DNA from: a virus
Direction: 5' to 3' (one strand)
Virus record (IMG/VR): IMGVR_UViG_3300013100_000018
Coordinates: 1-39,608 of that record
Length of the DNA stretch: 39,608 nt
Part shown: positions 1 through 39,608 of the stretch, in pieces
How the letters are laid out: every line of letters starts with the position of its first letter
Numbering within the stretch: position 1 is the stretch's first letter
Program-made: the position numbers and the translations under genes
The notes under the pieces: generated by a model
The model's database searches: none
What the model was told of the DNA's origin: nothing
The model's input: the letters and a program-made list of their open reading frames with translations, nothing else

Positions 1-336
1 CTGCTGGACGTACAAGTCCTCTTCCAGTGCCAGCACCGGGATCAGGTTGCTCACGTCCTTAATCACGTTCAGCGCATTCAGCTTAAACGTAATATCGCGC
101 TTCCCGCCCGAATTGCGGATCACGGCGTCGAATTCCATCTCCACCGTGCCGATACCATTCCAGCGCTTGTCCTCAGCGTCGTAGTCCTCATGGGCCGGGT
201 CCGACACCAACAGCACGAACGCGGTCTCCGGTGCCCGCCGCTTCCGAATGGACAGCCACGAACGTACAGAAACATTGTACGCATAGAGGTTGTAGTCCAC
301 GAGAATCGCAGCCTGCGTCTTAATAGTGTCCGACAT
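1..336 (-). CDS. Leftward hypothetical protein, 3' end outside window
   Basis: Only the first 112 codons are visible; the protein starts MSDTIKTQAAIL and has no signal peptide or membrane segment. Its ATG (336-334) shares a base with the stop of the upstream leftward gene (TAATG), so the two are probably translationally coupled. The visible part is mixed charged and hydrophobic with no motif I recognise. The leftward direction matches the tail and lysis genes at the far end of the window, so membership of the late or structural module is possible if the genome map is circular; that is inference from orientation only. Confidence 0.7.
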   Translation of the reverse strand, partial: MSDTIKTQAAILVDYNLYAYNVSVRSWLSIRKRRAPETAFVLLVSDPAHEDYDAEDKRWNGIGTVEMEFDAVIRNSGGKRDITFKLNALNVIKDVSNLIPVLALEEDLYVQQ

Positions 337-584
337 TACACTGCCTCGGTGGTGGGGGTCGTAACTGGCTCGGCGTAGTTCAGCTTCGGGGCGCGCTTCT
401 CCCGCTGGGAGCGGAGAATCCGTGTCAGTGTGCGCTTATCGTGCTTCGGGAGCGAGGCGACAGCGTTAATAATCTGATCGGTCAGTTCGAGCGTGAACAG
501 ACCCTGCGACGACTCGATAATGTACTGCTGAGTACCCTGATCGTAGCTGAGCCGCGCCCAAACCGGGTCATGTCCTATATCCAT
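336..584 (-). CDS. Small leftward hypothetical protein (82 aa)
   Basis: An 82-residue protein starting MDIGHDPVWARL, with a basic central patch (KHDKRTLTRILRSQREKR, about residues 48-65) and a Thr/Pro-rich tail. It is the first gene of a leftward unit and overlaps the next gene by one base. No Shine-Dalgarno is obvious before the ATG. The bases upstream on the leftward strand include TATGAT close to the start, a possible -10 element giving a short leader. The basic segment could bind nucleic acid, but I do not recognise a family. Confidence 0.6.
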   Translation of the reverse strand: MDIGHDPVWARLSYDQGTQQYIIESSQGLFTLELTDQIINAVASLPKHDKRTLTRILRSQREKRAPKLNYAEPVTTPTTEAV

Positions 585-781
585 GACGCAAGCCTATCAT
601 ATGTTAAGGCAATCGGCGCAATAGTGCAAATTTACTGCGAAAAATAATAGTTAATCCCGTGGGAACCGTGGGTGTTCCGGTGGATTTCTTTGACCCCCAT
701 AGGAGGGGGACAGTACCCCATACATACGCGCACCCCCCGACACCAGACTACGCTGATAAATGCTCATAATATTTGATTTGT

Positions 782-800
782 TTAGGGTAGCCTTACCTTA
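782..800. promoter_or_regulatory. Candidate DtxR/IdeR-type iron box
   Basis: TTAGGGTAGCCTTACCTTA agrees at 17 of 19 positions with the consensus I know for DtxR/IdeR operators (TWAGGTTAGSCTAACCTWA). It lies just downstream of an AT-rich stretch with a possible -10 (CATAAT, 764-769), where a bound repressor would block transcription. DtxR/IdeR are the iron-dependent repressors of actinobacteria and are known to control the tox gene of corynephage beta. Whether this site controls the rightward or leftward unit cannot be told. Part of it (TTTAGG) also resembles one arm of the phage's own repeat. Confidence 0.45.
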
Positions 801-1120
801 CTTGAAGTCATGCCGCGCATGGTGTATAAGCCTGCCCGCGTCCCCTCCTCCTACGCACAAACATTCTGCCCACCTCGAAGCCCTGAGCGCCCGTCTGAGC
901 GCACAGAATATCCCCCCTAGTAGTGAGTGCCTACCCATACCCATACGTGCGTGTATACCCCCGTACAAGGCCAGTCAGGGCAGGGCAGGGGGGAGGGGTC
1001 GCGCCTGTGCGCGCGTGAGCGCATGCGCATGGGGAGGCAGGATAGGGGATGACTGGGAGCATACGCCCATACCTATTACCTATCGCGCACCCGCGATACC
1101 GTACGCGCTCACCATGGCGC

Positions 1121-1177
1121 TACCCCAGTTAGGGGGTATCTACTAGCCGGCTACCCCTGTCCCCCAAACTGGGGGTA
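1121..1177. repeat. Long inverted repeat in non-coding region
   Basis: CCCCAGTTAGGGGG (1123-1136) and CCCCCAAACTGGGG (1161-1174) are reverse complements with one mismatch and a 24-base gap. Each arm also contains short C and G runs that could pair locally, so alternative hairpins are possible. No T tract follows, so this is not a plain intrinsic terminator. It could be a protein-binding or origin structure. Confidence 0.6.
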
Positions 1178-1297
1178 AGGTTTTGTTAGGAATTGGTCGA
1201 TATCGCTGCTCAACGGGGTATAGATTTAAACCAGTTCAAAGGAGAGCACGCGGATATCCCTATACAAACACGCCCAATTTCGGGTGTGTGGGGATTC

Positions 1298-1313
1298 GCC
1301 TAAACATTTAGGC
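1298..1313. repeat. Palindromic repeat, copy 1 (2-base centre)
   Basis: GCCTAAA-CA-TTTAGGC. It is the only copy with a 2-base centre instead of 3. It lies 25 bases before copy 2, and the two form the only closely paired copies upstream of the first rightward gene. Confidence 0.85.
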
Positions 1314-1338
1314 AAATTCGCTTGCAACCCACCAAATG

Positions 1339-1353
1339 CCTAAACGATTTAGG
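1339..1353. repeat. Palindromic repeat, copy 2
   Basis: CCTAAA-CGA-TTTAGG, extended to a perfect 19-base dyad (TG...CA) at 1337-1355. It lies about 20 bases before the start of the first rightward gene. Here the Shine-Dalgarno (AAAGGA) is separate from the repeat. Confidence 0.9.
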
Positions 1354-1375
1354 CACAAACGTAAAGGATCGAATG

Positions 1376-2158
1376 ATGAGCAAGCCGACCAAGACAGCCG
1401 CTCCGGTTACCGTGACCCACACGGAGCCGACCGTAGAGGCACCCACCCCGACAGAGGCAGCAGAGGCAGCGTTCAGCACGGAGGAGTACGCGCAGTTCGA
1501 GCGTGACCAGAACAACGCATGGGCGGAGCAGACTCGCCTAGTCGCTAACGCCGTGCACGGCGGCTCGAAGCTGGCCGACATTGCACGCCGACAGGCAGCA
1601 ACGTTTGACGCGCAGGGCATCGACTACGGTACGCACAAGAATCTGTCGAACAAACTCGGGCAGCAGAATAAAGCCGGTGAGGTGTGCCGTGCACTCGGCA
1701 TCCTGTCCCTGAACGCTGCTATCGACGCCGCACGCCCCGCCACCCGCGGCCAGTTGGACGCCAAAGCGTTTGACGCCGCTTTGGTGGAACTGGTCACGCT
1801 GGCAGACGCGGAAGGGTGGGACGCTGACAAGCGTGTCGAAGCTCTGTCAGAGGTAATCGCGGAGCTTGTCGAAGACAAGCGCGTCCAGCGTGAGGCCGCC
1901 AAAGCGGAGCGTGAGGCAGAGGAGGCGGCAGAGGCGGCAGAGGCCGCGGAGCGTGAGGCGGCGGCAGAGGCCGACGTGAACGGGGTGCCGATCCCCCGTA
2001 ACGCTGAAGGTGTCGCCGTGCTGCTGGCTCACGCTGAGGCGATCATGGCGGAACTGTTCGCCCGTGGCGACTCTGCCAACGTCGAATGGCTCACCGCAGT
2101 CGAAGCCGTGCACACGTTCGCTGGCAAGTACATCCCGGACACCATCGACACCATGTAG
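1376..2158 (+). CDS. Ala/Glu-rich coiled-coil protein, first gene of rightward run
   Basis: A 260-residue protein. After a Thr/Pro-rich N terminus it has a folded-looking middle and, at about residues 170-203, a long stretch of Ala, Glu and Arg typical of a charged coiled coil or single alpha helix, then a short C-terminal segment. Two adjacent ATGs (1373 and 1376) are possible; 1376 has the better distance from AAAGGA (1363-1368). No catalytic motif or family is recognised. As the first gene after the large control region and two repeat copies, it is likely among the first rightward genes expressed. It is followed by a strong hairpin, so it may be largely monocistronic. Confidence 0.75.
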   Translation: MSKPTKTAAPVTVTHTEPTVEAPTPTEAAEAAFSTEEYAQFERDQNNAWAEQTRLVANAVHGGSKLADIARRQAATFDAQGIDYGTHKNLSNKLGQQNKAGEVCRALGILSLNAAIDAARPATRGQLDAKAFDAALVELVTLADAEGWDADKRVEALSEVIAELVEDKRVQREAAKAEREAEEAAEAAEAAEREAAAEADVNGVPIPRNAEGVAVLLAHAEAIMAELFARGDSANVEWLTAVEAVHTFAGKYIPDTIDTM

Positions 2159-2178
2159 CACTCACCAGCTATCCCGCA

Positions 2179-2204
2179 GGGGGTAGGGCTTATGCCCTAC
2201 CCCC
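2179..2204 (+). terminator. Strong hairpin after first rightward gene
   Basis: GGGGGTAGGGC (2179-2189) pairs perfectly with GCCCTACCCCC (2194-2204) around a TTAT loop. A second palindrome (CCCCTATAGGGG) and a small GGGTG/CACCC hairpin follow directly. No T tract follows, so it may terminate weakly, protect the mRNA 3' end, or act with a host factor. Confidence 0.6.
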
Positions 2205-2235
2205 TATAGGGGTGTCAGCACCCGCTGAGAGAGTG

Positions 2236-2250
2236 CCTAAATCGTTTAGG
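2236..2250. repeat. Palindromic repeat, copy 3
   Basis: CCTAAA-TCG-TTTAGG flanked by G and C (17-base dyad). It lies 49 bases upstream of copy 4 in the gap between the first two rightward genes. Confidence 0.9.
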
Positions 2251-2284
2251 CATTCCCGCTCCACCCGTTCCACCTAAAAGCGTT

Positions 2285-2299
2285 CCTAAATCGTTTAGG
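2285..2299. repeat. Palindromic repeat, copy 4
   Basis: CCTAAA-TCG-TTTAGG, followed by a degenerate half-site (cctaaagcctacctaatagg, 2307-2326) before the next start codon. Confidence 0.9.
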
Positions 2300-2345
2300 A
2301 AAAAGCGCCTAAAGCCTACCTAATAGGCAGAAAAGAGTAAAAGCT

Positions 2346-2582
2346 ATGTCGAGCATCCAGCCCGGTTCGTGGATCGAGGTCGTTCCTGCCTATGGCAGGG
2401 ACTACAAGAACCAGAAAGAGGTCAAAGAGGCGTGGTCGTCTGGCCTCGACTTTCAAGAAACTGCCACCCGCTCATACATCAGTATCGGTGAGGCAAACCG
2501 AATGGGCCTCAAAACCATCGTTCGGTACTCGAAGCTGCAAAAGGTCGTGGACGTGTCGAAGGTGACCACGCCTAAGTCCTAG
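2346..2582 (+). CDS. Hypothetical protein (78 aa)
   Basis: A 78-residue protein starting MSSIQPGSWIEV with a basic C-terminal half. There is no signal peptide, membrane segment or known motif. The start at 2346 is the first ATG after repeat copy 4; the ribosome site is weak (AAAAGAG about 10 bases upstream). It stands alone between repeat-bearing gaps, so it probably has its own control signals. Function unknown. Confidence 0.65.
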   Translation: MSSIQPGSWIEVVPAYGRDYKNQKEVKEAWSSGLDFQETATRSYISIGEANRMGLKTIVRYSKLQKVVDVSKVTTPKS

Positions 2583-2617
2583 CCTGCCACGCCCAAAAAC
2601 TAGTTCGCTTGTCTCAT

Positions 2618-2642
2618 CCATACCTAACCCGAATAGGTGTGG
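2618..2642 (+). other. Hairpin in intergenic gap
   Basis: CCATACCTA and TAGGTGTGG pair over 9 bp (one G-T) around a 7-base loop. No T tract follows. The CCTA...TAGG core resembles a stretched version of the genome's palindromic repeat, so it may be a diverged copy or a simple RNA hairpin. Confidence 0.45.
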
Positions 2643-2672
2643 CTGGGATTGGCTGCCTAGCCTACCTAAATG

Positions 2673-2687
2673 CCTAAATCGTTTAGG
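2673..2687. repeat. Palindromic repeat, copy 5
   Basis: CCTAAA-TCG-TTTAGG, preceded by an extra CCTAAA half-site (2665-2670). It lies 46 bases before the next start codon. Confidence 0.9.
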
Positions 2688-2732
2688 AACTCAAATAAAC
2701 CAAAACATAACAGAAATGTAGGTTGAAATAGC

Positions 2733-3224
2733 ATGTCGTCACACACCAAACCCTTGTCTCCGAACCCGCTCACCCCTGAGGAACGTTCGCGCATTCTCTA
2801 CATCGTGAGGGAGCATGCACCGAAGGATGCGAAACTGTCGGTTTCGCGCCCTGCACGCCGTACCGTCACGCCGACCACGTATCGCGGAACGGGAAACCTC
2901 CACGGCTTGATCCGTAACACGTTCCCGTACCTCAGCCCTGCGATCTGGCGGGCGATCACCCAGCAGGTCACCCAGTACGCTGAGCAGGAAAATTCGGGGC
3001 GTACCCCGGATGTGTGGACGATCAAAATGCTGTGGCGTGACATGATGACGCCGCTGTACTTCCCGCTGCCCCGGCCTGAACCAACAGATGCCGAAATGGA
3101 AAACATCATGAACCGGCTGTACGCCCTGTACTTCCCGGCGAACGATTCCCCCAGCATGGCACCAGTCCGTGAGTCCACGTCAACGCAGGCTGCCTATGGC
3201 ATCATGCGCCCCGTGAACGCCTAA
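2733..3224 (+). CDS. Hypothetical protein (163 aa)
   Basis: A 163-residue protein starting MSSHTKPLSPNP, Pro-rich at the N terminus, with a basic segment at about residues 30-55 and an aromatic, helical middle (TFPYLSPAIWRAITQQV). No known motif. The start follows repeat copy 5 and a weak site (TAGGTTGAA). The stop lies in GCCTAA, the same Ala-stop boundary seen at several repeat copies. The Pro/Arg-rich N terminus could contact nucleic acid; this is a guess. Confidence 0.7.
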   Translation: MSSHTKPLSPNPLTPEERSRILYIVREHAPKDAKLSVSRPARRTVTPTTYRGTGNLHGLIRNTFPYLSPAIWRAITQQVTQYAEQENSGRTPDVWTIKMLWRDMMTPLYFPLPRPEPTDAEMENIMNRLYALYFPANDSPSMAPVRESTSTQAAYGIMRPVNA

Positions 3225-3240
3225 ACCGAAACCTAAACGC

Positions 3241-3255
3241 CTAAACCATTTAGGA
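3241..3255. repeat. Palindromic repeat, copy 6, with SD
   Basis: CCTAAA-CCA-TTTAGG. The right arm continues as TTTAGGAG, so the repeat supplies the Shine-Dalgarno of the gene at 3266. Two further CCTAAA half-sites (3221 and 3233) precede it, and the first contains the stop codon of the upstream gene. Confidence 0.9.
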
Positions 3256-3265
3256 GAAAACGAAA

Positions 3266-3544
3266 ATGGCTAAAGACGAAACCGAAAACGTCCCTGTTAT
3301 CTCGTCTGCGATTGTGTTGTACGGCATGCTGATCCGTGGGGAGTGGAGTGGGGGCCAGTACATCGACCTCAGCTTTCCCGGCGATTCTCACCCGTTCACG
3401 GTCATCAACGTGTGGGACTCGGAAACGGATACTGCCAGTATCAGGAAAAACCGCATTGCCCTGCGTTCTGCCATGCAGGAGTGGGGCCGAGACATAACCA
3501 AGGACGACCTCATGAACTACCTCATGAACACGAAAAGAGACTGA
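3266..3544 (+). CDS. Hypothetical protein (92 aa)
   Basis: A 92-residue soluble protein starting MAKDETENVPVI. A beta-rich first half (VISSAIVLYGMLIRG) is followed by a helical C terminus with charged residues. No motif recognised. The Shine-Dalgarno is the AGGAG at the right end of repeat copy 6. It is separated by one base from the next start (TGA then ATG), so the two genes are probably co-translated. Confidence 0.7.
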   Translation: MAKDETENVPVISSAIVLYGMLIRGEWSGGQYIDLSFPGDSHPFTVINVWDSETDTASIRKNRIALRSAMQEWGRDITKDDLMNYLMNTKRD

Positions 3545-3545
3545 A

Positions 3546-3743
3546 ATGCCCCTAAACTACACGCCGACGAACACCATCATCGAAATTCGTGGGATTCCTC
3601 TGATTGTCACGGATCGCGTACTCATCACGTCGGGCAAGAACTTCGGCAAGTCGCTGTACACCTTGCGGGACGGTGCGGGAAACACCTATTCCGCGCTGGG
3701 GAAGACTCTCACCAAGAACTCGAAGCTCAGCAAGAACGCCTAA
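3546..3743 (+). CDS. Small basic protein (65 aa)
   Basis: A 65-residue basic protein (MPLNYTPTNTII...) with many Lys near the C terminus and a predicted beta pattern. It starts directly after the stop of the preceding gene with no clear ribosome site, so translational coupling is likely. The stop codon lies inside repeat copy 7 (GCC-TAA), giving a C-terminal Ala. No family recognised; the size and charge would allow nucleic-acid binding. Confidence 0.65.
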   Translation: MPLNYTPTNTIIEIRGIPLIVTDRVLITSGKNFGKSLYTLRDGAGNTYSALGKTLTKNSKLSKNA

Positions 3744-3753
3744 ATGGTTTAGG
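3739..3753. repeat. Palindromic repeat, copy 7, contains stop codon
   Basis: CCTAAA-TGG-TTTAGG. The TAA of the left arm is the stop codon of the gene ending at 3743. The next start is 70 bases downstream, so here the repeat does not serve as ribosome site. Confidence 0.9.
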
Positions 3754-3821
3754 CAAACCAAAACTAAATAATAAAGCCAAACCCAAAACCAAAACCCTAC
3801 TACACAGGAAAGAGAACCATC

Positions 3822-4271
3822 ATGGCTCAGCTTGAATCCATGCGCCTCATAGCACTCACGAAAGCAAAATACCGTAACAAACTGGGCAAGATCGGGAACA
3901 ACACCTACGCCCGGTATGACCCTGAGAACCGCGTTGCGTCGGTGTTCCTGCATGGAAACCTGATTGCTGTCCTCGCCTACGGCGACGAGAAGGATTCACA
4001 GGCACCGTTCCAGACCGTGTTTGTTACGGATGCTGACTGGGGTACGCCCACCACCCGTGACCGGATCAACCAGCTTCTCTGGGACAACGAAATCCGTTTC
4101 CGTTGCCACCAGAAAAACCACACCCAGTACCTCACGCCCCTTCCGTTCGACTTCGAAAAGCCGCTGGAAAACTTCTGGCAGGTGGACAGCATCGGCTACT
4201 CTTCCACCCGCTTCGCCAACTTCGTCAAGCAAACCCCCGACTCCGATTGGAAGTTCACCAGCATTGTCTAA
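3822..4271 (+). CDS. Hypothetical protein (149 aa)
   Basis: A 149-residue soluble protein starting MAQLESMRLIAL. It has mixed alpha/beta character with an aromatic-rich second half (FDFEKPLENFWQVDSIGY). An AGGAAAGAG site lies about 10 bases before the ATG. The end overlaps a possible TTG start of the next gene. No family or catalytic pattern recognised. Confidence 0.7.
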   Translation: MAQLESMRLIALTKAKYRNKLGKIGNNTYARYDPENRVASVFLHGNLIAVLAYGDEKDSQAPFQTVFVTDADWGTPTTRDRINQLLWDNEIRFRCHQKNHTQYLTPLPFDFEKPLENFWQVDSIGYSSTRFANFVKQTPDSDWKFTSIV

Positions 4272-4518
4272 GCACGCTCTCTCCACCCTGCCCCAGCCGC
4301 CGCGCCATGCCTACTACACACCGAGTACGGAAGGCCCGTATCGTCCGCTGGTGACAGTTGAGGCGATCCCTCACAACGCCGTCGTCCGTTCGAACAACAA
4401 AATCCACGGCAAGCTGTACTACCGTGTTCGCACCAGTGTGCGGGTGTTCGTCGGCCTGACCATCCTCTACGGAGGCTTCATCATCGGTTCGCTCTTCGAG
4501 TCGCTGTTCACCCGCTGA
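4264..4518 (+). CDS. Small single-pass membrane protein
   Basis: An open frame coupled to the previous gene, with one convincing membrane segment near the C terminus (VFVGLTILYGGFIIGSLF) followed by a short tail ending in Arg. There is no in-frame ATG. TTG at 4264, overlapping the upstream gene by 8 bases, gives 84 residues; GTG at 4351 would give a shorter 55-residue form. The frame is open further upstream, but that part lies inside the preceding gene and reads as its shadow. Topology, not sequence, is the evidence. Function unknown. Confidence 0.5.
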   Translation: MSKHALSTLPQPPRHAYYTPSTEGPYRPLVTVEAIPHNAVVRSNNKIHGKLYYRVRTSVRVFVGLTILYGGFIIGSLFESLFTR

Positions 4519-4539
4519 AACCCAAACCTACACCAAACA

Positions 4540-4554
4540 CCTAAACCATTTAGG
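4540..4554. repeat. Palindromic repeat, copy 8, with SD
   Basis: CCTAAA-CCA-TTTAGG followed by AG, so TTTAGGAG forms the ribosome site for the ATG at 4564 (8 bases downstream). Confidence 0.9.
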
Positions 4555-4563
4555 AGCTTAACA

Positions 4564-4773
4564 ATGGCAGAAACGCCGACGCCAAACCCGTACGACCTTA
4601 CCCAAGCGATCATCGACTTCGAGAGTGGGACACAGAACGAGGAGGAAACCCTCGAACTGTTCCAAAACCTCGTGGACACCGGCTTGGCATGGCAGCTTCA
4701 GGGCAGCTATGGTCGAACGGCGAACGCCCTGATCGAACAGGGACTCATCATCCGCCCTGACGATCCTCAGTGA
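4564..4773 (+). CDS. Conserved small actinophage protein (69 aa)
   Basis: A 69-residue acidic protein with the pattern AIIDFESG...EETLELFQNLVDTGLAWQL (about residues 15-45), followed by GSYGRTANALIEQGLI. From memory this matches a small family common in actinobacterial phages (I believe DUF7417), of unknown function, predicted to be a compact helical protein. The Shine-Dalgarno is supplied by repeat copy 8. Its 3' end overlaps the convergent leftward gene by 26 bases. Family assignment is by recall, not by search. Confidence 0.8.
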   Translation: MAETPTPNPYDLTQAIIDFESGTQNEEETLELFQNLVDTGLAWQLQGSYGRTANALIEQGLIIRPDDPQ

Positions 4774-5086
4774 TCCAGCCCTGAAACGTGGGCTTAAACC
4801 CTGTTCCATCGTCTTCGATGCTGTAACCGAATTCGACGGCAACATCTTTCAAGTTGTCTAAATAAAACATGAAAAGCATTCGAGCGAAACTGTCGGGGTC
4901 AGCCATAACAGCCGTAGTGGGGTACTTGTCCAGTTCCCCACTACGGCGGGCTGCCTGATAACACGTCATACACAGTCCACGGCTGTGAGCATCACGCCCA
5001 CACTGCTCCACACACTTCGCTTTGCCCATGTACTTCATGAACTCACGAGTTGCTTCTCGCTGCTCAGGGGTCATCTTCTCAGTCAT
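4748..5086 (-). CDS. Leftward zinc-finger protein (112 aa)
   Basis: The only leftward gene in the first 31 kb after the left edge. The 112-residue protein has Cys25-x3-Cys29-x9-Cys39-x2-Cys42 (CVEQCGRDAHSRGLCMTCY) followed by a basic stretch, a typical four-Cys zinc knuckle seen in phage HNH-associated and DNA-binding proteins; no HNH catalytic residues are visible. The C-terminal half is helical and acidic. A good promoter (TTTACA-17-TAGAGT) lies just upstream. Its divergent position beside a palindrome-rich control region makes a regulatory role attractive, but that is inference. Confidence 0.75.
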   Translation of the reverse strand: MTEKMTPEQREATREFMKYMGKAKCVEQCGRDAHSRGLCMTCYQAARRSGELDKYPTTAVMADPDSFARMLFMFYLDNLKDVAVEFGYSIEDDGTGFKPTFQGWITEDRQGG

Positions 5087-5088
5087 GG

Positions 5089-5121
5089 CTCTACTCTAGT
5101 GCATTCGCAGAATTGTGTAAA
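5089..5121 (-). promoter_or_regulatory. Promoter of the leftward zinc-finger gene
   Basis: On the leftward strand TTTACA and TAGAGT are separated by 17 bases and end close to the ATG at 5086, giving a very short leader. The -35 hexamer lies inside the left copy of the 16-base inverted repeat, so a factor binding that repeat would compete with RNA polymerase. Confidence 0.55.
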
Positions 5122-5237
5122 GACTTTTCAAGCGACCCCCACCCCCTTCCCTTATAGTCTTTAAATGTACAAAAAAATAATACATCATTGAATATCACGT
5201 AAGGGGCTAGGCACTGCTCAAAAAGTCTTTACACAAA
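5113..5237. repeat. Perfect 16-base inverted repeat flanking a 93-base AT-rich core
   Basis: TTGTGTAAAGACTTTT (5113-5128) and its exact reverse complement (5222-5237) flank an AT-rich stretch. A third partial copy (TAGTCTTTA, 5156-5164) lies between them. The left copy overlaps the leftward promoter. Two well separated identical sites are typical of operator pairs that allow looping or cooperative binding. Confidence 0.8.
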
Positions 5238-5337
5238 TCAACGAACTTACCCCGAAAACACCCAAAACCGACCTGACCCACCCGCAAAACCACCCAGACC
5301 GTTCACAGAAAGCTCCCAGATAACCCCTGTTTTTGTA

Positions 5338-5374
5338 CATTTTGTATGGAATCCTCATACATTCATACAAAATG
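5338..5374. repeat. Perfect 11-base inverted repeat, AT-rich
   Basis: CATTTTGTATG (5338-5348) and CATACAAAATG (5364-5374) are exact reverse complements with a 15-base gap. TTGTAC (5333-5338) and CATACA (5356-5361) with 17 bases between them could be a weak rightward promoter inside it. Confidence 0.7.
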
Positions 5375-5466
5375 CCTAACACAACTTCCGCGGAATCACG
5401 CCTGTCTGCTTTTTGTGTACGTATGGATTATTAATAATTTGTACGCGACACGCCGAGAGAATCCCT

Positions 5467-5481
5467 AACGTATGATACGTT
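5467..5481. promoter_or_regulatory. Operator-like palindrome over a possible -10
   Basis: AACGTAT-G-ATACGTT is a perfect dyad with 7-base arms. Its centre reads TATGAT, a good -10 hexamer for rightward transcription, so a protein bound here would block that promoter. It sits 13 bases before repeat copy 9. Confidence 0.5.
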
Positions 5482-5493
5482 GAGGACACGAAA

Positions 5494-5508
5494 CCTAAAC
5501 GATTTAGG
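5494..5508. repeat. Palindromic repeat, copy 9
   Basis: CCTAAA-CGA-TTTAGG between the palindromic control region and the gene at 5536. The actual ribosome site of that gene is a separate GGAG (5523-5526). Confidence 0.9.
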
Positions 5509-5535
5509 AAAACCGACCGAAACGGAGACAAGAAA

Positions 5536-5832
5536 ATGGGCAAGTACGACACCGACGAGGTACGCAACCGTGCCACCCAGCTAGGTCGCAACTACGCCGC
5601 CTACGAGGCATACACCGGCAGGGAGGAACAGGACGCCCCGCTCAGTGGCGAGTGGGCTGACGGACTCGACTACCGGGACGTGTTCACGAGCATCACCGGC
5701 ACCAAGTACGCCGACCTCAACCTCGAAGAGGGAGAATTCGAAGAGGCCGACTTCCTGCTCGACCTGTGGGAGGCTGGCTACCTCGACCTGTGGGAGGCTG
5801 AAATCAAGAAAGAACAGGAGAACGAAAAGTGA
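5536..5832 (+). CDS. Acidic hypothetical protein (98 aa)
   Basis: A 98-residue, strongly acidic protein starting MGKYDTDEVRNR. The C-terminal half carries two near-identical segments (LLDLWEAGY / LDLWEAEIKK, about residues 74-92), an internal duplication also visible in the DNA. GGAG lies 9 bases upstream of the ATG. It overlaps the next gene by 4 bases. It is the first rightward gene after the 5.1-5.5 kb control region. Acidic DNA-mimic-like composition is noted, but no function can be assigned. Confidence 0.75.
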   Translation: MGKYDTDEVRNRATQLGRNYAAYEAYTGREEQDAPLSGEWADGLDYRDVFTSITGTKYADLNLEEGEFEEADFLLDLWEAGYLDLWEAEIKKEQENEK

Positions 5833-6038
5833 ACACGGTACAGCACAAAACCAAGACCATCGAGAAGCACACCATCACAATGGAGGGGCCGATCACAGCG
5901 CGCGATCTGGGAGACTTCCAGATGCAGGTCAACAACATCTTCGAGAAGGAGAAGGGTCGTCCTGTCCGTTACGACGACGACTACTACGTGACCGGCAACG
6001 AAGACGGCCTCACCGCCACGTTCGAAACGGAGAGCTAA
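5829..6038 (+). CDS. Hypothetical protein (69 aa), GTG start
   Basis: A 69-residue protein with a GTG start overlapping the preceding stop (GTGA). A beta-like N-terminal half (TIEKHTITMEGPITARDL) is followed by an acidic, Tyr/Asp-rich middle (RYDDDYYVTGNEDG). The ribosome site (AGGAG, 5816-5820) is inside the upstream gene. Coupled translation is likely. No family recognised. Confidence 0.7.
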   Translation: MNTVQHKTKTIEKHTITMEGPITARDLGDFQMQVNNIFEKEKGRPVRYDDDYYVTGNEDGLTATFETES

Positions 6039-6040
6039 AC

Positions 6041-6370
6041 ATGAAGATCACCCTCACCATCGACACCGACCACGCCGACGACGCGACGTTCGATAGTGTG
6101 AAGCGTAAGCTCATCCAGATCGGAAGCGAACTGGCTTACGCACGGCTGTACGACACCTCGAAAGCCAAGCTGCCCGAGACTCTGCACAGGCTCGTCGGCG
6201 GTCCCGAGGGCACCATCCCCGGCAAGCACTTCGAAATCGGGGCGCAGTTCACCATCGAAGACGAAACCGACGAGTGCGACTGGGAAGATAGCGGCACGGA
6301 CGCACCCAACGGCGCTACCATCTACACCTGTCAGCACGGCCACGCCCTGCTCGGCGGAACCGACCAGTAA
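6041..6370 (+). CDS. Hypothetical protein (109 aa)
   Basis: A 109-residue acidic protein starting MKITLTIDTDHA, separated by two bases from the preceding stop. A beta-alpha start is followed by a Gly/Pro-rich middle and two Cys (ECDW, YTCQHGH) that could form a small metal site, though only two are present. GGAG (6029-6032) precedes the ATG. Third gene of the 5536-6370 operon-like set. Function unknown. Confidence 0.7.
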   Translation: MKITLTIDTDHADDATFDSVKRKLIQIGSELAYARLYDTSKAKLPETLHRLVGGPEGTIPGKHFEIGAQFTIEDETDECDWEDSGTDAPNGATIYTCQHGHALLGGTDQ

Positions 6371-6397
6371 AACGTAACAAAAGGAGAACTAACCATC

Positions 6398-6709
6398 ATG
6401 AAGACCACCATCACTGCCCTGACCTCATTCGCCGCTGGCATCGTCCTCGTCTGTGGGATCGCCGCGTGCGCACCGGACGCTCAGCCGACCGCTCCGACCC
6501 CCAACCCGGCCAGTGTCACCGACCCCGCCGAAACGCCCTACACGCCCCCTGTGCTCCACTGTGAGTCGTGGCAGGTACCGGGCTGGCTGAACGGGCACGG
6601 CGACCCGACCTCGTGCGTGAACAACGAGGCCGTACCCGGCTCCCACAAGGGTGAGCCGCCCGCAACGCCCGCCCCTGCCCCCAGCACCCCGGCAACGGAG
6701 TGCAAGTAA
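6398..6709 (+). CDS. Predicted lipoprotein (103 aa)
   Basis: A 103-residue protein with a signal peptide (residues 1-23) and lipobox I-A-A-C (Cys24), followed by a long Pro/Thr/Ala-rich linker and two Cys (about 54 and 73) that could form a disulfide outside the cell. AAGGAG lies 11 bases before the ATG. Phage lipoproteins of actinobacterial hosts are often thought to alter the surface of the infected cell, for example to exclude other phages; here that role is inference. The Pro-rich tail suggests an extended, wall-spanning shape. Confidence 0.8.
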   Translation: MKTTITALTSFAAGIVLVCGIAACAPDAQPTAPTPNPASVTDPAETPYTPPVLHCESWQVPGWLNGHGDPTSCVNNEAVPGSHKGEPPATPAPAPSTPATECK

Positions 6710-6711
6710 CG

Positions 6712-6726
6712 CCTAAATGATTTAGG
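6712..6726. repeat. Palindromic repeat, copy 10, with strong SD
   Basis: CCTAAA-TGA-TTTAGG continuing as AGGAGG, one of the best ribosome sites in the window, 7 bases before the GTG at 6735. Confidence 0.9.
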
Positions 6727-6734
6727 AGGTACCC

Positions 6735-6896
6735 GTGACGGTGCTGAGCAAGCGAAGCACACAGCAGTTGGAGGCTATTCTTAAAGCCGCCGACCAGCAG
6801 GAGTTCTTAATCTCCATCAACCAACCCAACCTGAGACTCAGTGAGCAGATCGCTGACAGTCTCGCCGCGTTCCTCCAAGAGAACGGAAACCACTAA
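6735..6896 (+). CDS. Small helical protein (53 aa), GTG start
   Basis: A 53-residue protein starting MTVLSKRSTQQLEAI and ending in an amphipathic helix (EQIADSLAAFLQEN). The AGGAGG of repeat copy 10 is 7 bases before the GTG, and the stop overlaps the next ATG (TAATG), which together support a real gene. The helix-rich C terminus resembles that of the following gene in style, but no family is recognised. Confidence 0.65.
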   Translation: MTVLSKRSTQQLEAILKAADQQEFLISINQPNLRLSEQIADSLAAFLQENGNH

Positions 6897-7240
6897 TGCC
6901 AAAACTTAACGCTGTCCCCGGCTTCTACAACAAAGACGGCAGCATCAACCGCATCGAACACACCAACGAGGCGTACCGCCGAAACCTCAAAATCCGTCCC
7001 GACAGCAACTGGGCCGCGCCCGACAAGGACGAACTGATCGTCGGCTTCAACTACTCCCATGAGGAAAGCGGAGAAGCCCCGGTGTATATCGGCGCGATCA
7101 CGTACGAGAACCCCGAGGAGTCCTACATGGCAGCGGAGGGTGTACATCTGGCGCTCACCATCGAACAGGCCACCGCCGTGCGAGACATGCTCAACCTCAT
7201 CATCGACAAGTGCGGCGCGCAGCCCGACGCTGACGCCTAA
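6896..7240 (+). CDS. Hypothetical protein (114 aa), possible member of small-protein family
   Basis: A 114-residue protein: charged N terminus, beta-rich middle (APVYIGAITYEN) and a C-terminal helix (LTIEQATAVRDMLNLIID). The layout of beta segments followed by an acid-preceded hydrophobic helix resembles the tandem family at 9739-10990. It starts in TAATG and its GCC-TAA end lies inside repeat copy 11. No known domain. Confidence 0.7.
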   Translation: MPKLNAVPGFYNKDGSINRIEHTNEAYRRNLKIRPDSNWAAPDKDELIVGFNYSHEESGEAPVYIGAITYENPEESYMAAEGVHLALTIEQATAVRDMLNLIIDKCGAQPDADA

Positions 7241-7250
7241 ACGGTTTAGG
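7236..7250. repeat. Palindromic repeat, copy 11, contains stop codon
   Basis: CCTAAA-CGG-TTTAGG. The left arm carries the TAA of the upstream gene; the next ATG follows 9 bases after the right arm, so TTTAGG is the best ribosome site available for it. Confidence 0.9.
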
Positions 7251-7258
7251 CACGCACC

Positions 7259-7627
7259 ATGAACGAAGAAGACGAGAGTCACCTGTTTGGGTTTGTTAAG
7301 CCCTACTACCAAGTGGTCGTTAATTACCGTTCCACGGAACATTCCGAAAGAGGGCACCTAGACGTACAACTCCGCTACGAGAAGGACAATGGTAGAACCT
7401 ACACGACGGCTCTCCGCGCTCATGAATTCCCAACAACGGGCAAGTTCGGCTTCGACCCCTCTGGGTCGATACATTTTCCGAAGGATTCGTGGGTATCCGA
7501 AGCAGGAGTACCCAAGGCTGCGGTGATGGAGTTCTTCATCTGTCTGTTCGAGTTGGACTACAGCGACAAGGTAGACGAGGACGGGTGCTACGAGTACAAG
7601 GGAGAAAAGCATTATGTCGGTACCTAA
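7259..7627 (+). CDS. Hypothetical protein (122 aa), possible member of small-protein family
   Basis: A 122-residue acidic protein. Beta-rich N-terminal two thirds (QVVVNYRSTEHS, HLDVQLRYE), then a helix (KAAVMEFFICLFELD) and a charged tail. The helix occupies the same place as the helix of the 9739-10990 family. Ends inside the start region of the phosphoesterase gene (14-base overlap), so the two are co-transcribed. Function unknown. Confidence 0.7.
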   Translation: MNEEDESHLFGFVKPYYQVVVNYRSTEHSERGHLDVQLRYEKDNGRTYTTALRAHEFPTTGKFGFDPSGSIHFPKDSWVSEAGVPKAAVMEFFICLFELDYSDKVDEDGCYEYKGEKHYVGT

Positions 7628-8285
7628 ACAAGTCTGGTACACCAGTGACCTGCACTTCTTACACGAAAAAGTGGCGTTGATCCGAGGGTTCAAAGACTCT
7701 GCGGAACACGACATAGCAATCTTCGAGAACTGGCAGGGGCAGGTTACCCCCAATGACACGGTATACGTGCTGGGCGACATTGCCAGTGATGAGCGAACAC
7801 TGAGACATGCTCTCGGAATGCTCGATGCCTTACCCGGAGACAAAATCTTAATAGCCGGGAACCATGACGGGTTCCACCCCAAGAACCGCAAGTTCATGGA
7901 GTGGCAGGAGATTGCGCTGTCATTCCCCCGCATTAAGGCTGTAGCGCCGTTTGCGCGGCGTAAACTGCTGGGTAAGGACGTGATGCTCAGTCACTTCCCG
8001 TACTACCGTGAGCGCCCCGGTGTGGAGCCGCGTGACATGCAGTACCGCCTCCGCAATGAGGGGAACTGGCTGCTGCACGGACACACGCACGGCACAGAGG
8101 TAGTCACTGTCCAGCAATACGGGGAGAAGCTAAGTGTCGAGGCGGTAAACGCTCAGGACGCTTTACGTAAACAGCACGCAAGCATGCCGAGTACCACGAT
8201 CACCCGAGAGTTCCACGTTGGGCTGGACGCACACGACTTCAAACTCGTTAACCAAAACGACATTCTTAAAGTGATTGGAGGTTGA
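7614..8285 (+). CDS. Calcineurin-like metallophosphoesterase
   Basis: A 223-residue protein with the full metal-site motif set of the superfamily: SDLHF (Asp12, His14), GDI (about 54-56), GNHDG (about 82-86), SHFPY (about 126-130) and HGHTHG (about 155-160). These ligate two metal ions and hydrolyse phosphoesters; the substrate (nucleotide, nucleic acid or protein phosphate) cannot be read from sequence. The length is normal for a single-domain phage enzyme. It overlaps the upstream gene by 14 bases. A second, larger metallophosphoesterase with an HTH domain lies at 34600. Confidence 0.9.
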   Translation: MSVPKQVWYTSDLHFLHEKVALIRGFKDSAEHDIAIFENWQGQVTPNDTVYVLGDIASDERTLRHALGMLDALPGDKILIAGNHDGFHPKNRKFMEWQEIALSFPRIKAVAPFARRKLLGKDVMLSHFPYYRERPGVEPRDMQYRLRNEGNWLLHGHTHGTEVVTVQQYGEKLSVEAVNAQDALRKQHASMPSTTITREFHVGLDAHDFKLVNQNDILKVIGG

Positions 8286-8357
8286 CCGGGAGTACACATT
8301 CCGCTAAGTTAGCAACAGCAACACAGCAACAATTTACTTAATCTATCGGGAGATTAA

Positions 8358-8585
8358 TTGAACCTTTCAGAGAAACTTCTCGCAATCGCGGCCATGTATG
8401 ACGTTCTAGGCGCTATGCATGAAGAGGAGTATCGCAAGCACAAAATCCGGCGTCGTGACCTTCGACGTATCGGCCCGCTCTACAAGCTGATCGCGGACGA
8501 CATTCGCAAGGCCGTCCGCAGTGACGACGTTGCGAAAGCGAAGAGCACCGCCACCCCTGCATCACCCGTCAAGCTGTTCGCATGA
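8358..8585 (+). CDS. Hypothetical helical protein (75 aa), TTG start
   Basis: A 75-residue helical, basic protein (LSEKLLAIAAMYDVL..., KHKIRRRDLRRIG). The TTG start at 8358 is chosen because GGGAG (8348-8352) lies at the right distance and the N terminus is a good amphipathic helix; the next ATG would remove that helix. It overlaps the following gene by 4 bases (ATGA). No known family; the Arg-rich centre might contact nucleic acid. Confidence 0.65.
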   Translation: MNLSEKLLAIAAMYDVLGAMHEEEYRKHKIRRRDLRRIGPLYKLIADDIRKAVRSDDVAKAKSTATPASPVKLFA

Positions 8586-8836
8586 GCGGCCCTGTCACGG
8601 AGACACACCTTAACAAGGCGTACAGGTACGGTGAACGCCGAGCCCTCCGAGAGCAGAGCCGCTATGACAAGCCGCTCGATGATGTATTCGATGACGACAC
8701 CATCAAGCAGGACTTGATCTTCACCGTTACTGACGAAAAGATCGACCCTGAGAGCGCAGACGGCTGGCTGATCCTCGATGCCTACGAGGACGGCTACTAC
8801 ACAGCATGGGAAGAAGTGGAGGACAAAGCTGCCTGA
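8582..8836 (+). CDS. Acidic hypothetical protein (84 aa)
   Basis: An 84-residue protein with a basic N-terminal third (YRYGERRALREQSRY) and a very acidic remainder ending in aromatic residues (DGYYTAWEEVEDKAA). It starts in an ATGA overlap and is followed by a very strong hairpin. Function unknown. Confidence 0.7.
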   Translation: MSGPVTETHLNKAYRYGERRALREQSRYDKPLDDVFDDDTIKQDLIFTVTDEKIDPESADGWLILDAYEDGYYTAWEEVEDKAA

Positions 8837-8859
8837 CCGGACTGGTACAGGTAACTCCG

Positions 8860-8895
8860 TCGAGGGGGTAGAGTTTAATAACTCTGCCCCCTCGA
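8860..8895 (+). terminator. Very strong 16-bp hairpin
   Basis: TCGAGGGGGTAGAGTT pairs with AACTCTGCCCCCTCGA (one G-T pair) around a TAAT loop. It directly follows the gene ending at 8836. No T tract follows (GAAACG), so it may be a factor-assisted terminator, an mRNA end-protecting hairpin or an RNase III site. Confidence 0.65.
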
Positions 8896-8918
8896 AACGT
8901 ACTCCCCGCGAGTTGCCG

Positions 8919-9197
8919 ATGGGCTGGTGTTTCCCAGACGACGTGTACCATAACAATTGCAGAACGGAGTACGTAGACCAAAATGGCAAAATCAGAAGAT
9001 GTAGTTGCCCGAATCACCGGCAACATGACGCCGGTAGCAGTAGACCTGAGCAGCCTGCCGGAGAGCAAGCGCCGGTCGCGCATCCTGCCGGAGAACCCGC
9101 TGAGGCCGGGACTGTGGTGGCACTGCAACCCCCGAAACGAAAACGCCGACCACGAGTGCAAGGGTCGCCACAAACAGATCAACCCACTGCCGAGTAG
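8919..9197 (+). CDS. Cys/His-rich (zinc-binding-like) protein, overlaps next gene
   Basis: A 92-residue frame whose first 35 residues hold a plausible zinc site (W-C-F...H-x2-C...C-x-C-x2-H; MGWCFPDDVYHNNC, RRCSCPNH), a spacing seen in small phage zinc proteins. The rest is Pro/Gln/Arg-rich. The ATG at 8919 is chosen because it follows the 8860-8895 hairpin; no good ribosome site is visible. From 8983 on, the DNA also encodes the next protein in another frame, so the low-complexity tail may be a by-product of that gene. Confidence 0.5.
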   Translation: MGWCFPDDVYHNNCRTEYVDQNGKIRRCSCPNHRQHDAGSSRPEQPAGEQAPVAHPAGEPAEAGTVVALQPPKRKRRPRVQGSPQTDQPTAE

Positions 9198-9237
9198 CCG
9201 GTGCAAGTGCACCTGCCACGACGGTAACGATGCCTAA
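8983..9237 (+). CDS. Cys/His-rich protein (84 aa)
   Basis: An 84-residue protein with GC-rich third codon positions and a C-terminal Cys/His set (WWHC...H-E-C-K-G...C-K-C-T-C-H) likely to hold zinc. It ends DA-stop inside repeat copy 12, as several neighbours do, which supports the frame. No clear ribosome site precedes the ATG, so translation may depend on the overlapping frame at 8919-9197. Function unknown; such domains often bind nucleic acid. Confidence 0.65.
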   Translation: MAKSEDVVARITGNMTPVAVDLSSLPESKRRSRILPENPLRPGLWWHCNPRNENADHECKGRHKQINPLPSSRCKCTCHDGNDA

Positions 9238-9247
9238 ACAATTTAGG
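9233..9247. repeat. Palindromic repeat, copy 12, stop codon plus SD
   Basis: CCTAAA-CAA-TTTAGG followed by AG. The left arm holds the TAA of the upstream gene, and TTTAGGAG is the ribosome site of the ATG at 9255. It is a clear example of one element ending one gene and starting the next. Confidence 0.9.
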
Positions 9248-9254
9248 AGAATAG

Positions 9255-9755
9255 ATGGACTCGCTAGTTCACTGGTACACCCGGTACCGCACCGAGAAAA
9301 CGAAGATCAGGGCACGACAGCGCCTCGAATTGGAGCGTGAGCTTCGCCCGCTGGCTGTCGAGCTTGGCCGCGCCATTGTCGATGAGCGTAACAAGGGCAA
9401 GCGCATCGAGGACATTGGCTACATGATTGGGCTGAAGAACAAGACGTTCATCTACTCCATGATCGAAGAGTTCAAGCACTCGGGTGAACCCACCCCCACC
9501 ACGCCGCCCGAACAGGGTGCCGTTGAGCCTGCGGAGATTACGTTCGAGCCGTACGAGTTGTACGACTTCGAGTACCACGGCAACACCGCCGTGCTGTCGA
9601 TCATCGAAGACGGCACGCCCACCGAGTACGTGCTGGGGCTGAGCAACACCGGAGAAGTGGTGACGACGCCGGAAGCGTGGCTGACCGCCTCCAAGGACCA
9701 GCGGAAGCTCTACGCCAAGATCATCAAGGAGATTGAGGATGGAGCTACCCCGTAA
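9255..9755 (+). CDS. HTH-like protein (166 aa)
   Basis: A 166-residue protein. Residues 1-45 are a basic helix rich in Arg and Lys; about 48-75 (GKRIEDIGYMIGLKNKTFIYSMIEEF) read as a helix-turn-helix of the kind that chooses DNA sites; a Pro/Thr linker (about 78-90) joins an acidic beta-rich C-terminal domain. It could be a transcriptional regulator, and it is one of the few candidates for a protein that binds the palindromic repeats, but that link is speculation. It begins right after repeat copy 12 and overlaps the next gene. Confidence 0.7.
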   Translation: MDSLVHWYTRYRTEKTKIRARQRLELERELRPLAVELGRAIVDERNKGKRIEDIGYMIGLKNKTFIYSMIEEFKHSGEPTPTTPPEQGAVEPAEITFEPYELYDFEYHGNTAVLSIIEDGTPTEYVLGLSNTGEVVTTPEAWLTASKDQRKLYAKIIKEIEDGATP

Positions 9756-9987
9756 GAGCGAGTTCAAAGGGTCGGTAACAGTCGAAGTTTATGTTGACGA
9801 CATGGACAAAGCGCGGTGCGAACCCGTGTTAAGGCTGAGGATGGTCGGTCAGCTTCCATCACCCGGCAAAGTCGTTAAATTAACCCCCGCAGAAGTTGAC
9901 GACCTATGCGTCATGCTGCAATACTACAAAGAGGAGGTATTAAGAAATGAGATTGCCAAGAAGTCGGAAGGGCAAGACGCCGATTGA
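9739..9987 (+). CDS. Tandem small-protein family, member 1 (82 aa)
   Basis: Beta-rich N-terminal part (GSVTVEVYVDD, CEPVLRLRMVG), then a conserved C-terminal signature, Thr-Pro-Ala-Glu-Val-Asp-Asp-Leu followed by a hydrophobic helix (CVMLQYYKEEVL). The start is taken at ATG 9739 because AAGGAG (9726-9731) is 7 bases upstream; TTG 9733 is possible. It overlaps both neighbours. The same layout recurs in the next four genes. Function unknown. Confidence 0.7.
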   Translation: MELPRKSEFKGSVTVEVYVDDMDKARCEPVLRLRMVGQLPSPGKVVKLTPAEVDDLCVMLQYYKEEVLRNEIAKKSEGQDAD

Positions 9988-10177
9988 CGTGGTTGTGGTC
10001 ACGCAGGAGAGTGGGCCGCGTGTGCGCCTCACCGTGGGTGACGAGTTCCACAAGAAGAACAGCGACCTTGACTTTCGGGAAACCGAAGACCTGATCGTAC
10101 TGTTGCAGTACACGCTCGCCAAGGCCAAGGGCGAAATCCCCGACCCCAACCGGGAAGCCGAACCCGCTCATGTTTGA
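9947..10177 (+). CDS. Tandem small-protein family, member 2 (76 aa)
   Basis: A basic N terminus (MRLPRSRKGKTPID) is followed by two beta-like strands (VVVVTQESG, PRVRLTVGDEF) and the family C-terminal signature, here TEDLIVLLQYTLAKAKG. GAGGAGG (9931-9937) lies about 9 bases before the ATG. It overlaps the previous gene by 41 bases and the next by 8. Function unknown. Confidence 0.7.
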   Translation: MRLPRSRKGKTPIDVVVVTQESGPRVRLTVGDEFHKKNSDLDFRETEDLIVLLQYTLAKAKGEIPDPNREAEPAHV

Positions 10178-10409
10178 GCAGGGCCAGACCGTGATAGACG
10201 ACCCCGACGTTGTGATTCTTCCCTATAAGAACAACACAGGGCTAGACCACATAGTTGAATTGTCGTTGCTCAATGGTGGCCTCAATAGAGGCAAAGTGAA
10301 CCTCGGTATTAAGGGCGTAGGTAGCGCATGGGTCACGCTCTGCCCTCGTGCCGTTGACGACCTGATCGTGGCGCTGACCTTTTTCAGGGATCAAGCTCAA
10401 AATGGATGA
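10170..10409 (+). CDS. Tandem small-protein family, member 3 (79 aa)
   Basis: Beta-rich N-terminal region (DVVILPYKNN, HIVELSLLNGG, KVNLGIKGVG) followed by AVDDLIVALTFFRDQ, the clearest form of the shared C-terminal signature. It starts 8 bases before the upstream stop and ends 8 bases into the next gene. No cysteine cluster or catalytic motif. Unknown function. Confidence 0.7.
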   Translation: MFEQGQTVIDDPDVVILPYKNNTGLDHIVELSLLNGGLNRGKVNLGIKGVGSAWVTLCPRAVDDLIVALTFFRDQAQNG

Positions 10410-10665
10410 AAAGTTCGAGTACACAATCGCCTGCGCACAGTCACCAGAAGACTACATACAGCTTGTAGACACCAGCAGGTTGTGGGCGGGTCACGAGAAC
10501 TTGCTCGACGGTTCCGTTCTTATTAGGTGTCAGTACAACTACCCGAACTGCGCAAAGGAAGAAGAGGAACAGTCCACGTCTGTACTCTTGAACGAAGACA
10601 AGGTGGACGAACTTATCACGGCGCTCCTGTTCTGGAAACAGCATCACGAAAGCACTGGAAATTAA
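10402..10665 (+). CDS. Tandem small-protein family, member 4 (87 aa)
   Basis: An acidic 87-residue member with an internal insert (NYPNCAKEEEEQS) before the shared helix KVDELITALLFWKQHH. The start at 10402 overlaps the upstream gene by 8 bases. Sequence identity to its neighbours is low outside the last 20 residues, so these would be old duplicates or proteins held to a common binding surface. Confidence 0.7.
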   Translation: MDEKFEYTIACAQSPEDYIQLVDTSRLWAGHENLLDGSVLIRCQYNYPNCAKEEEEQSTSVLLNEDKVDELITALLFWKQHHESTGN

Positions 10666-10687
10666 ACAAAAGAAAGGAGAACGCGCT

Positions 10688-10990
10688 ATGGCAAAGACAG
10701 ACTTCACCTACGATATTCACTGTCGGGCATCTTTCCTTGATGCCATTCGACTCAAAGACAGCAGCGGGGAATGGACACCGGGCTACTACAGAGATGTTAA
10801 GAATGCTTCCGAGGAGGAAGCAGAAAGAAAACGCCTTCAGGAAGCCTCCCTCAACGTCTACACCGTACGCAACGCAGGTGAGGACTACGAGGATACCAGC
10901 GGGTTCACTGTACTAGGCCGCGAGGACGTTGATGAACTCATCGTCGCTCTCATGTACTGGCGTACGCAAAACCCAGACCCCAAAGCCTAA
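10688..10990 (+). CDS. Tandem small-protein family, member 5 (100 aa)
   Basis: The largest member of the row: an aromatic/charged N terminus, a Glu-rich helix (ASEEEAERKRLQEASL, about 41-56), a strand (NVYTVRN) and the shared C terminus DVDELIVALMYWRTQN. AAAGGAG (10673-10679) is 8 bases before the ATG. The stop (GCC-TAA) is inside repeat copy 13, which closes the row. Confidence 0.75.
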   Translation: MAKTDFTYDIHCRASFLDAIRLKDSSGEWTPGYYRDVKNASEEEAERKRLQEASLNVYTVRNAGEDYEDTSGFTVLGREDVDELIVALMYWRTQNPDPKA

Positions 10991-11000
10991 ACGATTTAGG
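10986..11000. repeat. Palindromic repeat, copy 13, stop codon plus SD-like arm
   Basis: CCTAAA-CGA-TTTAGG then AAGG. It contains the TAA of the upstream gene, and TTTAGGAAGG can serve as ribosome site for the ATG at 11014. Confidence 0.9.
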
Positions 11001-11013
11001 AAGGATTAACAGA

Positions 11014-11250
11014 ATGTACGCCATGCGCTTCGATGACTTGCGCCGCAAGATGCTCACCAAGTCACCCCCGGTCGAGCTTCGCAAGCTCACCACCGCAATC
11101 CAGAACACCCCCGACTACGACACCTACATGGGCCTGTTCCTCATGCCCGAGAACGAAGCGATCCACGTCACCGTCGAAGCCGACGACAAGACCTACACGT
11201 TCTACACCATCCACAAGATCGAACAGAAGGAAGAGGTTCATCATGGCTGA
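11014..11250 (+). CDS. Hypothetical protein (78 aa)
   Basis: A 78-residue protein starting MYAMRFDDLRRK: basic helical N terminus and beta-rich C terminus (AIHVTVEADDKTYTFYTI). It follows repeat copy 13 and overlaps the next start by 8 bases. First of four coupled genes (11014-12277) leading into the AAA+ ATPase. Function unknown. Confidence 0.7.
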   Translation: MYAMRFDDLRRKMLTKSPPVELRKLTTAIQNTPDYDTYMGLFLMPENEAIHVTVEADDKTYTFYTIHKIEQKEEVHHG

Positions 11251-11578
11251 GGACCAGCCGCTTCACGCACCGAGTTACGAAATCCTGAAGGAGCTTGTTA
11301 ACCGGGTCACCGACACCAGCATCCAGACGCTCCACCACGTCAAGCTCAGCAAGCCCCACATCGTACGCTTCAACGGCGCGCAGGACTACGCCGAAGTCGA
11401 GTACGTGCTGGTCGGTGCCGCGAGGCTCAACAAAGAGGACGCCCTCGGTCGGTTCACGTTCGAAGAAACGACCGTCATTGCCTCCGACGAGGACGCAGAA
11501 GTTCACGAAGCATTCCTGTACTACGCACCCCGAGCGCTCACCGTCGAGGAAGCGCTCTTCGCAATCGGAGAGGTTTAA
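11243..11578 (+). CDS. Hypothetical protein (111 aa)
   Basis: A 111-residue acidic protein starting MAEDQPLHAPSY with a helix (EILKELVNRVTD), a beta-rich middle (YAEVEYVLVGAARL) and an acidic C-terminal helix (LTVEEALFAIGEV) somewhat like the end of the 9739-10990 family. GAAGAGG lies 6 bases before the ATG at 11243. Co-transcribed with its neighbours. Function unknown. Confidence 0.7.
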   Translation: MAEDQPLHAPSYEILKELVNRVTDTSIQTLHHVKLSKPHIVRFNGAQDYAEVEYVLVGAARLNKEDALGRFTFEETTVIASDEDAEVHEAFLYYAPRALTVEEALFAIGEV

Positions 11579-11582
11579 CATC

Positions 11583-11990
11583 ATGGCCGACTTGAAGCGC
11601 CGAGGCGCAGACGCAACACCCGAGCCGACACCACAGTCGGAGTCCCCGTTCGCCCCCTCCGTCGAGGGTCACAACCACAACCTGCCCAACTTCGAGAAGC
11701 TGTCGGAGTTCACGAAACACGCCAGCCCGGACTCGCACACGCACACCAAGCCTGTCGTCCTCCCGCGTACCGGTGACCCGATGGGGGATCAGGTTGTCGA
11801 GAAGGTCGAAGCGCTGGTCAACGCCTTCAACGACATGACGGACCACCCCGACATTCCCGAAGCCCACCGCACCTTCACCCTCACAATGGTGGACGTGCTT
11901 TCCGGCGAGCCTCAGGTAGCTATGAGCGTTCTCGGTACGGCTGTCGCAGCCATGGCTCAGATGCTGAATGGCATGATGGGTGACGACTGA
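11583..11990 (+). CDS. Hypothetical protein (135 aa)
   Basis: A 135-residue protein. The first 60 residues are Pro/Ser/His-rich and probably disordered (HNHNLPNFEK, SHTHTKPV); the second half is helical and ends in a Met-rich segment (TAVAAMAQMLNGMMGDD). GAGAGG precedes the ATG. The stop overlaps the next start (TGATG). Cofactor-like role for the downstream ATPase is possible from position only. Confidence 0.7.
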   Translation: MADLKRRGADATPEPTPQSESPFAPSVEGHNHNLPNFEKLSEFTKHASPDSHTHTKPVVLPRTGDPMGDQVVEKVEALVNAFNDMTDHPDIPEAHRTFTLTMVDVLSGEPQVAMSVLGTAVAAMAQMLNGMMGDD

Positions 11991-12277
11991 TGCGGAAGAC
12001 GCCCGAGCAGGAAGAGGCCGAGGAAGTCCGTGAACTGGTCGTCGGACTCACCGCCATGCTCGCAGAGGCAATGGCGAAAGACGACGAAGCCCGTGTTAAA
12101 GAAATCTTCCACCAACTGAATTTGCAGTATCGGGGAGACCCCAGTAGCATACTCGTGTTGCTGAAAGCCTCCCTTGTCTTGGGTGCGACGTTCACGCTCC
12201 GCACTTTCGAAGACGAACTCAACAAAACCACCAACCAGAACAACGGCGAGAACGCCGACAACGACAAGGAGAACTAA
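11990..12277 (+). CDS. Hypothetical helical protein (95 aa)
   Basis: A 95-residue helical protein, very Glu/Ala-rich at the N terminus (QEEAEEVRELVVGLTAMLAE) with a hydrophobic helix near residue 55-70 (SILVLLKASLVLGATF) and an Asn/Asp-rich tail. The hydrophobic helix is short for a membrane anchor. It is two bases from the AAA+ ATPase gene and coupled by TGATG to the gene before. Function unknown. Confidence 0.7.
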   Translation: MRKTPEQEEAEEVRELVVGLTAMLAEAMAKDDEARVKEIFHQLNLQYRGDPSSILVLLKASLVLGATFTLRTFEDELNKTTNQNNGENADNDKEN

Positions 12278-12279
12278 CA

Positions 12280-13380
12280 ATGGCAACCCCGACCACCACC
12301 AACAAGGTTTCGCTCGATGACATGCGCACCATCCTCGGGATGAAGCAGGCTGTCCCCGAGAAGGAAGTCGCCAAGGCCAAGATCGAGGACGACGGCAGCG
12401 TGGCGATCTACGAGTCCACCCTCGAAAAGCTGGGCGAGAAGGTCAACGACTACGCGATCCAGAACCTGAAGCCCGCGATCAGCGAGACAATCGCCAAGAT
12501 CACCGCCGCCGACGTGGAGGCGCTGGAAAACACCCTCAACGAGAAGTACGACAACACCAAGAACGACCTGCTGGCGCTGGCCGAGTCGGTGCGTCAGGTC
12601 GAAATCAAGACGCCGAATGGTGTTAAGAAGCTGAAGGGTGTCCAGCACAACCAGTTCGAGAACCTGCTGACCGTCGTGAACGCTTCGCAGCCTGCGCTCA
12701 TGGTCGGCCCTGCCGGTACCGGTAAGACCTACGGTGCGCAGCTTGTCGCAGAGGCACTGGACCTCAGCTTCCACAGCATCAGCGTCGGCTCGCAGACTTC
12801 CAAGAGCGACCTTCAGGGGTACATGGACGCCAACGGCAACTACCGGGGCACCCAGTTCCGTGAGGCGTACGAGAACGGCGGCGTGTTCCTGCTGGACGAG
12901 GCCGACGCTGGTAACAGCAACGTCCTCATCCTGCTCAACGCGGCCCTCAGCAACGGCTACATGGCCTTCCCCGATGGGATGGTCAAGGCGCACGAGGACT
13001 TCCGCCTGATCGCCACCGCCAACACCTTCGGGCACGGTGCCAACCGTCAGTACGTGGGCCGCAACCAGCTTGACGCCGCCACGCTCGACCGCTTCGTCGT
13101 CATCGTCTGGGACATTGACGACCGTGTGGAGGCGAACATGGCCGGTGGTGACGAGGACGGCAAGCGCTGGCTCGCGGTCGTCCGTGCCGTTCGCAAGAAG
13201 GTCGTGGAGGAGTTGGAGCTTCGCGTCGTGGTGTCCCCGCGTGCAACGCTCCGAGGCTCCACCCTCCTCCGCGCGGGGATGAAGTTCGATGACGTGCTTC
13301 AGATCGCCCTCGTTGGCAACATGCCCGCCAGCGAGAAGAAGTCGCTGGAAAACCTCGCGTACGCCGCGTGGAACAAGTAG
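12280..13380 (+). CDS. MoxR/CobS-like AAA+ ATPase
   Basis: A 366-residue protein. Residues 1-125 are helical and unique; then an AAA+ core with Walker A GPAGTGKT (about 142-149), Walker B VFLLDEAD (about 202-209), a sensor-1 stretch LIATANTFG (about 243-251) and Arg residues after it. This arrangement is that of the MoxR/dynein-related class that remodels proteins, often with a VWA-domain partner. A VWA-like gene follows at 13752, which supports that pairing. AAGGAG lies 7 bases before the ATG. The target is unknown; phage relatives are usually annotated only as AAA ATPase. Confidence 0.88.
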   Translation: MATPTTTNKVSLDDMRTILGMKQAVPEKEVAKAKIEDDGSVAIYESTLEKLGEKVNDYAIQNLKPAISETIAKITAADVEALENTLNEKYDNTKNDLLALAESVRQVEIKTPNGVKKLKGVQHNQFENLLTVVNASQPALMVGPAGTGKTYGAQLVAEALDLSFHSISVGSQTSKSDLQGYMDANGNYRGTQFREAYENGGVFLLDEADAGNSNVLILLNAALSNGYMAFPDGMVKAHEDFRLIATANTFGHGANRQYVGRNQLDAATLDRFVVIVWDIDDRVEANMAGGDEDGKRWLAVVRAVRKKVVEELELRVVVSPRATLRGSTLLRAGMKFDDVLQIALVGNMPASEKKSLENLAYAAWNK

Positions 13381-13395
13381 CCTAAACAGTTTAGG
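13381..13395. repeat. Palindromic repeat, copy 14
   Basis: CCTAAA-CAG-TTTAGG directly after the TAG of the ATPase gene. Followed by a strong hairpin rather than a start codon, so at this copy the repeat cannot act as a ribosome site. Confidence 0.9.
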
Positions 13396-13403
13396 CCCGG
13401 AAG

Positions 13404-13434
13404 AAGGGGAGGGTACTCATGGTACCCTCCCCTT
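13404..13434 (+). terminator. 13-bp perfect hairpin after ATPase gene
   Basis: AAGGGGAGGGTAC pairs perfectly with GTACCCTCCCCTT around a TCATG loop. The sequence after it (AACACTTGTT) is only mildly T-rich. It probably ends or attenuates transcription from the ATPase gene. Confidence 0.7.
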
Positions 13435-13456
13435 AACACTTGTTAGGAACAAGCGA

Positions 13457-13735
13457 ATGGAAATTAAAGCCAGACCGAACAGCGAATTCGGTGACATTTA
13501 CACCGTCCAAGGCACGTACGACACAACAACATTGCAAATCAGCCGCAACTACACCTATAAAGCCGTCAGTAAAATCTTCCCAACCGAAAAGAATGACGCC
13601 TATTTTGTAGAATTGATCGACGGCGGTGTGGTCGTCACAGCAGCTTTTAGCGAAGAGGCGTTGCTTGAATTCTTCCATGCGTTCCTGCTCGTGAAGAAAG
13701 ACTACGAAGACTACGCTGCGCAGGCAGCACAATAG
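13457..13735 (+). CDS. Hypothetical protein (92 aa), possible member of small-protein family
   Basis: A 92-residue protein: beta-rich N-terminal two thirds (DIYTVQGTYDTTTLQISRNYTY) and a C-terminal helix (SEEALLEFFHAFLLVKKDYED) placed like that of the 9739-10990 family. Codon use is more AT-rich than in the flanking ATPase and VWA-like genes, suggesting a separate origin. TTAGGA lies 8 bases before the ATG. Function unknown. Confidence 0.7.
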   Translation: MEIKARPNSEFGDIYTVQGTYDTTTLQISRNYTYKAVSKIFPTEKNDAYFVELIDGGVVVTAAFSEEALLEFFHAFLLVKKDYEDYAAQAAQ

Positions 13736-13751
13736 AAAGAGGAGGTTTAAC

Positions 13752-14636
13752 ATGGCCCGAATCAAAGAGGTAGGGACACGCAAGAAGCTGCACGTCGAGT
13801 TCGACTCCGTGCCAGAGGTCTTCCGTGTTATTAAGAAGATGAAGTGGACCCCGCAGCGCGACGAGTCCAGTAACTCCAATCACGGCGGCAGCTTCCACAC
13901 GTTCACAGACCTCGCTGAGGCGCTGGACGTGTTCGAGAACCACCCTGAGCGCATCCGCGAGTTCAGCCAGAACGACGACCGGCTCACCAACATCGAATCC
14001 CCCGGCAAGGACGTGGAGTTCGGCGTGACCGGTGACTTCATCGACATTGGCCGTGTCCTCGAAGGCATCCCCGAGGTCTTCGGCAACGCCGTCATGGGCA
14101 ACCCGAAGAGCGTGTTCTGCACGATCAACATTCTCGACAGCTTCGTGTCCTACACGTCCCCCGAGTACCAGATCGCCAAGCAGAAGCGCATCCTGCGGCT
14201 GGTTGACTGGCTGGAATCGCAGGGTGTCCGCTGCCAGATCGTTTCATCCGGCGACAGCGAGGTCATCTATTCGAGCGTGGTTATTAAGGAATTCGGTGAC
14301 CCGTTCGACCTCAACCACCTTGCCGTGTCGATGCACCCTGACTGGCTGCGCCGGGTCATGTTCCTCATCATGGAACAGAGCAAGACGTGGCAGTGGGGGT
14401 ACGGCAACAGCGAGGCGTACGACAACCGCATGAAGCAGTACAAGCCCCAGCCCGAGGACGGCTTGTACGTCTACGTCGGCGGGTACATTCCCTACGCTGG
14501 TTACAAGAACAAGACGGTCGGTATCAAAACCCTTAACGAAGAGTTCGACCGTATCGAGGCCAGCATTCAGCAGATCATCGAGGACGGCCTGACGTTTAAC
14601 GACGAGCCGCTGACGATCAGTGGGGACGAGTGGTAA
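13752..14636 (+). CDS. VWA-like protein (CobT-like partner of the AAA+ ATPase)
   Basis: A 294-residue protein. The pattern of a conserved N-terminal block (DIGRVLEGIPEVFG, about 97-110), a strand (VFCTINILDSF), a helix and the strand LVDWLESQGVRCQIVSS (about 149-165) matches, from memory, the VWA-like fold of a phage family that travels with MoxR-type ATPases (I believe DUF7192). A complete MIDAS motif is not evident. GAGGAGG precedes the ATG. It lies two genes after the ATPase, the usual order of such pairs. Role: probably a substrate adaptor for the ATPase; the substrate is unknown. Confidence 0.65.
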   Translation: MARIKEVGTRKKLHVEFDSVPEVFRVIKKMKWTPQRDESSNSNHGGSFHTFTDLAEALDVFENHPERIREFSQNDDRLTNIESPGKDVEFGVTGDFIDIGRVLEGIPEVFGNAVMGNPKSVFCTINILDSFVSYTSPEYQIAKQKRILRLVDWLESQGVRCQIVSSGDSEVIYSSVVIKEFGDPFDLNHLAVSMHPDWLRRVMFLIMEQSKTWQWGYGNSEAYDNRMKQYKPQPEDGLYVYVGGYIPYAGYKNKTVGIKTLNEEFDRIEASIQQIIEDGLTFNDEPLTISGDEW

Positions 14637-14812
14637 TGGACGAGGAACAGAAGCGCCGCGTATTCGAGGATGGGTACGCGGCGGGGCTGGACGTAGCCCA
14701 AGCCCTCATTGCCAGCGCCCGAGCGCAGGACAACCCCATGGAACTCTACGAGTCCCTTCTGCAAATGCACATCGACTTCGCCAAAGAAATGCGGGAGAAT
14801 CGTAACAAATGA
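14636..14812 (+). CDS. Small helical protein (58 aa)
   Basis: A 58-residue acidic helical protein (MDEEQKRRVFEDGYAAG...). It begins in a TAATG overlap with the VWA-like gene and overlaps the next start by 4 bases, which supports its reality despite the size. The pattern DGYAAGLDVAQ resembles small phage proteins with a DGYxxG start. Function unknown. Confidence 0.7.
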   Translation: MDEEQKRRVFEDGYAAGLDVAQALIASARAQDNPMELYESLLQMHIDFAKEMRENRNK

Positions 14813-15057
14813 AAAAGTTCTTCTCCCCCTCAACGTTCGACTTCTACTTCGGGGCGTTCTGCGGTGCCTACGTCATGCTGGGCACTGTGACGTGGCTCCC
14901 TGAGGGCGTGCACTGGTGGACCCCGCTGGCTTGGGCCGGATGCTGGCTCCTCTACGGAGCTACCCGCATTGCGGCCCGCATCGTTATTAGAAAACTCATC
15001 GTGCGCCGACAGGTGCGCAGGATCGAAAAGGAAATTGAAAGGGCATATCATGACTGA
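14809..15057 (+). CDS. Two-segment membrane protein (82 aa)
   Basis: An 82-residue protein with two hydrophobic segments (about residues 11-29, FYFGAFCGAYVMLGTVTWL; and 37-60, including PLAWAGCWLLYGATRIAARI), then a long basic cytoplasmic-type tail (RKLIVRRQVRRIEKEIER). It overlaps both neighbours by a few bases. No lysis or exclusion family is recognised; the basic tail suggests the C terminus stays inside the cell. Confidence 0.75.
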   Translation: MKKFFSPSTFDFYFGAFCGAYVMLGTVTWLPEGVHWWTPLAWAGCWLLYGATRIAARIVIRKLIVRRQVRRIEKEIERAYHD

Positions 15058-16093
15058 CGACGACTTCGAGGACATCGAAACCTACAACGCCGAGGCCAAC
15101 AACGCCCGTGCAGCACGGATCGCAGCGTACCTCGCAGAAATGGCGGGCGCGGACGCCCCCGAGGGGTTCTACTACGACGAGAACGGGAAGCTTCAGCCCA
15201 TCGAGGTTGGCCCCGACTACCGCTACGTTCTCGGTCTCGACCCCGGAGGCACGACCGGCGTAGCCATGCTCCGTTACACCGACGAGACCGCGCCGGAACT
15301 GATCTACCTCCACCAGATCGAGGGCGGCGAGGAGGGGTACTACCAGTATTTCCACGGTTCCGTCATCGGCAGCAACCTTGACGTGGCGAGCGAGAAGTTC
15401 GTCCCGTTCGAGGGCGTCTACGGTGCTGACCTGACCCCCATCTACATCGAGGGTCAGCAGTTCGCACAGTGGCACGACCAGTTGGACGCGCTGCACTACC
15501 AAGAGCCGAGCATGAAGTCCCTTGTGCCGGATGACTGGCTGCGTGAGCAGAACCTGTGGACTGAGGGCAAGCGGCACCAGATGGACGCGCTGATCCACGC
15601 TCTCGTGTGGCTTCGTAACAACGACCACAAGCCCACCCTGAAGGCCATGTCGGGCGAGACCGACGAGAAGCTGGCCGAAGAGGGCGAGGCCGAGTCCAAG
15701 CAGCTTCCCCCGCAGGGAGGCGGCGAGGGCGCAGGCGAGGGTGACGAGGCTGAGGGCGGCGAAAGCCAGACGTTCGAGGAGGCTATGGAGGCTATCAGTC
15801 AGGCGTTCAAGCAAATGGGCGAGGCTGCTCAGGCCGCTCAGGAGGCCATGCAGGAGGCTGCTCAGGGCGCGGGCGAGGAGCAGGGTCAGGCTGGTGACGG
15901 ACAACCTCAGGGACACGGCGACGGCACCCCCGCTGGCGGCGTACGTGGCGAAATCCAGCAGCCAGAGGGCGAGGGGCACCACCGCAGCGAGGTCGAAGTG
16001 ACCGGCACGCGCAAGCGCCGGGAGCGCAACGGCGTGTTCGCTGGGTTCGACACCGACGACGAGGGAATCGAAACGGAGTTGTACAGTGACTGA
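15050..16093 (+). CDS. RuvC-like nuclease with long acidic tail
   Basis: A 347-residue protein; start ATG 15050, 8 bases inside the preceding gene, with AAAGG nearby. Residues about 58-190 look like an RNase H/RuvC fold: VLGLDPGGTTGVA (Asp64), SEKFV (about 119-123, second acid) and RHQMDALIHALVWL (third acid before a helix). Phage RuvC-like enzymes resolve branched DNA. From about 205 on, the protein is a Gly/Glu/Gln/Ala-rich low-complexity stretch with an Ala-Gln repeat helix, ending in a basic patch and an acidic C terminus. That extension is unusual and could be a flexible, DNA-mimicking or partner-binding tail. Confidence 0.72.
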   Translation: MTDDDFEDIETYNAEANNARAARIAAYLAEMAGADAPEGFYYDENGKLQPIEVGPDYRYVLGLDPGGTTGVAMLRYTDETAPELIYLHQIEGGEEGYYQYFHGSVIGSNLDVASEKFVPFEGVYGADLTPIYIEGQQFAQWHDQLDALHYQEPSMKSLVPDDWLREQNLWTEGKRHQMDALIHALVWLRNNDHKPTLKAMSGETDEKLAEEGEAESKQLPPQGGGEGAGEGDEAEGGESQTFEEAMEAISQAFKQMGEAAQAAQEAMQEAAQGAGEEQGQAGDGQPQGHGDGTPAGGVRGEIQQPEGEGHHRSEVEVTGTRKRRERNGVFAGFDTDDEGIETELYSD

Positions 16094-16292
16094 GTACCGG
16101 TTCTATGTAGCATTTCCTAATAGACCCTATTTCGTCGGGGCTGTGGACACGTTGTTAAGCTGTGGGCACGGTCACTGGTTTGGCATCAGGGTAGATGAGT
16201 GTGCTATCGAAATCAACCGAGCCGGATTGGATTGTCTACGTGCGGCTGGGTATGACGAACCTGCCACAGGCAACGGACTAAAGGTGAACTAG
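16086..16292 (+). CDS. Hypothetical protein (68 aa), GTG start
   Basis: A 68-residue protein starting MTEYRFYVAFPN; beta-rich with a short Cys/His stretch (LLSCGHGHWFGI). GTG overlaps the RuvC-like gene by 8 bases. Codon use is more AT-rich than in the gene before. Two Cys and two His are too few for a confident metal site. Function unknown. Confidence 0.65.
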   Translation: MTEYRFYVAFPNRPYFVGAVDTLLSCGHGHWFGIRVDECAIEINRAGLDCLRAAGYDEPATGNGLKVN

Positions 16293-16430
16293 TTGGAACC
16301 CGAGTACCGCCTGTGTCCTCACGGATACCACCACCCGTCGTGGCCGCATAGCTGCGACGGGTGTTGGTGTGAGGGTGAAAGAGACCGCCGTGAATACGGC
16401 TGGGATCACGACACCACGCCGGTAGAATAA
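16293..16430 (+). CDS. Cys/His-rich mini-protein (45 aa), TTG start
   Basis: A 45-residue open frame starting at TTG immediately after the TAG of the gene before, with AAAGGTG about 6 bases upstream. It contains CPHGYHHP and HSCDGCWC, enough Cys and His for one zinc site. The dense metal-ligand pattern and coupling support a real gene, but the short length leaves doubt. Several similar mini-proteins occur in this window (4748, 8919, 8983, 19284). Confidence 0.55.
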   Translation: MEPEYRLCPHGYHHPSWPHSCDGCWCEGERDRREYGWDHDTTPVE

Positions 16431-16488
16431 GGACGCGCCATATAGCAAAATTTGGTTGAAAAATTTTTCCGAATCCTGTTTGAAAATG

Positions 16489-16503
16489 CCTAAATTGTTT
16501 AGG
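16489..16503. repeat. Palindromic repeat, copy 15 (last), with SD
   Basis: CCTAAA-TTG-TTTAGG followed by AG; TTTAGGAG lies about 13 bases before the ATG at 16519. It sits after an AT-rich stretch (16441-16486). No further copy was found in the remaining 23 kb. Confidence 0.9.
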
Positions 16504-16518
16504 AGAAACACAGCTTTG

Positions 16519-16791
16519 ATGCCCGAAGGTGCTCGTGAAGCATTCTTAAGTTACTGCGCTGCGGCGGCTGACCCTATGGAGTACAGCCGCCGCATGAATC
16601 AACAGGAAACATTTCTGGCTGGTTATCACAGCCGGGACGACGAGATAAGGAAACTGAAACATGAACAAGAACGATTTGGAACTGATTCACGAGGCGCACG
16701 ATTTGGCCGAGTTGTACTTTCCGACCGACGACGACGCCGAGGGGCAGAAAGAGTACCTGCTGATTGCGAGGCTCTCGAAAGCGCTGCTTGA
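16519..16791 (+). CDS. Hypothetical protein overlapping next gene, possibly truncated
   Basis: The frame opens after repeat copy 15 and encodes a helical N-terminal half (MPEGAREAFLSYCAAAAD..., HSRDDEIRKLKHEQE) that looks real. After about residue 48 the same DNA encodes the next protein and this frame becomes Arg-rich and unconvincing. Either the two genes overlap by 131 bases, or this gene once ended earlier and lost its stop. Function unknown. Confidence 0.5.
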   Translation: MPEGAREAFLSYCAAAADPMEYSRRMNQQETFLAGYHSRDDEIRKLKHEQERFGTDSRGARFGRVVLSDRRRRRGAERVPADCEALESAA

Positions 16792-17002
16792 ACGTAACAC
16801 GGAGCTTGCTCTTCTTAGGACAACGGAACGATCCGGTGCAGAGTTGACAGCTATCGCTGCTTCACAGGAGCGTTTTGTTGCACAAAGCAAGCTGGCGCGC
16901 ATCCGTGCGATCACGCTGGACAAAGCCACGCCTCAGAATCTGGCGCTCGCTCAGGAGATTCGAGCAATCGTAGAGGAAGGTGACGAAGATGCCTACGTTT
17001 GA
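16661..17002 (+). CDS. Helical hypothetical protein (113 aa)
   Basis: A 113-residue helical protein starting MNKNDLELIHEA, rich in Ala, Glu and Leu with a likely coiled coil in the middle (LIARLSKALLERNTELALLR). AAGGAA is 9 bases before the ATG. It overlaps the next gene by about 14 bases. Function unknown. Confidence 0.7.
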   Translation: MNKNDLELIHEAHDLAELYFPTDDDAEGQKEYLLIARLSKALLERNTELALLRTTERSGAELTAIAASQERFVAQSKLARIRAITLDKATPQNLALAQEIRAIVEEGDEDAYV

Positions 17003-17255
17003 TGAGTACGTAACAAAGTTCAAGCAACTCTGGCACGAGGCCGACAGGCAGGGTCTTGCTGGTCTGCGTGTCGAGTACGCGCTGGGTCCGATCATTGCTC
17101 AGGCGGAAGTTAATGCGTTCGAGCAAGGCCGTAGAGTCGGCAAGGCTGAGGGCTGGGAAGAGGGTGAGGCTGATGGGCAGTGGAACGCTGACCACCGAGC
17201 CATGATCGAACGCGGGAACCGCGAAGCGTTCACCAATCCATACCGAAACAACTAA
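16989..17255 (+). CDS. Hypothetical protein (88 aa)
   Basis: A helical protein starting MPTFDEYVTKFK; the C-terminal half has a Gly/Glu-rich segment (EGWEEGEADGQWNADHRAM). ATG 16989 is preferred because AGAGGAAGG (16971-16979) is at a normal distance; GTG 16980 would sit on that site. Function unknown. Confidence 0.65.
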   Translation: MPTFDEYVTKFKQLWHEADRQGLAGLRVEYALGPIIAQAEVNAFEQGRRVGKAEGWEEGEADGQWNADHRAMIERGNREAFTNPYRNN

Positions 17256-17281
17256 TCAACAAACTAAAGGAACTTAACAAA

Positions 17282-17680
17282 ATGAAGAAGAAAATTATCG
17301 CCGCAACTCTGCTCGCTCTCGCCGTCACACCGCTCCTCGCGGGCTGTGAGACTGAGGCTAACGTTGCATCTGACAACCTCGCCACTGCCGCCGAGCAGTT
17401 CAAGATCGAGCGCAGCATCATCTTCTACAACGGGATCACCGGGGAGGTCATGCTGAGCATCGAAGGGCGCTGCTCGCTCGAAGATCAGGGGAACCAGTTG
17501 GAGGTCACCTGCCGCATCGGGCCGAACGAGTACACGAAAGACCTGCTGGGCCTGAGTGACAACGTGACCTACTACGCACACCAGTTGGAAACCACCGACG
17601 TGAGTGTGTACCACCACACCGTTGTTCTGAAGCCCGAGAACTTCGTCCCCGGTTTCGAGTTCGATGCGGGGAAGCAGTGA
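17282..17680 (+). CDS. Conserved actinophage lipoprotein (132 aa)
   Basis: A 132-residue lipoprotein: Lys-rich start, hydrophobic segment and lipobox L-A-G-C (Cys22). The mature part (ATAAEQFKIERSIIFYNGIT, SIEGRCSLEDQGNQLEVTC, LLGLSDNVTYYAHQLE, VSVYHHTVVLKP) matches, from memory, a lipoprotein or membrane protein family common in mycobacteriophages and other actinophages, predicted beta-sandwich, with two Cys for a disulfide. It is thought to sit on the outer face of the host membrane; a superinfection-related role is inference. AAGGAA is 12 bases upstream. Confidence 0.85.
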   Translation: MKKKIIAATLLALAVTPLLAGCETEANVASDNLATAAEQFKIERSIIFYNGITGEVMLSIEGRCSLEDQGNQLEVTCRIGPNEYTKDLLGLSDNVTYYAHQLETTDVSVYHHTVVLKPENFVPGFEFDAGKQ

Positions 17681-17859
17681 GTAAGATCAGTCGGACCACA
17701 ACACGCGCCCTAGCTAAGTCTTTTCTGACTAGGGCAGACGCTCCCATAGCTGGTTTTACCGTGGGGCGTGTGTTGATCTTGTGGGACGACAAGAGCAAAC
17801 GTCAGGCCATGACGACTATCAGCACCGACGAGGTATTGGGGAAGGAGGAAACGCAATGA
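17677..17859 (+). CDS. Small basic protein (60 aa), GTG start
   Basis: A 60-residue basic protein starting MSKISRTTTRALAK, coupled to the lipoprotein by a GTGA overlap and to the next gene by ATGA. Its coding DNA contains an inverted repeat (GCCCTAG 17707-17713 with CTAGGGC 17729-17735). Function unknown. Confidence 0.6.
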   Translation: MSKISRTTTRALAKSFLTRADAPIAGFTVGRVLILWDDKSKRQAMTTISTDEVLGKEETQ

Positions 17860-18206
17860 CTGACGAGTACACCCCGACGACGGAGCAGGTGCGAGAGAGC
17901 TACATATGGGACCGCTGGAACGGTGGACCTGCGTTCGACCGTTGGTTGACTCAGGTGATTGCCGAGGCGAAAGCGGAAGCGCTTTGGGATGCCGCTAACG
18001 CCGCTGAGGACAGTGACCCCATCGAGCACCCATTCGTCGGACTTGACGAGTTCACGGCATGGCTCCGAAACCGGGCAGCATCCGAGACCGAGGGTAAACC
18101 CTGTACTTGCGGATGGGGAGGTCAGCACGACCCTGACAATCCGCGCTGCGAGAAGAACGGGGCCACCTATGACTGGGCAGCATCCGAAACCGAGGGCGAG
18201 CAATGA
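17856..18206 (+). CDS. Hypothetical protein (116 aa) with C-terminal Cys motif
   Basis: A 116-residue acidic protein starting MTDEYTPTTEQV. The helical body (WDRWNGGPAFDRWLTQVIAE) is followed by two copies of the segment AASETEG (about 92-98 and 108-114) flanking a small Cys-containing insert (CTCGWGGQHDPDNPRC). GAAGGAGG gives a strong ribosome site. The AASETEG duplication is also visible in the DNA and may mark recent repeat-mediated growth. The Cys insert could bind a metal. Confidence 0.75.
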   Translation: MTDEYTPTTEQVRESYIWDRWNGGPAFDRWLTQVIAEAKAEALWDAANAAEDSDPIEHPFVGLDEFTAWLRNRAASETEGKPCTCGWGGQHDPDNPRCEKNGATYDWAASETEGEQ

Positions 18207-18361
18207 GTGAACAGCAGCCTAGTAGCGGACGTGGCCTGTCTGCTGCGCGTGCGTATGCCCATTGGCACATTGGACATAGCTCATGGGCGGACGCGATCAT
18301 CCGCGCTTACCTGAACCCTGAAATCGCCATGGATGAATTGGAGGCAGAACGCAATGAGTGA
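18203..18361 (+). CDS. Mini-protein (52 aa)
   Basis: A 52-residue protein, MSEQQPSSGRGL..., with a helical middle (SAARAYAHWHIGHSSWADAIIRAYL). Start overlaps the upstream stop (ATGA), and the stop lies 8 bases inside the next gene. The two overlaps support a coupled real gene. Three His in the helix are notable but make no known motif. Confidence 0.65.
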   Translation: MSEQQPSSGRGLSAARAYAHWHIGHSSWADAIIRAYLNPEIAMDELEAERNE

Positions 18362-18701
18362 ACCAATCGACCGTGCCAACATCAAGGCGGACGCTCAGGC
18401 GTGGGCTGACCTGCACCGTGCGAACACTTACCAGCGTGAAGGCGTCAAGCGCGTGGACGCCCTGCTTGCCGCCTTGGAGGAGGCGGCAGCCGAGAAGCGG
18501 CGCTGGTTTCAGCGTGGAGCAGACGCATTGCTCCGCGCCGAGTCGGCAGAGCGCCGGATCGCGGCGGTGAGTGAGGAGATGACCGCGCTGCTGAATCACA
18601 ACGGCGGCAGCGTGTTTGCGGAGGGGCAGGACACCGTAGCGCGGCGAGTGCTTGAAGTTCTCCACCCTGTAGCCGAGACAACCGAGAAAGGAGAAGACTA
18701 A
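18354..18701 (+). CDS. Helical hypothetical protein (115 aa)
   Basis: A 115-residue, mostly helical protein with an Ala/Glu/Arg-rich coiled coil (RVDALLAALEEAAAEKRRW, ALLRAESAERRIAAVSEEM). The ATG at 18354 follows GGAGGCAG, which serves as ribosome site. It shares a base with the next start (TAATG). Coiled-coil scaffolding is the only structural clue. Confidence 0.7.
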   Translation: MSEPIDRANIKADAQAWADLHRANTYQREGVKRVDALLAALEEAAAEKRRWFQRGADALLRAESAERRIAAVSEEMTALLNHNGGSVFAEGQDTVARRVLEVLHPVAETTEKGED

Positions 18702-19300
18702 TGGACTACGACTGGATCGAACAGATGAAAGAGGAAAGCCGCAACGACATGCTACGTGACCTCGTTCGTCTGGTGGACCTGCACGCTGGTAGGAACACTC
18801 TGACCAACCCTTTTGGGCAGTTGTCGCACGGCGCACACACCCGCGACTACCCCTACTACGCGCTCCGTTTGCTGCTGACCGACAGTGTGCACCCCTCAGC
18901 CGCACCCGGCACCCTCGAAACGGCATGGACCCACCCTGAGTACCCCGAACAGATCGGCGGTACGGCTAGTTGGCGGAAGGCGTTCGAGAAGGTTGGCTAC
19001 ATCGAGAACGACAGGTACGCACGACGCCCCGAGGAACCACTCACCCTGTACTCAGGGCTGTCCGGGGACGACGCGGTAAACATCGAAGCGTGGCACCAAA
19101 TGGCATGGACTAGTGATATTAAGATTGCTCGCTGGTTCGCTGACAGGTTCCACGATCCTCGACAGGTCGTGCTACGCGCTACCGTGGAACCCGAACGGCT
19201 CTACGCCCACTTCACGAACAGAGGTGAGTCCGAGTACGTCATCAACACGGATGACCTCGACATGGAAATTCTGGAAAGTAATCATGTACAAGATCGGTGA
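18701..19300 (+). CDS. Candidate ADP-ribosyltransferase-like protein (199 aa)
   Basis: A 199-residue protein. The second half follows the layout of ADP-ribosyltransferases of the R-S-E group: LTLYSGLS (about 114-121, where the family usually has YRG), AWTSDIKIARWFADRF (about 135-150, the S-T-S-like strand and helix), VVLRATVEPERLYAHF and RGESEYVI (about 174-181, the E-x-E pair Glu176/Glu178). Such enzymes move ADP-ribose from NAD to host proteins. The first motif has Ser in place of Arg, so activity is uncertain. AAAGGAG precedes the TAATG start. Confidence 0.55.
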   Translation: MDYDWIEQMKEESRNDMLRDLVRLVDLHAGRNTLTNPFGQLSHGAHTRDYPYYALRLLLTDSVHPSAAPGTLETAWTHPEYPEQIGGTASWRKAFEKVGYIENDRYARRPEEPLTLYSGLSGDDAVNIEAWHQMAWTSDIKIARWFADRFHDPRQVVLRATVEPERLYAHFTNRGESEYVINTDDLDMEILESNHVQDR

Positions 19301-19460
19301 AGTTACGGGTGAACACCTGTGCTTCCATGCCGACGATAGTGCATACATCTGTGGCTGTAATCTTGACCACAATCACATGCACAACGGCTACAACCACTAT
19401 TACGATTGGCCTCCTGAGACATGGAGGCCAAAACACATCAGCAAGAAATCGGTAGGCTGA
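19284..19460 (+). CDS. Cys/His-rich mini-protein (58 aa)
   Basis: A 58-residue protein starting MYKIGEVTGEHLCF with three Cys and many His/Tyr in CFHADDSAYICGCNLDHNH and MHNGYNHYY, a likely metal-binding surface. It overlaps the candidate ADP-ribosyltransferase gene by 17 bases and precedes the SNF2-type helicase by 4. TGGAAAG is about 6 bases upstream. Function unknown. Confidence 0.65.
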   Translation: MYKIGEVTGEHLCFHADDSAYICGCNLDHNHMHNGYNHYYDWPPETWRPKHISKKSVG

Positions 19461-19464
19461 GGTC

Positions 19465-20829
19465 ATGGCACGGATCACACTCGACCCTGAGCAAGAGGAG
19501 GCAGTGCAGCGCATGGTGAATGAACCCACCCGCGCTGCACTGAACGCCTCACAATACGGAACAGGAAAAACAGTTGTCACTGTCGAAGTTGGCGAACGTC
19601 TGGGCGCAGAAACTAAACTCATTGTGGCTCCGCTCTTTACGAAGTATTCATGGGAAACAACTATCCGAGAGCAGTATCCCGAGGCTGTTGTTAGGTTCAT
19701 CGACAGCAGAAAATCTGGCAAGCTTGCTCTTGCTGACCTGCTTAACGGTACCCCCGGCTGGTATATTATTGGCCGTGAATACTTTGCGTCGAAGCAAGTA
19801 GCAGCACAGATCGCGCCCAAGTCACACCTGATCGACTTCCTTGCGTACGACGAGTGCGCACGGTGGGCGAACTACAAGTCGCGTGGCTACGCCATGATGA
19901 AAAAGATGAAGCCCGGCTACCGCATGGCTTTGTCTGCGACACCGGCAGCGAACAAGTTCAGCGGACTCTTCGCAATCACGCACTGGCTCTGGCCTAAGCT
20001 CGACGGGCACGACAGCTTCTGGGCTTTTGTTAAGGAGTGGTGCACCACCGAGGAAGACTACTTCGCTGGCGTGCAGGTCACAGGTGAGAAGAACCCCGGC
20101 AAGTACGTGGAACACCTGCCCTGCTATATCAGACTCGAAAAGGACTTCGGCACCCCGTTCGAAGACACCATTGAAGTAGACCTCAGCCCGCGTGAGCGTG
20201 CGATCTACGACAAGTTCGAGAAGTACCTGATCGTGTGGTTGCAGGAGAACCCGCTGGTCGCCAAGTTCCCCATCGTCAAGCGCATCCGCCTGAGGCAGAT
20301 GACGTTGGGGGAGGTCAGCATCGACCCGGAAACGGACGAGGTATACTTCGACCGGAATATGAAGTCAACAAAGTACGACACGTTGCTGGCCTACATTCAG
20401 GAACACCCCGGCGAGCCTATGGTGATCTTCACCGACTCAGCCAAGTACGCTCACGTCGTCGCCTACAAGCTGATCGAAGACGGCTACAAGGCACTGCCGT
20501 GGGCCGGTGACGTGGATGAAGATGTTCGGCACGCAATGAAGGATGCGTTCGTCGGCGGGGAACTCGACTTCATCGTGGCGACAATCGCCAGCATCGGTGA
20601 AGGCGTGGACGGTCTGCAACGGCGAGCAAGAACGATGGTGTGGTTGTCACGCAGCGACAACAACATGCTTAACATGCAGGCGTTCCGACGCCTGTACCGA
20701 CGCGGGCAGGAGCGGCAAGTTATATCAATTGACATTGTTGCCCGCAACACCTACGATAGTGGACAGCTATCTAACCTCATTGAACAAGCGCTTCGCATGA
20801 ATCGAAGCCTGAAATTGGAGAAAGTATGA
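19465..20829 (+). CDS. SNF2-type superfamily 2 helicase
   Basis: A 454-residue protein with superfamily 2 motifs: QYGTGKT (I, about 30-36), LIVAPLFTKYSW (Ia, about 52-63), YDECARWAN (II, about 128-136; Asp-Glu-Cys-Ala instead of DEAH), LSATPA (III, about 155-160), then the second lobe with VIFTDSAKYA, VATIASIGEGVDGLQ (V) and QAFRRLYRRGQ (VI). The Gln-x3-Arg-x-Gly-Gln-type motif VI places it with the SNF2/Rad54-like group of DNA translocases found in many phages. Likely role is remodelling replication or recombination intermediates. It precedes the recombination genes at 22-24.5 kb. Confidence 0.9.
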   Translation: MARITLDPEQEEAVQRMVNEPTRAALNASQYGTGKTVVTVEVGERLGAETKLIVAPLFTKYSWETTIREQYPEAVVRFIDSRKSGKLALADLLNGTPGWYIIGREYFASKQVAAQIAPKSHLIDFLAYDECARWANYKSRGYAMMKKMKPGYRMALSATPAANKFSGLFAITHWLWPKLDGHDSFWAFVKEWCTTEEDYFAGVQVTGEKNPGKYVEHLPCYIRLEKDFGTPFEDTIEVDLSPRERAIYDKFEKYLIVWLQENPLVAKFPIVKRIRLRQMTLGEVSIDPETDEVYFDRNMKSTKYDTLLAYIQEHPGEPMVIFTDSAKYAHVVAYKLIEDGYKALPWAGDVDEDVRHAMKDAFVGGELDFIVATIASIGEGVDGLQRRARTMVWLSRSDNNMLNMQAFRRLYRRGQERQVISIDIVARNTYDSGQLSNLIEQALRMNRSLKLEKV

Positions 20830-21080
20830 ATCTTATTAAGAGCCTCGTTTGGGAAGGCGCTTGGGTGGGTTGGTCGCTTTGCGCAGGTTTCTGGAACCTT
20901 ATGGAAGCTGCTCGGAGTGCTTCACTGGGAAGTAGCTGGGGCTGGCTCTCGCTGGCTGTAGCACTGCTCATGTTCGGCATGTTCTGGTTCGGTCTGCGCA
21001 AGATTAATCGGACCATGAAGCGACTTCGCGCTGCCGAGCAGCGCACCATTCACCCGGCCTACTTCGGATACCGAGGCTAA
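20826..21080 (+). CDS. Two-segment membrane protein (84 aa)
   Basis: An 84-residue protein with hydrophobic segments at about residues 9-26 and 37-57 (SWGWLSLAVALLMFGMFWFGL), then a basic tail (RKINRTMKRLRAAEQR). ATGA overlap with the helicase gene. The layout resembles the membrane protein at 14809, with no clear sequence identity. Function unknown. Confidence 0.75.
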   Translation: MNLIKSLVWEGAWVGWSLCAGFWNLMEAARSASLGSSWGWLSLAVALLMFGMFWFGLRKINRTMKRLRAAEQRTIHPAYFGYRG

Positions 21081-21082
21081 TC

Positions 21083-21307
21083 ATGGCTTGGGAAGAGGAC
21101 GAAGCGCTACTCGAAGAGTACGTGGCGTGGAAGGCTCAGAAGCAGGTGGCGGGGGTAGATGTTACCCCCGCCGCTTTCCTTGTGGACCGCACAAAGGAAG
21201 TCGCATTCCAGCGCGTGCTTGATTCGCTGGAATACATCGAACACGCTGACACCGTACACATTTCGCCCGAGGCTAAGGATGATCTGAAGAAAATCTTGGA
21301 AGGTTAA
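21083..21307 (+). CDS. Hypothetical protein (74 aa)
   Basis: A 74-residue acidic helical protein starting MAWEEDEALLEEY, two bases after the preceding stop. No ribosome site is evident, so coupling is likely. The C terminus (SPEAKDDLKKILEG) is a charged helix. Function unknown. Confidence 0.65.
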   Translation: MAWEEDEALLEEYVAWKAQKQVAGVDVTPAAFLVDRTKEVAFQRVLDSLEYIEHADTVHISPEAKDDLKKILEG

Positions 21308-21308
21308 C

Positions 21309-21659
21309 ATGGATTACTACAACCGCAAGGGCGAACCAGTCACCCAAGAGGAGTGGGCGGAACGTTATATGTGGGAGGACATTCGCGTCAAGCTCACCGA
21401 ATTCGAGGAGCAAGGCATCAGAGTCAGCACTATCTGGCTGGGCATCGACCAAGCTTGGGGTGATATGCCAGCCCCACTCATCTTCGAAACGATGGTGTTC
21501 ATGGATCAGGAACTCTCTGAGGATGACCCGCTCCAATACTGGGACGAGTTCTGTGCCCGGTACCCTACTGAGGAGGTAGCGGTAGCCGAACACGTTAAGA
21601 TCGTGGCAACTATTCAACGGATCATCGACAACCAAGAGCCAAAGGCAATCGAGAAGTAA
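21309..21659 (+). CDS. Conserved small actinophage protein (116 aa)
   Basis: A 116-residue protein. The stretch VSTIWLGIDQAWGD...PLIFETMVF (about 39-64), followed by a Tyr/Asp-rich part and AEHVKIVATI, matches from memory a family found in phages of many hosts whose hallmark is Phe-Glu-Thr-Met-Val-Phe. Its function is not known to me. GGAAGG is 7 bases before the ATG, and the stop shares a base with whiB (TAATG). Confidence 0.75.
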   Translation: MDYYNRKGEPVTQEEWAERYMWEDIRVKLTEFEEQGIRVSTIWLGIDQAWGDMPAPLIFETMVFMDQELSEDDPLQYWDEFCARYPTEEVAVAEHVKIVATIQRIIDNQEPKAIEK

Positions 21660-21988
21660 TGAAGTTGTTTAGTTTCGAGACCGAGGAAATTGAAGAGCAG
21701 TTCAAGGACTTGGTTCGCTCCACGAACGGGACGGAACCGTGCTTCGACCCGAACCTAAGTGACCCTGACGCGCCTGACGTGTTAGAGGAAACCGTGACAG
21801 ATATGTACGCCGAGAACTGGGTCAGCCGGGGCGTCATGGTGTCACAGGCACGGAAGCTATGCGAAGGTTGCCACGTCCTAGAGAAGTGCGCGGCCTACGC
21901 AATCGCAGCAAAGGAACCGTACGGCGTGTGGGGTGGAACAACACCACTCTCTCGTGGTATAAAGCGTAAATACAAGGAGGCAGCATGA
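21659..21988 (+). CDS. whiB: WhiB-family Fe-S transcription factor
   Basis: A 109-residue protein with the four-cysteine WhiB signature: Cys28, then Cys68-x2-Cys71-x5-Cys77 (LCEGCHVLEKC), and the turn GVWGG (about 89-93) followed by a basic tail (RGIKRKYK). The cysteines hold a [4Fe-4S] cluster and the tail touches DNA next to the sigma factor. WhiB proteins are restricted to actinobacteria and their phages; WhiB of mycobacteriophage TM4 interferes with host WhiB2 and blocks division and superinfection. The length is normal. It starts in TAATG and ends in ATGA, inside a coupled run. Confidence 0.92.
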   Translation: MKLFSFETEEIEEQFKDLVRSTNGTEPCFDPNLSDPDAPDVLEETVTDMYAENWVSRGVMVSQARKLCEGCHVLEKCAAYAIAAKEPYGVWGGTTPLSRGIKRKYKEAA

Positions 21989-22209
21989 GCAAGCAGAACA
22001 TCGACCAGTTCACGCCGGACATGATCGGCAAGGTTGTTAAGATCACGGTCACCTATACTGAGGACACGGGCTTCGCTCCCGAGTTCGAGGTAGGTACATT
22101 GTCCGGGTACGCTCGCTCGGGCAACCGGACCTATTGGGCTTTGGTAGGTTCAGGAGAACGTACTCAGGTACCGGATGACTACGACTTGGAGGTAACCGTG
22201 TGCCACTAG
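21985..22209 (+). CDS. Hypothetical beta-rich protein (74 aa)
   Basis: A 74-residue protein with regular strands (MIGKVVKITVTYTED, FEVGTLSGYAR, TYWALVGSGER), suggesting a small beta barrel. AAGGAGG precedes the ATG. It overlaps whiB by 4 bases and the nuclease gene by 10. Function unknown. Confidence 0.7.
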   Translation: MSKQNIDQFTPDMIGKVVKITVTYTEDTGFAPEFEVGTLSGYARSGNRTYWALVGSGERTQVPDDYDLEVTVCH

Positions 22210-22898
22210 AAGATGCCCAAGTCAAAATGCTCATCTTGGATATGTTAAAGAATCCAAGTGAGCGAGACAAGCAAAGCCTCATCGGTGCCAGTGAAATCGG
22301 CAACCCGTGTGACTACTGCGTGGGGTGCCGACTCCTCGGGCGCAAGCAGAAGGAAAGCCTCTACTGGTTGGGAGGCCGGATCGGTACCGGCATCCACGCT
22401 GAGCTAGAGAAGGAGGCAGAGAAGCACACTGTTAAAGCTGAGAACTACCGCTTCCTCCCCCTCGAAGGTGCACGAATCGAGCAGAAGATCACGCTCGGAA
22501 CAATCGACGGATTGGGCACACTGAAGTCCAAGCCTGACCTTGTACTCGTGCGGGACAAGCACCTGCTCGACCACAAGACAACCAGCAAGACGAAGCTCGC
22601 CAAGTACAAACTCGACGGCGTGCCGATGCAGTACGTTTACCAACAGTCCCTGTATGCTTGGGGGCTGGGCAAGGAAGGCATTGAGATTGAACGTATCAGT
22701 CTCGTCTTCATCTGCCGGGACGGTAGCGGCGACAATGACATATGGATTTACAGTTGGGACTACGACGAAGCGCAGGCGCTGAAGGCGTGGGACCGGCTGG
22801 AACTCATCTGGAAATGGTTGCAAGATGGAAACGATGTAGAAACATTGACAAGCGATCCGGGCTGTTGGTACTGTAACAACGTACTTCAGCGGTGGTAA
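22200..22898 (+). CDS. Cas4/RecB-like exonuclease
   Basis: A 232-residue protein of the PD-(D/E)xK class: Cys37-x2-Cys40-x2-Cys43 near the N terminus, GTGIHAELE (about 62-70, catalytic His), KPDLVLV (Asp113), LLDHKTT (Asp124, Lys126), a Gln/Tyr-rich helix (MQYVYQQSLYAWGL) and a C-terminal Cys222-x2-Cys225. Three N-terminal and two C-terminal cysteines fit the Fe-S site of Cas4/AddB-type nucleases. It would resect DNA ends to 3' single strands for the Sak4-like ATPase encoded nearby. The start is GTG 22200 with GGAGG upstream. Confidence 0.85.
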   Translation: MPLEDAQVKMLILDMLKNPSERDKQSLIGASEIGNPCDYCVGCRLLGRKQKESLYWLGGRIGTGIHAELEKEAEKHTVKAENYRFLPLEGARIEQKITLGTIDGLGTLKSKPDLVLVRDKHLLDHKTTSKTKLAKYKLDGVPMQYVYQQSLYAWGLGKEGIEIERISLVFICRDGSGDNDIWIYSWDYDEAQALKAWDRLELIWKWLQDGNDVETLTSDPGCWYCNNVLQRW

Positions 22899-22912
22899 CG
22901 AAAGGAGAGACA

Positions 22913-23275
22913 ATGCCCGAATACGATAGCCTCACTCCTACTGAGGAAGAGCAGGTGCTGGAACGCATCGTGCGCAACCAGCTTCAGATCAAGGCGCTGG
23001 AAGAGGAGAACACTGCACTGAAGGGGTTCTTCAAGCAGAACGACGAGGCGTACCCCGCTGGAACGACCAAGGAAGTTGGTAAGTTCTTCATCAAGATCAC
23101 GCGCTCAACCCGCGTGGACGACGGACTGGCCCGACGCAACCTTGACCCGGACGTGTACCACCGTCTGACCAAGGAAACCATCGACGGTACTCTCGCCAAG
23201 AAGGGTCTGCCGACCGAGGACTACGAGAAAATCGTTAAGGTTTACGACAACCGCATCGAGATTGGACTGATTTAA
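22913..23275 (+). CDS. Hypothetical protein (120 aa) between nuclease and recombinase genes
   Basis: A 120-residue protein. The N-terminal coiled coil (VLERIVRNQLQIKALEEEN, about 16-34) is followed by a mixed region and a C-terminal strand (VKVYDNRIEIGLI). The layout resembles small phage accessory proteins of recombination operons (coiled coil plus a compact domain, as in Siphovirus Gp157-like proteins), though I cannot claim that family. AAAGGAGAG gives a strong site for ATG 22913. It abuts the Sak4-like gene directly. Confidence 0.75.
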   Translation: MPEYDSLTPTEEEQVLERIVRNQLQIKALEEENTALKGFFKQNDEAYPAGTTKEVGKFFIKITRSTRVDDGLARRNLDPDVYHRLTKETIDGTLAKKGLPTEDYEKIVKVYDNRIEIGLI

Positions 23276-24040
23276 ATGGCTAAGGAACCGGCAAGCTTCC
23301 TCGCGGGAGTGAGTAAGGCAACCGCCGTCAACAAGATCAACTCCGCAATCATCTTCGGTGAGTACGGCACGGGTAAGACGTGGCTCGCGGCTTCGGCTGA
23401 CGAGATTGCGGACTACTCGCCCGTCCTCATCGTGGATATTGAGGGGTCGGCTGCTGGCGTTGGTCGCAAGTACCCCAACGTGGACATTGTTGTGGCCGAC
23501 ACGCATCAGAAGTTGGAGTTCATTAAGAACGAACTCCTCACCAAGGAACACGGTTACAAGACCGTGATCTTCGACACCCTCAACGTGGCGCAGAACCGGG
23601 CGGAAGAGCATTTCCGCAAGCTGCCGGAGAACGCCAACAACAAGTTCGGCGTCTGGGCCGACCTGAAAAAGTGGACGATTGACTTCACGCGGGAAATGCA
23701 CCACGCAGATTTCCTCGCAATCTTCATTGCCCACTCGCAGGTTGACAAGGACGAGAACACCGGACGGCAGACGGTCACTGTTAAGATCGCTGGTGCTGCG
23801 CGCACCGACGTTCCCGCAGTGCCTGACCTTATCGGGTACCTCCGCTTCGACACGGACGAGGATGGTAACCCAATCCGCGTGTTGCAGGTGGGACGGTCAG
23901 CTAGTATCATTACTAAGAACCGTTTCGGTCTGCCCGATGTGATCTACCCTTCGGATGGTGAAGGTCCAACGATCTTCGACATTCAGAAGGCAATCCTCGA
24001 AGTACAAGACAACGGTAAAAAGGAAGAGAAGGTAGCTTAA
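23276..24040 (+). CDS. Sak4-like RecA-fold ATPase (single-strand annealing)
   Basis: A 254-residue RecA-fold protein: Walker A GEYGTGKT (28-35), LIVDIEG (51-57), VIFDTLN (about 97-103), and a later strand with polar end (LAIFIAHSQ), the usual core of phage Sak4/AAA_24 proteins that bind single-stranded DNA and anneal or exchange strands. Length is typical. It starts immediately after the previous stop and is followed by an SSB-like gene, the standard Sak4-SSB partnership. Confidence 0.85.
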   Translation: MAKEPASFLAGVSKATAVNKINSAIIFGEYGTGKTWLAASADEIADYSPVLIVDIEGSAAGVGRKYPNVDIVVADTHQKLEFIKNELLTKEHGYKTVIFDTLNVAQNRAEEHFRKLPENANNKFGVWADLKKWTIDFTREMHHADFLAIFIAHSQVDKDENTGRQTVTVKIAGAARTDVPAVPDLIGYLRFDTDEDGNPIRVLQVGRSASIITKNRFGLPDVIYPSDGEGPTIFDIQKAILEVQDNGKKEEKVA

Positions 24041-24042
24041 TC

Positions 24043-24576
24043 ATGGGTGCAACTCGTACCATTGCAGTAAACAAGGAAGCTTTCGGCAACGGAACGTTCC
24101 TCCCCATCCCGGTCGGCAGCAAGGTCAAGGTGTCGGTCTTCGAAATCAAGGAGGGCGTCACCGGCCCCAACTCGAAGAAGCCGGGTACCCCGCAGTTCGA
24201 GTTCACCGCCAAGGTGACCGACGACTTCGAGTTCACGGGTGTGGACCCCGACACGGGAGCCGTTCTCACGCAGAACGCACGCGGTCGGGAGATTCGCTAC
24301 AACTACATCCCCCTCGATGAGAACGCGGGCAACGCTTGGGCGCTCGTAGCGTTCGCTGAGGCTGTCGGCTGGGAGGTCAGCAAGGAGACTGGTGTTGCGG
24401 TCCCCGTTGACCTGACCGAGGTTCTGGGCACCGAGTTCATTGCCAAGATCGGCCAGAACAAGGGGCAGGACGGCAAGACCTACAACCGGGTCACCGGCTA
24501 CCAGCACCTGTCCAAGGCACCGAAGGGCGGCAGCACTCCTGCCACCCCCGCTGCAAAGAGTTGGGATGAACTCTAG
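24043..24576 (+). CDS. SSB-like DNA-binding protein
   Basis: A 177-residue protein with a beta-rich body (SKVKVSVFEIKEG, QFEFTAKVTDDFEFTG) consistent with an OB fold, a Gly/Thr/Pro/Ala linker and a short acidic tail (SWDEL). An acidic C-terminal tip after a flexible linker is a hallmark of SSB proteins, which use it to recruit partners. Position directly after the Sak4-like ATPase fits the pair. Sequence alone does not prove the fold. The stop lies in a 15-base palindrome and a terminator follows. Confidence 0.7.
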   Translation: MGATRTIAVNKEAFGNGTFLPIPVGSKVKVSVFEIKEGVTGPNSKKPGTPQFEFTAKVTDDFEFTGVDPDTGAVLTQNARGREIRYNYIPLDENAGNAWALVAFAEAVGWEVSKETGVAVPVDLTEVLGTEFIAKIGQNKGQDGKTYNRVTGYQHLSKAPKGGSTPATPAAKSWDEL

Positions 24577-24585
24577 AATCTAGAG
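24571..24585. repeat. Palindrome over the stop codon of the SSB-like gene
   Basis: CTCTAGA-A-TCTAGAG, perfect with 7-base arms. It contains the TAG stop of the gene and is 13 bases from the terminator stem. Could be an operator or simply part of the RNA 3' structure. Confidence 0.6.
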
Positions 24586-24598
24586 TAAACTTCCTAAC

Positions 24599-24640
24599 GG
24601 GAACCCCCGCACCGTCAAGATCACGGGCGGGGGTTTTCCC
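24599..24640 (+). terminator. Intrinsic terminator after the recombination operon
   Basis: GGGAACCCCCGC pairs with GCGGGGGTTTTCCC (TT bulge) across a 16-base loop; GGGGGTTTT is the classic core. It closes the run containing the nuclease, Sak4-like and SSB-like genes, just before the tRNA-like sequence. Confidence 0.85.
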
Positions 24641-24644
24641 GTAC

Positions 24645-24714
24645 GGGCCGGTAGCTCAATTGGAACAGAGCGCACATTGAGAGGCAGACGGAGGTTCGAT
24701 TCCTCCCCGGTCCA
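24645..24714 (+). tRNA. tRNA-like sequence without a foldable anticodon arm
   Basis: Acceptor arms GGGCCGG (24645-24651) and CCGGTCC (24707-24713) pair with one G-U. TA, then a D arm GCTC/GAGC (24654-24657, 24668-24671), and a perfect T arm GGAGG-TTCGATT-CCTCC (24690-24706) follow, with A as discriminator and no encoded CCA. Only 18 bases lie between the D and T arms, where about 23 are normal, and no 5-bp anticodon stem forms from them. It is therefore a tRNA remnant or a tRNA-shaped RNA rather than an ordinary tRNA; no anticodon can be assigned. Confidence 0.65.
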
Positions 24715-24814
24715 CATTAATTTCTGTTAAGTTTCTAAATTCGGGATTAGAAAGGGCACGATCATAGACAAGCGGGAGTTCTTCAAGAACATCTTCCGGG
24801 GAGGACAGGGCCGC

Positions 24815-26989
24815 GTGGTCCTCGTCCTCCCTAACTACAGGGGCAAGCCCACACAGGATCACTGGTTCTCCTACCCAGAAGAACTCGACAAGATGACCGA
24901 GTTCGCTGAGGCACACAAGACCAGCGACGTGTGGTACTCCCCGAACATTTTCAACAGCGACGACCGTAGCAAGTCGAACACGAAGATGGTTAGCGTAGCC
25001 GCAGCCGACGCGGATAGCTGCGACCCTAACAACTTCCGCGTGCAACCCACGCTGAGCATTGAGACAAGCCCCGGACACTGGCACGTCTACTGGGCATTCG
25101 ACCAGCCCTACGACCCAAACGAGGTGGCGAAGCTCAACCGCCGTATCGCACAGGTGCACAAGGGGCAGGGCTGTGACACGGCGTTCGCCAACGCCGCCAA
25201 GCTCATGCGCGTACCGGGAACCTCTAACAACAAACACCCCGGCGCTGTGGTGATCGTTGCTGACTTTGACGACGAAACCGAACACACGCCTGACAGCCTC
25301 ACTGAGCGCTACCCGGTATCGGAAGTGCCTGACGCTATCGACGTGGAAAACACCACCATGCCTGACGACATGGGTGCATACATCACGGCGAATCGTGGCT
25401 CCCTGCTGAGCGGATTGCCTAACAGCATGGGCCTCCGTGACATGCTGTTCGGCCGCTTCCACGAGGACAAGCGCAGTGACGTACGCTACAAGCTGCTGTG
25501 CGAACTGTACCGGCTGGGACTGGACGACTACGGTGTTATGGCCGTGGCGTGGGGCGCTCCCAGCAACAAGTACAACGGTGACGACCCGCGCGGCTACGCT
25601 GGTCTGTGGGCCGAGGCCATGAAAGCCAAGAAGGAAATCGAACTCGAACAGGAAGCTGACGAGTACGACAAGCCCATTGACGGCGTGTTCGAGGGAGAGA
25701 AAGGCGAGCGCGCTAAGAAGGCCGAGAATGTCTTAACAAACTTCCTCAGCGTTGCCGAGCAGGAAGAGATTCGCGGCAAGGTCAACTTCATTGATGAGTG
25801 GATCGCATGGGCCGGTACCAAGACGGACGCCCCACAGGAGTACCACCGGGCGGCAGCTATCACGCTGCTCTCTGCGGTCTACTCCGAGTTCGGGCATGCC
25901 ACGCCGAAGTTCGCTCCCAAGGGTCTGAAGCTCAACCTGTGGTTCATGGTGCTGGGGCGGTCCACCAAGGATCGCAAGTCAACCTCGCGCAGCTTCCTGA
26001 ACGACGCTCTGCGGGCTTTGAAGACCGACGACTACAACTACTCCATCGGTGACGACGTAACGCCGGGAGGCATCAGCCTAGCGCTGCACGACAGGGCAAA
26101 CAAGGCGACCGTCTACGACCGTGACGAGGTTCAGGGTCTGTTCAAGGAACTGCTGCACCAGTCCTACATGAGCGGTGGTCTGGAAGTCTTCACCAAGCTC
26201 TACGATGGTTGGTCGGGTGGACGTGTCCGTGCATCCGGCGAGAAGAAGATCATGGAGTCCGTGCCTGTCTCCTTCATCATGTTCATGATGGGTATTCTGA
26301 CGGAGACAGCGGACGTACTCACGATCACCAACTACCGCTCGGGCTTCCTCACCCGGTTCCTCTACGTGCTGGGCAAGCGGCCCGATGGGTACAAGGCACC
26401 GCCGATGGAGCAGACTTCTGAGGAGGAAGTCGAAGACGACAAGGTGTTCAATGGCCTTGTTAAGCATCTTGCGCTGAACCGGAACTTCTGGGAAATGCGT
26501 GGAAGCGACGGCAAGACCTATGCCCTCCGTGCGGAACCGGATGCGTGGGCGCGTTTGCAGGAGTTCGAAGCGGACGTAGCGGACAAGGCAGCGGAGTCAC
26601 CGTACGCGGAAATCATCGACACGACGAGCAGCCGTATGGTTATCAGCACTGTTAAGTTGTCGGCTCTGCTGGCAATGGACGAGCGTTCGCTGACCATTAA
26701 GAAAAGCCATGTCTTGCAGGCTATTGCCTATGCGGGTGAGTGGTTCGACAACGCTGTGACCGTGGCGAGCATGGTCAGCGAGTCCGAGTGGCAGCGTGAC
26801 GTGGACAAGCTGGAAGAGTTCATCGTCAGCAAGGGCGGTCGTATCGGTTACTCTGCCGCCTACCGCCAGTTCAAAGAGAAGCGACCGTTCGAGTTCGAGG
26901 AAATGCTGGGCGCACTGGAAGCGCGCGGGGTTCTCACCCGCATCCAGAACGGTTCCCGCTGGGTTCTGGAAGTGAGCTATGAAGACTAG
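24815..26989 (+). CDS. Primase-polymerase/helicase fusion protein
   Basis: A protein of at least 724 residues. The N-terminal part carries AEP primase-like motifs: AAADADSCD (about 63-71), SPGHWHVYW (about 85-93) and RVPGTSNNKHPG (about 132-143), the last typical of phage and plasmid prim-pol domains. The C-terminal half has GRSTKDRKSTS (about 384-394), a phosphate-binding loop of the DUF3987-like helicase group, and VYDRDEV as a likely Walker B. It should prime and unwind phage DNA. GTG 24815 is the first usual start, but coding-like sequence (KREFFKNIF) extends upstream to about 24761. Confidence 0.82.
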   Translation: MVLVLPNYRGKPTQDHWFSYPEELDKMTEFAEAHKTSDVWYSPNIFNSDDRSKSNTKMVSVAAADADSCDPNNFRVQPTLSIETSPGHWHVYWAFDQPYDPNEVAKLNRRIAQVHKGQGCDTAFANAAKLMRVPGTSNNKHPGAVVIVADFDDETEHTPDSLTERYPVSEVPDAIDVENTTMPDDMGAYITANRGSLLSGLPNSMGLRDMLFGRFHEDKRSDVRYKLLCELYRLGLDDYGVMAVAWGAPSNKYNGDDPRGYAGLWAEAMKAKKEIELEQEADEYDKPIDGVFEGEKGERAKKAENVLTNFLSVAEQEEIRGKVNFIDEWIAWAGTKTDAPQEYHRAAAITLLSAVYSEFGHATPKFAPKGLKLNLWFMVLGRSTKDRKSTSRSFLNDALRALKTDDYNYSIGDDVTPGGISLALHDRANKATVYDRDEVQGLFKELLHQSYMSGGLEVFTKLYDGWSGGRVRASGEKKIMESVPVSFIMFMMGILTETADVLTITNYRSGFLTRFLYVLGKRPDGYKAPPMEQTSEEEVEDDKVFNGLVKHLALNRNFWEMRGSDGKTYALRAEPDAWARLQEFEADVADKAAESPYAEIIDTTSSRMVISTVKLSALLAMDERSLTIKKSHVLQAIAYAGEWFDNAVTVASMVSESEWQRDVDKLEEFIVSKGGRIGYSAAYRQFKEKRPFEFEEMLGALEARGVLTRIQNGSRWVLEVSYED

Positions 26990-27350
26990 TAGCAAGTTGC
27001 AAGACGCCCTGTTTATCTACCAGCAGTACCAGCAGATGAACAAGAAGCACAGGAGGTCAGCCGTTGAAAGGCTGGCCTCCTACGGCTACGACGCGCATGA
27101 GATTAGCAAAATCACTGGTGTGAGTACGAACTACGCTGTGCGATTCACAAACAGGGGTGGAGGGTTCTACAAGTTCAACCCATCGACGTTAGACGCGCTG
27201 GTATTGCTGGCAGTACGATATGAAGATGATGAAACCGTGTCAGGGACGCTGGCACGGAGAATAGTCGAGTGGGGCACGGCAGTAGCTGAGATAGCTAGGC
27301 TGTGTGACATTCCGCTCGACGTGTTAAGGGAGGCAGTGCATAATGAGTAG
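26979..27350 (+). CDS. HTH-like protein (123 aa)
   Basis: A 123-residue basic protein. Residues about 27-55 (HRRSAVERLASYGYDAHEISKITGVSTNYAVRF in outline) read as a helix-turn-helix of the sigma-region-4 or resolvase kind, with a second helical repeat near the C terminus (VAEIARLCDIPLDVLREAV) that also looks like an HTH. It starts inside the primase gene and overlaps the next gene by 8 bases. It could regulate transcription or load at an origin. Confidence 0.7.
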   Translation: MKTSSKLQDALFIYQQYQQMNKKHRRSAVERLASYGYDAHEISKITGVSTNYAVRFTNRGGGFYKFNPSTLDALVLLAVRYEDDETVSGTLARRIVEWGTAVAEIARLCDIPLDVLREAVHNE

Positions 27351-27705
27351 AGTCGAGGATTTGCCAGAGAGGTGGAAAGGCGCGCTGTATATGGAGGACG
27401 TGATACTGGACGGTACCACTATTGAGGAGTTGGTGACCCAGATCAACTTCCTGCGCGGTAGCCTCTATGGACAAGCTATGCTGATTGACGCTGCCGAGGA
27501 GAAAGCTGTCGAGCTTGAAGAGCAGGTAGAACTTGCTCGTGACTACCAGCGTGAGATTGACGCCCGACTGGTGGACGGTCTGCCTCACTACGTTCGTATG
27601 GAGTCTTCCCCCGGTTACGTGGTCGGGGGTTATTCCATCCCCAACACAGAGACCAGCTACGTCTACGATGTGGACCCGGCGAAGGCGATCAGGGAGAGCA
27701 AGTAA
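27343..27705 (+). CDS. Hypothetical protein (120 aa) upstream of polymerase
   Basis: A 120-residue acidic protein. A central coiled coil (AAEEKAVELEEQVELARDYQ, about 50-69) is followed by a beta/Gly-rich C terminus. It shares one base with the start of the polymerase N-terminal gene (TAATG), so it is co-translated with it. Function unknown; a polymerase accessory role is possible from position alone. Confidence 0.7.
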   Translation: MSRVEDLPERWKGALYMEDVILDGTTIEELVTQINFLRGSLYGQAMLIDAAEEKAVELEEQVELARDYQREIDARLVDGLPHYVRMESSPGYVVGGYSIPNTETSYVYDVDPAKAIRESK

Positions 27706-29102
27706 TGCAGATCACAATTCCTGTGTACTCGGAGCAGGACTTGACCCCGCGTGCAATGGAAGTGATTCGCGCAATCGTGGACTCGTCGTTCCCCGAACAC
27801 ACTATTAAGTTTAAGGCGTCCATCTACGACTTCAACAACAAGGTACTCATCTTCGGCAAGCCACCGGTAGGTAAGATTGCGGGTCGTACGGAGTTCGTCT
27901 ACACCTACTCCATTGCTCAGATCATGTCGAAAGCTAACGCTGCTTCCGTGCTGGCAGCGGGGATCAGGCAGTTCATCAGCGAGCCTGACCCCATCCCGTT
28001 CGAGCGACCGCAGGGCTTCATGAATGTGGTCTCAGCCTTGTCAGCGTTCGACCCGAAACAACCCACCGCAATAGACATTGAGACAGACGGAAACCTTGGT
28101 AAGACACACACGCCGGAAGATGTTAACATCATCAGCGTGGCGTTCTATCAGCCCGGTCACGCGCCCGCCGTCATCAGGAATGACAGTGTTGACGGCACTA
28201 TGCTACCGATTGCCATGTGGCAGCGTACTCTGCTTGTCGATTATCTGCCCAAGTTCGAGTTCGGCATTTATCACAACGGCAAGTTCGATATTCGAATCAT
28301 GAACCGTGTGTTCGGGATCAAGCTTGTTAACTCTTTTGACACCATGCTCGCCCACCACGTACTCAACCACGCGGCGGGCGACCACAAGTTGAAGTCGCTT
28401 GCAAGGCGCTACCTTGGTGCGCCTGAGTGGGAGGCCGACCTTGGCAAGTACACCAAGGGCGGCGGTCACTACGAGTTAATCCCAGAGGAGAAGCTTGTCG
28501 AGTACAACGGGTGGGACGTGTACTGGACCTACAAGCTGTTCGAGTTCCTGTACCCGCAGATCGAAGCCGACGAGAACAACGTCAAGGCGTTCGCGTTCGA
28601 AATGGAGGCTGCTAACTTCCTTCTCGACGTGGAGAGCTACGGCATCCCGTTCAACAGGAAGTACGCAGAGGACTACGCTGCGGGTCTGGGAGCCAAGATG
28701 GAGTTCGAACTTGAAACGCTTAGGCTTACAACAGACATAGAAAAGTTCAACCCTAACAGCCCGAAGCAGGTCAAAGAGTGGCTAGACCGGATGGGTTACA
28801 TAGTCCCGTCTACCAATGCGGAATCTATAGCCCTTGCAAGGAAGACCGCAGAAGGGATAGATGATACAACCGTCGTCAAGTTCTGTGACGCGCTGTTGGC
28901 GTACCGCAAGGCCGCTAAGATCAAGGGAACCTACGCCGAAGGCTGGATGAGCAAGGAACGGAATGGACGAGTCCACGCCACCTACCTTGTGCATGGCACG
29001 AGTACGGGCCGACTCAGTTCCACTGGCCCTAACGCTCAGAACGTACCGCGAGACAAAGCAATCCGCAAGCTTGTTAAGACACACAAGGAGATTAACGCAT
29101 GA
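27705..29102 (+). CDS. Family A DNA polymerase, N-terminal piece (3'-5' exonuclease and thumb)
   Basis: A 465-residue protein. Exo I is IDIETDG (about 121-127), Exo II YHNGKFDIR (about 187-195) and Exo III YNGWDVYW (about 266-273), giving a complete proofreading exonuclease. The thumb region follows, then the template/primer-binding stretch STGRLSSTGPNAQNVPR (about 432-448). The gene then stops 16 residues after QNVP, just before motif A. The remaining polymerase motifs are in the gene at 29399. The pieces must assemble for a working enzyme. ATGA overlap links it to the next small gene. Confidence 0.92.
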   Translation: MQITIPVYSEQDLTPRAMEVIRAIVDSSFPEHTIKFKASIYDFNNKVLIFGKPPVGKIAGRTEFVYTYSIAQIMSKANAASVLAAGIRQFISEPDPIPFERPQGFMNVVSALSAFDPKQPTAIDIETDGNLGKTHTPEDVNIISVAFYQPGHAPAVIRNDSVDGTMLPIAMWQRTLLVDYLPKFEFGIYHNGKFDIRIMNRVFGIKLVNSFDTMLAHHVLNHAAGDHKLKSLARRYLGAPEWEADLGKYTKGGGHYELIPEEKLVEYNGWDVYWTYKLFEFLYPQIEADENNVKAFAFEMEAANFLLDVESYGIPFNRKYAEDYAAGLGAKMEFELETLRLTTDIEKFNPNSPKQVKEWLDRMGYIVPSTNAESIALARKTAEGIDDTTVVKFCDALLAYRKAAKIKGTYAEGWMSKERNGRVHATYLVHGTSTGRLSSTGPNAQNVPRDKAIRKLVKTHKEINA

Positions 29103-29179
29103 CCGATTCGTTCTGGACTTCCCAGCCTGAAGAAATGAAGGGCAGCAGCCCGAAGGTAGTGGAGGTGGAAGATGAGTGA
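29099..29179 (+). CDS. 26-residue ORF between polymerase pieces
   Basis: A 26-codon frame (MTDSFWTSQPEEM..., ending in VVEVEDE), starting in the ATGA of the polymerase N-terminal gene and overlapping the next start by 8 bases. CAAGGAG lies upstream. Perfect stop/start coupling on both sides argues that it is translated. The acidic tail is the only feature; it may be a linker peptide, a coupling relay or a small subunit. Confidence 0.5.
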   Translation: MTDSFWTSQPEEMKGSSPKVVEVEDE

Positions 29180-29402
29180 AGGCTCATGGGTCATGCGGTA
29201 CTCGACCCGGACCCTGCGCCGCTGGCTTGTTAAGGAATTAAAGCGGGAATGGAAGTGGAATCGCAGGATAGACAAGTATCAGGTTGATACCTTCTACTAC
29301 CGGGATCACCTGTCTAGGGCGCATAAGAAGGCTTCTGCCGCCGCAGACAACTATCGAGTCATCAGAGAAGAATTGCAACGGAGAGGAGACTACCTAATAT
29401 GA
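29172..29402 (+). CDS. Basic protein encoded inside the split polymerase locus (76 aa)
   Basis: A 76-residue, strongly basic, helical protein rich in Trp, Arg and Lys (TLRRWLVKELKREWKWNRR, about 13-31), with a second helix near the C terminus (AADNYRVIREELQRRGDYLI). It has no homing-endonuclease motif (no LAGLIDADG, GIY-YIG or HNH) and no intein signatures. GGAGG-like GGTGG lies upstream; the stop overlaps the start of the polymerase C-terminal gene (ATGA). The charge fits DNA or partner binding, so an accessory subunit is possible. Confidence 0.7.
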   Translation: MSEGSWVMRYSTRTLRRWLVKELKREWKWNRRIDKYQVDTFYYRDHLSRAHKKASAAADNYRVIREELQRRGDYLI

Positions 29403-30148
29403 GGAACACACTTATCAACTGCGACCTCTCGCAGGCTGAGTTGCGCGTCATGGCGCTCCTCAGCAATGACCCGTGGATGATCGCCGCCCTCCAAGAGGAT
29501 CAGGGTGACTTCTTCGACACGCATATGATGCCGGTGTGCTTCCCGTGGATCGAAATGGACTACGGCTCGGTAGAGGAGTACAAGGAACAGGAACCTGTCG
29601 AACACAAAGAGTCTCGCACGAAGGTCAAGGGCATCCAGTACGGGTTGGCCTTTGGCCGTCAGGCAGCGGCCATTGGAGCGGCCTTGGGGCTGTCCAAGCA
29701 AGAGGCTCAGGCGATCATCAACAATTACCTCGACACCGCCAGCGGGTTCCGCCAGTGGCGGGAGGACGTGATGGAGGCAGCGATCACCCCGAGCAAGCGT
29801 GACCTGCTCATCAACCCGTTCGGTCGCCGTTTCCAGAGTGAGATTATTACCTCAGGCAACTGGGCCGCTGTGCAGCGAGAAGCATTAAGTTTTCTGCCGC
29901 AGAGTACCAGCAGCGACATTTGCTTGGCGACAGGCATTCGTATCAACTCGACGTTGCAGGACGCCGGGTACCACATCTTCAACATCGTGCATGACGCCCT
30001 CATGATTGAGGGGCCAGAGAAAGGTGCTAGTGAGATTGGGCGTTTTGTGGCAACAGAGCTTCGGGCGACGGGTAAGATGGTGTTCGGTGACACCGTTCCG
30101 TTCCTTAGCGACTATTCGATTGGAGAATCATGGAGCGATCTATCGTAA
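29399..30148 (+). CDS. Family A DNA polymerase, C-terminal piece (palm and fingers)
   Basis: A 249-residue protein beginning MRNTLINCDLSQAELR, so motif A (Asp9-Leu-Ser-Gln...Glu-Leu-Arg) comes within ten residues of the start. Motif B is RTKVKGIQYGLAFGR (about 73-87) and motif C VHDALM (about 196-201). Motif C normally reads HDE; here the Glu is Ala. AGAGGAG is 9 bases upstream of the ATG, a strong site. Joined to the gene at 27705, the distance from QNVP to motif A is normal for family A polymerases, so no residues seem lost. Confidence 0.92.
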   Translation: MRNTLINCDLSQAELRVMALLSNDPWMIAALQEDQGDFFDTHMMPVCFPWIEMDYGSVEEYKEQEPVEHKESRTKVKGIQYGLAFGRQAAAIGAALGLSKQEAQAIINNYLDTASGFRQWREDVMEAAITPSKRDLLINPFGRRFQSEIITSGNWAAVQREALSFLPQSTSSDICLATGIRINSTLQDAGYHIFNIVHDALMIEGPEKGASEIGRFVATELRATGKMVFGDTVPFLSDYSIGESWSDLS

Positions 30149-30330
30149 TCCCGGTAGCGCATCTGCCGGAGTTGACTATCGCGCCAAACGGGACGAAGAC
30201 TAAGCTCCCAGCCCGACCGGGGCCGGGGCTTTACGGAGACACTACCCCGCGAGAGCGGGCCGAACACTATTACCAAGAGGCAATGGATAAGTTAGCATTA
30301 GCTATGTACTGGATGGAGAAAGCAGAATGA
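30130..30330 (+). CDS. Hypothetical protein (66 aa)
   Basis: A 66-residue protein: Pro-rich N-terminal half (LPARPGPGLYGDTTPRE) and a C-terminal helix (EHYYQEAMDKLALAMYWMEKAE). It overlaps the polymerase C-terminal gene by 19 bases and the next gene by 4. TGGAG precedes the ATG. Function unknown. Confidence 0.65.
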   Translation: MERSIVIPVAHLPELTIAPNGTKTKLPARPGPGLYGDTTPRERAEHYYQEAMDKLALAMYWMEKAE

Positions 30331-30482
30331 AAACAGTAGAAGAAATCGTCACATACCTGAAGCGTGAAATCGACGTTAACGAAGCAATGTTGAAGGAGAC
30401 GGACCCGAGCACGTTGATGTTCCTTATGGTCCTCGCGCGGCAGACCACGATGCAGCAGCTTCTCACAGATATTGAGGTTTAA
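30327..30482 (+). CDS. Helical mini-protein (51 aa)
   Basis: A 51-residue helical protein starting MKTVEEIVTYLK, with a Met-rich second half (LMFLMVLARQTTMQQLL). ATGA overlap upstream and two bases to the next gene support it. Function unknown. Confidence 0.65.
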   Translation: MKTVEEIVTYLKREIDVNEAMLKETDPSTLMFLMVLARQTTMQQLLTDIEV

Positions 30483-30484
30483 CA

Positions 30485-30715
30485 ATGCCCACTGACAAGC
30501 AGACTATCGCTTACGTTAAGAAACGCATCAAGCTGCACGACGAGGAAGCCGACCGCTTTCTGACGTTGCAGAAGAACCATCTTGGGAGCGAACACAGCGC
30601 TCTCTACTCGTCAGCAGCGACCAGCCACATCACAGCAGCGACGGCACTCCGTTACGTGCAGTATTTCATCGAGAACGGAAAGGAACACCCTGACCTTGGG
30701 GCGAAAGACAACTGA
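30485..30715 (+). CDS. Helical hypothetical protein (76 aa)
   Basis: A 76-residue helical protein starting MPTDKQTIAYVKKR, Lys- and Ala-rich, with a Ser/Ala helix (SALYSSAATSHITAATALRYV). The distance of two bases from the gene before suggests coupled translation. Function unknown. Confidence 0.7.
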   Translation: MPTDKQTIAYVKKRIKLHDEEADRFLTLQKNHLGSEHSALYSSAATSHITAATALRYVQYFIENGKEHPDLGAKDN

Positions 30716-30722
30716 TCGACCG

Positions 30723-31034
30723 ATGGAAGAGTGGCAAGAAGAGTTGAAGGTTTTGAAGTACCAACTTAACGAAAACGTTGAGATTCAGCTTGGTGAGGAC
30801 GTTGTTAAGCATCCTTCACACTACACCGCGCACCCCTCGGGAATCGAAGTCATCGAGATTACCAAGCACGAGTCATTCTTGCGCGGCAACATCATCAAGT
30901 ACGTACTTCGCGCACCCTACAAGGGGAACGAGTTGCAGGACTTGAAGAAGGCTCGCCAGTATCTCGACTGGGAGATTGAGCAGAAGGAAGCGTTGCTTGA
31001 AGTAGAGGACGACGCTCTACGGGCGGTTCTTTAG
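30723..31034 (+). CDS. DUF3310 protein (T7 gp1.7-like)
   Basis: A 103-residue protein with the DUF3310 pattern: KHPSHYT (about 29-35), SGIEVIEI (about 39-46), FLRGNIIKYVLRAPYKG (about 52-68) and LQDLKKARQYLDWEI. This is the domain found in T7 gp1.7, reported as a nucleotide kinase active on dTMP/dGMP; other phage members lack proof of activity. Its place beside the polymerase and ThyX fits nucleotide supply. The end overlaps a convergent gene by 18 bases. Confidence 0.85.
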   Translation: MEEWQEELKVLKYQLNENVEIQLGEDVVKHPSHYTAHPSGIEVIEITKHESFLRGNIIKYVLRAPYKGNELQDLKKARQYLDWEIEQKEALLEVEDDALRAVL

Positions 31035-31223
31035 TTCCGCCAGCGCCACACTAAGCACGTCATAGAAGTGGGTGGCAGTAGTTCGGAAGATGAATTCGTC
31101 ATCGTCCAGCACTGCCACCCACTTACCCTTGCCAAGATCGGCAAGCTCAATGTACGTGGAGCGCTCCGTGCGGTCACGCACGACAGCCCAATAAACAGTG
31201 TTGGTGGATTCAGTTTCTTCCAT
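31017..31223 (-). CDS. Leftward hypothetical protein (68 aa)
   Basis: A 68-residue acidic protein starting MEETESTNTVYWAV. Strands (VYWAVVRDRT, STYIELADLG, KWVAVLDDDEFIFRT) are followed by a helix (HFYDVLSVALAELKN), a compact alpha/beta layout. It is transcribed against the replication genes and overlaps the DUF3310 gene tail to tail. No clear ribosome site; the upstream bases contain an operator-like palindrome (31241-31255). Function unknown. Confidence 0.65.
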   Translation of the reverse strand: MEETESTNTVYWAVVRDRTERSTYIELADLGKGKWVAVLDDDEFIFRTTATHFYDVLSVALAELKNRP

Positions 31224-31240
31224 GAAGATAGCTTAACAAA

Positions 31241-31255
31241 TGTTATCCGCTAACA
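31241..31255. promoter_or_regulatory. Operator-like palindrome between divergent genes
   Basis: On the leftward strand TGTTA-GCGGA-TAACA is a dyad with 5-base arms, about 20 bases before the leftward start at 31223. It shares AGCGGATAACA with the lac operator by eye, probably by chance, but the dyad and the position are right for a repressor site or for a -10 (GATAAC) within it. Confidence 0.35.
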
Positions 31256-31288
31256 CAATAACCATTAAATCGCAAATCAAACAATTCA

Positions 31289-31326
31289 CCCCAGAGACTT
31301 TATTGTTAAGATTTAAGTCTTTGGGG
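31289..31326 (+). promoter_or_regulatory. Hairpin in the thyX leader
   Basis: CCCCAGAGACTT and AAGTCTTTGGGG pair over 12 positions (one G-T) around a 14-base AT-rich loop. It ends 16 bases before the GTG of thyX, close to the ribosome site, so it could affect transcription or translation of that gene. Confidence 0.5.
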
Positions 31327-31342
31327 TTAACTTTGGAGTAAC

Positions 31343-32047
31343 GTGGAACCCCAATTCATCAGTGATCTTTCCGTTGAACTCATTCGCAGCAGCGGCGACG
31401 ACGCCGGAATCGCTGCCGCAGCACGAGTCTCAACAGACTTGGACCTTGCCAAGTACAGTGAACATGCGAATGCCGCGCTCATCAACTACCTCATGCGGCA
31501 CCGGCACGGGAGTCCGTTCGAGCATAACTCGATGACCTTCATGGTTCACGTCCCGATCTTCGTGGCGCGGGAGTGGATGCGGCACCGCGTAGGCTGGTCC
31601 TACAACGAAGTCAGCGGCAGGTACACCCAGCTTGAACCAACGTTCTACGTGTACCCGCCTGAGCGCCCCATGATCCAGTCGGGATCGTCGGCGCACCCGA
31701 ACCTGTCGATGGGCACGGACATTCAGCGCCGTATGAAGAACGGGCGCACAATTGCCAACGCTAACCGGGCATGGCGCAGCTACCAAGACTCGCTGGCTGA
31801 CGGTCTAGCGAATGAGGTAGCGCGTGATGACCTGCCGCTCAGCATCTACACGCGCATGTACGTGACGTGCAACGCCCGCTCTCTCATGGCGTTCCTGTCG
31901 CTCCGTGTGGACGACGAGAAGAACACGTTCGTGACCAAGCCGCTCTGGGAGATTCAGCAAGCGGCTGAGGCAATGGCTCGGGAGTTTGAGCGCCTGTTCC
32001 CCGCGACGTTTAAAGCGTTCGAATCCAACGGGAGGGTATCGCCCTAG
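31343..32047 (+). CDS. thyX: Flavin-dependent thymidylate synthase
   Basis: A 234-residue protein with the ThyX signature RHRVGWSYNEVSGRY (about 80-94; RHR-x3-S-x-N-x2-S-x-R-Y as seen) and the upstream block NYLMRHRHGSPFEH (about 47-60) that shapes the nucleotide site. ThyX makes dTMP from dUMP using FAD, NADPH and methylene-tetrahydrofolate. Length is normal. GTG start with TGGAG 6 bases before. It is separated from the replication genes by a divergent gap, so it likely has its own promoter. Confidence 0.96.
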   Translation: MEPQFISDLSVELIRSSGDDAGIAAAARVSTDLDLAKYSEHANAALINYLMRHRHGSPFEHNSMTFMVHVPIFVAREWMRHRVGWSYNEVSGRYTQLEPTFYVYPPERPMIQSGSSAHPNLSMGTDIQRRMKNGRTIANANRAWRSYQDSLADGLANEVARDDLPLSIYTRMYVTCNARSLMAFLSLRVDDEKNTFVTKPLWEIQQAAEAMAREFERLFPATFKAFESNGRVSP

Positions 32048-32256
32048 CGAAAAGCACTATGGTAGACTGACTACCAGAAACAAACAACATAATTACACAG
32101 TGGGTATCGTAGCGTCAAATGGTGATACAACAGCGAGAATTGTGAGTGCAAGGCATTTCGGATCATCAAAGGCTGACTGGGGATTTTCAAAAACGCGCTC
32201 GCGGCGTCCTCCTTTCATCCCTGTAGCGGCAGACCTGCGCTGCGATACCCAAGTAA
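32048..32256 (+). other. Gap between thyX and tRNA-Asn with a possible promoter
   Basis: No convincing gene. TGGTAG-ACTGA-CTACCA (32060-32076) is a perfect small hairpin whose left part also reads as an extended -10 (TG-G-TAGACT), a form repeated at 34213 and 34570. It may therefore be the promoter of the tRNA transcript. The rest holds GC-rich dyads such as CGCGCTCGCGGCG with no clear role. Confidence 0.4.
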
Positions 32257-32328
32257 TCCCCGGTAGCTCAACGGCAGAGCAGCACCCTGTTAAGGTGTCG
32301 GTTACTAGTTCGAATCTAGTCTGGGGAG
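32257..32328 (+). tRNA. tRNA-Asn (anticodon GTT)
   Basis: A complete cloverleaf: acceptor TCCCCGG/CTGGGGA (one G-U), D arm GCTC/GAGC, anticodon stem GCACC/GGTGT (one G-U) with loop CTGTTAA and anticodon GTT (32289-32291), 5-base variable loop, T arm ACTAG-TTCGAAT-CTAGT, discriminator G. CCA is not encoded. A phage tRNA-Asn would help read AAC and AAT codons. It is followed closely by a terminator, so it is made as a short transcript. Confidence 0.95.
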
Positions 32329-32336
32329 CGAGAATT

Positions 32337-32363
32337 AGAAGCGGTTCGCCGCTTCTTTTTCTT
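32337..32363 (+). terminator. Intrinsic terminator after tRNA-Asn
   Basis: AGAAGCGG-TTCG-CCGCTTCT, perfect 8-bp stem with a TTCG loop, followed by TTTTCTT. It is a textbook rho-independent terminator for the tRNA transcript. Confidence 0.92.
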
Positions 32364-32404
32364 GAAATAAAGTGCATGACCTCTTCTGTTTTGTTGTCAA
32401 TAAG

Positions 32405-32447
32405 AAAACCCCCAGCCGGTTCGGGTCCGGTTGGGGGTTTTCTTTTT
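32405..32447. terminator. Bidirectional terminator
   Basis: AAAACCCCCAGCCGG pairs with CCGGTTGGGGGTTTT (one G-T) and is flanked by A runs on one side and T runs on the other, so it can stop rightward transcription and the convergent transcript of the DGQHR gene. Confidence 0.9.
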
Positions 32448-32454
32448 GTCCGTG

Positions 32455-33843
32455 TTACTCCTGCGTGAGCCAGAACGGGGGATTCTCGGCCCACTCCACC
32501 AGCACATCACGGAACATCTTCGAGTCCTGACGCCGGGAGCTTGGAGCCAGTGCGCCCTCGAAGAACACATCGTCACCGGCTCGCTTCACAAGGAAGTCCG
32601 TCGCCGGGGCCGACAGGAACCTGTCGAGCTTGTTGAAGAACGTCCGAATGTCTCGGTTGTTCATGCCCCGGTTGCGCAGTTCAAAGTACGCACCAGCAAG
32701 AACGCGTACCGTGACCGGAGACCCCAGCATCGAGTGCTGCCGCAGTTCGGCGGGCGACATGCGATCTTCCTGAACCTCCGCAAGCTGGTGGAACGAGTTC
32801 ACCAACACGTCGAAGAATTCGTTCGTCCGCTTCGTCAGTTCGTCCTCGTGCAGTTCGCTTTCCAGACGGCGGCTGATGCGACCCTCCAAACCGACAGCAA
32901 GGATGCGAACAATGTCCACGACATGCTTAGCCGACAGGTAGTTCGGGTTGAGCCGTCCCAGACGGTCACGCTCCATGTCGATCCGGTTGTTGAGAAGCGG
33001 GTGCATCATCACGTCGGTCAGCACACGGTTGACGATCTTGCGGGTGTCGAACCTTGCCCGCACGGAAGCGGTGATCCCGAGCGCGTTGTCCGCAATGTCG
33101 TAGAACATCTGCTGGTAGGCGCGCTGCTCATCTTCCACGAAAATCTGGATCGAGGTTCGCTCAGTTTCGAACCGCTTGCGCTGGATGGTCAGACCCTTAA
33201 TAATCTCGTGGTAGTGACCAAGAATTTCCTCGCTCTCTCCGGCACGGCGAGCGCGAGCAAGCTGCGAGCGCGCCTTATCAAGGTCGTCGCTCATTCCGTT
33301 GATCGCCATGTGGATGCCGAGGATGCGGTGCTGACCGTCAACAATGTGTAGGTCGTTGACCGCAAGGCGGGGGAGTGCCACCACACCAAAGTCCGCACCT
33401 TCGATGGACTCAATGGTGTGGAAGTCGAACTTATGCGGGCCGCGCAGAACCATTGCCGGGGAAACCCAATCTTCGTGTGCACGAATGTAGGAAGCGAAAG
33501 CTGCCGCGTGCGCGGGCTGAATCTGTCGGTTGCCAAGGATCGGTCGAGCGGGGTCCGGTGCGGGGATCAGCGACACGATCTGGGTGAGGGACAGGTCGAG
33601 CGCGTACACGATACGCCCACCCTGCTTGTACCGGGTGGCGTAGAACTTGATTTCCTTCTCGTAGCCTGTGGCCGTGACCTCTGGCTTGGGCTTGCGGGTC
33701 TTCGCGGTCTTGCTCTTGGCCGTGACCTCAGCGATAGCCTGCTCCGTGGTCTTGGGAGCGGCGCGGCGCGTGTACTTGCGCTTGGGCTTCACTTCTACTT
33801 CGGTGGCGGCTGGTGCGGCGACCAGTTCCGTTGTTGCGTTCAT
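32455..33843 (-). CDS. DGQHR-domain protein (DndB/DpdB-like)
   Basis: A 462-residue leftward protein. Residues 1-58 are Lys/Thr/Ala-rich and probably disordered (KPKRKYTRRAAP); then come strands, RQIQPAHAAAFASYI (about 106-120), LPRLAVNDLHIVDGQHRILGI (about 158-177) with the signature Asp169-Gly-Gln-His-Arg173, and a long helical C terminus. DGQHR proteins include DndB, the regulator of phosphorothioate DNA modification, and DpdB of 7-deazaguanine modification. None of their partner genes is seen here, so it may act alone, for example as a decoy or regulator. GGAGGG gives a strong ribosome site. Confidence 0.85.
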   Translation of the reverse strand: MNATTELVAAPAATEVEVKPKRKYTRRAAPKTTEQAIAEVTAKSKTAKTRKPKPEVTATGYEKEIKFYATRYKQGGRIVYALDLSLTQIVSLIPAPDPARPILGNRQIQPAHAAAFASYIRAHEDWVSPAMVLRGPHKFDFHTIESIEGADFGVVALPRLAVNDLHIVDGQHRILGIHMAINGMSDDLDKARSQLARARRAGESEEILGHYHEIIKGLTIQRKRFETERTSIQIFVEDEQRAYQQMFYDIADNALGITASVRARFDTRKIVNRVLTDVMMHPLLNNRIDMERDRLGRLNPNYLSAKHVVDIVRILAVGLEGRISRRLESELHEDELTKRTNEFFDVLVNSFHQLAEVQEDRMSPAELRQHSMLGSPVTVRVLAGAYFELRNRGMNNRDIRTFFNKLDRFLSAPATDFLVKRAGDDVFFEGALAPSSRRQDSKMFRDVLVEWAENPPFWLTQE

Positions 33844-34011
33844 TCTTATTTCCCTCCTTCAAGGGGACTTCGGGTTGTCTTTCCACACGCTTCTCTATAA
33901 ATCGTCGTATGTCAAGTCTTCTTGTCCCTCAACCTTGCCCCCATTACTGGGTGTCTGTCAAGGGCAAATGAGAGAAATGGTTCTACTAAGGCTGCTGCTA
34001 CTATTTGAGAC
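33844..34011. promoter_or_regulatory. Divergent promoter region
   Basis: About 170 bases between the leftward DGQHR gene and the rightward gene at 34012. TTGCCC (33937-33942) and GGGCAA (33962-33967) form a dyad; TACTAT (33999-34004) is a likely -10 only 7 bases from the ATG at 34012. CCTTGAAGGAGGG on the other strand is the DGQHR ribosome site. Confidence 0.5.
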
Positions 34012-34197
34012 ATGCCAACAACTCAGATTCACGAACTTGCTATTTACGGGGGCGAACGTAGCGTTGAGCTTGTCGCAACCGCCTCCTCTGTCTTCCTCGG
34101 TATCGGGGACACCTGCTTGGAATTTGACAAAGAAGTATTCCTGTCGAGCATCACTCACTTGTTCAGCATGGCAGACCCGGTGCTGGCTGGGCTGTAA
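34012..34197 (+). CDS. Hypothetical protein (61 aa), probably leaderless
   Basis: A 61-residue protein starting MPTTQIHELAIY with strands (ELAIYGGERSVELVATASSVF) and a C-terminal helix. There is no Shine-Dalgarno; instead a -10 hexamer (TACTAT) ends 7 bases before the ATG, so the mRNA would start at or near the start codon. Leaderless mRNAs are common in actinobacteria. Function unknown. Confidence 0.6.
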   Translation: MPTTQIHELAIYGGERSVELVATASSVFLGIGDTCLEFDKEVFLSSITHLFSMADPVLAGL

Positions 34198-34212
34198 ATA
34201 CACTGCGCGCAA

Positions 34213-34221
34213 TGGTAAAAT
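34213..34221 (+). promoter_or_regulatory. Extended -10 promoter of the redoxin gene
   Basis: TGGTAAAAT (TG-N-TAAAAT) ends 8 bases before the ATG at 34230. Transcription would start at the first bases of the coding region, giving a leaderless mRNA, in keeping with the lack of a ribosome site. Confidence 0.5.
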
Positions 34222-34229
34222 AGAAGTCT

Positions 34230-34508
34230 ATGCTTACCGTATATTCAAAACCAAATTGCGTGCAGTGCACCGCAACCAAACGTAAACTCAAACAGCTTGG
34301 CCGGAACTTCCGCGAAATTAATATCGAGGAAGATGAAATGGCCTACAACTTTGTTAAGGGAATGGGATACCAGCAGGTTCCTGTTGTGGTGGTCGGGTTC
34401 GCCCACCCCACAATGGGGGGTCAGCACTGGTCGGGATACGACCCCGACAAGCTCACGGAAGTCGCTCTGGTCGAGCAGGCTGACGACGACAACGAGGCAG
34501 CAGCCTAA
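34230..34508 (+). CDS. nrdH: NrdH-like glutaredoxin
   Basis: A 92-residue thioredoxin-fold protein with the NrdH active site C-V-Q-C (Cys10, Cys13) followed by TATKRKL, and a cis-Pro loop QVPVVVV (about 48-54). NrdH proteins pass electrons from thioredoxin reductase to class I ribonucleotide reductase; the phage copy would raise dNTP supply with ThyX. The C-terminal Asp/Glu/Ala tail is longer than in cellular NrdH. It has its own promoter and terminator, so it is a single-gene unit. Confidence 0.9.
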   Translation: MLTVYSKPNCVQCTATKRKLKQLGRNFREINIEEDEMAYNFVKGMGYQQVPVVVVGFAHPTMGGQHWSGYDPDKLTEVALVEQADDDNEAAA

Positions 34509-34520
34509 CACACAAAAGCC

Positions 34521-34557
34521 AACAGCCCCCACGCCAGCGAGCGTGGGGGCTGTTTTG
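34521..34557 (+). terminator. Intrinsic terminator after the redoxin gene
   Basis: AACAGCCCCCACGC pairs perfectly with GCGTGGGGGCTGTT over 14 bp around a CAGCGA loop, followed by TTG. Strong terminator with a short T tract. Confidence 0.92.
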
Positions 34558-34569
34558 TATTAAGTCAAC

Positions 34570-34578
34570 TGGTATGAT
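34570..34578 (+). promoter_or_regulatory. Extended -10 promoter of the HTH-phosphoesterase gene
   Basis: TGGTATGAT (TG-N-TATGAT) lies between the terminator and the AGGAGG of the next gene. No convincing -35 is visible, as usual for extended -10 promoters. The same TGG-TA start occurs at 32060 and 34213. Confidence 0.5.
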
Positions 34579-34599
34579 ATACCCTTAGGAGGCTTAATA

Positions 34600-35907
34600 T
34601 TGGCTAGAGCAAAATATCTACTGCGCAAGGCAGACCTCAACAGGGTCGAGGGACTGTCGAACCGGGAGGCGGCAGAGGTACTGGGCGTTGGTAAGACGAC
34701 GGTACAGGAAGCACGCAACCGCTACCGTGAGTACGACGCTATCGGCCCTGACTGGTGGAAGGTAGTCGAGGCGACCGAGGAGCCTGACACCGAGGAGCGC
34801 GTGACGCTCGGAGGCTACAGCTTCGAACAGAAGCTGGACGGTACGATCCTCGCTACCACCAAGCCCACAGATGAGCCGCAGACCTTGGAGGACGCCTACC
34901 AGCTTCTGGTGGACAAGAAGGTAGACACCAGCGGCTACGATGTGTCCTATGGGTTCGTAGAGAAAGAGCTTGCTAGCGGCAAGGTCACTCACCAGTACAC
35001 CATGCGCGCCGTGCCGACGAAGAACAAGGCGACCTCAGCGTTGCAGCTTAACGCGGACGACCTGCTCCGGGCGATTGACCGCTACGACTTCACCCCGCTT
35101 GTTACGCGGACGCCCAACCCTGAGAGTCTGGTCATCACGCCTTCTGACATGCAGATCGGTAAGACCAGCTTCAACGGCGGCACCCCGGAAACCATCGAAC
35201 GAGTTCTTAACAGTTTCACGAAGGCGGCACAGTTTGCGACCGAGTTCCGGCCCCGAGAGATTGTTATTGCGGAACTTGGCGATCCTTTGGAGAACTTTTT
35301 CAGCACGTCCAGCCAGCGCGAAACGAATGACCTTGATATCACAGGTCAGATTCGTGTGGCTCGTCGGCTGCTTCTTGATGGGATCAAGCAACTCGCACCG
35401 TACGCACCAGTCATTCGTTACGCTACTGTCCCAAGCAACCACGGTTCAGTACGTGTCAACTTTAAAATGCCAGCCGGGGACAACCACAATGACTGGGGAC
35501 TAGAGATTGCCGCACAGATTGAGGACGCGGTACGAGAGAATGACACGCTCCACCACGTAGTCTTCCACCGACCGGAACACCTGTACGAGTCCATGTCACT
35601 CGAAACGTCCGGCACGACGCTGGGAATGGTGCACGGGCATCAGGCTCGCAGCGCTGACAAGATCGGTGAGTGGTGGAAGGGTCAGGATCACGGTCGTCAG
35701 CCGGTAGCCAACGCCGACATTCTGCTCGTCGGGCACTGGCACTCCTTCCGCGTGCAGCACTCAGGCAACGGGCGCTGGATCATGGTGTCCCCTGCCAGTG
35801 ACGCTGGGAGCGACTGGTTCACCAACATCACAGGTGAGTGGTCCAAGTCGGGAATGCTCGGGTTCACTACTTCGAACGGGCAGTGGAACAACCTGTCGAT
35901 CTTCTGA
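34600..35907 (+). CDS. HTH-metallophosphoesterase fusion protein
   Basis: A 435-residue protein with a TTG start, chosen because AGGAGG (34587-34592) is 7 bases away. Residues about 17-42 form a helix-turn-helix (SNREAAEVLGVGKTTVQEA). A linker domain leads to a metallophosphoesterase core: SDMQIGK (about 181-187), GDPLENF (about 227-233), PSNHG (about 277-281), HGHQ (about 345-348) and GHWHSF (about 377-382). Phage proteins of this layout occur in actinophages and may cut or dephosphorylate DNA at bound sites. The usual Asp-x-His of motif I reads Asp-x-Gln. Confidence 0.8.
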   Translation: MARAKYLLRKADLNRVEGLSNREAAEVLGVGKTTVQEARNRYREYDAIGPDWWKVVEATEEPDTEERVTLGGYSFEQKLDGTILATTKPTDEPQTLEDAYQLLVDKKVDTSGYDVSYGFVEKELASGKVTHQYTMRAVPTKNKATSALQLNADDLLRAIDRYDFTPLVTRTPNPESLVITPSDMQIGKTSFNGGTPETIERVLNSFTKAAQFATEFRPREIVIAELGDPLENFFSTSSQRETNDLDITGQIRVARRLLLDGIKQLAPYAPVIRYATVPSNHGSVRVNFKMPAGDNHNDWGLEIAAQIEDAVRENDTLHHVVFHRPEHLYESMSLETSGTTLGMVHGHQARSADKIGEWWKGQDHGRQPVANADILLVGHWHSFRVQHSGNGRWIMVSPASDAGSDWFTNITGEWSKSGMLGFTTSNGQWNNLSIF

Positions 35908-35979
35908 TACACTAGAGAAGCAACATGAGAGCGGCTATCCGGCTACGACTTGGATAACACAGGCTGGTAACCCACTACT

Positions 35980-36024
35980 AAAAACCCCCGATTGCCTATG
36001 CTGCTAGGTGACCGGGGGTTTTTC
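35980..36024. terminator. Bidirectional terminator after the HTH-phosphoesterase gene
   Basis: AAAAACCCCCG pairs perfectly with CGGGGGTTTTT across a 22-base loop. Symmetric A and T runs allow it to end both the rightward gene and leftward late transcription. Confidence 0.9.
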
Positions 36025-36044
36025 ATGCCTGTCGCCAGACACAA

Positions 36045-36082
36045 GTAACCCCCGCCAGCCGATATATGCCAGCGGGGGTTAC
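36045..36082. terminator. Second strong hairpin between convergent units
   Basis: GTAACCCCCGC pairs perfectly with GCGGGGGTTAC across a 16-base loop. With the neighbouring terminator it forms a double stop 60-100 bases after the end of the leftward holin gene. T runs are absent, so it may act mainly as 3' end protection. Confidence 0.75.
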
Positions 36083-36140
36083 CCGTAGATTATTCACCAA
36101 CCTCTCTGAACTACTTACATGGAGTCAAAGAAGTTTATTG

Positions 36141-36386
36141 TTACAGCGTCGGGTCGGACTTCTCGGTGGAGTCATCCACGTACTGCTCGACCACAGCGGA
36201 AAGCTCGGGGTGCTTGGTTGCGGTTTCCTTAACAAACCACGCCACACCGAACGACAGGATAGTACCGAAGTACACCGCAATCTCCGGGGGAATGGTCAGA
36301 CCCAGCAGGCCAGCCACCCACACGATGATGCCGACGACAGCGCCAGTGGCACCACCGGCAGCGACCTTGGAAGAAACACCGTTCAT
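36141..36386 (-). CDS. Holin
   Basis: An 81-residue leftward protein with two membrane segments (about 15-32, GAVVGIIVWVAGLLGLTI; about 36-52, EIAVYFGTILSFGVAWF) and a charged C-terminal tail, the layout of small phage holins that open the membrane for the endolysin. AGGAG is 5 bases before the ATG. It is the last gene of the leftward late unit, after the endolysin and a coiled-coil membrane protein. The N terminus is Gly/Ala-rich. Confidence 0.8.
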   Translation of the reverse strand: MNGVSSKVAAGGATGAVVGIIVWVAGLLGLTIPPEIAVYFGTILSFGVAWFVKETATKHPELSAVVEQYVDDSTEKSDPTL

Positions 36387-36405
36387 AATACTCCTAAGTT
36401 TTTTG

Positions 36406-36762
36406 TTACTGTTTAATTGTAGCAGCCACAGCCAAGAAATTAGAGAGGAGGATGCCCAAGCCAATCAGTGTGGCGAGGCCGGTCAGGATACCGACGATAC
36501 CGCCGATGATCTGCGGCCACGTCAGCCGACGCTTCTTCTCCTCATTCAAAGCAGACAGCGCAGAATCCAGCAGGCTCACGGCACTCTCCACCACGCGAAG
36601 CCGAGTATCCACAGAGGCGAACGAAGCGAGAGTCGCTTCCTGTGCCTTGTCCATAGCTTCCTGCGCCTTGTCTTGCGCCTTGGTTTGGGCGTCTACTTTC
36701 CCCTCAATACGCCCGAGTGTCACGAATAGCTCCTGCATGTTAATGTCTTCTGCGCCGGGCAT
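36406..36762 (-). CDS. Coiled-coil membrane protein of the lysis cassette
   Basis: A 118-residue leftward protein: an N-terminal coiled coil (LGRIEGKVDAQTKAQDKAQE, about 16-35, continuing to about 75) and one C-terminal hydrophobic stretch (about 84-113, IIGGIVGILTGLATLIGLGI) that may be one or two segments. Lying between endolysin and holin, it may be a second holin, an antiholin or a spanin-like linker. ATG 36762 is two bases after the endolysin stops; ATG 36738 is an alternative start. Confidence 0.75.
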   Translation of the reverse strand: MPGAEDINMQELFVTLGRIEGKVDAQTKAQDKAQEAMDKAQEATLASFASVDTRLRVVESAVSLLDSALSALNEEKKRRLTWPQIIGGIVGILTGLATLIGLGILLSNFLAVAATIKQ

Positions 36763-36765
36763 TTA

Positions 36766-37791
36766 TTAGGGCCGTTCCAGACCGAGAGCAAAGCCAAGCC
36801 ACGAGTAGACGCCCAGCTTCTTGTCCAGCGGCCCCTTCTTGTAGTCACCGAACTTCTGCGCGTAAACCTGCACGTAGTAGCAGGTCATCGGGCCAGGGAT
36901 GCCGTCAATCTTGCCTGTGTACCCAACATTGCGAATGGTTTCCTGAATACCCTTGATGGATAGTTCGCCCCACTCGCCGTCGAGCAAGCCGTCGTAGCGT
37001 GAGGGGTTACGCTCGTGCAGTGCCCTCTGAATACGAAGCTGGATCGCACGCGAGGGAATCCAGAAGTCCCAGTCAGCCTCAGCCTGCTCAGGGTGCTTAA
37101 CAACCGGCTTCGGCTTCGGCTTGGGAGTAGTGGCAGGAGCAGAGGACGCGGCCTGACCGAACAGTTGCTGCACGGAGAGCGGGGAGTAGTTCGCGTCGAT
37201 AGTCTTGCGGTCTGCCACCGGGACGACGCTCGAATACTGGTGAATGTCCCAGCGGTCGATCTTGTCGTCAAGGAACGGCTCGTGGTCAGGCGTATGGCCG
37301 GTAGGCTGTCCACCGTACGCGGCCCACCAGATGCGGATGGGGCTGTTGGTGATCTTGTCCCACGGCCCATTAGCGCGGGTCTGCGCAGCAGGGGAGTACA
37401 GCCAGAGGCGGTCCCATGCGATCCCCGTGAGTTTCTGCACGGTAGACAGGAACTCCCAGCACTCGTCCTGATCCCAGTGGGTAGCGTTCGAGTCCAGAGG
37501 CTCATTGTCCAGTGCAAGCACGTCGTACTTCACGTTGAACTTGTACAAGTTCTTAACAAAGAACTCTGCCTGCTTGGTCGGATCGCCCTTGCCAACCACG
37601 TAGTAGTGGCCGATACCGGGCATCCCTACCGCGCGCAGTGCGTCGATGTGATCGTGGTAGCCGTCCGCCGAATACAGGGTGCCGGTGTTGAAACCGGCAG
37701 CCTTAACAATACAGAACTCGACGCCCTCCTTGCGGGCGCGCGCGAAGTCCATTCCGACTTGGTAGCCGGATACGTCAATGCCAAATGTCAT
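36766..37791 (-). CDS. GH25 endolysin (lysozyme)
   Basis: A 341-residue leftward protein. GIDVSGYQ (Asp6) opens a GH25 muramidase domain and VLALDNEP (Asp95, Glu97) carries the catalytic acid pair; this enzyme class cuts the MurNAc-GlcNAc bond. After a Pro/Lys-rich linker (about 214-228) the C-terminal 100 residues (FWIPSRAIQLRIQRAL, YDGLLDGEWG, KIDGIPGPMTCYYVQ) look like peptidoglycan-binding repeats of the type with a DG...WG...T pattern. No LysB-type esterase lies nearby, which fits a host without a mycolate layer, or a LysB elsewhere. Confidence 0.92.
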   Translation of the reverse strand: MTFGIDVSGYQVGMDFARARKEGVEFCIVKAAGFNTGTLYSADGYHDHIDALRAVGMPGIGHYYVVGKGDPTKQAEFFVKNLYKFNVKYDVLALDNEPLDSNATHWDQDECWEFLSTVQKLTGIAWDRLWLYSPAAQTRANGPWDKITNSPIRIWWAAYGGQPTGHTPDHEPFLDDKIDRWDIHQYSSVVPVADRKTIDANYSPLSVQQLFGQAASSAPATTPKPKPKPVVKHPEQAEADWDFWIPSRAIQLRIQRALHERNPSRYDGLLDGEWGELSIKGIQETIRNVGYTGKIDGIPGPMTCYYVQVYAQKFGDYKKGPLDKKLGVYSWLGFALGLERP

Positions 37792-37795
37792 TATA

Positions 37796-38539
37796 TTAGT
37801 TCCACCATTCGCTAAGCGGTATAAACACGTTATCGAACGAGAACCACGGGGAATTGACGTTCATAATTCCGTAAATCTTCACGGTTCCGTCCGAATTGAT
37901 CTGAACGTTAGCTGTGGACCAAGTAGCGCCGGGAATGTTAACCTGTATGCCAGCACTGGGCCGAGCTTCATCAGGAAGCTGTGCGATCAACTGGCCGTTC
38001 TTGAAGTTGCCTGAGTTGTTCCGGACGCCTCCGCGTAGTCGAACGCCACCCGGCACCATCTTGTAAGCGAGTGCATAGCCGAAGCCTCGCTCCTTCGTCC
38101 CCGACACATAGGGGATACCCACCCAGCTACTATCGACAAGCAGACGATAGCTTGCGCTATCATCATTCCAAATGCCGAAAGTCTCGCTGGCTACGTCGTA
38201 GAAGGTCTGCCCCGCCCAAGTAAACACGTTCGTAAAGCCTTTTATGGCTGTGATGAACGTGGCAAGGTCGGTAAGTTTGATGCCCGATGCGACGATCCAT
38301 ACGCCACCACTACGGAGGAACACGGCCCCACGGTCCATACCGCTGCTTGCGGTACTGACCACGGCGAGGGTGCCTTCCGGGTAGGCGGCACCCGTCCAGC
38401 CGTTCAGTTGGGTCAGCGTAGTTGCAACCTTAACGGGCTTGGCGTTGGCGATACTCTGCGCCATGACAGCCAGCGTGCCGTTAAGGTTATCAACAAGGTC
38501 GGTCAGATCGGGGTATGAAATTCCGTCTACTACGCCCAT
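37796..38539 (-). CDS. Minor tail or receptor-binding protein (247 aa)
   Basis: A 247-residue leftward protein with a helical N terminus (DLTDLVDNLNGTLAVMAQSI) and a long beta-rich, Gly/Ser-rich body whose C terminus (GIQVNIPGATWSTANVQINSDGTVKI in outline, about 197-222) resembles the tips of phage tail fibres. Its C terminus is similar in style to that of the next gene (APADGWLYMI versus DEARPSAGIQ), suggesting a shared fibre-tip fold. A GAGGGG site lies upstream. Probably adhesion to the host surface. Confidence 0.75.
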   Translation of the reverse strand: MGVVDGISYPDLTDLVDNLNGTLAVMAQSIANAKPVKVATTLTQLNGWTGAAYPEGTLAVVSTASSGMDRGAVFLRSGGVWIVASGIKLTDLATFITAIKGFTNVFTWAGQTFYDVASETFGIWNDDSASYRLLVDSSWVGIPYVSGTKERGFGYALAYKMVPGGVRLRGGVRNNSGNFKNGQLIAQLPDEARPSAGIQVNIPGATWSTANVQINSDGTVKIYGIMNVNSPWFSFDNVFIPLSEWWN

Positions 38540-38596
38540 ACTCGCCCGCCCCTCTGTTTGTTAAAGTTGGTCAACATCAAGTATATCATTCTTAAG

Positions 38597-39608
38597 TTAA
38601 CCAATAACCCAAGAGTGCCCAGCGAAGCCCACCCACGGCTGCCCGCTTGCGGCGTACACGCCTATGATTCCATCGTTCTGAAATACCACTTCAATTGCCT
38701 TGGTGTTAGACGGGCCAATCATGTACAACCAACCATCGGCAGGCCACATTTCTGACGGCATGGTGCCAATCACGCTCTTGCCTGTCGTAAAAGTTCCCGT
38801 AACTTCGCCGCGAGTGTAAACAACGTTGCCGATTTTACGCAAAGATACGGGCACCCCGCCGTTGGTGGAAAACCCGCTCGCATAGGTGATGTTAACCCAG
38901 CCGGTGTCGTCATGATTGGTTAGCGACCCCACGGATACGTTGCCGTCAAAAGCCGCCGTGTCAGTCTGCAATGTCGGTGAACCGCTATTAGCAGTCTGCC
39001 CAATTGACAAGTAGCTGCCGCCAGCCATGTCAAATGAAAGGTACCCTCGCGTAGGGTCACCAGCTTGCTTGCCAGAGAGCCGCGCAATCCGCAGGTTGTT
39101 GTCGTAAAAATCGACCCACGACCCAGCGATTTCCGTTCGCGTAGCCGCAGTGCTTGACTTGATTGCGGCACCGACAATGGTGCCGCCAGTGATCGTTGCA
39201 GTGCTGTCGATGTTGCCGGAGAACTGACCGGACGTAGCGTTAACAACACCAGTGAACGTACCGCTCGAAGCAGTGAGCGCACCAGTGGCGGCGTCCAGCT
39301 TGAACTTCTGCACCCCGTTAGCGTCGTAGCCGAAGAGACCAGCAGAGGTAAACTTAACACCTGTGTTGGCCGCTAGACTGCTCTGCACGGTGGTACCTGT
39401 GATGGTCACACCACTCACAGACGTAGCGGTGACAATGGCAGCCGTCAAGCTTCCAATGTCGGCGTCGTTAGCGGCGATCTTGCCTGCAGCAATGACCGCA
39501 GCGCGCACGTCAAGACCGTTCAGCCGAGCCACGTCAAGCGTACCAGCCGTGATCTTACCCGCGTTAAGGTTTGCGATCACAGCGTTGTCGATGGTGCGCG
39601 CAGCCCAC
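38597..39608 (-). CDS. Tail fibre / central tail protein, 5' end outside window
   Basis: The frame is open to the window edge (reading TIDNAVIANLNAGKITAG near the edge), so at least 336 residues are C-terminal to the true start. The stretch IANLNAGKITAGTLDVARL, followed by repeated Gly/Ser/Thr beta segments (SVSGVTITGTTV, ATGALTASSGTFTG, TATITGGTIVGAAI), is typical of the region before the tip of siphophage tail proteins; these beta repeats trimerise into a fibre. The tip (MWPADGWLYMIGPSNT) likely binds the host. It precedes the second fibre-like gene by 57 bases. Confidence 0.85.
   Translation of the reverse strand, partial: WAARTIDNAVIANLNAGKITAGTLDVARLNGLDVRAAVIAAGKIAANDADIGSLTAAIVTATSVSGVTITGTTVQSSLAANTGVKFTSAGLFGYDANGVQKFKLDAATGALTASSGTFTGVVNATSGQFSGNIDSTATITGGTIVGAAIKSSTAATRTEIAGSWVDFYDNNLRIARLSGKQAGDPTRGYLSFDMAGGSYLSIGQTANSGSPTLQTDTAAFDGNVSVGSLTNHDDTGWVNITYASGFSTNGGVPVSLRKIGNVVYTRGEVTGTFTTGKSVIGTMPSEMWPADGWLYMIGPSNTKAIEVVFQNDGIIGVYAASGQPWVGFAGHSWVIG

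Follow-up and report, generated by a model that had tools for sequence, protein, structure and literature searches.

An array of CCTAAA/TTTAGG palindromes at gene boundaries in the presumed early region of a virus, similar in kind to those of Cluster O and Cluster EG phages

Arrays of short palindromes at gene boundaries were reported earlier in two groups of phages, Cluster O (2015) and Cluster EG (2020), and their binder and function are not known. In the Cluster O mycobacteriophages Corndog and Firecracker, a 17-bp repeat, TGTTCGG-N3-CCGAACA, is present in more than 30 copies, the number in Corndog being 34 (PMC4351075). Its arms are invariant, its centre is variable and the copies are unoriented; dimeric binders were proposed by the authors, who left the function open (PMC4351075). 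They considered a control of transcription unlikely, and argued that most sites are located away from promoters and must serve a purpose other than initiation (PMC4351075). In the Cluster EG Microbacterium phages, such as Hyperion and Squash, an 18-bp repeat, GATCAACC-N2-GGTTGATC, is found in 8–10 copies, mostly 14–22 bp upstream of starts (PMC7302621). Two other types of repeated elements are asymmetric: the start-associated sequences (SAS and ESAS) of Cluster K, which are tied to starts (PMC3203893), and the 13-bp stoperators of Cluster A, which are oriented with transcription and bound by a monomeric repressor (PMC9283540).

The window analysed here is a virus record of 39,608 nucleotides (IMG/VR record IMGVR_UViG_3300013100_000018). 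It contains 14 exact copies of CCTAAA-N3-TTTAGG, against 0.00 expected from dinucleotide shuffles, and a fifteenth copy of the form CCTAAA-N2-TTTAGG (Table 1). The fifteen gene-boundary copies described in a first-pass annotation, including the one with a two-base centre, were all recovered, 13 of them at the positions given there; the other two start at 1299 instead of 1298 and at 3240 instead of 3241. The arms were likewise found to be invariant, as had been claimed, and a scan of the 39.6-kb record for degenerate copies with one or two mismatches yielded none beyond these 15. The palindrome pattern read backwards, used as a control, had 0 matches in the record. According to computed, uncurated gene calls, 15 of 15 copies are intergenic or reach no further than 5 nt into the 3' end of a gene. 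Such positions make up about 10.6% of the stretch between 1290 and 16520, which gives p ≈ 3 × 10−15 for all 15 copies, on the assumption that the sites are independent. The whole array is contained in the first 42% of the record. A paper search on the exact arm sequences retrieved no phage paper on the CCTAAA-N3-TTTAGG motif. In an Rfam search of the window, two tRNAs were the only matches above the gathering score, and the palindrome matched no Rfam family. As an observation, the array is real and strong.

Table 1. Palindrome copies and associated features of the window
Feature	Coordinates	Strand	Remarks
Intergenic region, presumed early promoter region	600..1298		Separates the leftward genes from the rightward early block; putative promoter role
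Palindrome, 2-bp centre, CCTAAA-CA-TTTAGG	1299..1312		5' of the first early gene
Palindrome, centre CGA	1339..1353		19 nt ahead of the ATG at 1373
First early gene, helical 261-residue orphan	1373..2158	+	Two sites on each side; candidate binder by position
Palindrome, centre TCG	2236..2250		In the gap 3' of the first early gene
Palindrome, centre TCG	2285..2299		Additional half-site CCTAAA at 2273, 12 bp upstream
Palindrome, centre TCG	2673..2687		Additional half-site at 2665, 8 bp upstream
Palindrome, centre CCA	3240..3254		Half-sites at 3220 (stop codon of the upstream gene) and 3232; right arm merges with Shine-Dalgarno AGGAG
Palindrome, centre TGG	3739..3753		TAA stop of gene 3546-3743 inside left arm
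Palindrome, centre CCA	4540..4554		Shine-Dalgarno AGGAG of gene 4564 merges with right arm
Cysteine-rich protein, phrog_20467, HNH-like	4748..5086	-	Leftward gene within the array; alternative candidate binder
Palindrome, centre CGA	5494..5508		3' of AT-rich region 5100-5490
Palindrome, centre TGA	6712..6726		Shine-Dalgarno AGGAGG of gene 6735 merges with right arm
Palindrome, centre CGG	7236..7250		TAA stop of gene 6896-7240 inside left arm
Palindrome, centre CAA	9233..9247		Left arm, stop of gene 8983-9237; right arm, Shine-Dalgarno of gene 9255
Predicted HTH protein	9255..9755	+	Site upstream; unlikely binder
Palindrome, centre CGA	10986..11000		Left arm, stop of gene 10688-10990; Shine-Dalgarno at right edge
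Palindrome, centre CAG	13381..13395		Immediately 3' of the stop of the AAA ATPase gene
Palindrome, centre TTG (last copy)	16489..16503		AGGAG merges with right arm
Putative HTH protein	26979..27350	+	Located between the primase and polymerase genes; its helix has diverged in the relatives; candidate binder

The distribution of the sites is not uniform. Between 1373 and 16661, 12 of the 17 gaps that measure 15 nt or more contain a site, as opposed to 0 of 6 gaps further on, as far as 32 kb (Fisher p = 0.005). The spacing between neighbours increases rightwards along the array (Spearman 0.84, p = 2 × 10−4); the density is highest at the start of the early block, and the sites become sparser with distance from the putative early promoter region. 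The block is presumed to be early from its gene content and direction. A scan for consensus promoters gave nothing above background.

Like the Cluster O repeats, the palindromes consist of inverted arms, invariant over many copies, around a variable 3-bp centre, without strand orientation, and their intergenic copies are concentrated within one non-structural block. They differ by their sequence, CCTAAAYNRTTTAGG and not TGTTCGG-N3-CCGAACA. The Cluster O centre is mostly AAA or TTT, and about one-third of the Cluster O copies are inside genes, compared with none here. If most sites serve something other than initiation, as argued for Cluster O (PMC4351075), they could organise, segregate or replicate the DNA through ParB-, nucleoid- or origin-type binding, instead of controlling genes. 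Such an organiser would have no need for gene boundaries, however, and the sites of the window avoid gene interiors, sit at the heads of units and do not extend beyond the early block, which makes this role very improbable.

The resemblance to Cluster EG lies in the symmetry of the sites, of which EG phages have about 8–13, placed in the short gaps between early genes and usually close to starts, and in the first early gene being flanked by sites. Unlike the present family, that of Cluster EG has a 2-bp centre, common degenerate copies and a sequence that switches between phages; the palindrome of the window matches neither GATCAACC-N2-GGTTGATC nor its switched forms. Many copies, invariant arms, a small centre and a preference for short gaps within a non-structural block place the array with those of Clusters O and EG. 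The sequence of the CCTAAA-N3-TTTAGG family is thus new, and its kind already known. These closest parallels (PMC4351075, PMC7302621) were missed by the first-pass annotation, which had named stoperators and start-associated sequences and had correctly stated that both differ in sequence from the palindrome.

As with start-associated sequences, a sequence is repeated at gene boundaries and part of the sites merge with a Shine-Dalgarno sequence. The palindrome is symmetric, however, and a start codon follows within 20 nt of the end of only 8 of the 15 sites, the seven others being more than 25 nt away (27–95 nt from the next start). The presence of many sites within short intergenic gaps is shared with stoperators, from which the palindrome is distinguished by its strand-symmetric centres and lack of orientation. 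By analogy, a prophage repressor could bind the sites and halt early transcription in a lysogen. The succession of sites in short gaps along the early block, with one pair near the presumed early promoter region, would be compatible with this type of immunity. The symmetry of the sites does not fit with the asymmetric, oriented and monomer-bound stoperators (PMC9283540), and neither a repressor nor an integrase was recognised among the proteins searched, from a record that may be a fragment. In addition, no lysogens were obtained with Cluster O phages, and those of the parallel Cluster EG are listed as lytic. Stoperator-like immunity is consequently rather improbable.

The three central bases had been described as varying freely. 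This does not hold, as the centre is pyrimidine-N-purine (Y-N-R) in 14 of the 14 N3 copies (chance about 4 × 10−9), and the sole free position is the middle base, at which all four letters occur. The centres form reverse-complement pairs: CGA (three copies) with TCG (three), CCA (two) with TGG (one), and CAA with TTG. Because of the Y-N-R rule and of these pairs, the site has no preferred strand and is best written CCTAAAY-N-RTTTAGG. In Cluster EG, the centre is a pyrimidine-purine step in all the copies of Hyperion and Fizzles, and exceptions occur in a few copies of other EG phages, whereas none is found here. The 12 arm positions show zero change across the 15 copies. Since the middle base is fully varied while the arms are constant, the latter are presumably held by selection and do not result from recent copying.

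Conserved arms with a free centre had been taken to fit a dimeric protein site or an RNA stem with a free loop. A site of the dimer type at gene boundaries is supported, and an RNA stem of equal likelihood is not, given the weak hairpin and the strand-symmetric centres. The computed folding energy of the hairpin ranges from −3.7 to −6.0 kcal/mol, short of a stable stem, and at several sites the predicted fold of the region differs from the palindrome hairpin. No compensatory or G-U variation is present in any arm of the 15 copies, as the arms are invariant. Dyad symmetry, a weak hairpin, arms that never vary, and Y-N-R and strand-symmetric centres that would be unexpected for a loop therefore favour a dimer site in duplex DNA over an RNA stem.

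Other features would suit an element acting in the mRNA. At four sites (3739, 7236, 9233 and 10986), the left arm supplies the TAA that ends the preceding gene, and the right arm merges with a Shine-Dalgarno AGGA(G) at six sites (3240, 4540, 6712, 9233, 10986 and 16489). Both features count against a DNA operator in that they also fit a role in RNA or translation. A hairpin at gene junctions could hide the AGG of the Shine-Dalgarno sequence until melted by a ribosome terminating at the left-arm TAA, thereby coupling translation; alternatively, the hairpin could be the target of an RNA-binding protein or nuclease. The eight sites close to start codons are in line with this, and so is the strand bias of the additional half-sites, with 7 CCTAAA for 1 TTTAGG, three of the CCTAAA half-sites (2273, 2665 and 3232) being 8–12 bp upstream of full sites. 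This bias is not predicted by a pure DNA model. The RNA element is nevertheless unlikely: besides the poor hairpin, its disagreement with the regional folds and the lack of covariation, seven sites are remote from the next start, and a Y-N-R rule inside a triloop with reverse-complement centres would have no obvious place in a loop. A hairpin that couples translation might still operate at those junctions whose arms contain a stop codon and a Shine-Dalgarno sequence.

The nearest relatives found are phages encoding homologues of the AAA ATPase (59–65% identical) and of the primase (57–62%), and their gene order agrees with that of the window across much of the replication block. When one mismatch was allowed, no copy was found in five of them (G001, G002, G003, G004 and G005), whose key proteins are only 57–65% identical. 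At a tolerance of two mismatches, none occurs in G007, and G006 gives just two isolated, non-palindromic matches. No other dispersed palindrome family was detected in G001, G002, G003, G006 and G007, and the palindrome-family search found none in Molivia. The lack of a palindrome family in the relatives is credible, because the same scan recovers 25–26 Cluster O copies in Firecracker. Nearly all the genes between 1373 and 8285, a segment holding 11 of the 15 sites, are without homologue in those relatives. G007 carries a non-palindromic start-associated TTAAGGATTA instead, and a local, non-dispersed cluster of four copies of another palindrome at 54.4 kb. As a repeat family of the relatives, CGGCACGG was rejected, since it resembled repeats inside coding DNA.

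Among viral contigs, a scan for the pattern in two copies gave 0 matches, in a collection that may omit records very close to the window, and a scan for the start-linked pattern gave 28 single-copy matches and no arrays. In bacterial genomes, close pairs of the 15-mer were found at four loci, two of which are tandem arrays. In a Planctomycetota MAG, two copies immediately precede an XRE-type HTH gene, an arrangement that resembles an autoregulatory operator. This pair could indicate that the phage has borrowed the sites of a host transcription factor. Against this, the four bacterial genomes with paired copies hold only 2–7 of them and the phage relatives lack the sites; a host factor is very improbable.

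In a scan of the Cluster EG genomes, GATCAACC is found in Hyperion, Squash, OneinaGillian and others, GATCTACC in Fizzles, with 13 copies, and GATTTCCC in Phinky. The palindrome thus differs between phages in all copies and in both arms together, a concerted switch as would be expected from co-evolution with a trans-acting binder. Most of the EG genomes scanned have sites on both sides of the first early gene, which encodes gp104 in Hyperion and whose counterparts are gp104 in Fizzles and gp107 in Phinky. Residues 65–68 of the product of this gene are V-S-[ST]-T in 12 of the 12 phages with the TCAACC core, at identities down to 34%, and are V-T-A-T in Fizzles and Y-S-Q-A in Phinky. As several other conserved columns also change in Fizzles and Phinky, the substitution of residues 65–68 is a lead and not a proof.

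By the same position, the product of gene 1373-2158 is, speculatively, the lead candidate binder in the window, its placement as in EG being the sole argument. It has no family match and no relative in homology searches, and no homology to EG gp104 was detected by BLASTP, local alignment compared with shuffles, or HHalign. Its AlphaFold model (pLDDT 58) is too poor for a structure search. Two further candidates, encoded at 4748-5086 and 26979-27350, are listed in Table 1. Of the two HTH proteins that the first-pass annotation had put forward, the one encoded at 26979-27350 is retained and the one encoded at 9255-9755 is a poor candidate, because its recognition helix (NK/NR-T/N-F-I/L-Y) is common to relatives without sites. 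The true binder could also be absent from the record, which may be incomplete.

The array is probably best explained as a series of 15-bp operators for a dimeric DNA-binding protein at early gene boundaries, which may tune early transcription. Each copy, CCTAAAY-N-RTTTAGG, would be bound as duplex DNA by a homodimer, each subunit reading one CCTAAAY half-site; the half-sites are 8–9 bp apart and would lie on one face of the helix. The arm sequence, the symmetry, the positions and the density gradient are observed; the DNA target and the binding of a dimer are inferred from them. The sites would mark the heads of early transcription or translation units. From their position and density, a likely though speculative role would be to tune or shut down transcription of the early region, by blocking initiation near 1299 and 1339 and elongation at the later sites. 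The opinion of the Cluster O authors that a control of transcription is unlikely (PMC4351075) counts against the operator model. The binder would probably be encoded by the phage and would not be a classic immunity repressor; were it the product of gene 1373-2158, it would regulate itself.

A broader proposal, tentative and somewhat unlikely, is that one control layout has arisen independently in unrelated groups of actinophages: a DNA-binding protein would mark each early unit at its head, and would itself be the product of a first early gene that has copies of its own palindrome on both sides. Palindrome and protein would switch specificity together, yielding a private code for each lineage. 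The palindromes of the window constitute a third family, with another sequence, a tight centre rule and a complete avoidance of gene interiors, which points to a dimer site in duplex DNA. The concerted switch in EG phages, which are cultured and grow on a laboratory host, makes the question of the binder testable: a protein in which the residues that read the DNA vary along with the palindrome would be the expected binder.

The 15-mer palindrome of the window was also encountered in bacterial MAG contigs. Two copies precede an XRE gene in a Planctomycetota MAG (L061, 4477-4535), where the pair and this gene are adjoined by SIR2-like and kinase-like genes, all of these genes being named by eye; in two further MAG contigs (L060 and L062), the palindrome is contained in tandem 21-bp arrays. 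Other phages carry repeats of their own. In the relative G007, which lacks the palindrome family, TTAAGGATTA before ATG forms a start-associated repeat at several early genes (L028/L029), and among the Microbacterium phages of Cluster EG (L069, L075, L076, L077), the sequence of their own, different palindrome is switched in concert.

A second word, TTGTTAAG/CTTAACAA, is overrepresented in the whole window, with 19 copies versus approximately 1.4 expected. The majority are intragenic, often encoding Val-Lys. The minus-strand gene at 32455-33843 encodes a DndB/DGQHR-domain protein, of which no homologue was found among the phage relatives compared.

The early gaps also contain GC-rich inverted repeats, which are possibly terminators or processing signals.

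GC-rich inverted repeats of the window
Feature	Position	Location	Basis
GC-rich inverted repeat	1123-1177	early gap	read from sequence
GC-rich inverted repeat	2178-2206	early gap	read from sequence
GC-rich inverted repeat	8862-8897	early gap	read from sequence
GC-rich inverted repeat	13404-13432	early gap	read from sequence

The AT-rich region 5100-5500, which adjoins the leftward gene 4748-5086, looks like a bidirectional control region. Two inverted repeats lie within it, one of 13 bp that is perfect (5163/5330) and one of 11 bp (5338/5364).

Follow-up and report, generated by a model that had tools for sequence, protein, structure and literature searches.

How does a virus come to encode one DNA polymerase in two genes, and what part, if any, do the small genes lying between them play in the enzyme? 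These questions are raised by the window, a 39,608-nucleotide stretch of viral DNA (IMG/VR record IMGVR_UViG_3300013100_000018) in which the exonuclease and polymerase regions of a family A DNA polymerase are divided between two open reading frames, with two further reading frames in the 296-nt gap (Table 1).

Two genes for one family A DNA polymerase

The N piece matches PF01612 (4.6e-16) and columns 11-145 of PF00476, as well as phrog_17 (7e-66) and the Klenow structure 1d9d (3.6e-20), and the C piece matches PF00476 columns 152-380 (5.8e-31), so that only about six columns of PF00476 are missing between the two. Each piece falls in phrog_17, annotated as DNA polymerase, and matches solved structures of Pol I. 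Modelled with AlphaFold2 (pLDDT 91.6), the C piece has the motif A strand at its start, beginning at residue 3, and a Foldseek search (E about 4e-14; query TM about 0.8) matches it to the polymerase domain of Bacillus Pol I (large fragment) and of Taq Pol I. The distance from the Q of QNVP to the motif A aspartate is 29 residues in the window, tails included, compared with 25 in the fused homologue L018 and 21 in the split relative L014. Exonuclease residues D124, E126, D195 and D271 are invariant among eight diverged sequences of the clade described below, as are R73, K77 and Y81 of motif B and H198 and D199 of motif C in the C piece; the motif A aspartate, read from the sequence, is D9 of the C piece, and motif A of the window is intact. 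The PF00476 and PF01612 matches, together with the exonuclease and polymerase catalytic motifs, place the protein in family A, and the open reading frames, coordinates, PF00476 coverage and catalytic residues agree in bearing out the first-pass annotation, which had described a DNA polymerase divided between two genes with little or nothing missing. We note also that motif C is HDA, not HDE, across the whole clade (29990-30010 in the window), and that a tyrosine (Y81 of the C piece) occupies the position of F762 in E. coli Pol I.

Table 1. Split polymerase, gap reading frames and upstream replication genes in the window
Feature	Coordinates	Strand	Shine-Dalgarno-like sequence	Description
Primase/helicase	24815-26989	+		Upstream replication gene
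Possible HTH DNA-binding protein	26979-27350	+		Upstream replication gene
Small ORF	27343-27705	+		Upstream of N piece
N piece of split family A DNA polymerase	27705-29102	+	AGGGAG	465 aa; PF01612, PF00476, phrog_17, Klenow 1d9d; 3'-5' exonuclease, thumb, TGRLSS and QNVP stretch, first palm strand (IRKLV), then a short tail
Split region	29085-29422	+		End of palm strand (N piece) to motif A strand (C piece)
Gap ORF 1	29099-29179	+	AAGGAG	26 aa, acidic (net -5); 4-nt ATGA overlap with N piece (29099-29102)
Gap ORF 2	29172-29402	+	GGAGG	76 aa, basic (net +9); 8-nt overlap ATGAGTGA with gap ORF 1 (29172-29179)
C piece	29399-30148	+	GGAGAGGAG	249 aa; motif A strand, motifs B and C, fingers, palm; 4-nt ATGA overlap with gap ORF 2 (29399-29402)

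The four cistrons had been described as linked throughout by ATGA stop/start overlaps, which is correct for two of the three junctions, the one between the two gap ORFs being of a different form. All four are preceded by a Shine-Dalgarno-like sequence, and because the C piece has one of its own it looks like a separately started protein. No homologue of the 26-aa ORF was found in our searches, and it is a candidate passenger or reinitiation relay. The 76-aa gene has a weak 26-residue match (38%, E 5e-5 in a single comparison) to a 74-aa gene at the same position in the gap of relative L001, beyond which no relative was seen in viral_contigs, in the records of six relatives or in phages (E 1). 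The upstream replication genes (24815-27705) have the same order as in Curtobacterium phage Yappy, a relative with a fused polymerase. A tRNA immediately 5' of the primase gene is reported by Rfam at 24645-24714 and not by ARAGORN. Eight relatives have a short tRNA, called as Leu, upstream of their replication genes, although a long variable arm is normal for tRNA-Leu.

A clade of relatives with the same break

When IMG/VR was searched with the two pieces individually and with profiles, a small set of contigs matched. We read eleven distinct ones, and in all eleven the break is at the same position; the split of the window is thus not a chance event. In a tree of the joined pieces, the window and these contigs form one clade (support 100/99) whose sister group comprises the continuous polymerases of Yappy, Stenotrophomonas phage Jojan60 and Arthrobacter Amigovirus; these nearest relatives also have a primase just upstream, but encode the polymerase in a single continuous gene. 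A pattern scan of bacterial genomes found no relatives. Judged from these sequences, the split is conserved and has a single origin within the clade, while the gap is variable in content and sometimes empty.

The gap ranges from 0 to about 970 nt. It is empty in L014, where stop and start share a 4-nt ATGA overlap (GGATGACC), and contains one gene in L006, L007, L008 and L012, two in the window, L003, L005 and L015, three in L004 and L016, and four in L001. Several gap families recur, always in the same order: alpha (about 90-100 aa), beta (about 70 aa, acidic), gamma (cysteine-rich), and delta and epsilon (both basic). Several relatives share the alpha and beta families in this order, and a conserved role, useful but separate, is thus possible for some gap genes; for one acidic beta gene, no homologue was found in phages. 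Within the trio L003-L005 the gap ORFs have pN below pS, and they evolve faster than the polymerase (pN 0.14-0.34 versus 0.12-0.17). The first-pass annotation had expected a three-part enzyme to show gap genes conserved along with the polymerase halves, and gap genes varying freely beside conserved halves if they were passengers. The relatives conform to the latter pattern, and since the same split occurs with an empty gap, the gap genes appear to be dispensable for the split enzyme; the 26-aa and 76-aa ORFs of the window are probably passengers as well.

Position of the break in the fold

In the predicted structure of the fused homologue L018 (pLDDT 90.4), residues 336-337 are followed by a short turn (residues 338-342) and then by the motif A strand (residues 343-350), and it is to this turn that the split region of the window maps. 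The L014 pieces end and begin at its two sides, with only about four turn residues absent, and the tails in the window add a few residues there. We suggest, from the model, that the break is tolerated because it lies in this short palm turn before the motif A strand; with the break in a turn, no secondary-structure element is cut in either half, and the palm sheet could re-form.

A second split lineage

The first-pass annotation knew of no described polymerase with this arrangement, but one was published in 2023: the OM43 phages MEP401 and MEP402 have a split DNA polymerase (PMC10580990) with an exonuclease and N-terminal PF00476 gene, a C-terminal PF00476 gene and a small ORF between them. 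The MEP401 polymerase is split at the same turn (the N piece ending in QNFDGEIKTLFLSRYGE before its stop, the C piece containing MILNADAKALEW), with a 77-aa gene between the pieces, and its authors considered an intron as the cause of the split (PMC10580990). In Alcaligenes phage QDWS535, a member of the same lineage, the two polymerase genes overlap by one base and no gene separates them. Both pieces are present in 72 of 80 further IMG/VR loci of the MEP401 lineage, with gaps of -17 to 459 nt, the gap being empty or overlapping in L188, L197 and L199.

The window shares the general arrangement of this lineage, with two genes, a break between QN and motif A, and small ORFs or nothing between; the MEP401 type differs in its gap genes and in its origin. 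The two split groups form separate clades, with continuous HMO-2011-type polymerases as sisters, and a tree constrained to join them is worse by 135 log units (AU p=5e-68), which rejects a single origin. The window is therefore arranged like MEP401 without sharing its origin, and phylogeny indicates that the split arose independently in the two lineages. The window polymerase is thus a conserved two-gene enzyme of a kind described once before and with an independent origin of its own. On at least two occasions in phages a break has arisen in this turn and become fixed, which suggests that family A polymerases have a natural point of fission here, one useful for building split enzymes.

Interrupted polymerases in other phages

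The neighbourhood of motif A had been noted as a target of inteins and introns, and examples in other phages confirm this. In L037 (949-4044) a continuous polymerase carries an intein-like insertion directly ahead of motif A. The polymerase gamma of Microcystis phage Mic1 (ORF85/86) is, like that of the window, a family A enzyme in two ORFs broken at motif A, but the break lies inside the motif (ADVDS / QELW) with intron-like features between, and the interruption has been reported as an intron of 298 bp (PMC7156551). In the SPO1-type phage Goe26 a family A polymerase is again interrupted in the vicinity of QN and motif A, but here upstream of QN (TGRLSSENP / ALNAQNFP) and by a stretch holding an HNH-like ORF. 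In L086 (2724-3375) the polymerase is interrupted between motifs A and B by an intron-like stretch with an HNH-like ORF, and L076 and L081 each carry two family A polymerase genes in tandem.

We do not assign the window to either interrupted type. An Rfam search of 28900-29700 with E values up to 5 gave a chance snoRNA match only, and scans of the window and the eleven relatives at gathering thresholds found no intron family, only tRNAs and one GOLLD RNA (210 bits), which lies within the tRNA array of L008 (8805-9214). An intron-interrupted polymerase of the SPO1 or Mic1 type was rejected because Rfam reports no intron and the gap is filled with ORFs, variable or empty; a split-intein polymerase was rejected because beyond the palm strand the N piece continues for no more than a short tail, and the C piece begins eight residues ahead of the motif A aspartate.

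A probable two-chain polymerase and its alternatives

We consider it highly probable that the window encodes a non-covalent two-chain polymerase with a fixed point of fission and passenger genes in the gap. The replicative family A polymerase would be translated as two polypeptides that fold together non-covalently into an active enzyme, with the chain broken in the palm turn between the strand after QNVP and the motif A aspartate strand. A single break in the ancestor of the clade, probably an overlapping stop and start within the turn of the form kept in L014, would have left two translationally coupled cistrons, and because the break lies between genes, small coupled ORFs such as the 26-aa and 76-aa genes could come and go without harm to the enzyme. 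An old insertion later domesticated, as proposed in the first-pass annotation, is possible; we favor fission first and entry of the small genes later, since zero-gap forms exist and traces of an intron or intein are absent. The gap at a fixed break would then be open to the arrival and loss of small genes, and the intron suspected for MEP401 gives way to a testable two-chain model.

It had also been proposed that the 76-aa protein bridges the two halves, and with or without the 26-aa product it could be a third subunit: it is small and basic, its gene is coupled by stop/start overlaps to both neighbors, and a basic protein likewise precedes the C piece in L001 (the weak match noted above), with basic ORFs also in L015 and L016. 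However, the split occurs with no gap gene at all in L014 and, in the second lineage, in QDWS535, L188, L197 and L199; L007 and L008 have an acidic gene as the sole occupant of the gap; and the 76-aa gene has no relative in viral contigs or phages beyond L001. We thus regard a bridging subunit as very unlikely. Another explanation is that the gap is a self-splicing intron whose removal joins the two frames, for which 296 nt is long enough, introns being known near this region in Goe26 and Mic1. This we find extremely improbable, given the lack of an Rfam intron match in the window or its eleven relatives, the range of gap lengths within one clade, including members in which there is nothing to splice, and gaps full of ORFs led by Shine-Dalgarno-like sequences and, in the L003-L005 trio, under constraint; an undetected, unusual splicing system in the window itself is a remote possibility. 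The split gene might instead be a decaying pseudogene in a phage that replicates by other means, and the phage could use another polymerase; a stop or frameshift does interrupt motif A in three relatives. The invariant catalytic residues, the strong Shine-Dalgarno sites, a dN/dS of about 0.04-0.15 in the L003-L005 trio (with dS near saturation) and the fixation of the split in two old clades nevertheless make decay highly improbable.

Insertions in motif A of three relatives

The interruptions of motif A in relatives, which the window lacks, are inserts of 6 nt in L003 (6842-6905) and L005 (6827-6890), in the context GAG CTT TAG CTT/CTC CG, and of 7 nt in L001 (4979-5020), in the context GAG CTT CGA TTAT CGA GTC. 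Each introduces a stop or frameshift between matching codons (CTT-TAG-CTT, CTT-TAG-CTC and CGA-TTAT-CGA), the same layout as in laboratory stop-hops; a 2016 review (PMC5009743) knows of no natural example of an in-frame stop hop. The sequence downstream of the inserts is under purifying selection in the L003-L005 trio, and no other conserved sense-strand gene is visibly broken in the three contigs. Conceivably the inserts are bypassed in nature by short translational hops, so that the catalytic motif is restored and the small C-piece gene of the broken PolA tolerates discontinuous decoding, but we think this unlikely: matching flanks are also expected from simple duplication, and there are only three cases, from assembled contigs, with the insert absent from L004 of the same subclade. 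The inserts are also candidate scars of a homing-endonuclease cut. Amber recoding was rejected because TAG is an ordinary stop in the contigs of the TAG-bearing relatives, and re-initiation after the TAG because the next ATG has no Shine-Dalgarno-like sequence. ARAGORN listed no suppressor tRNA in the loci scanned, and z-scores of -0.37, -0.47 and 0.15 at the inserts give no support for a stimulatory RNA structure. In ctOsX528 (L116, 2489-2710), an extra A in GCAAAAAGC breaks the frame of the C piece just after the motif A aspartate, and may be a slippage site or an assembly error.
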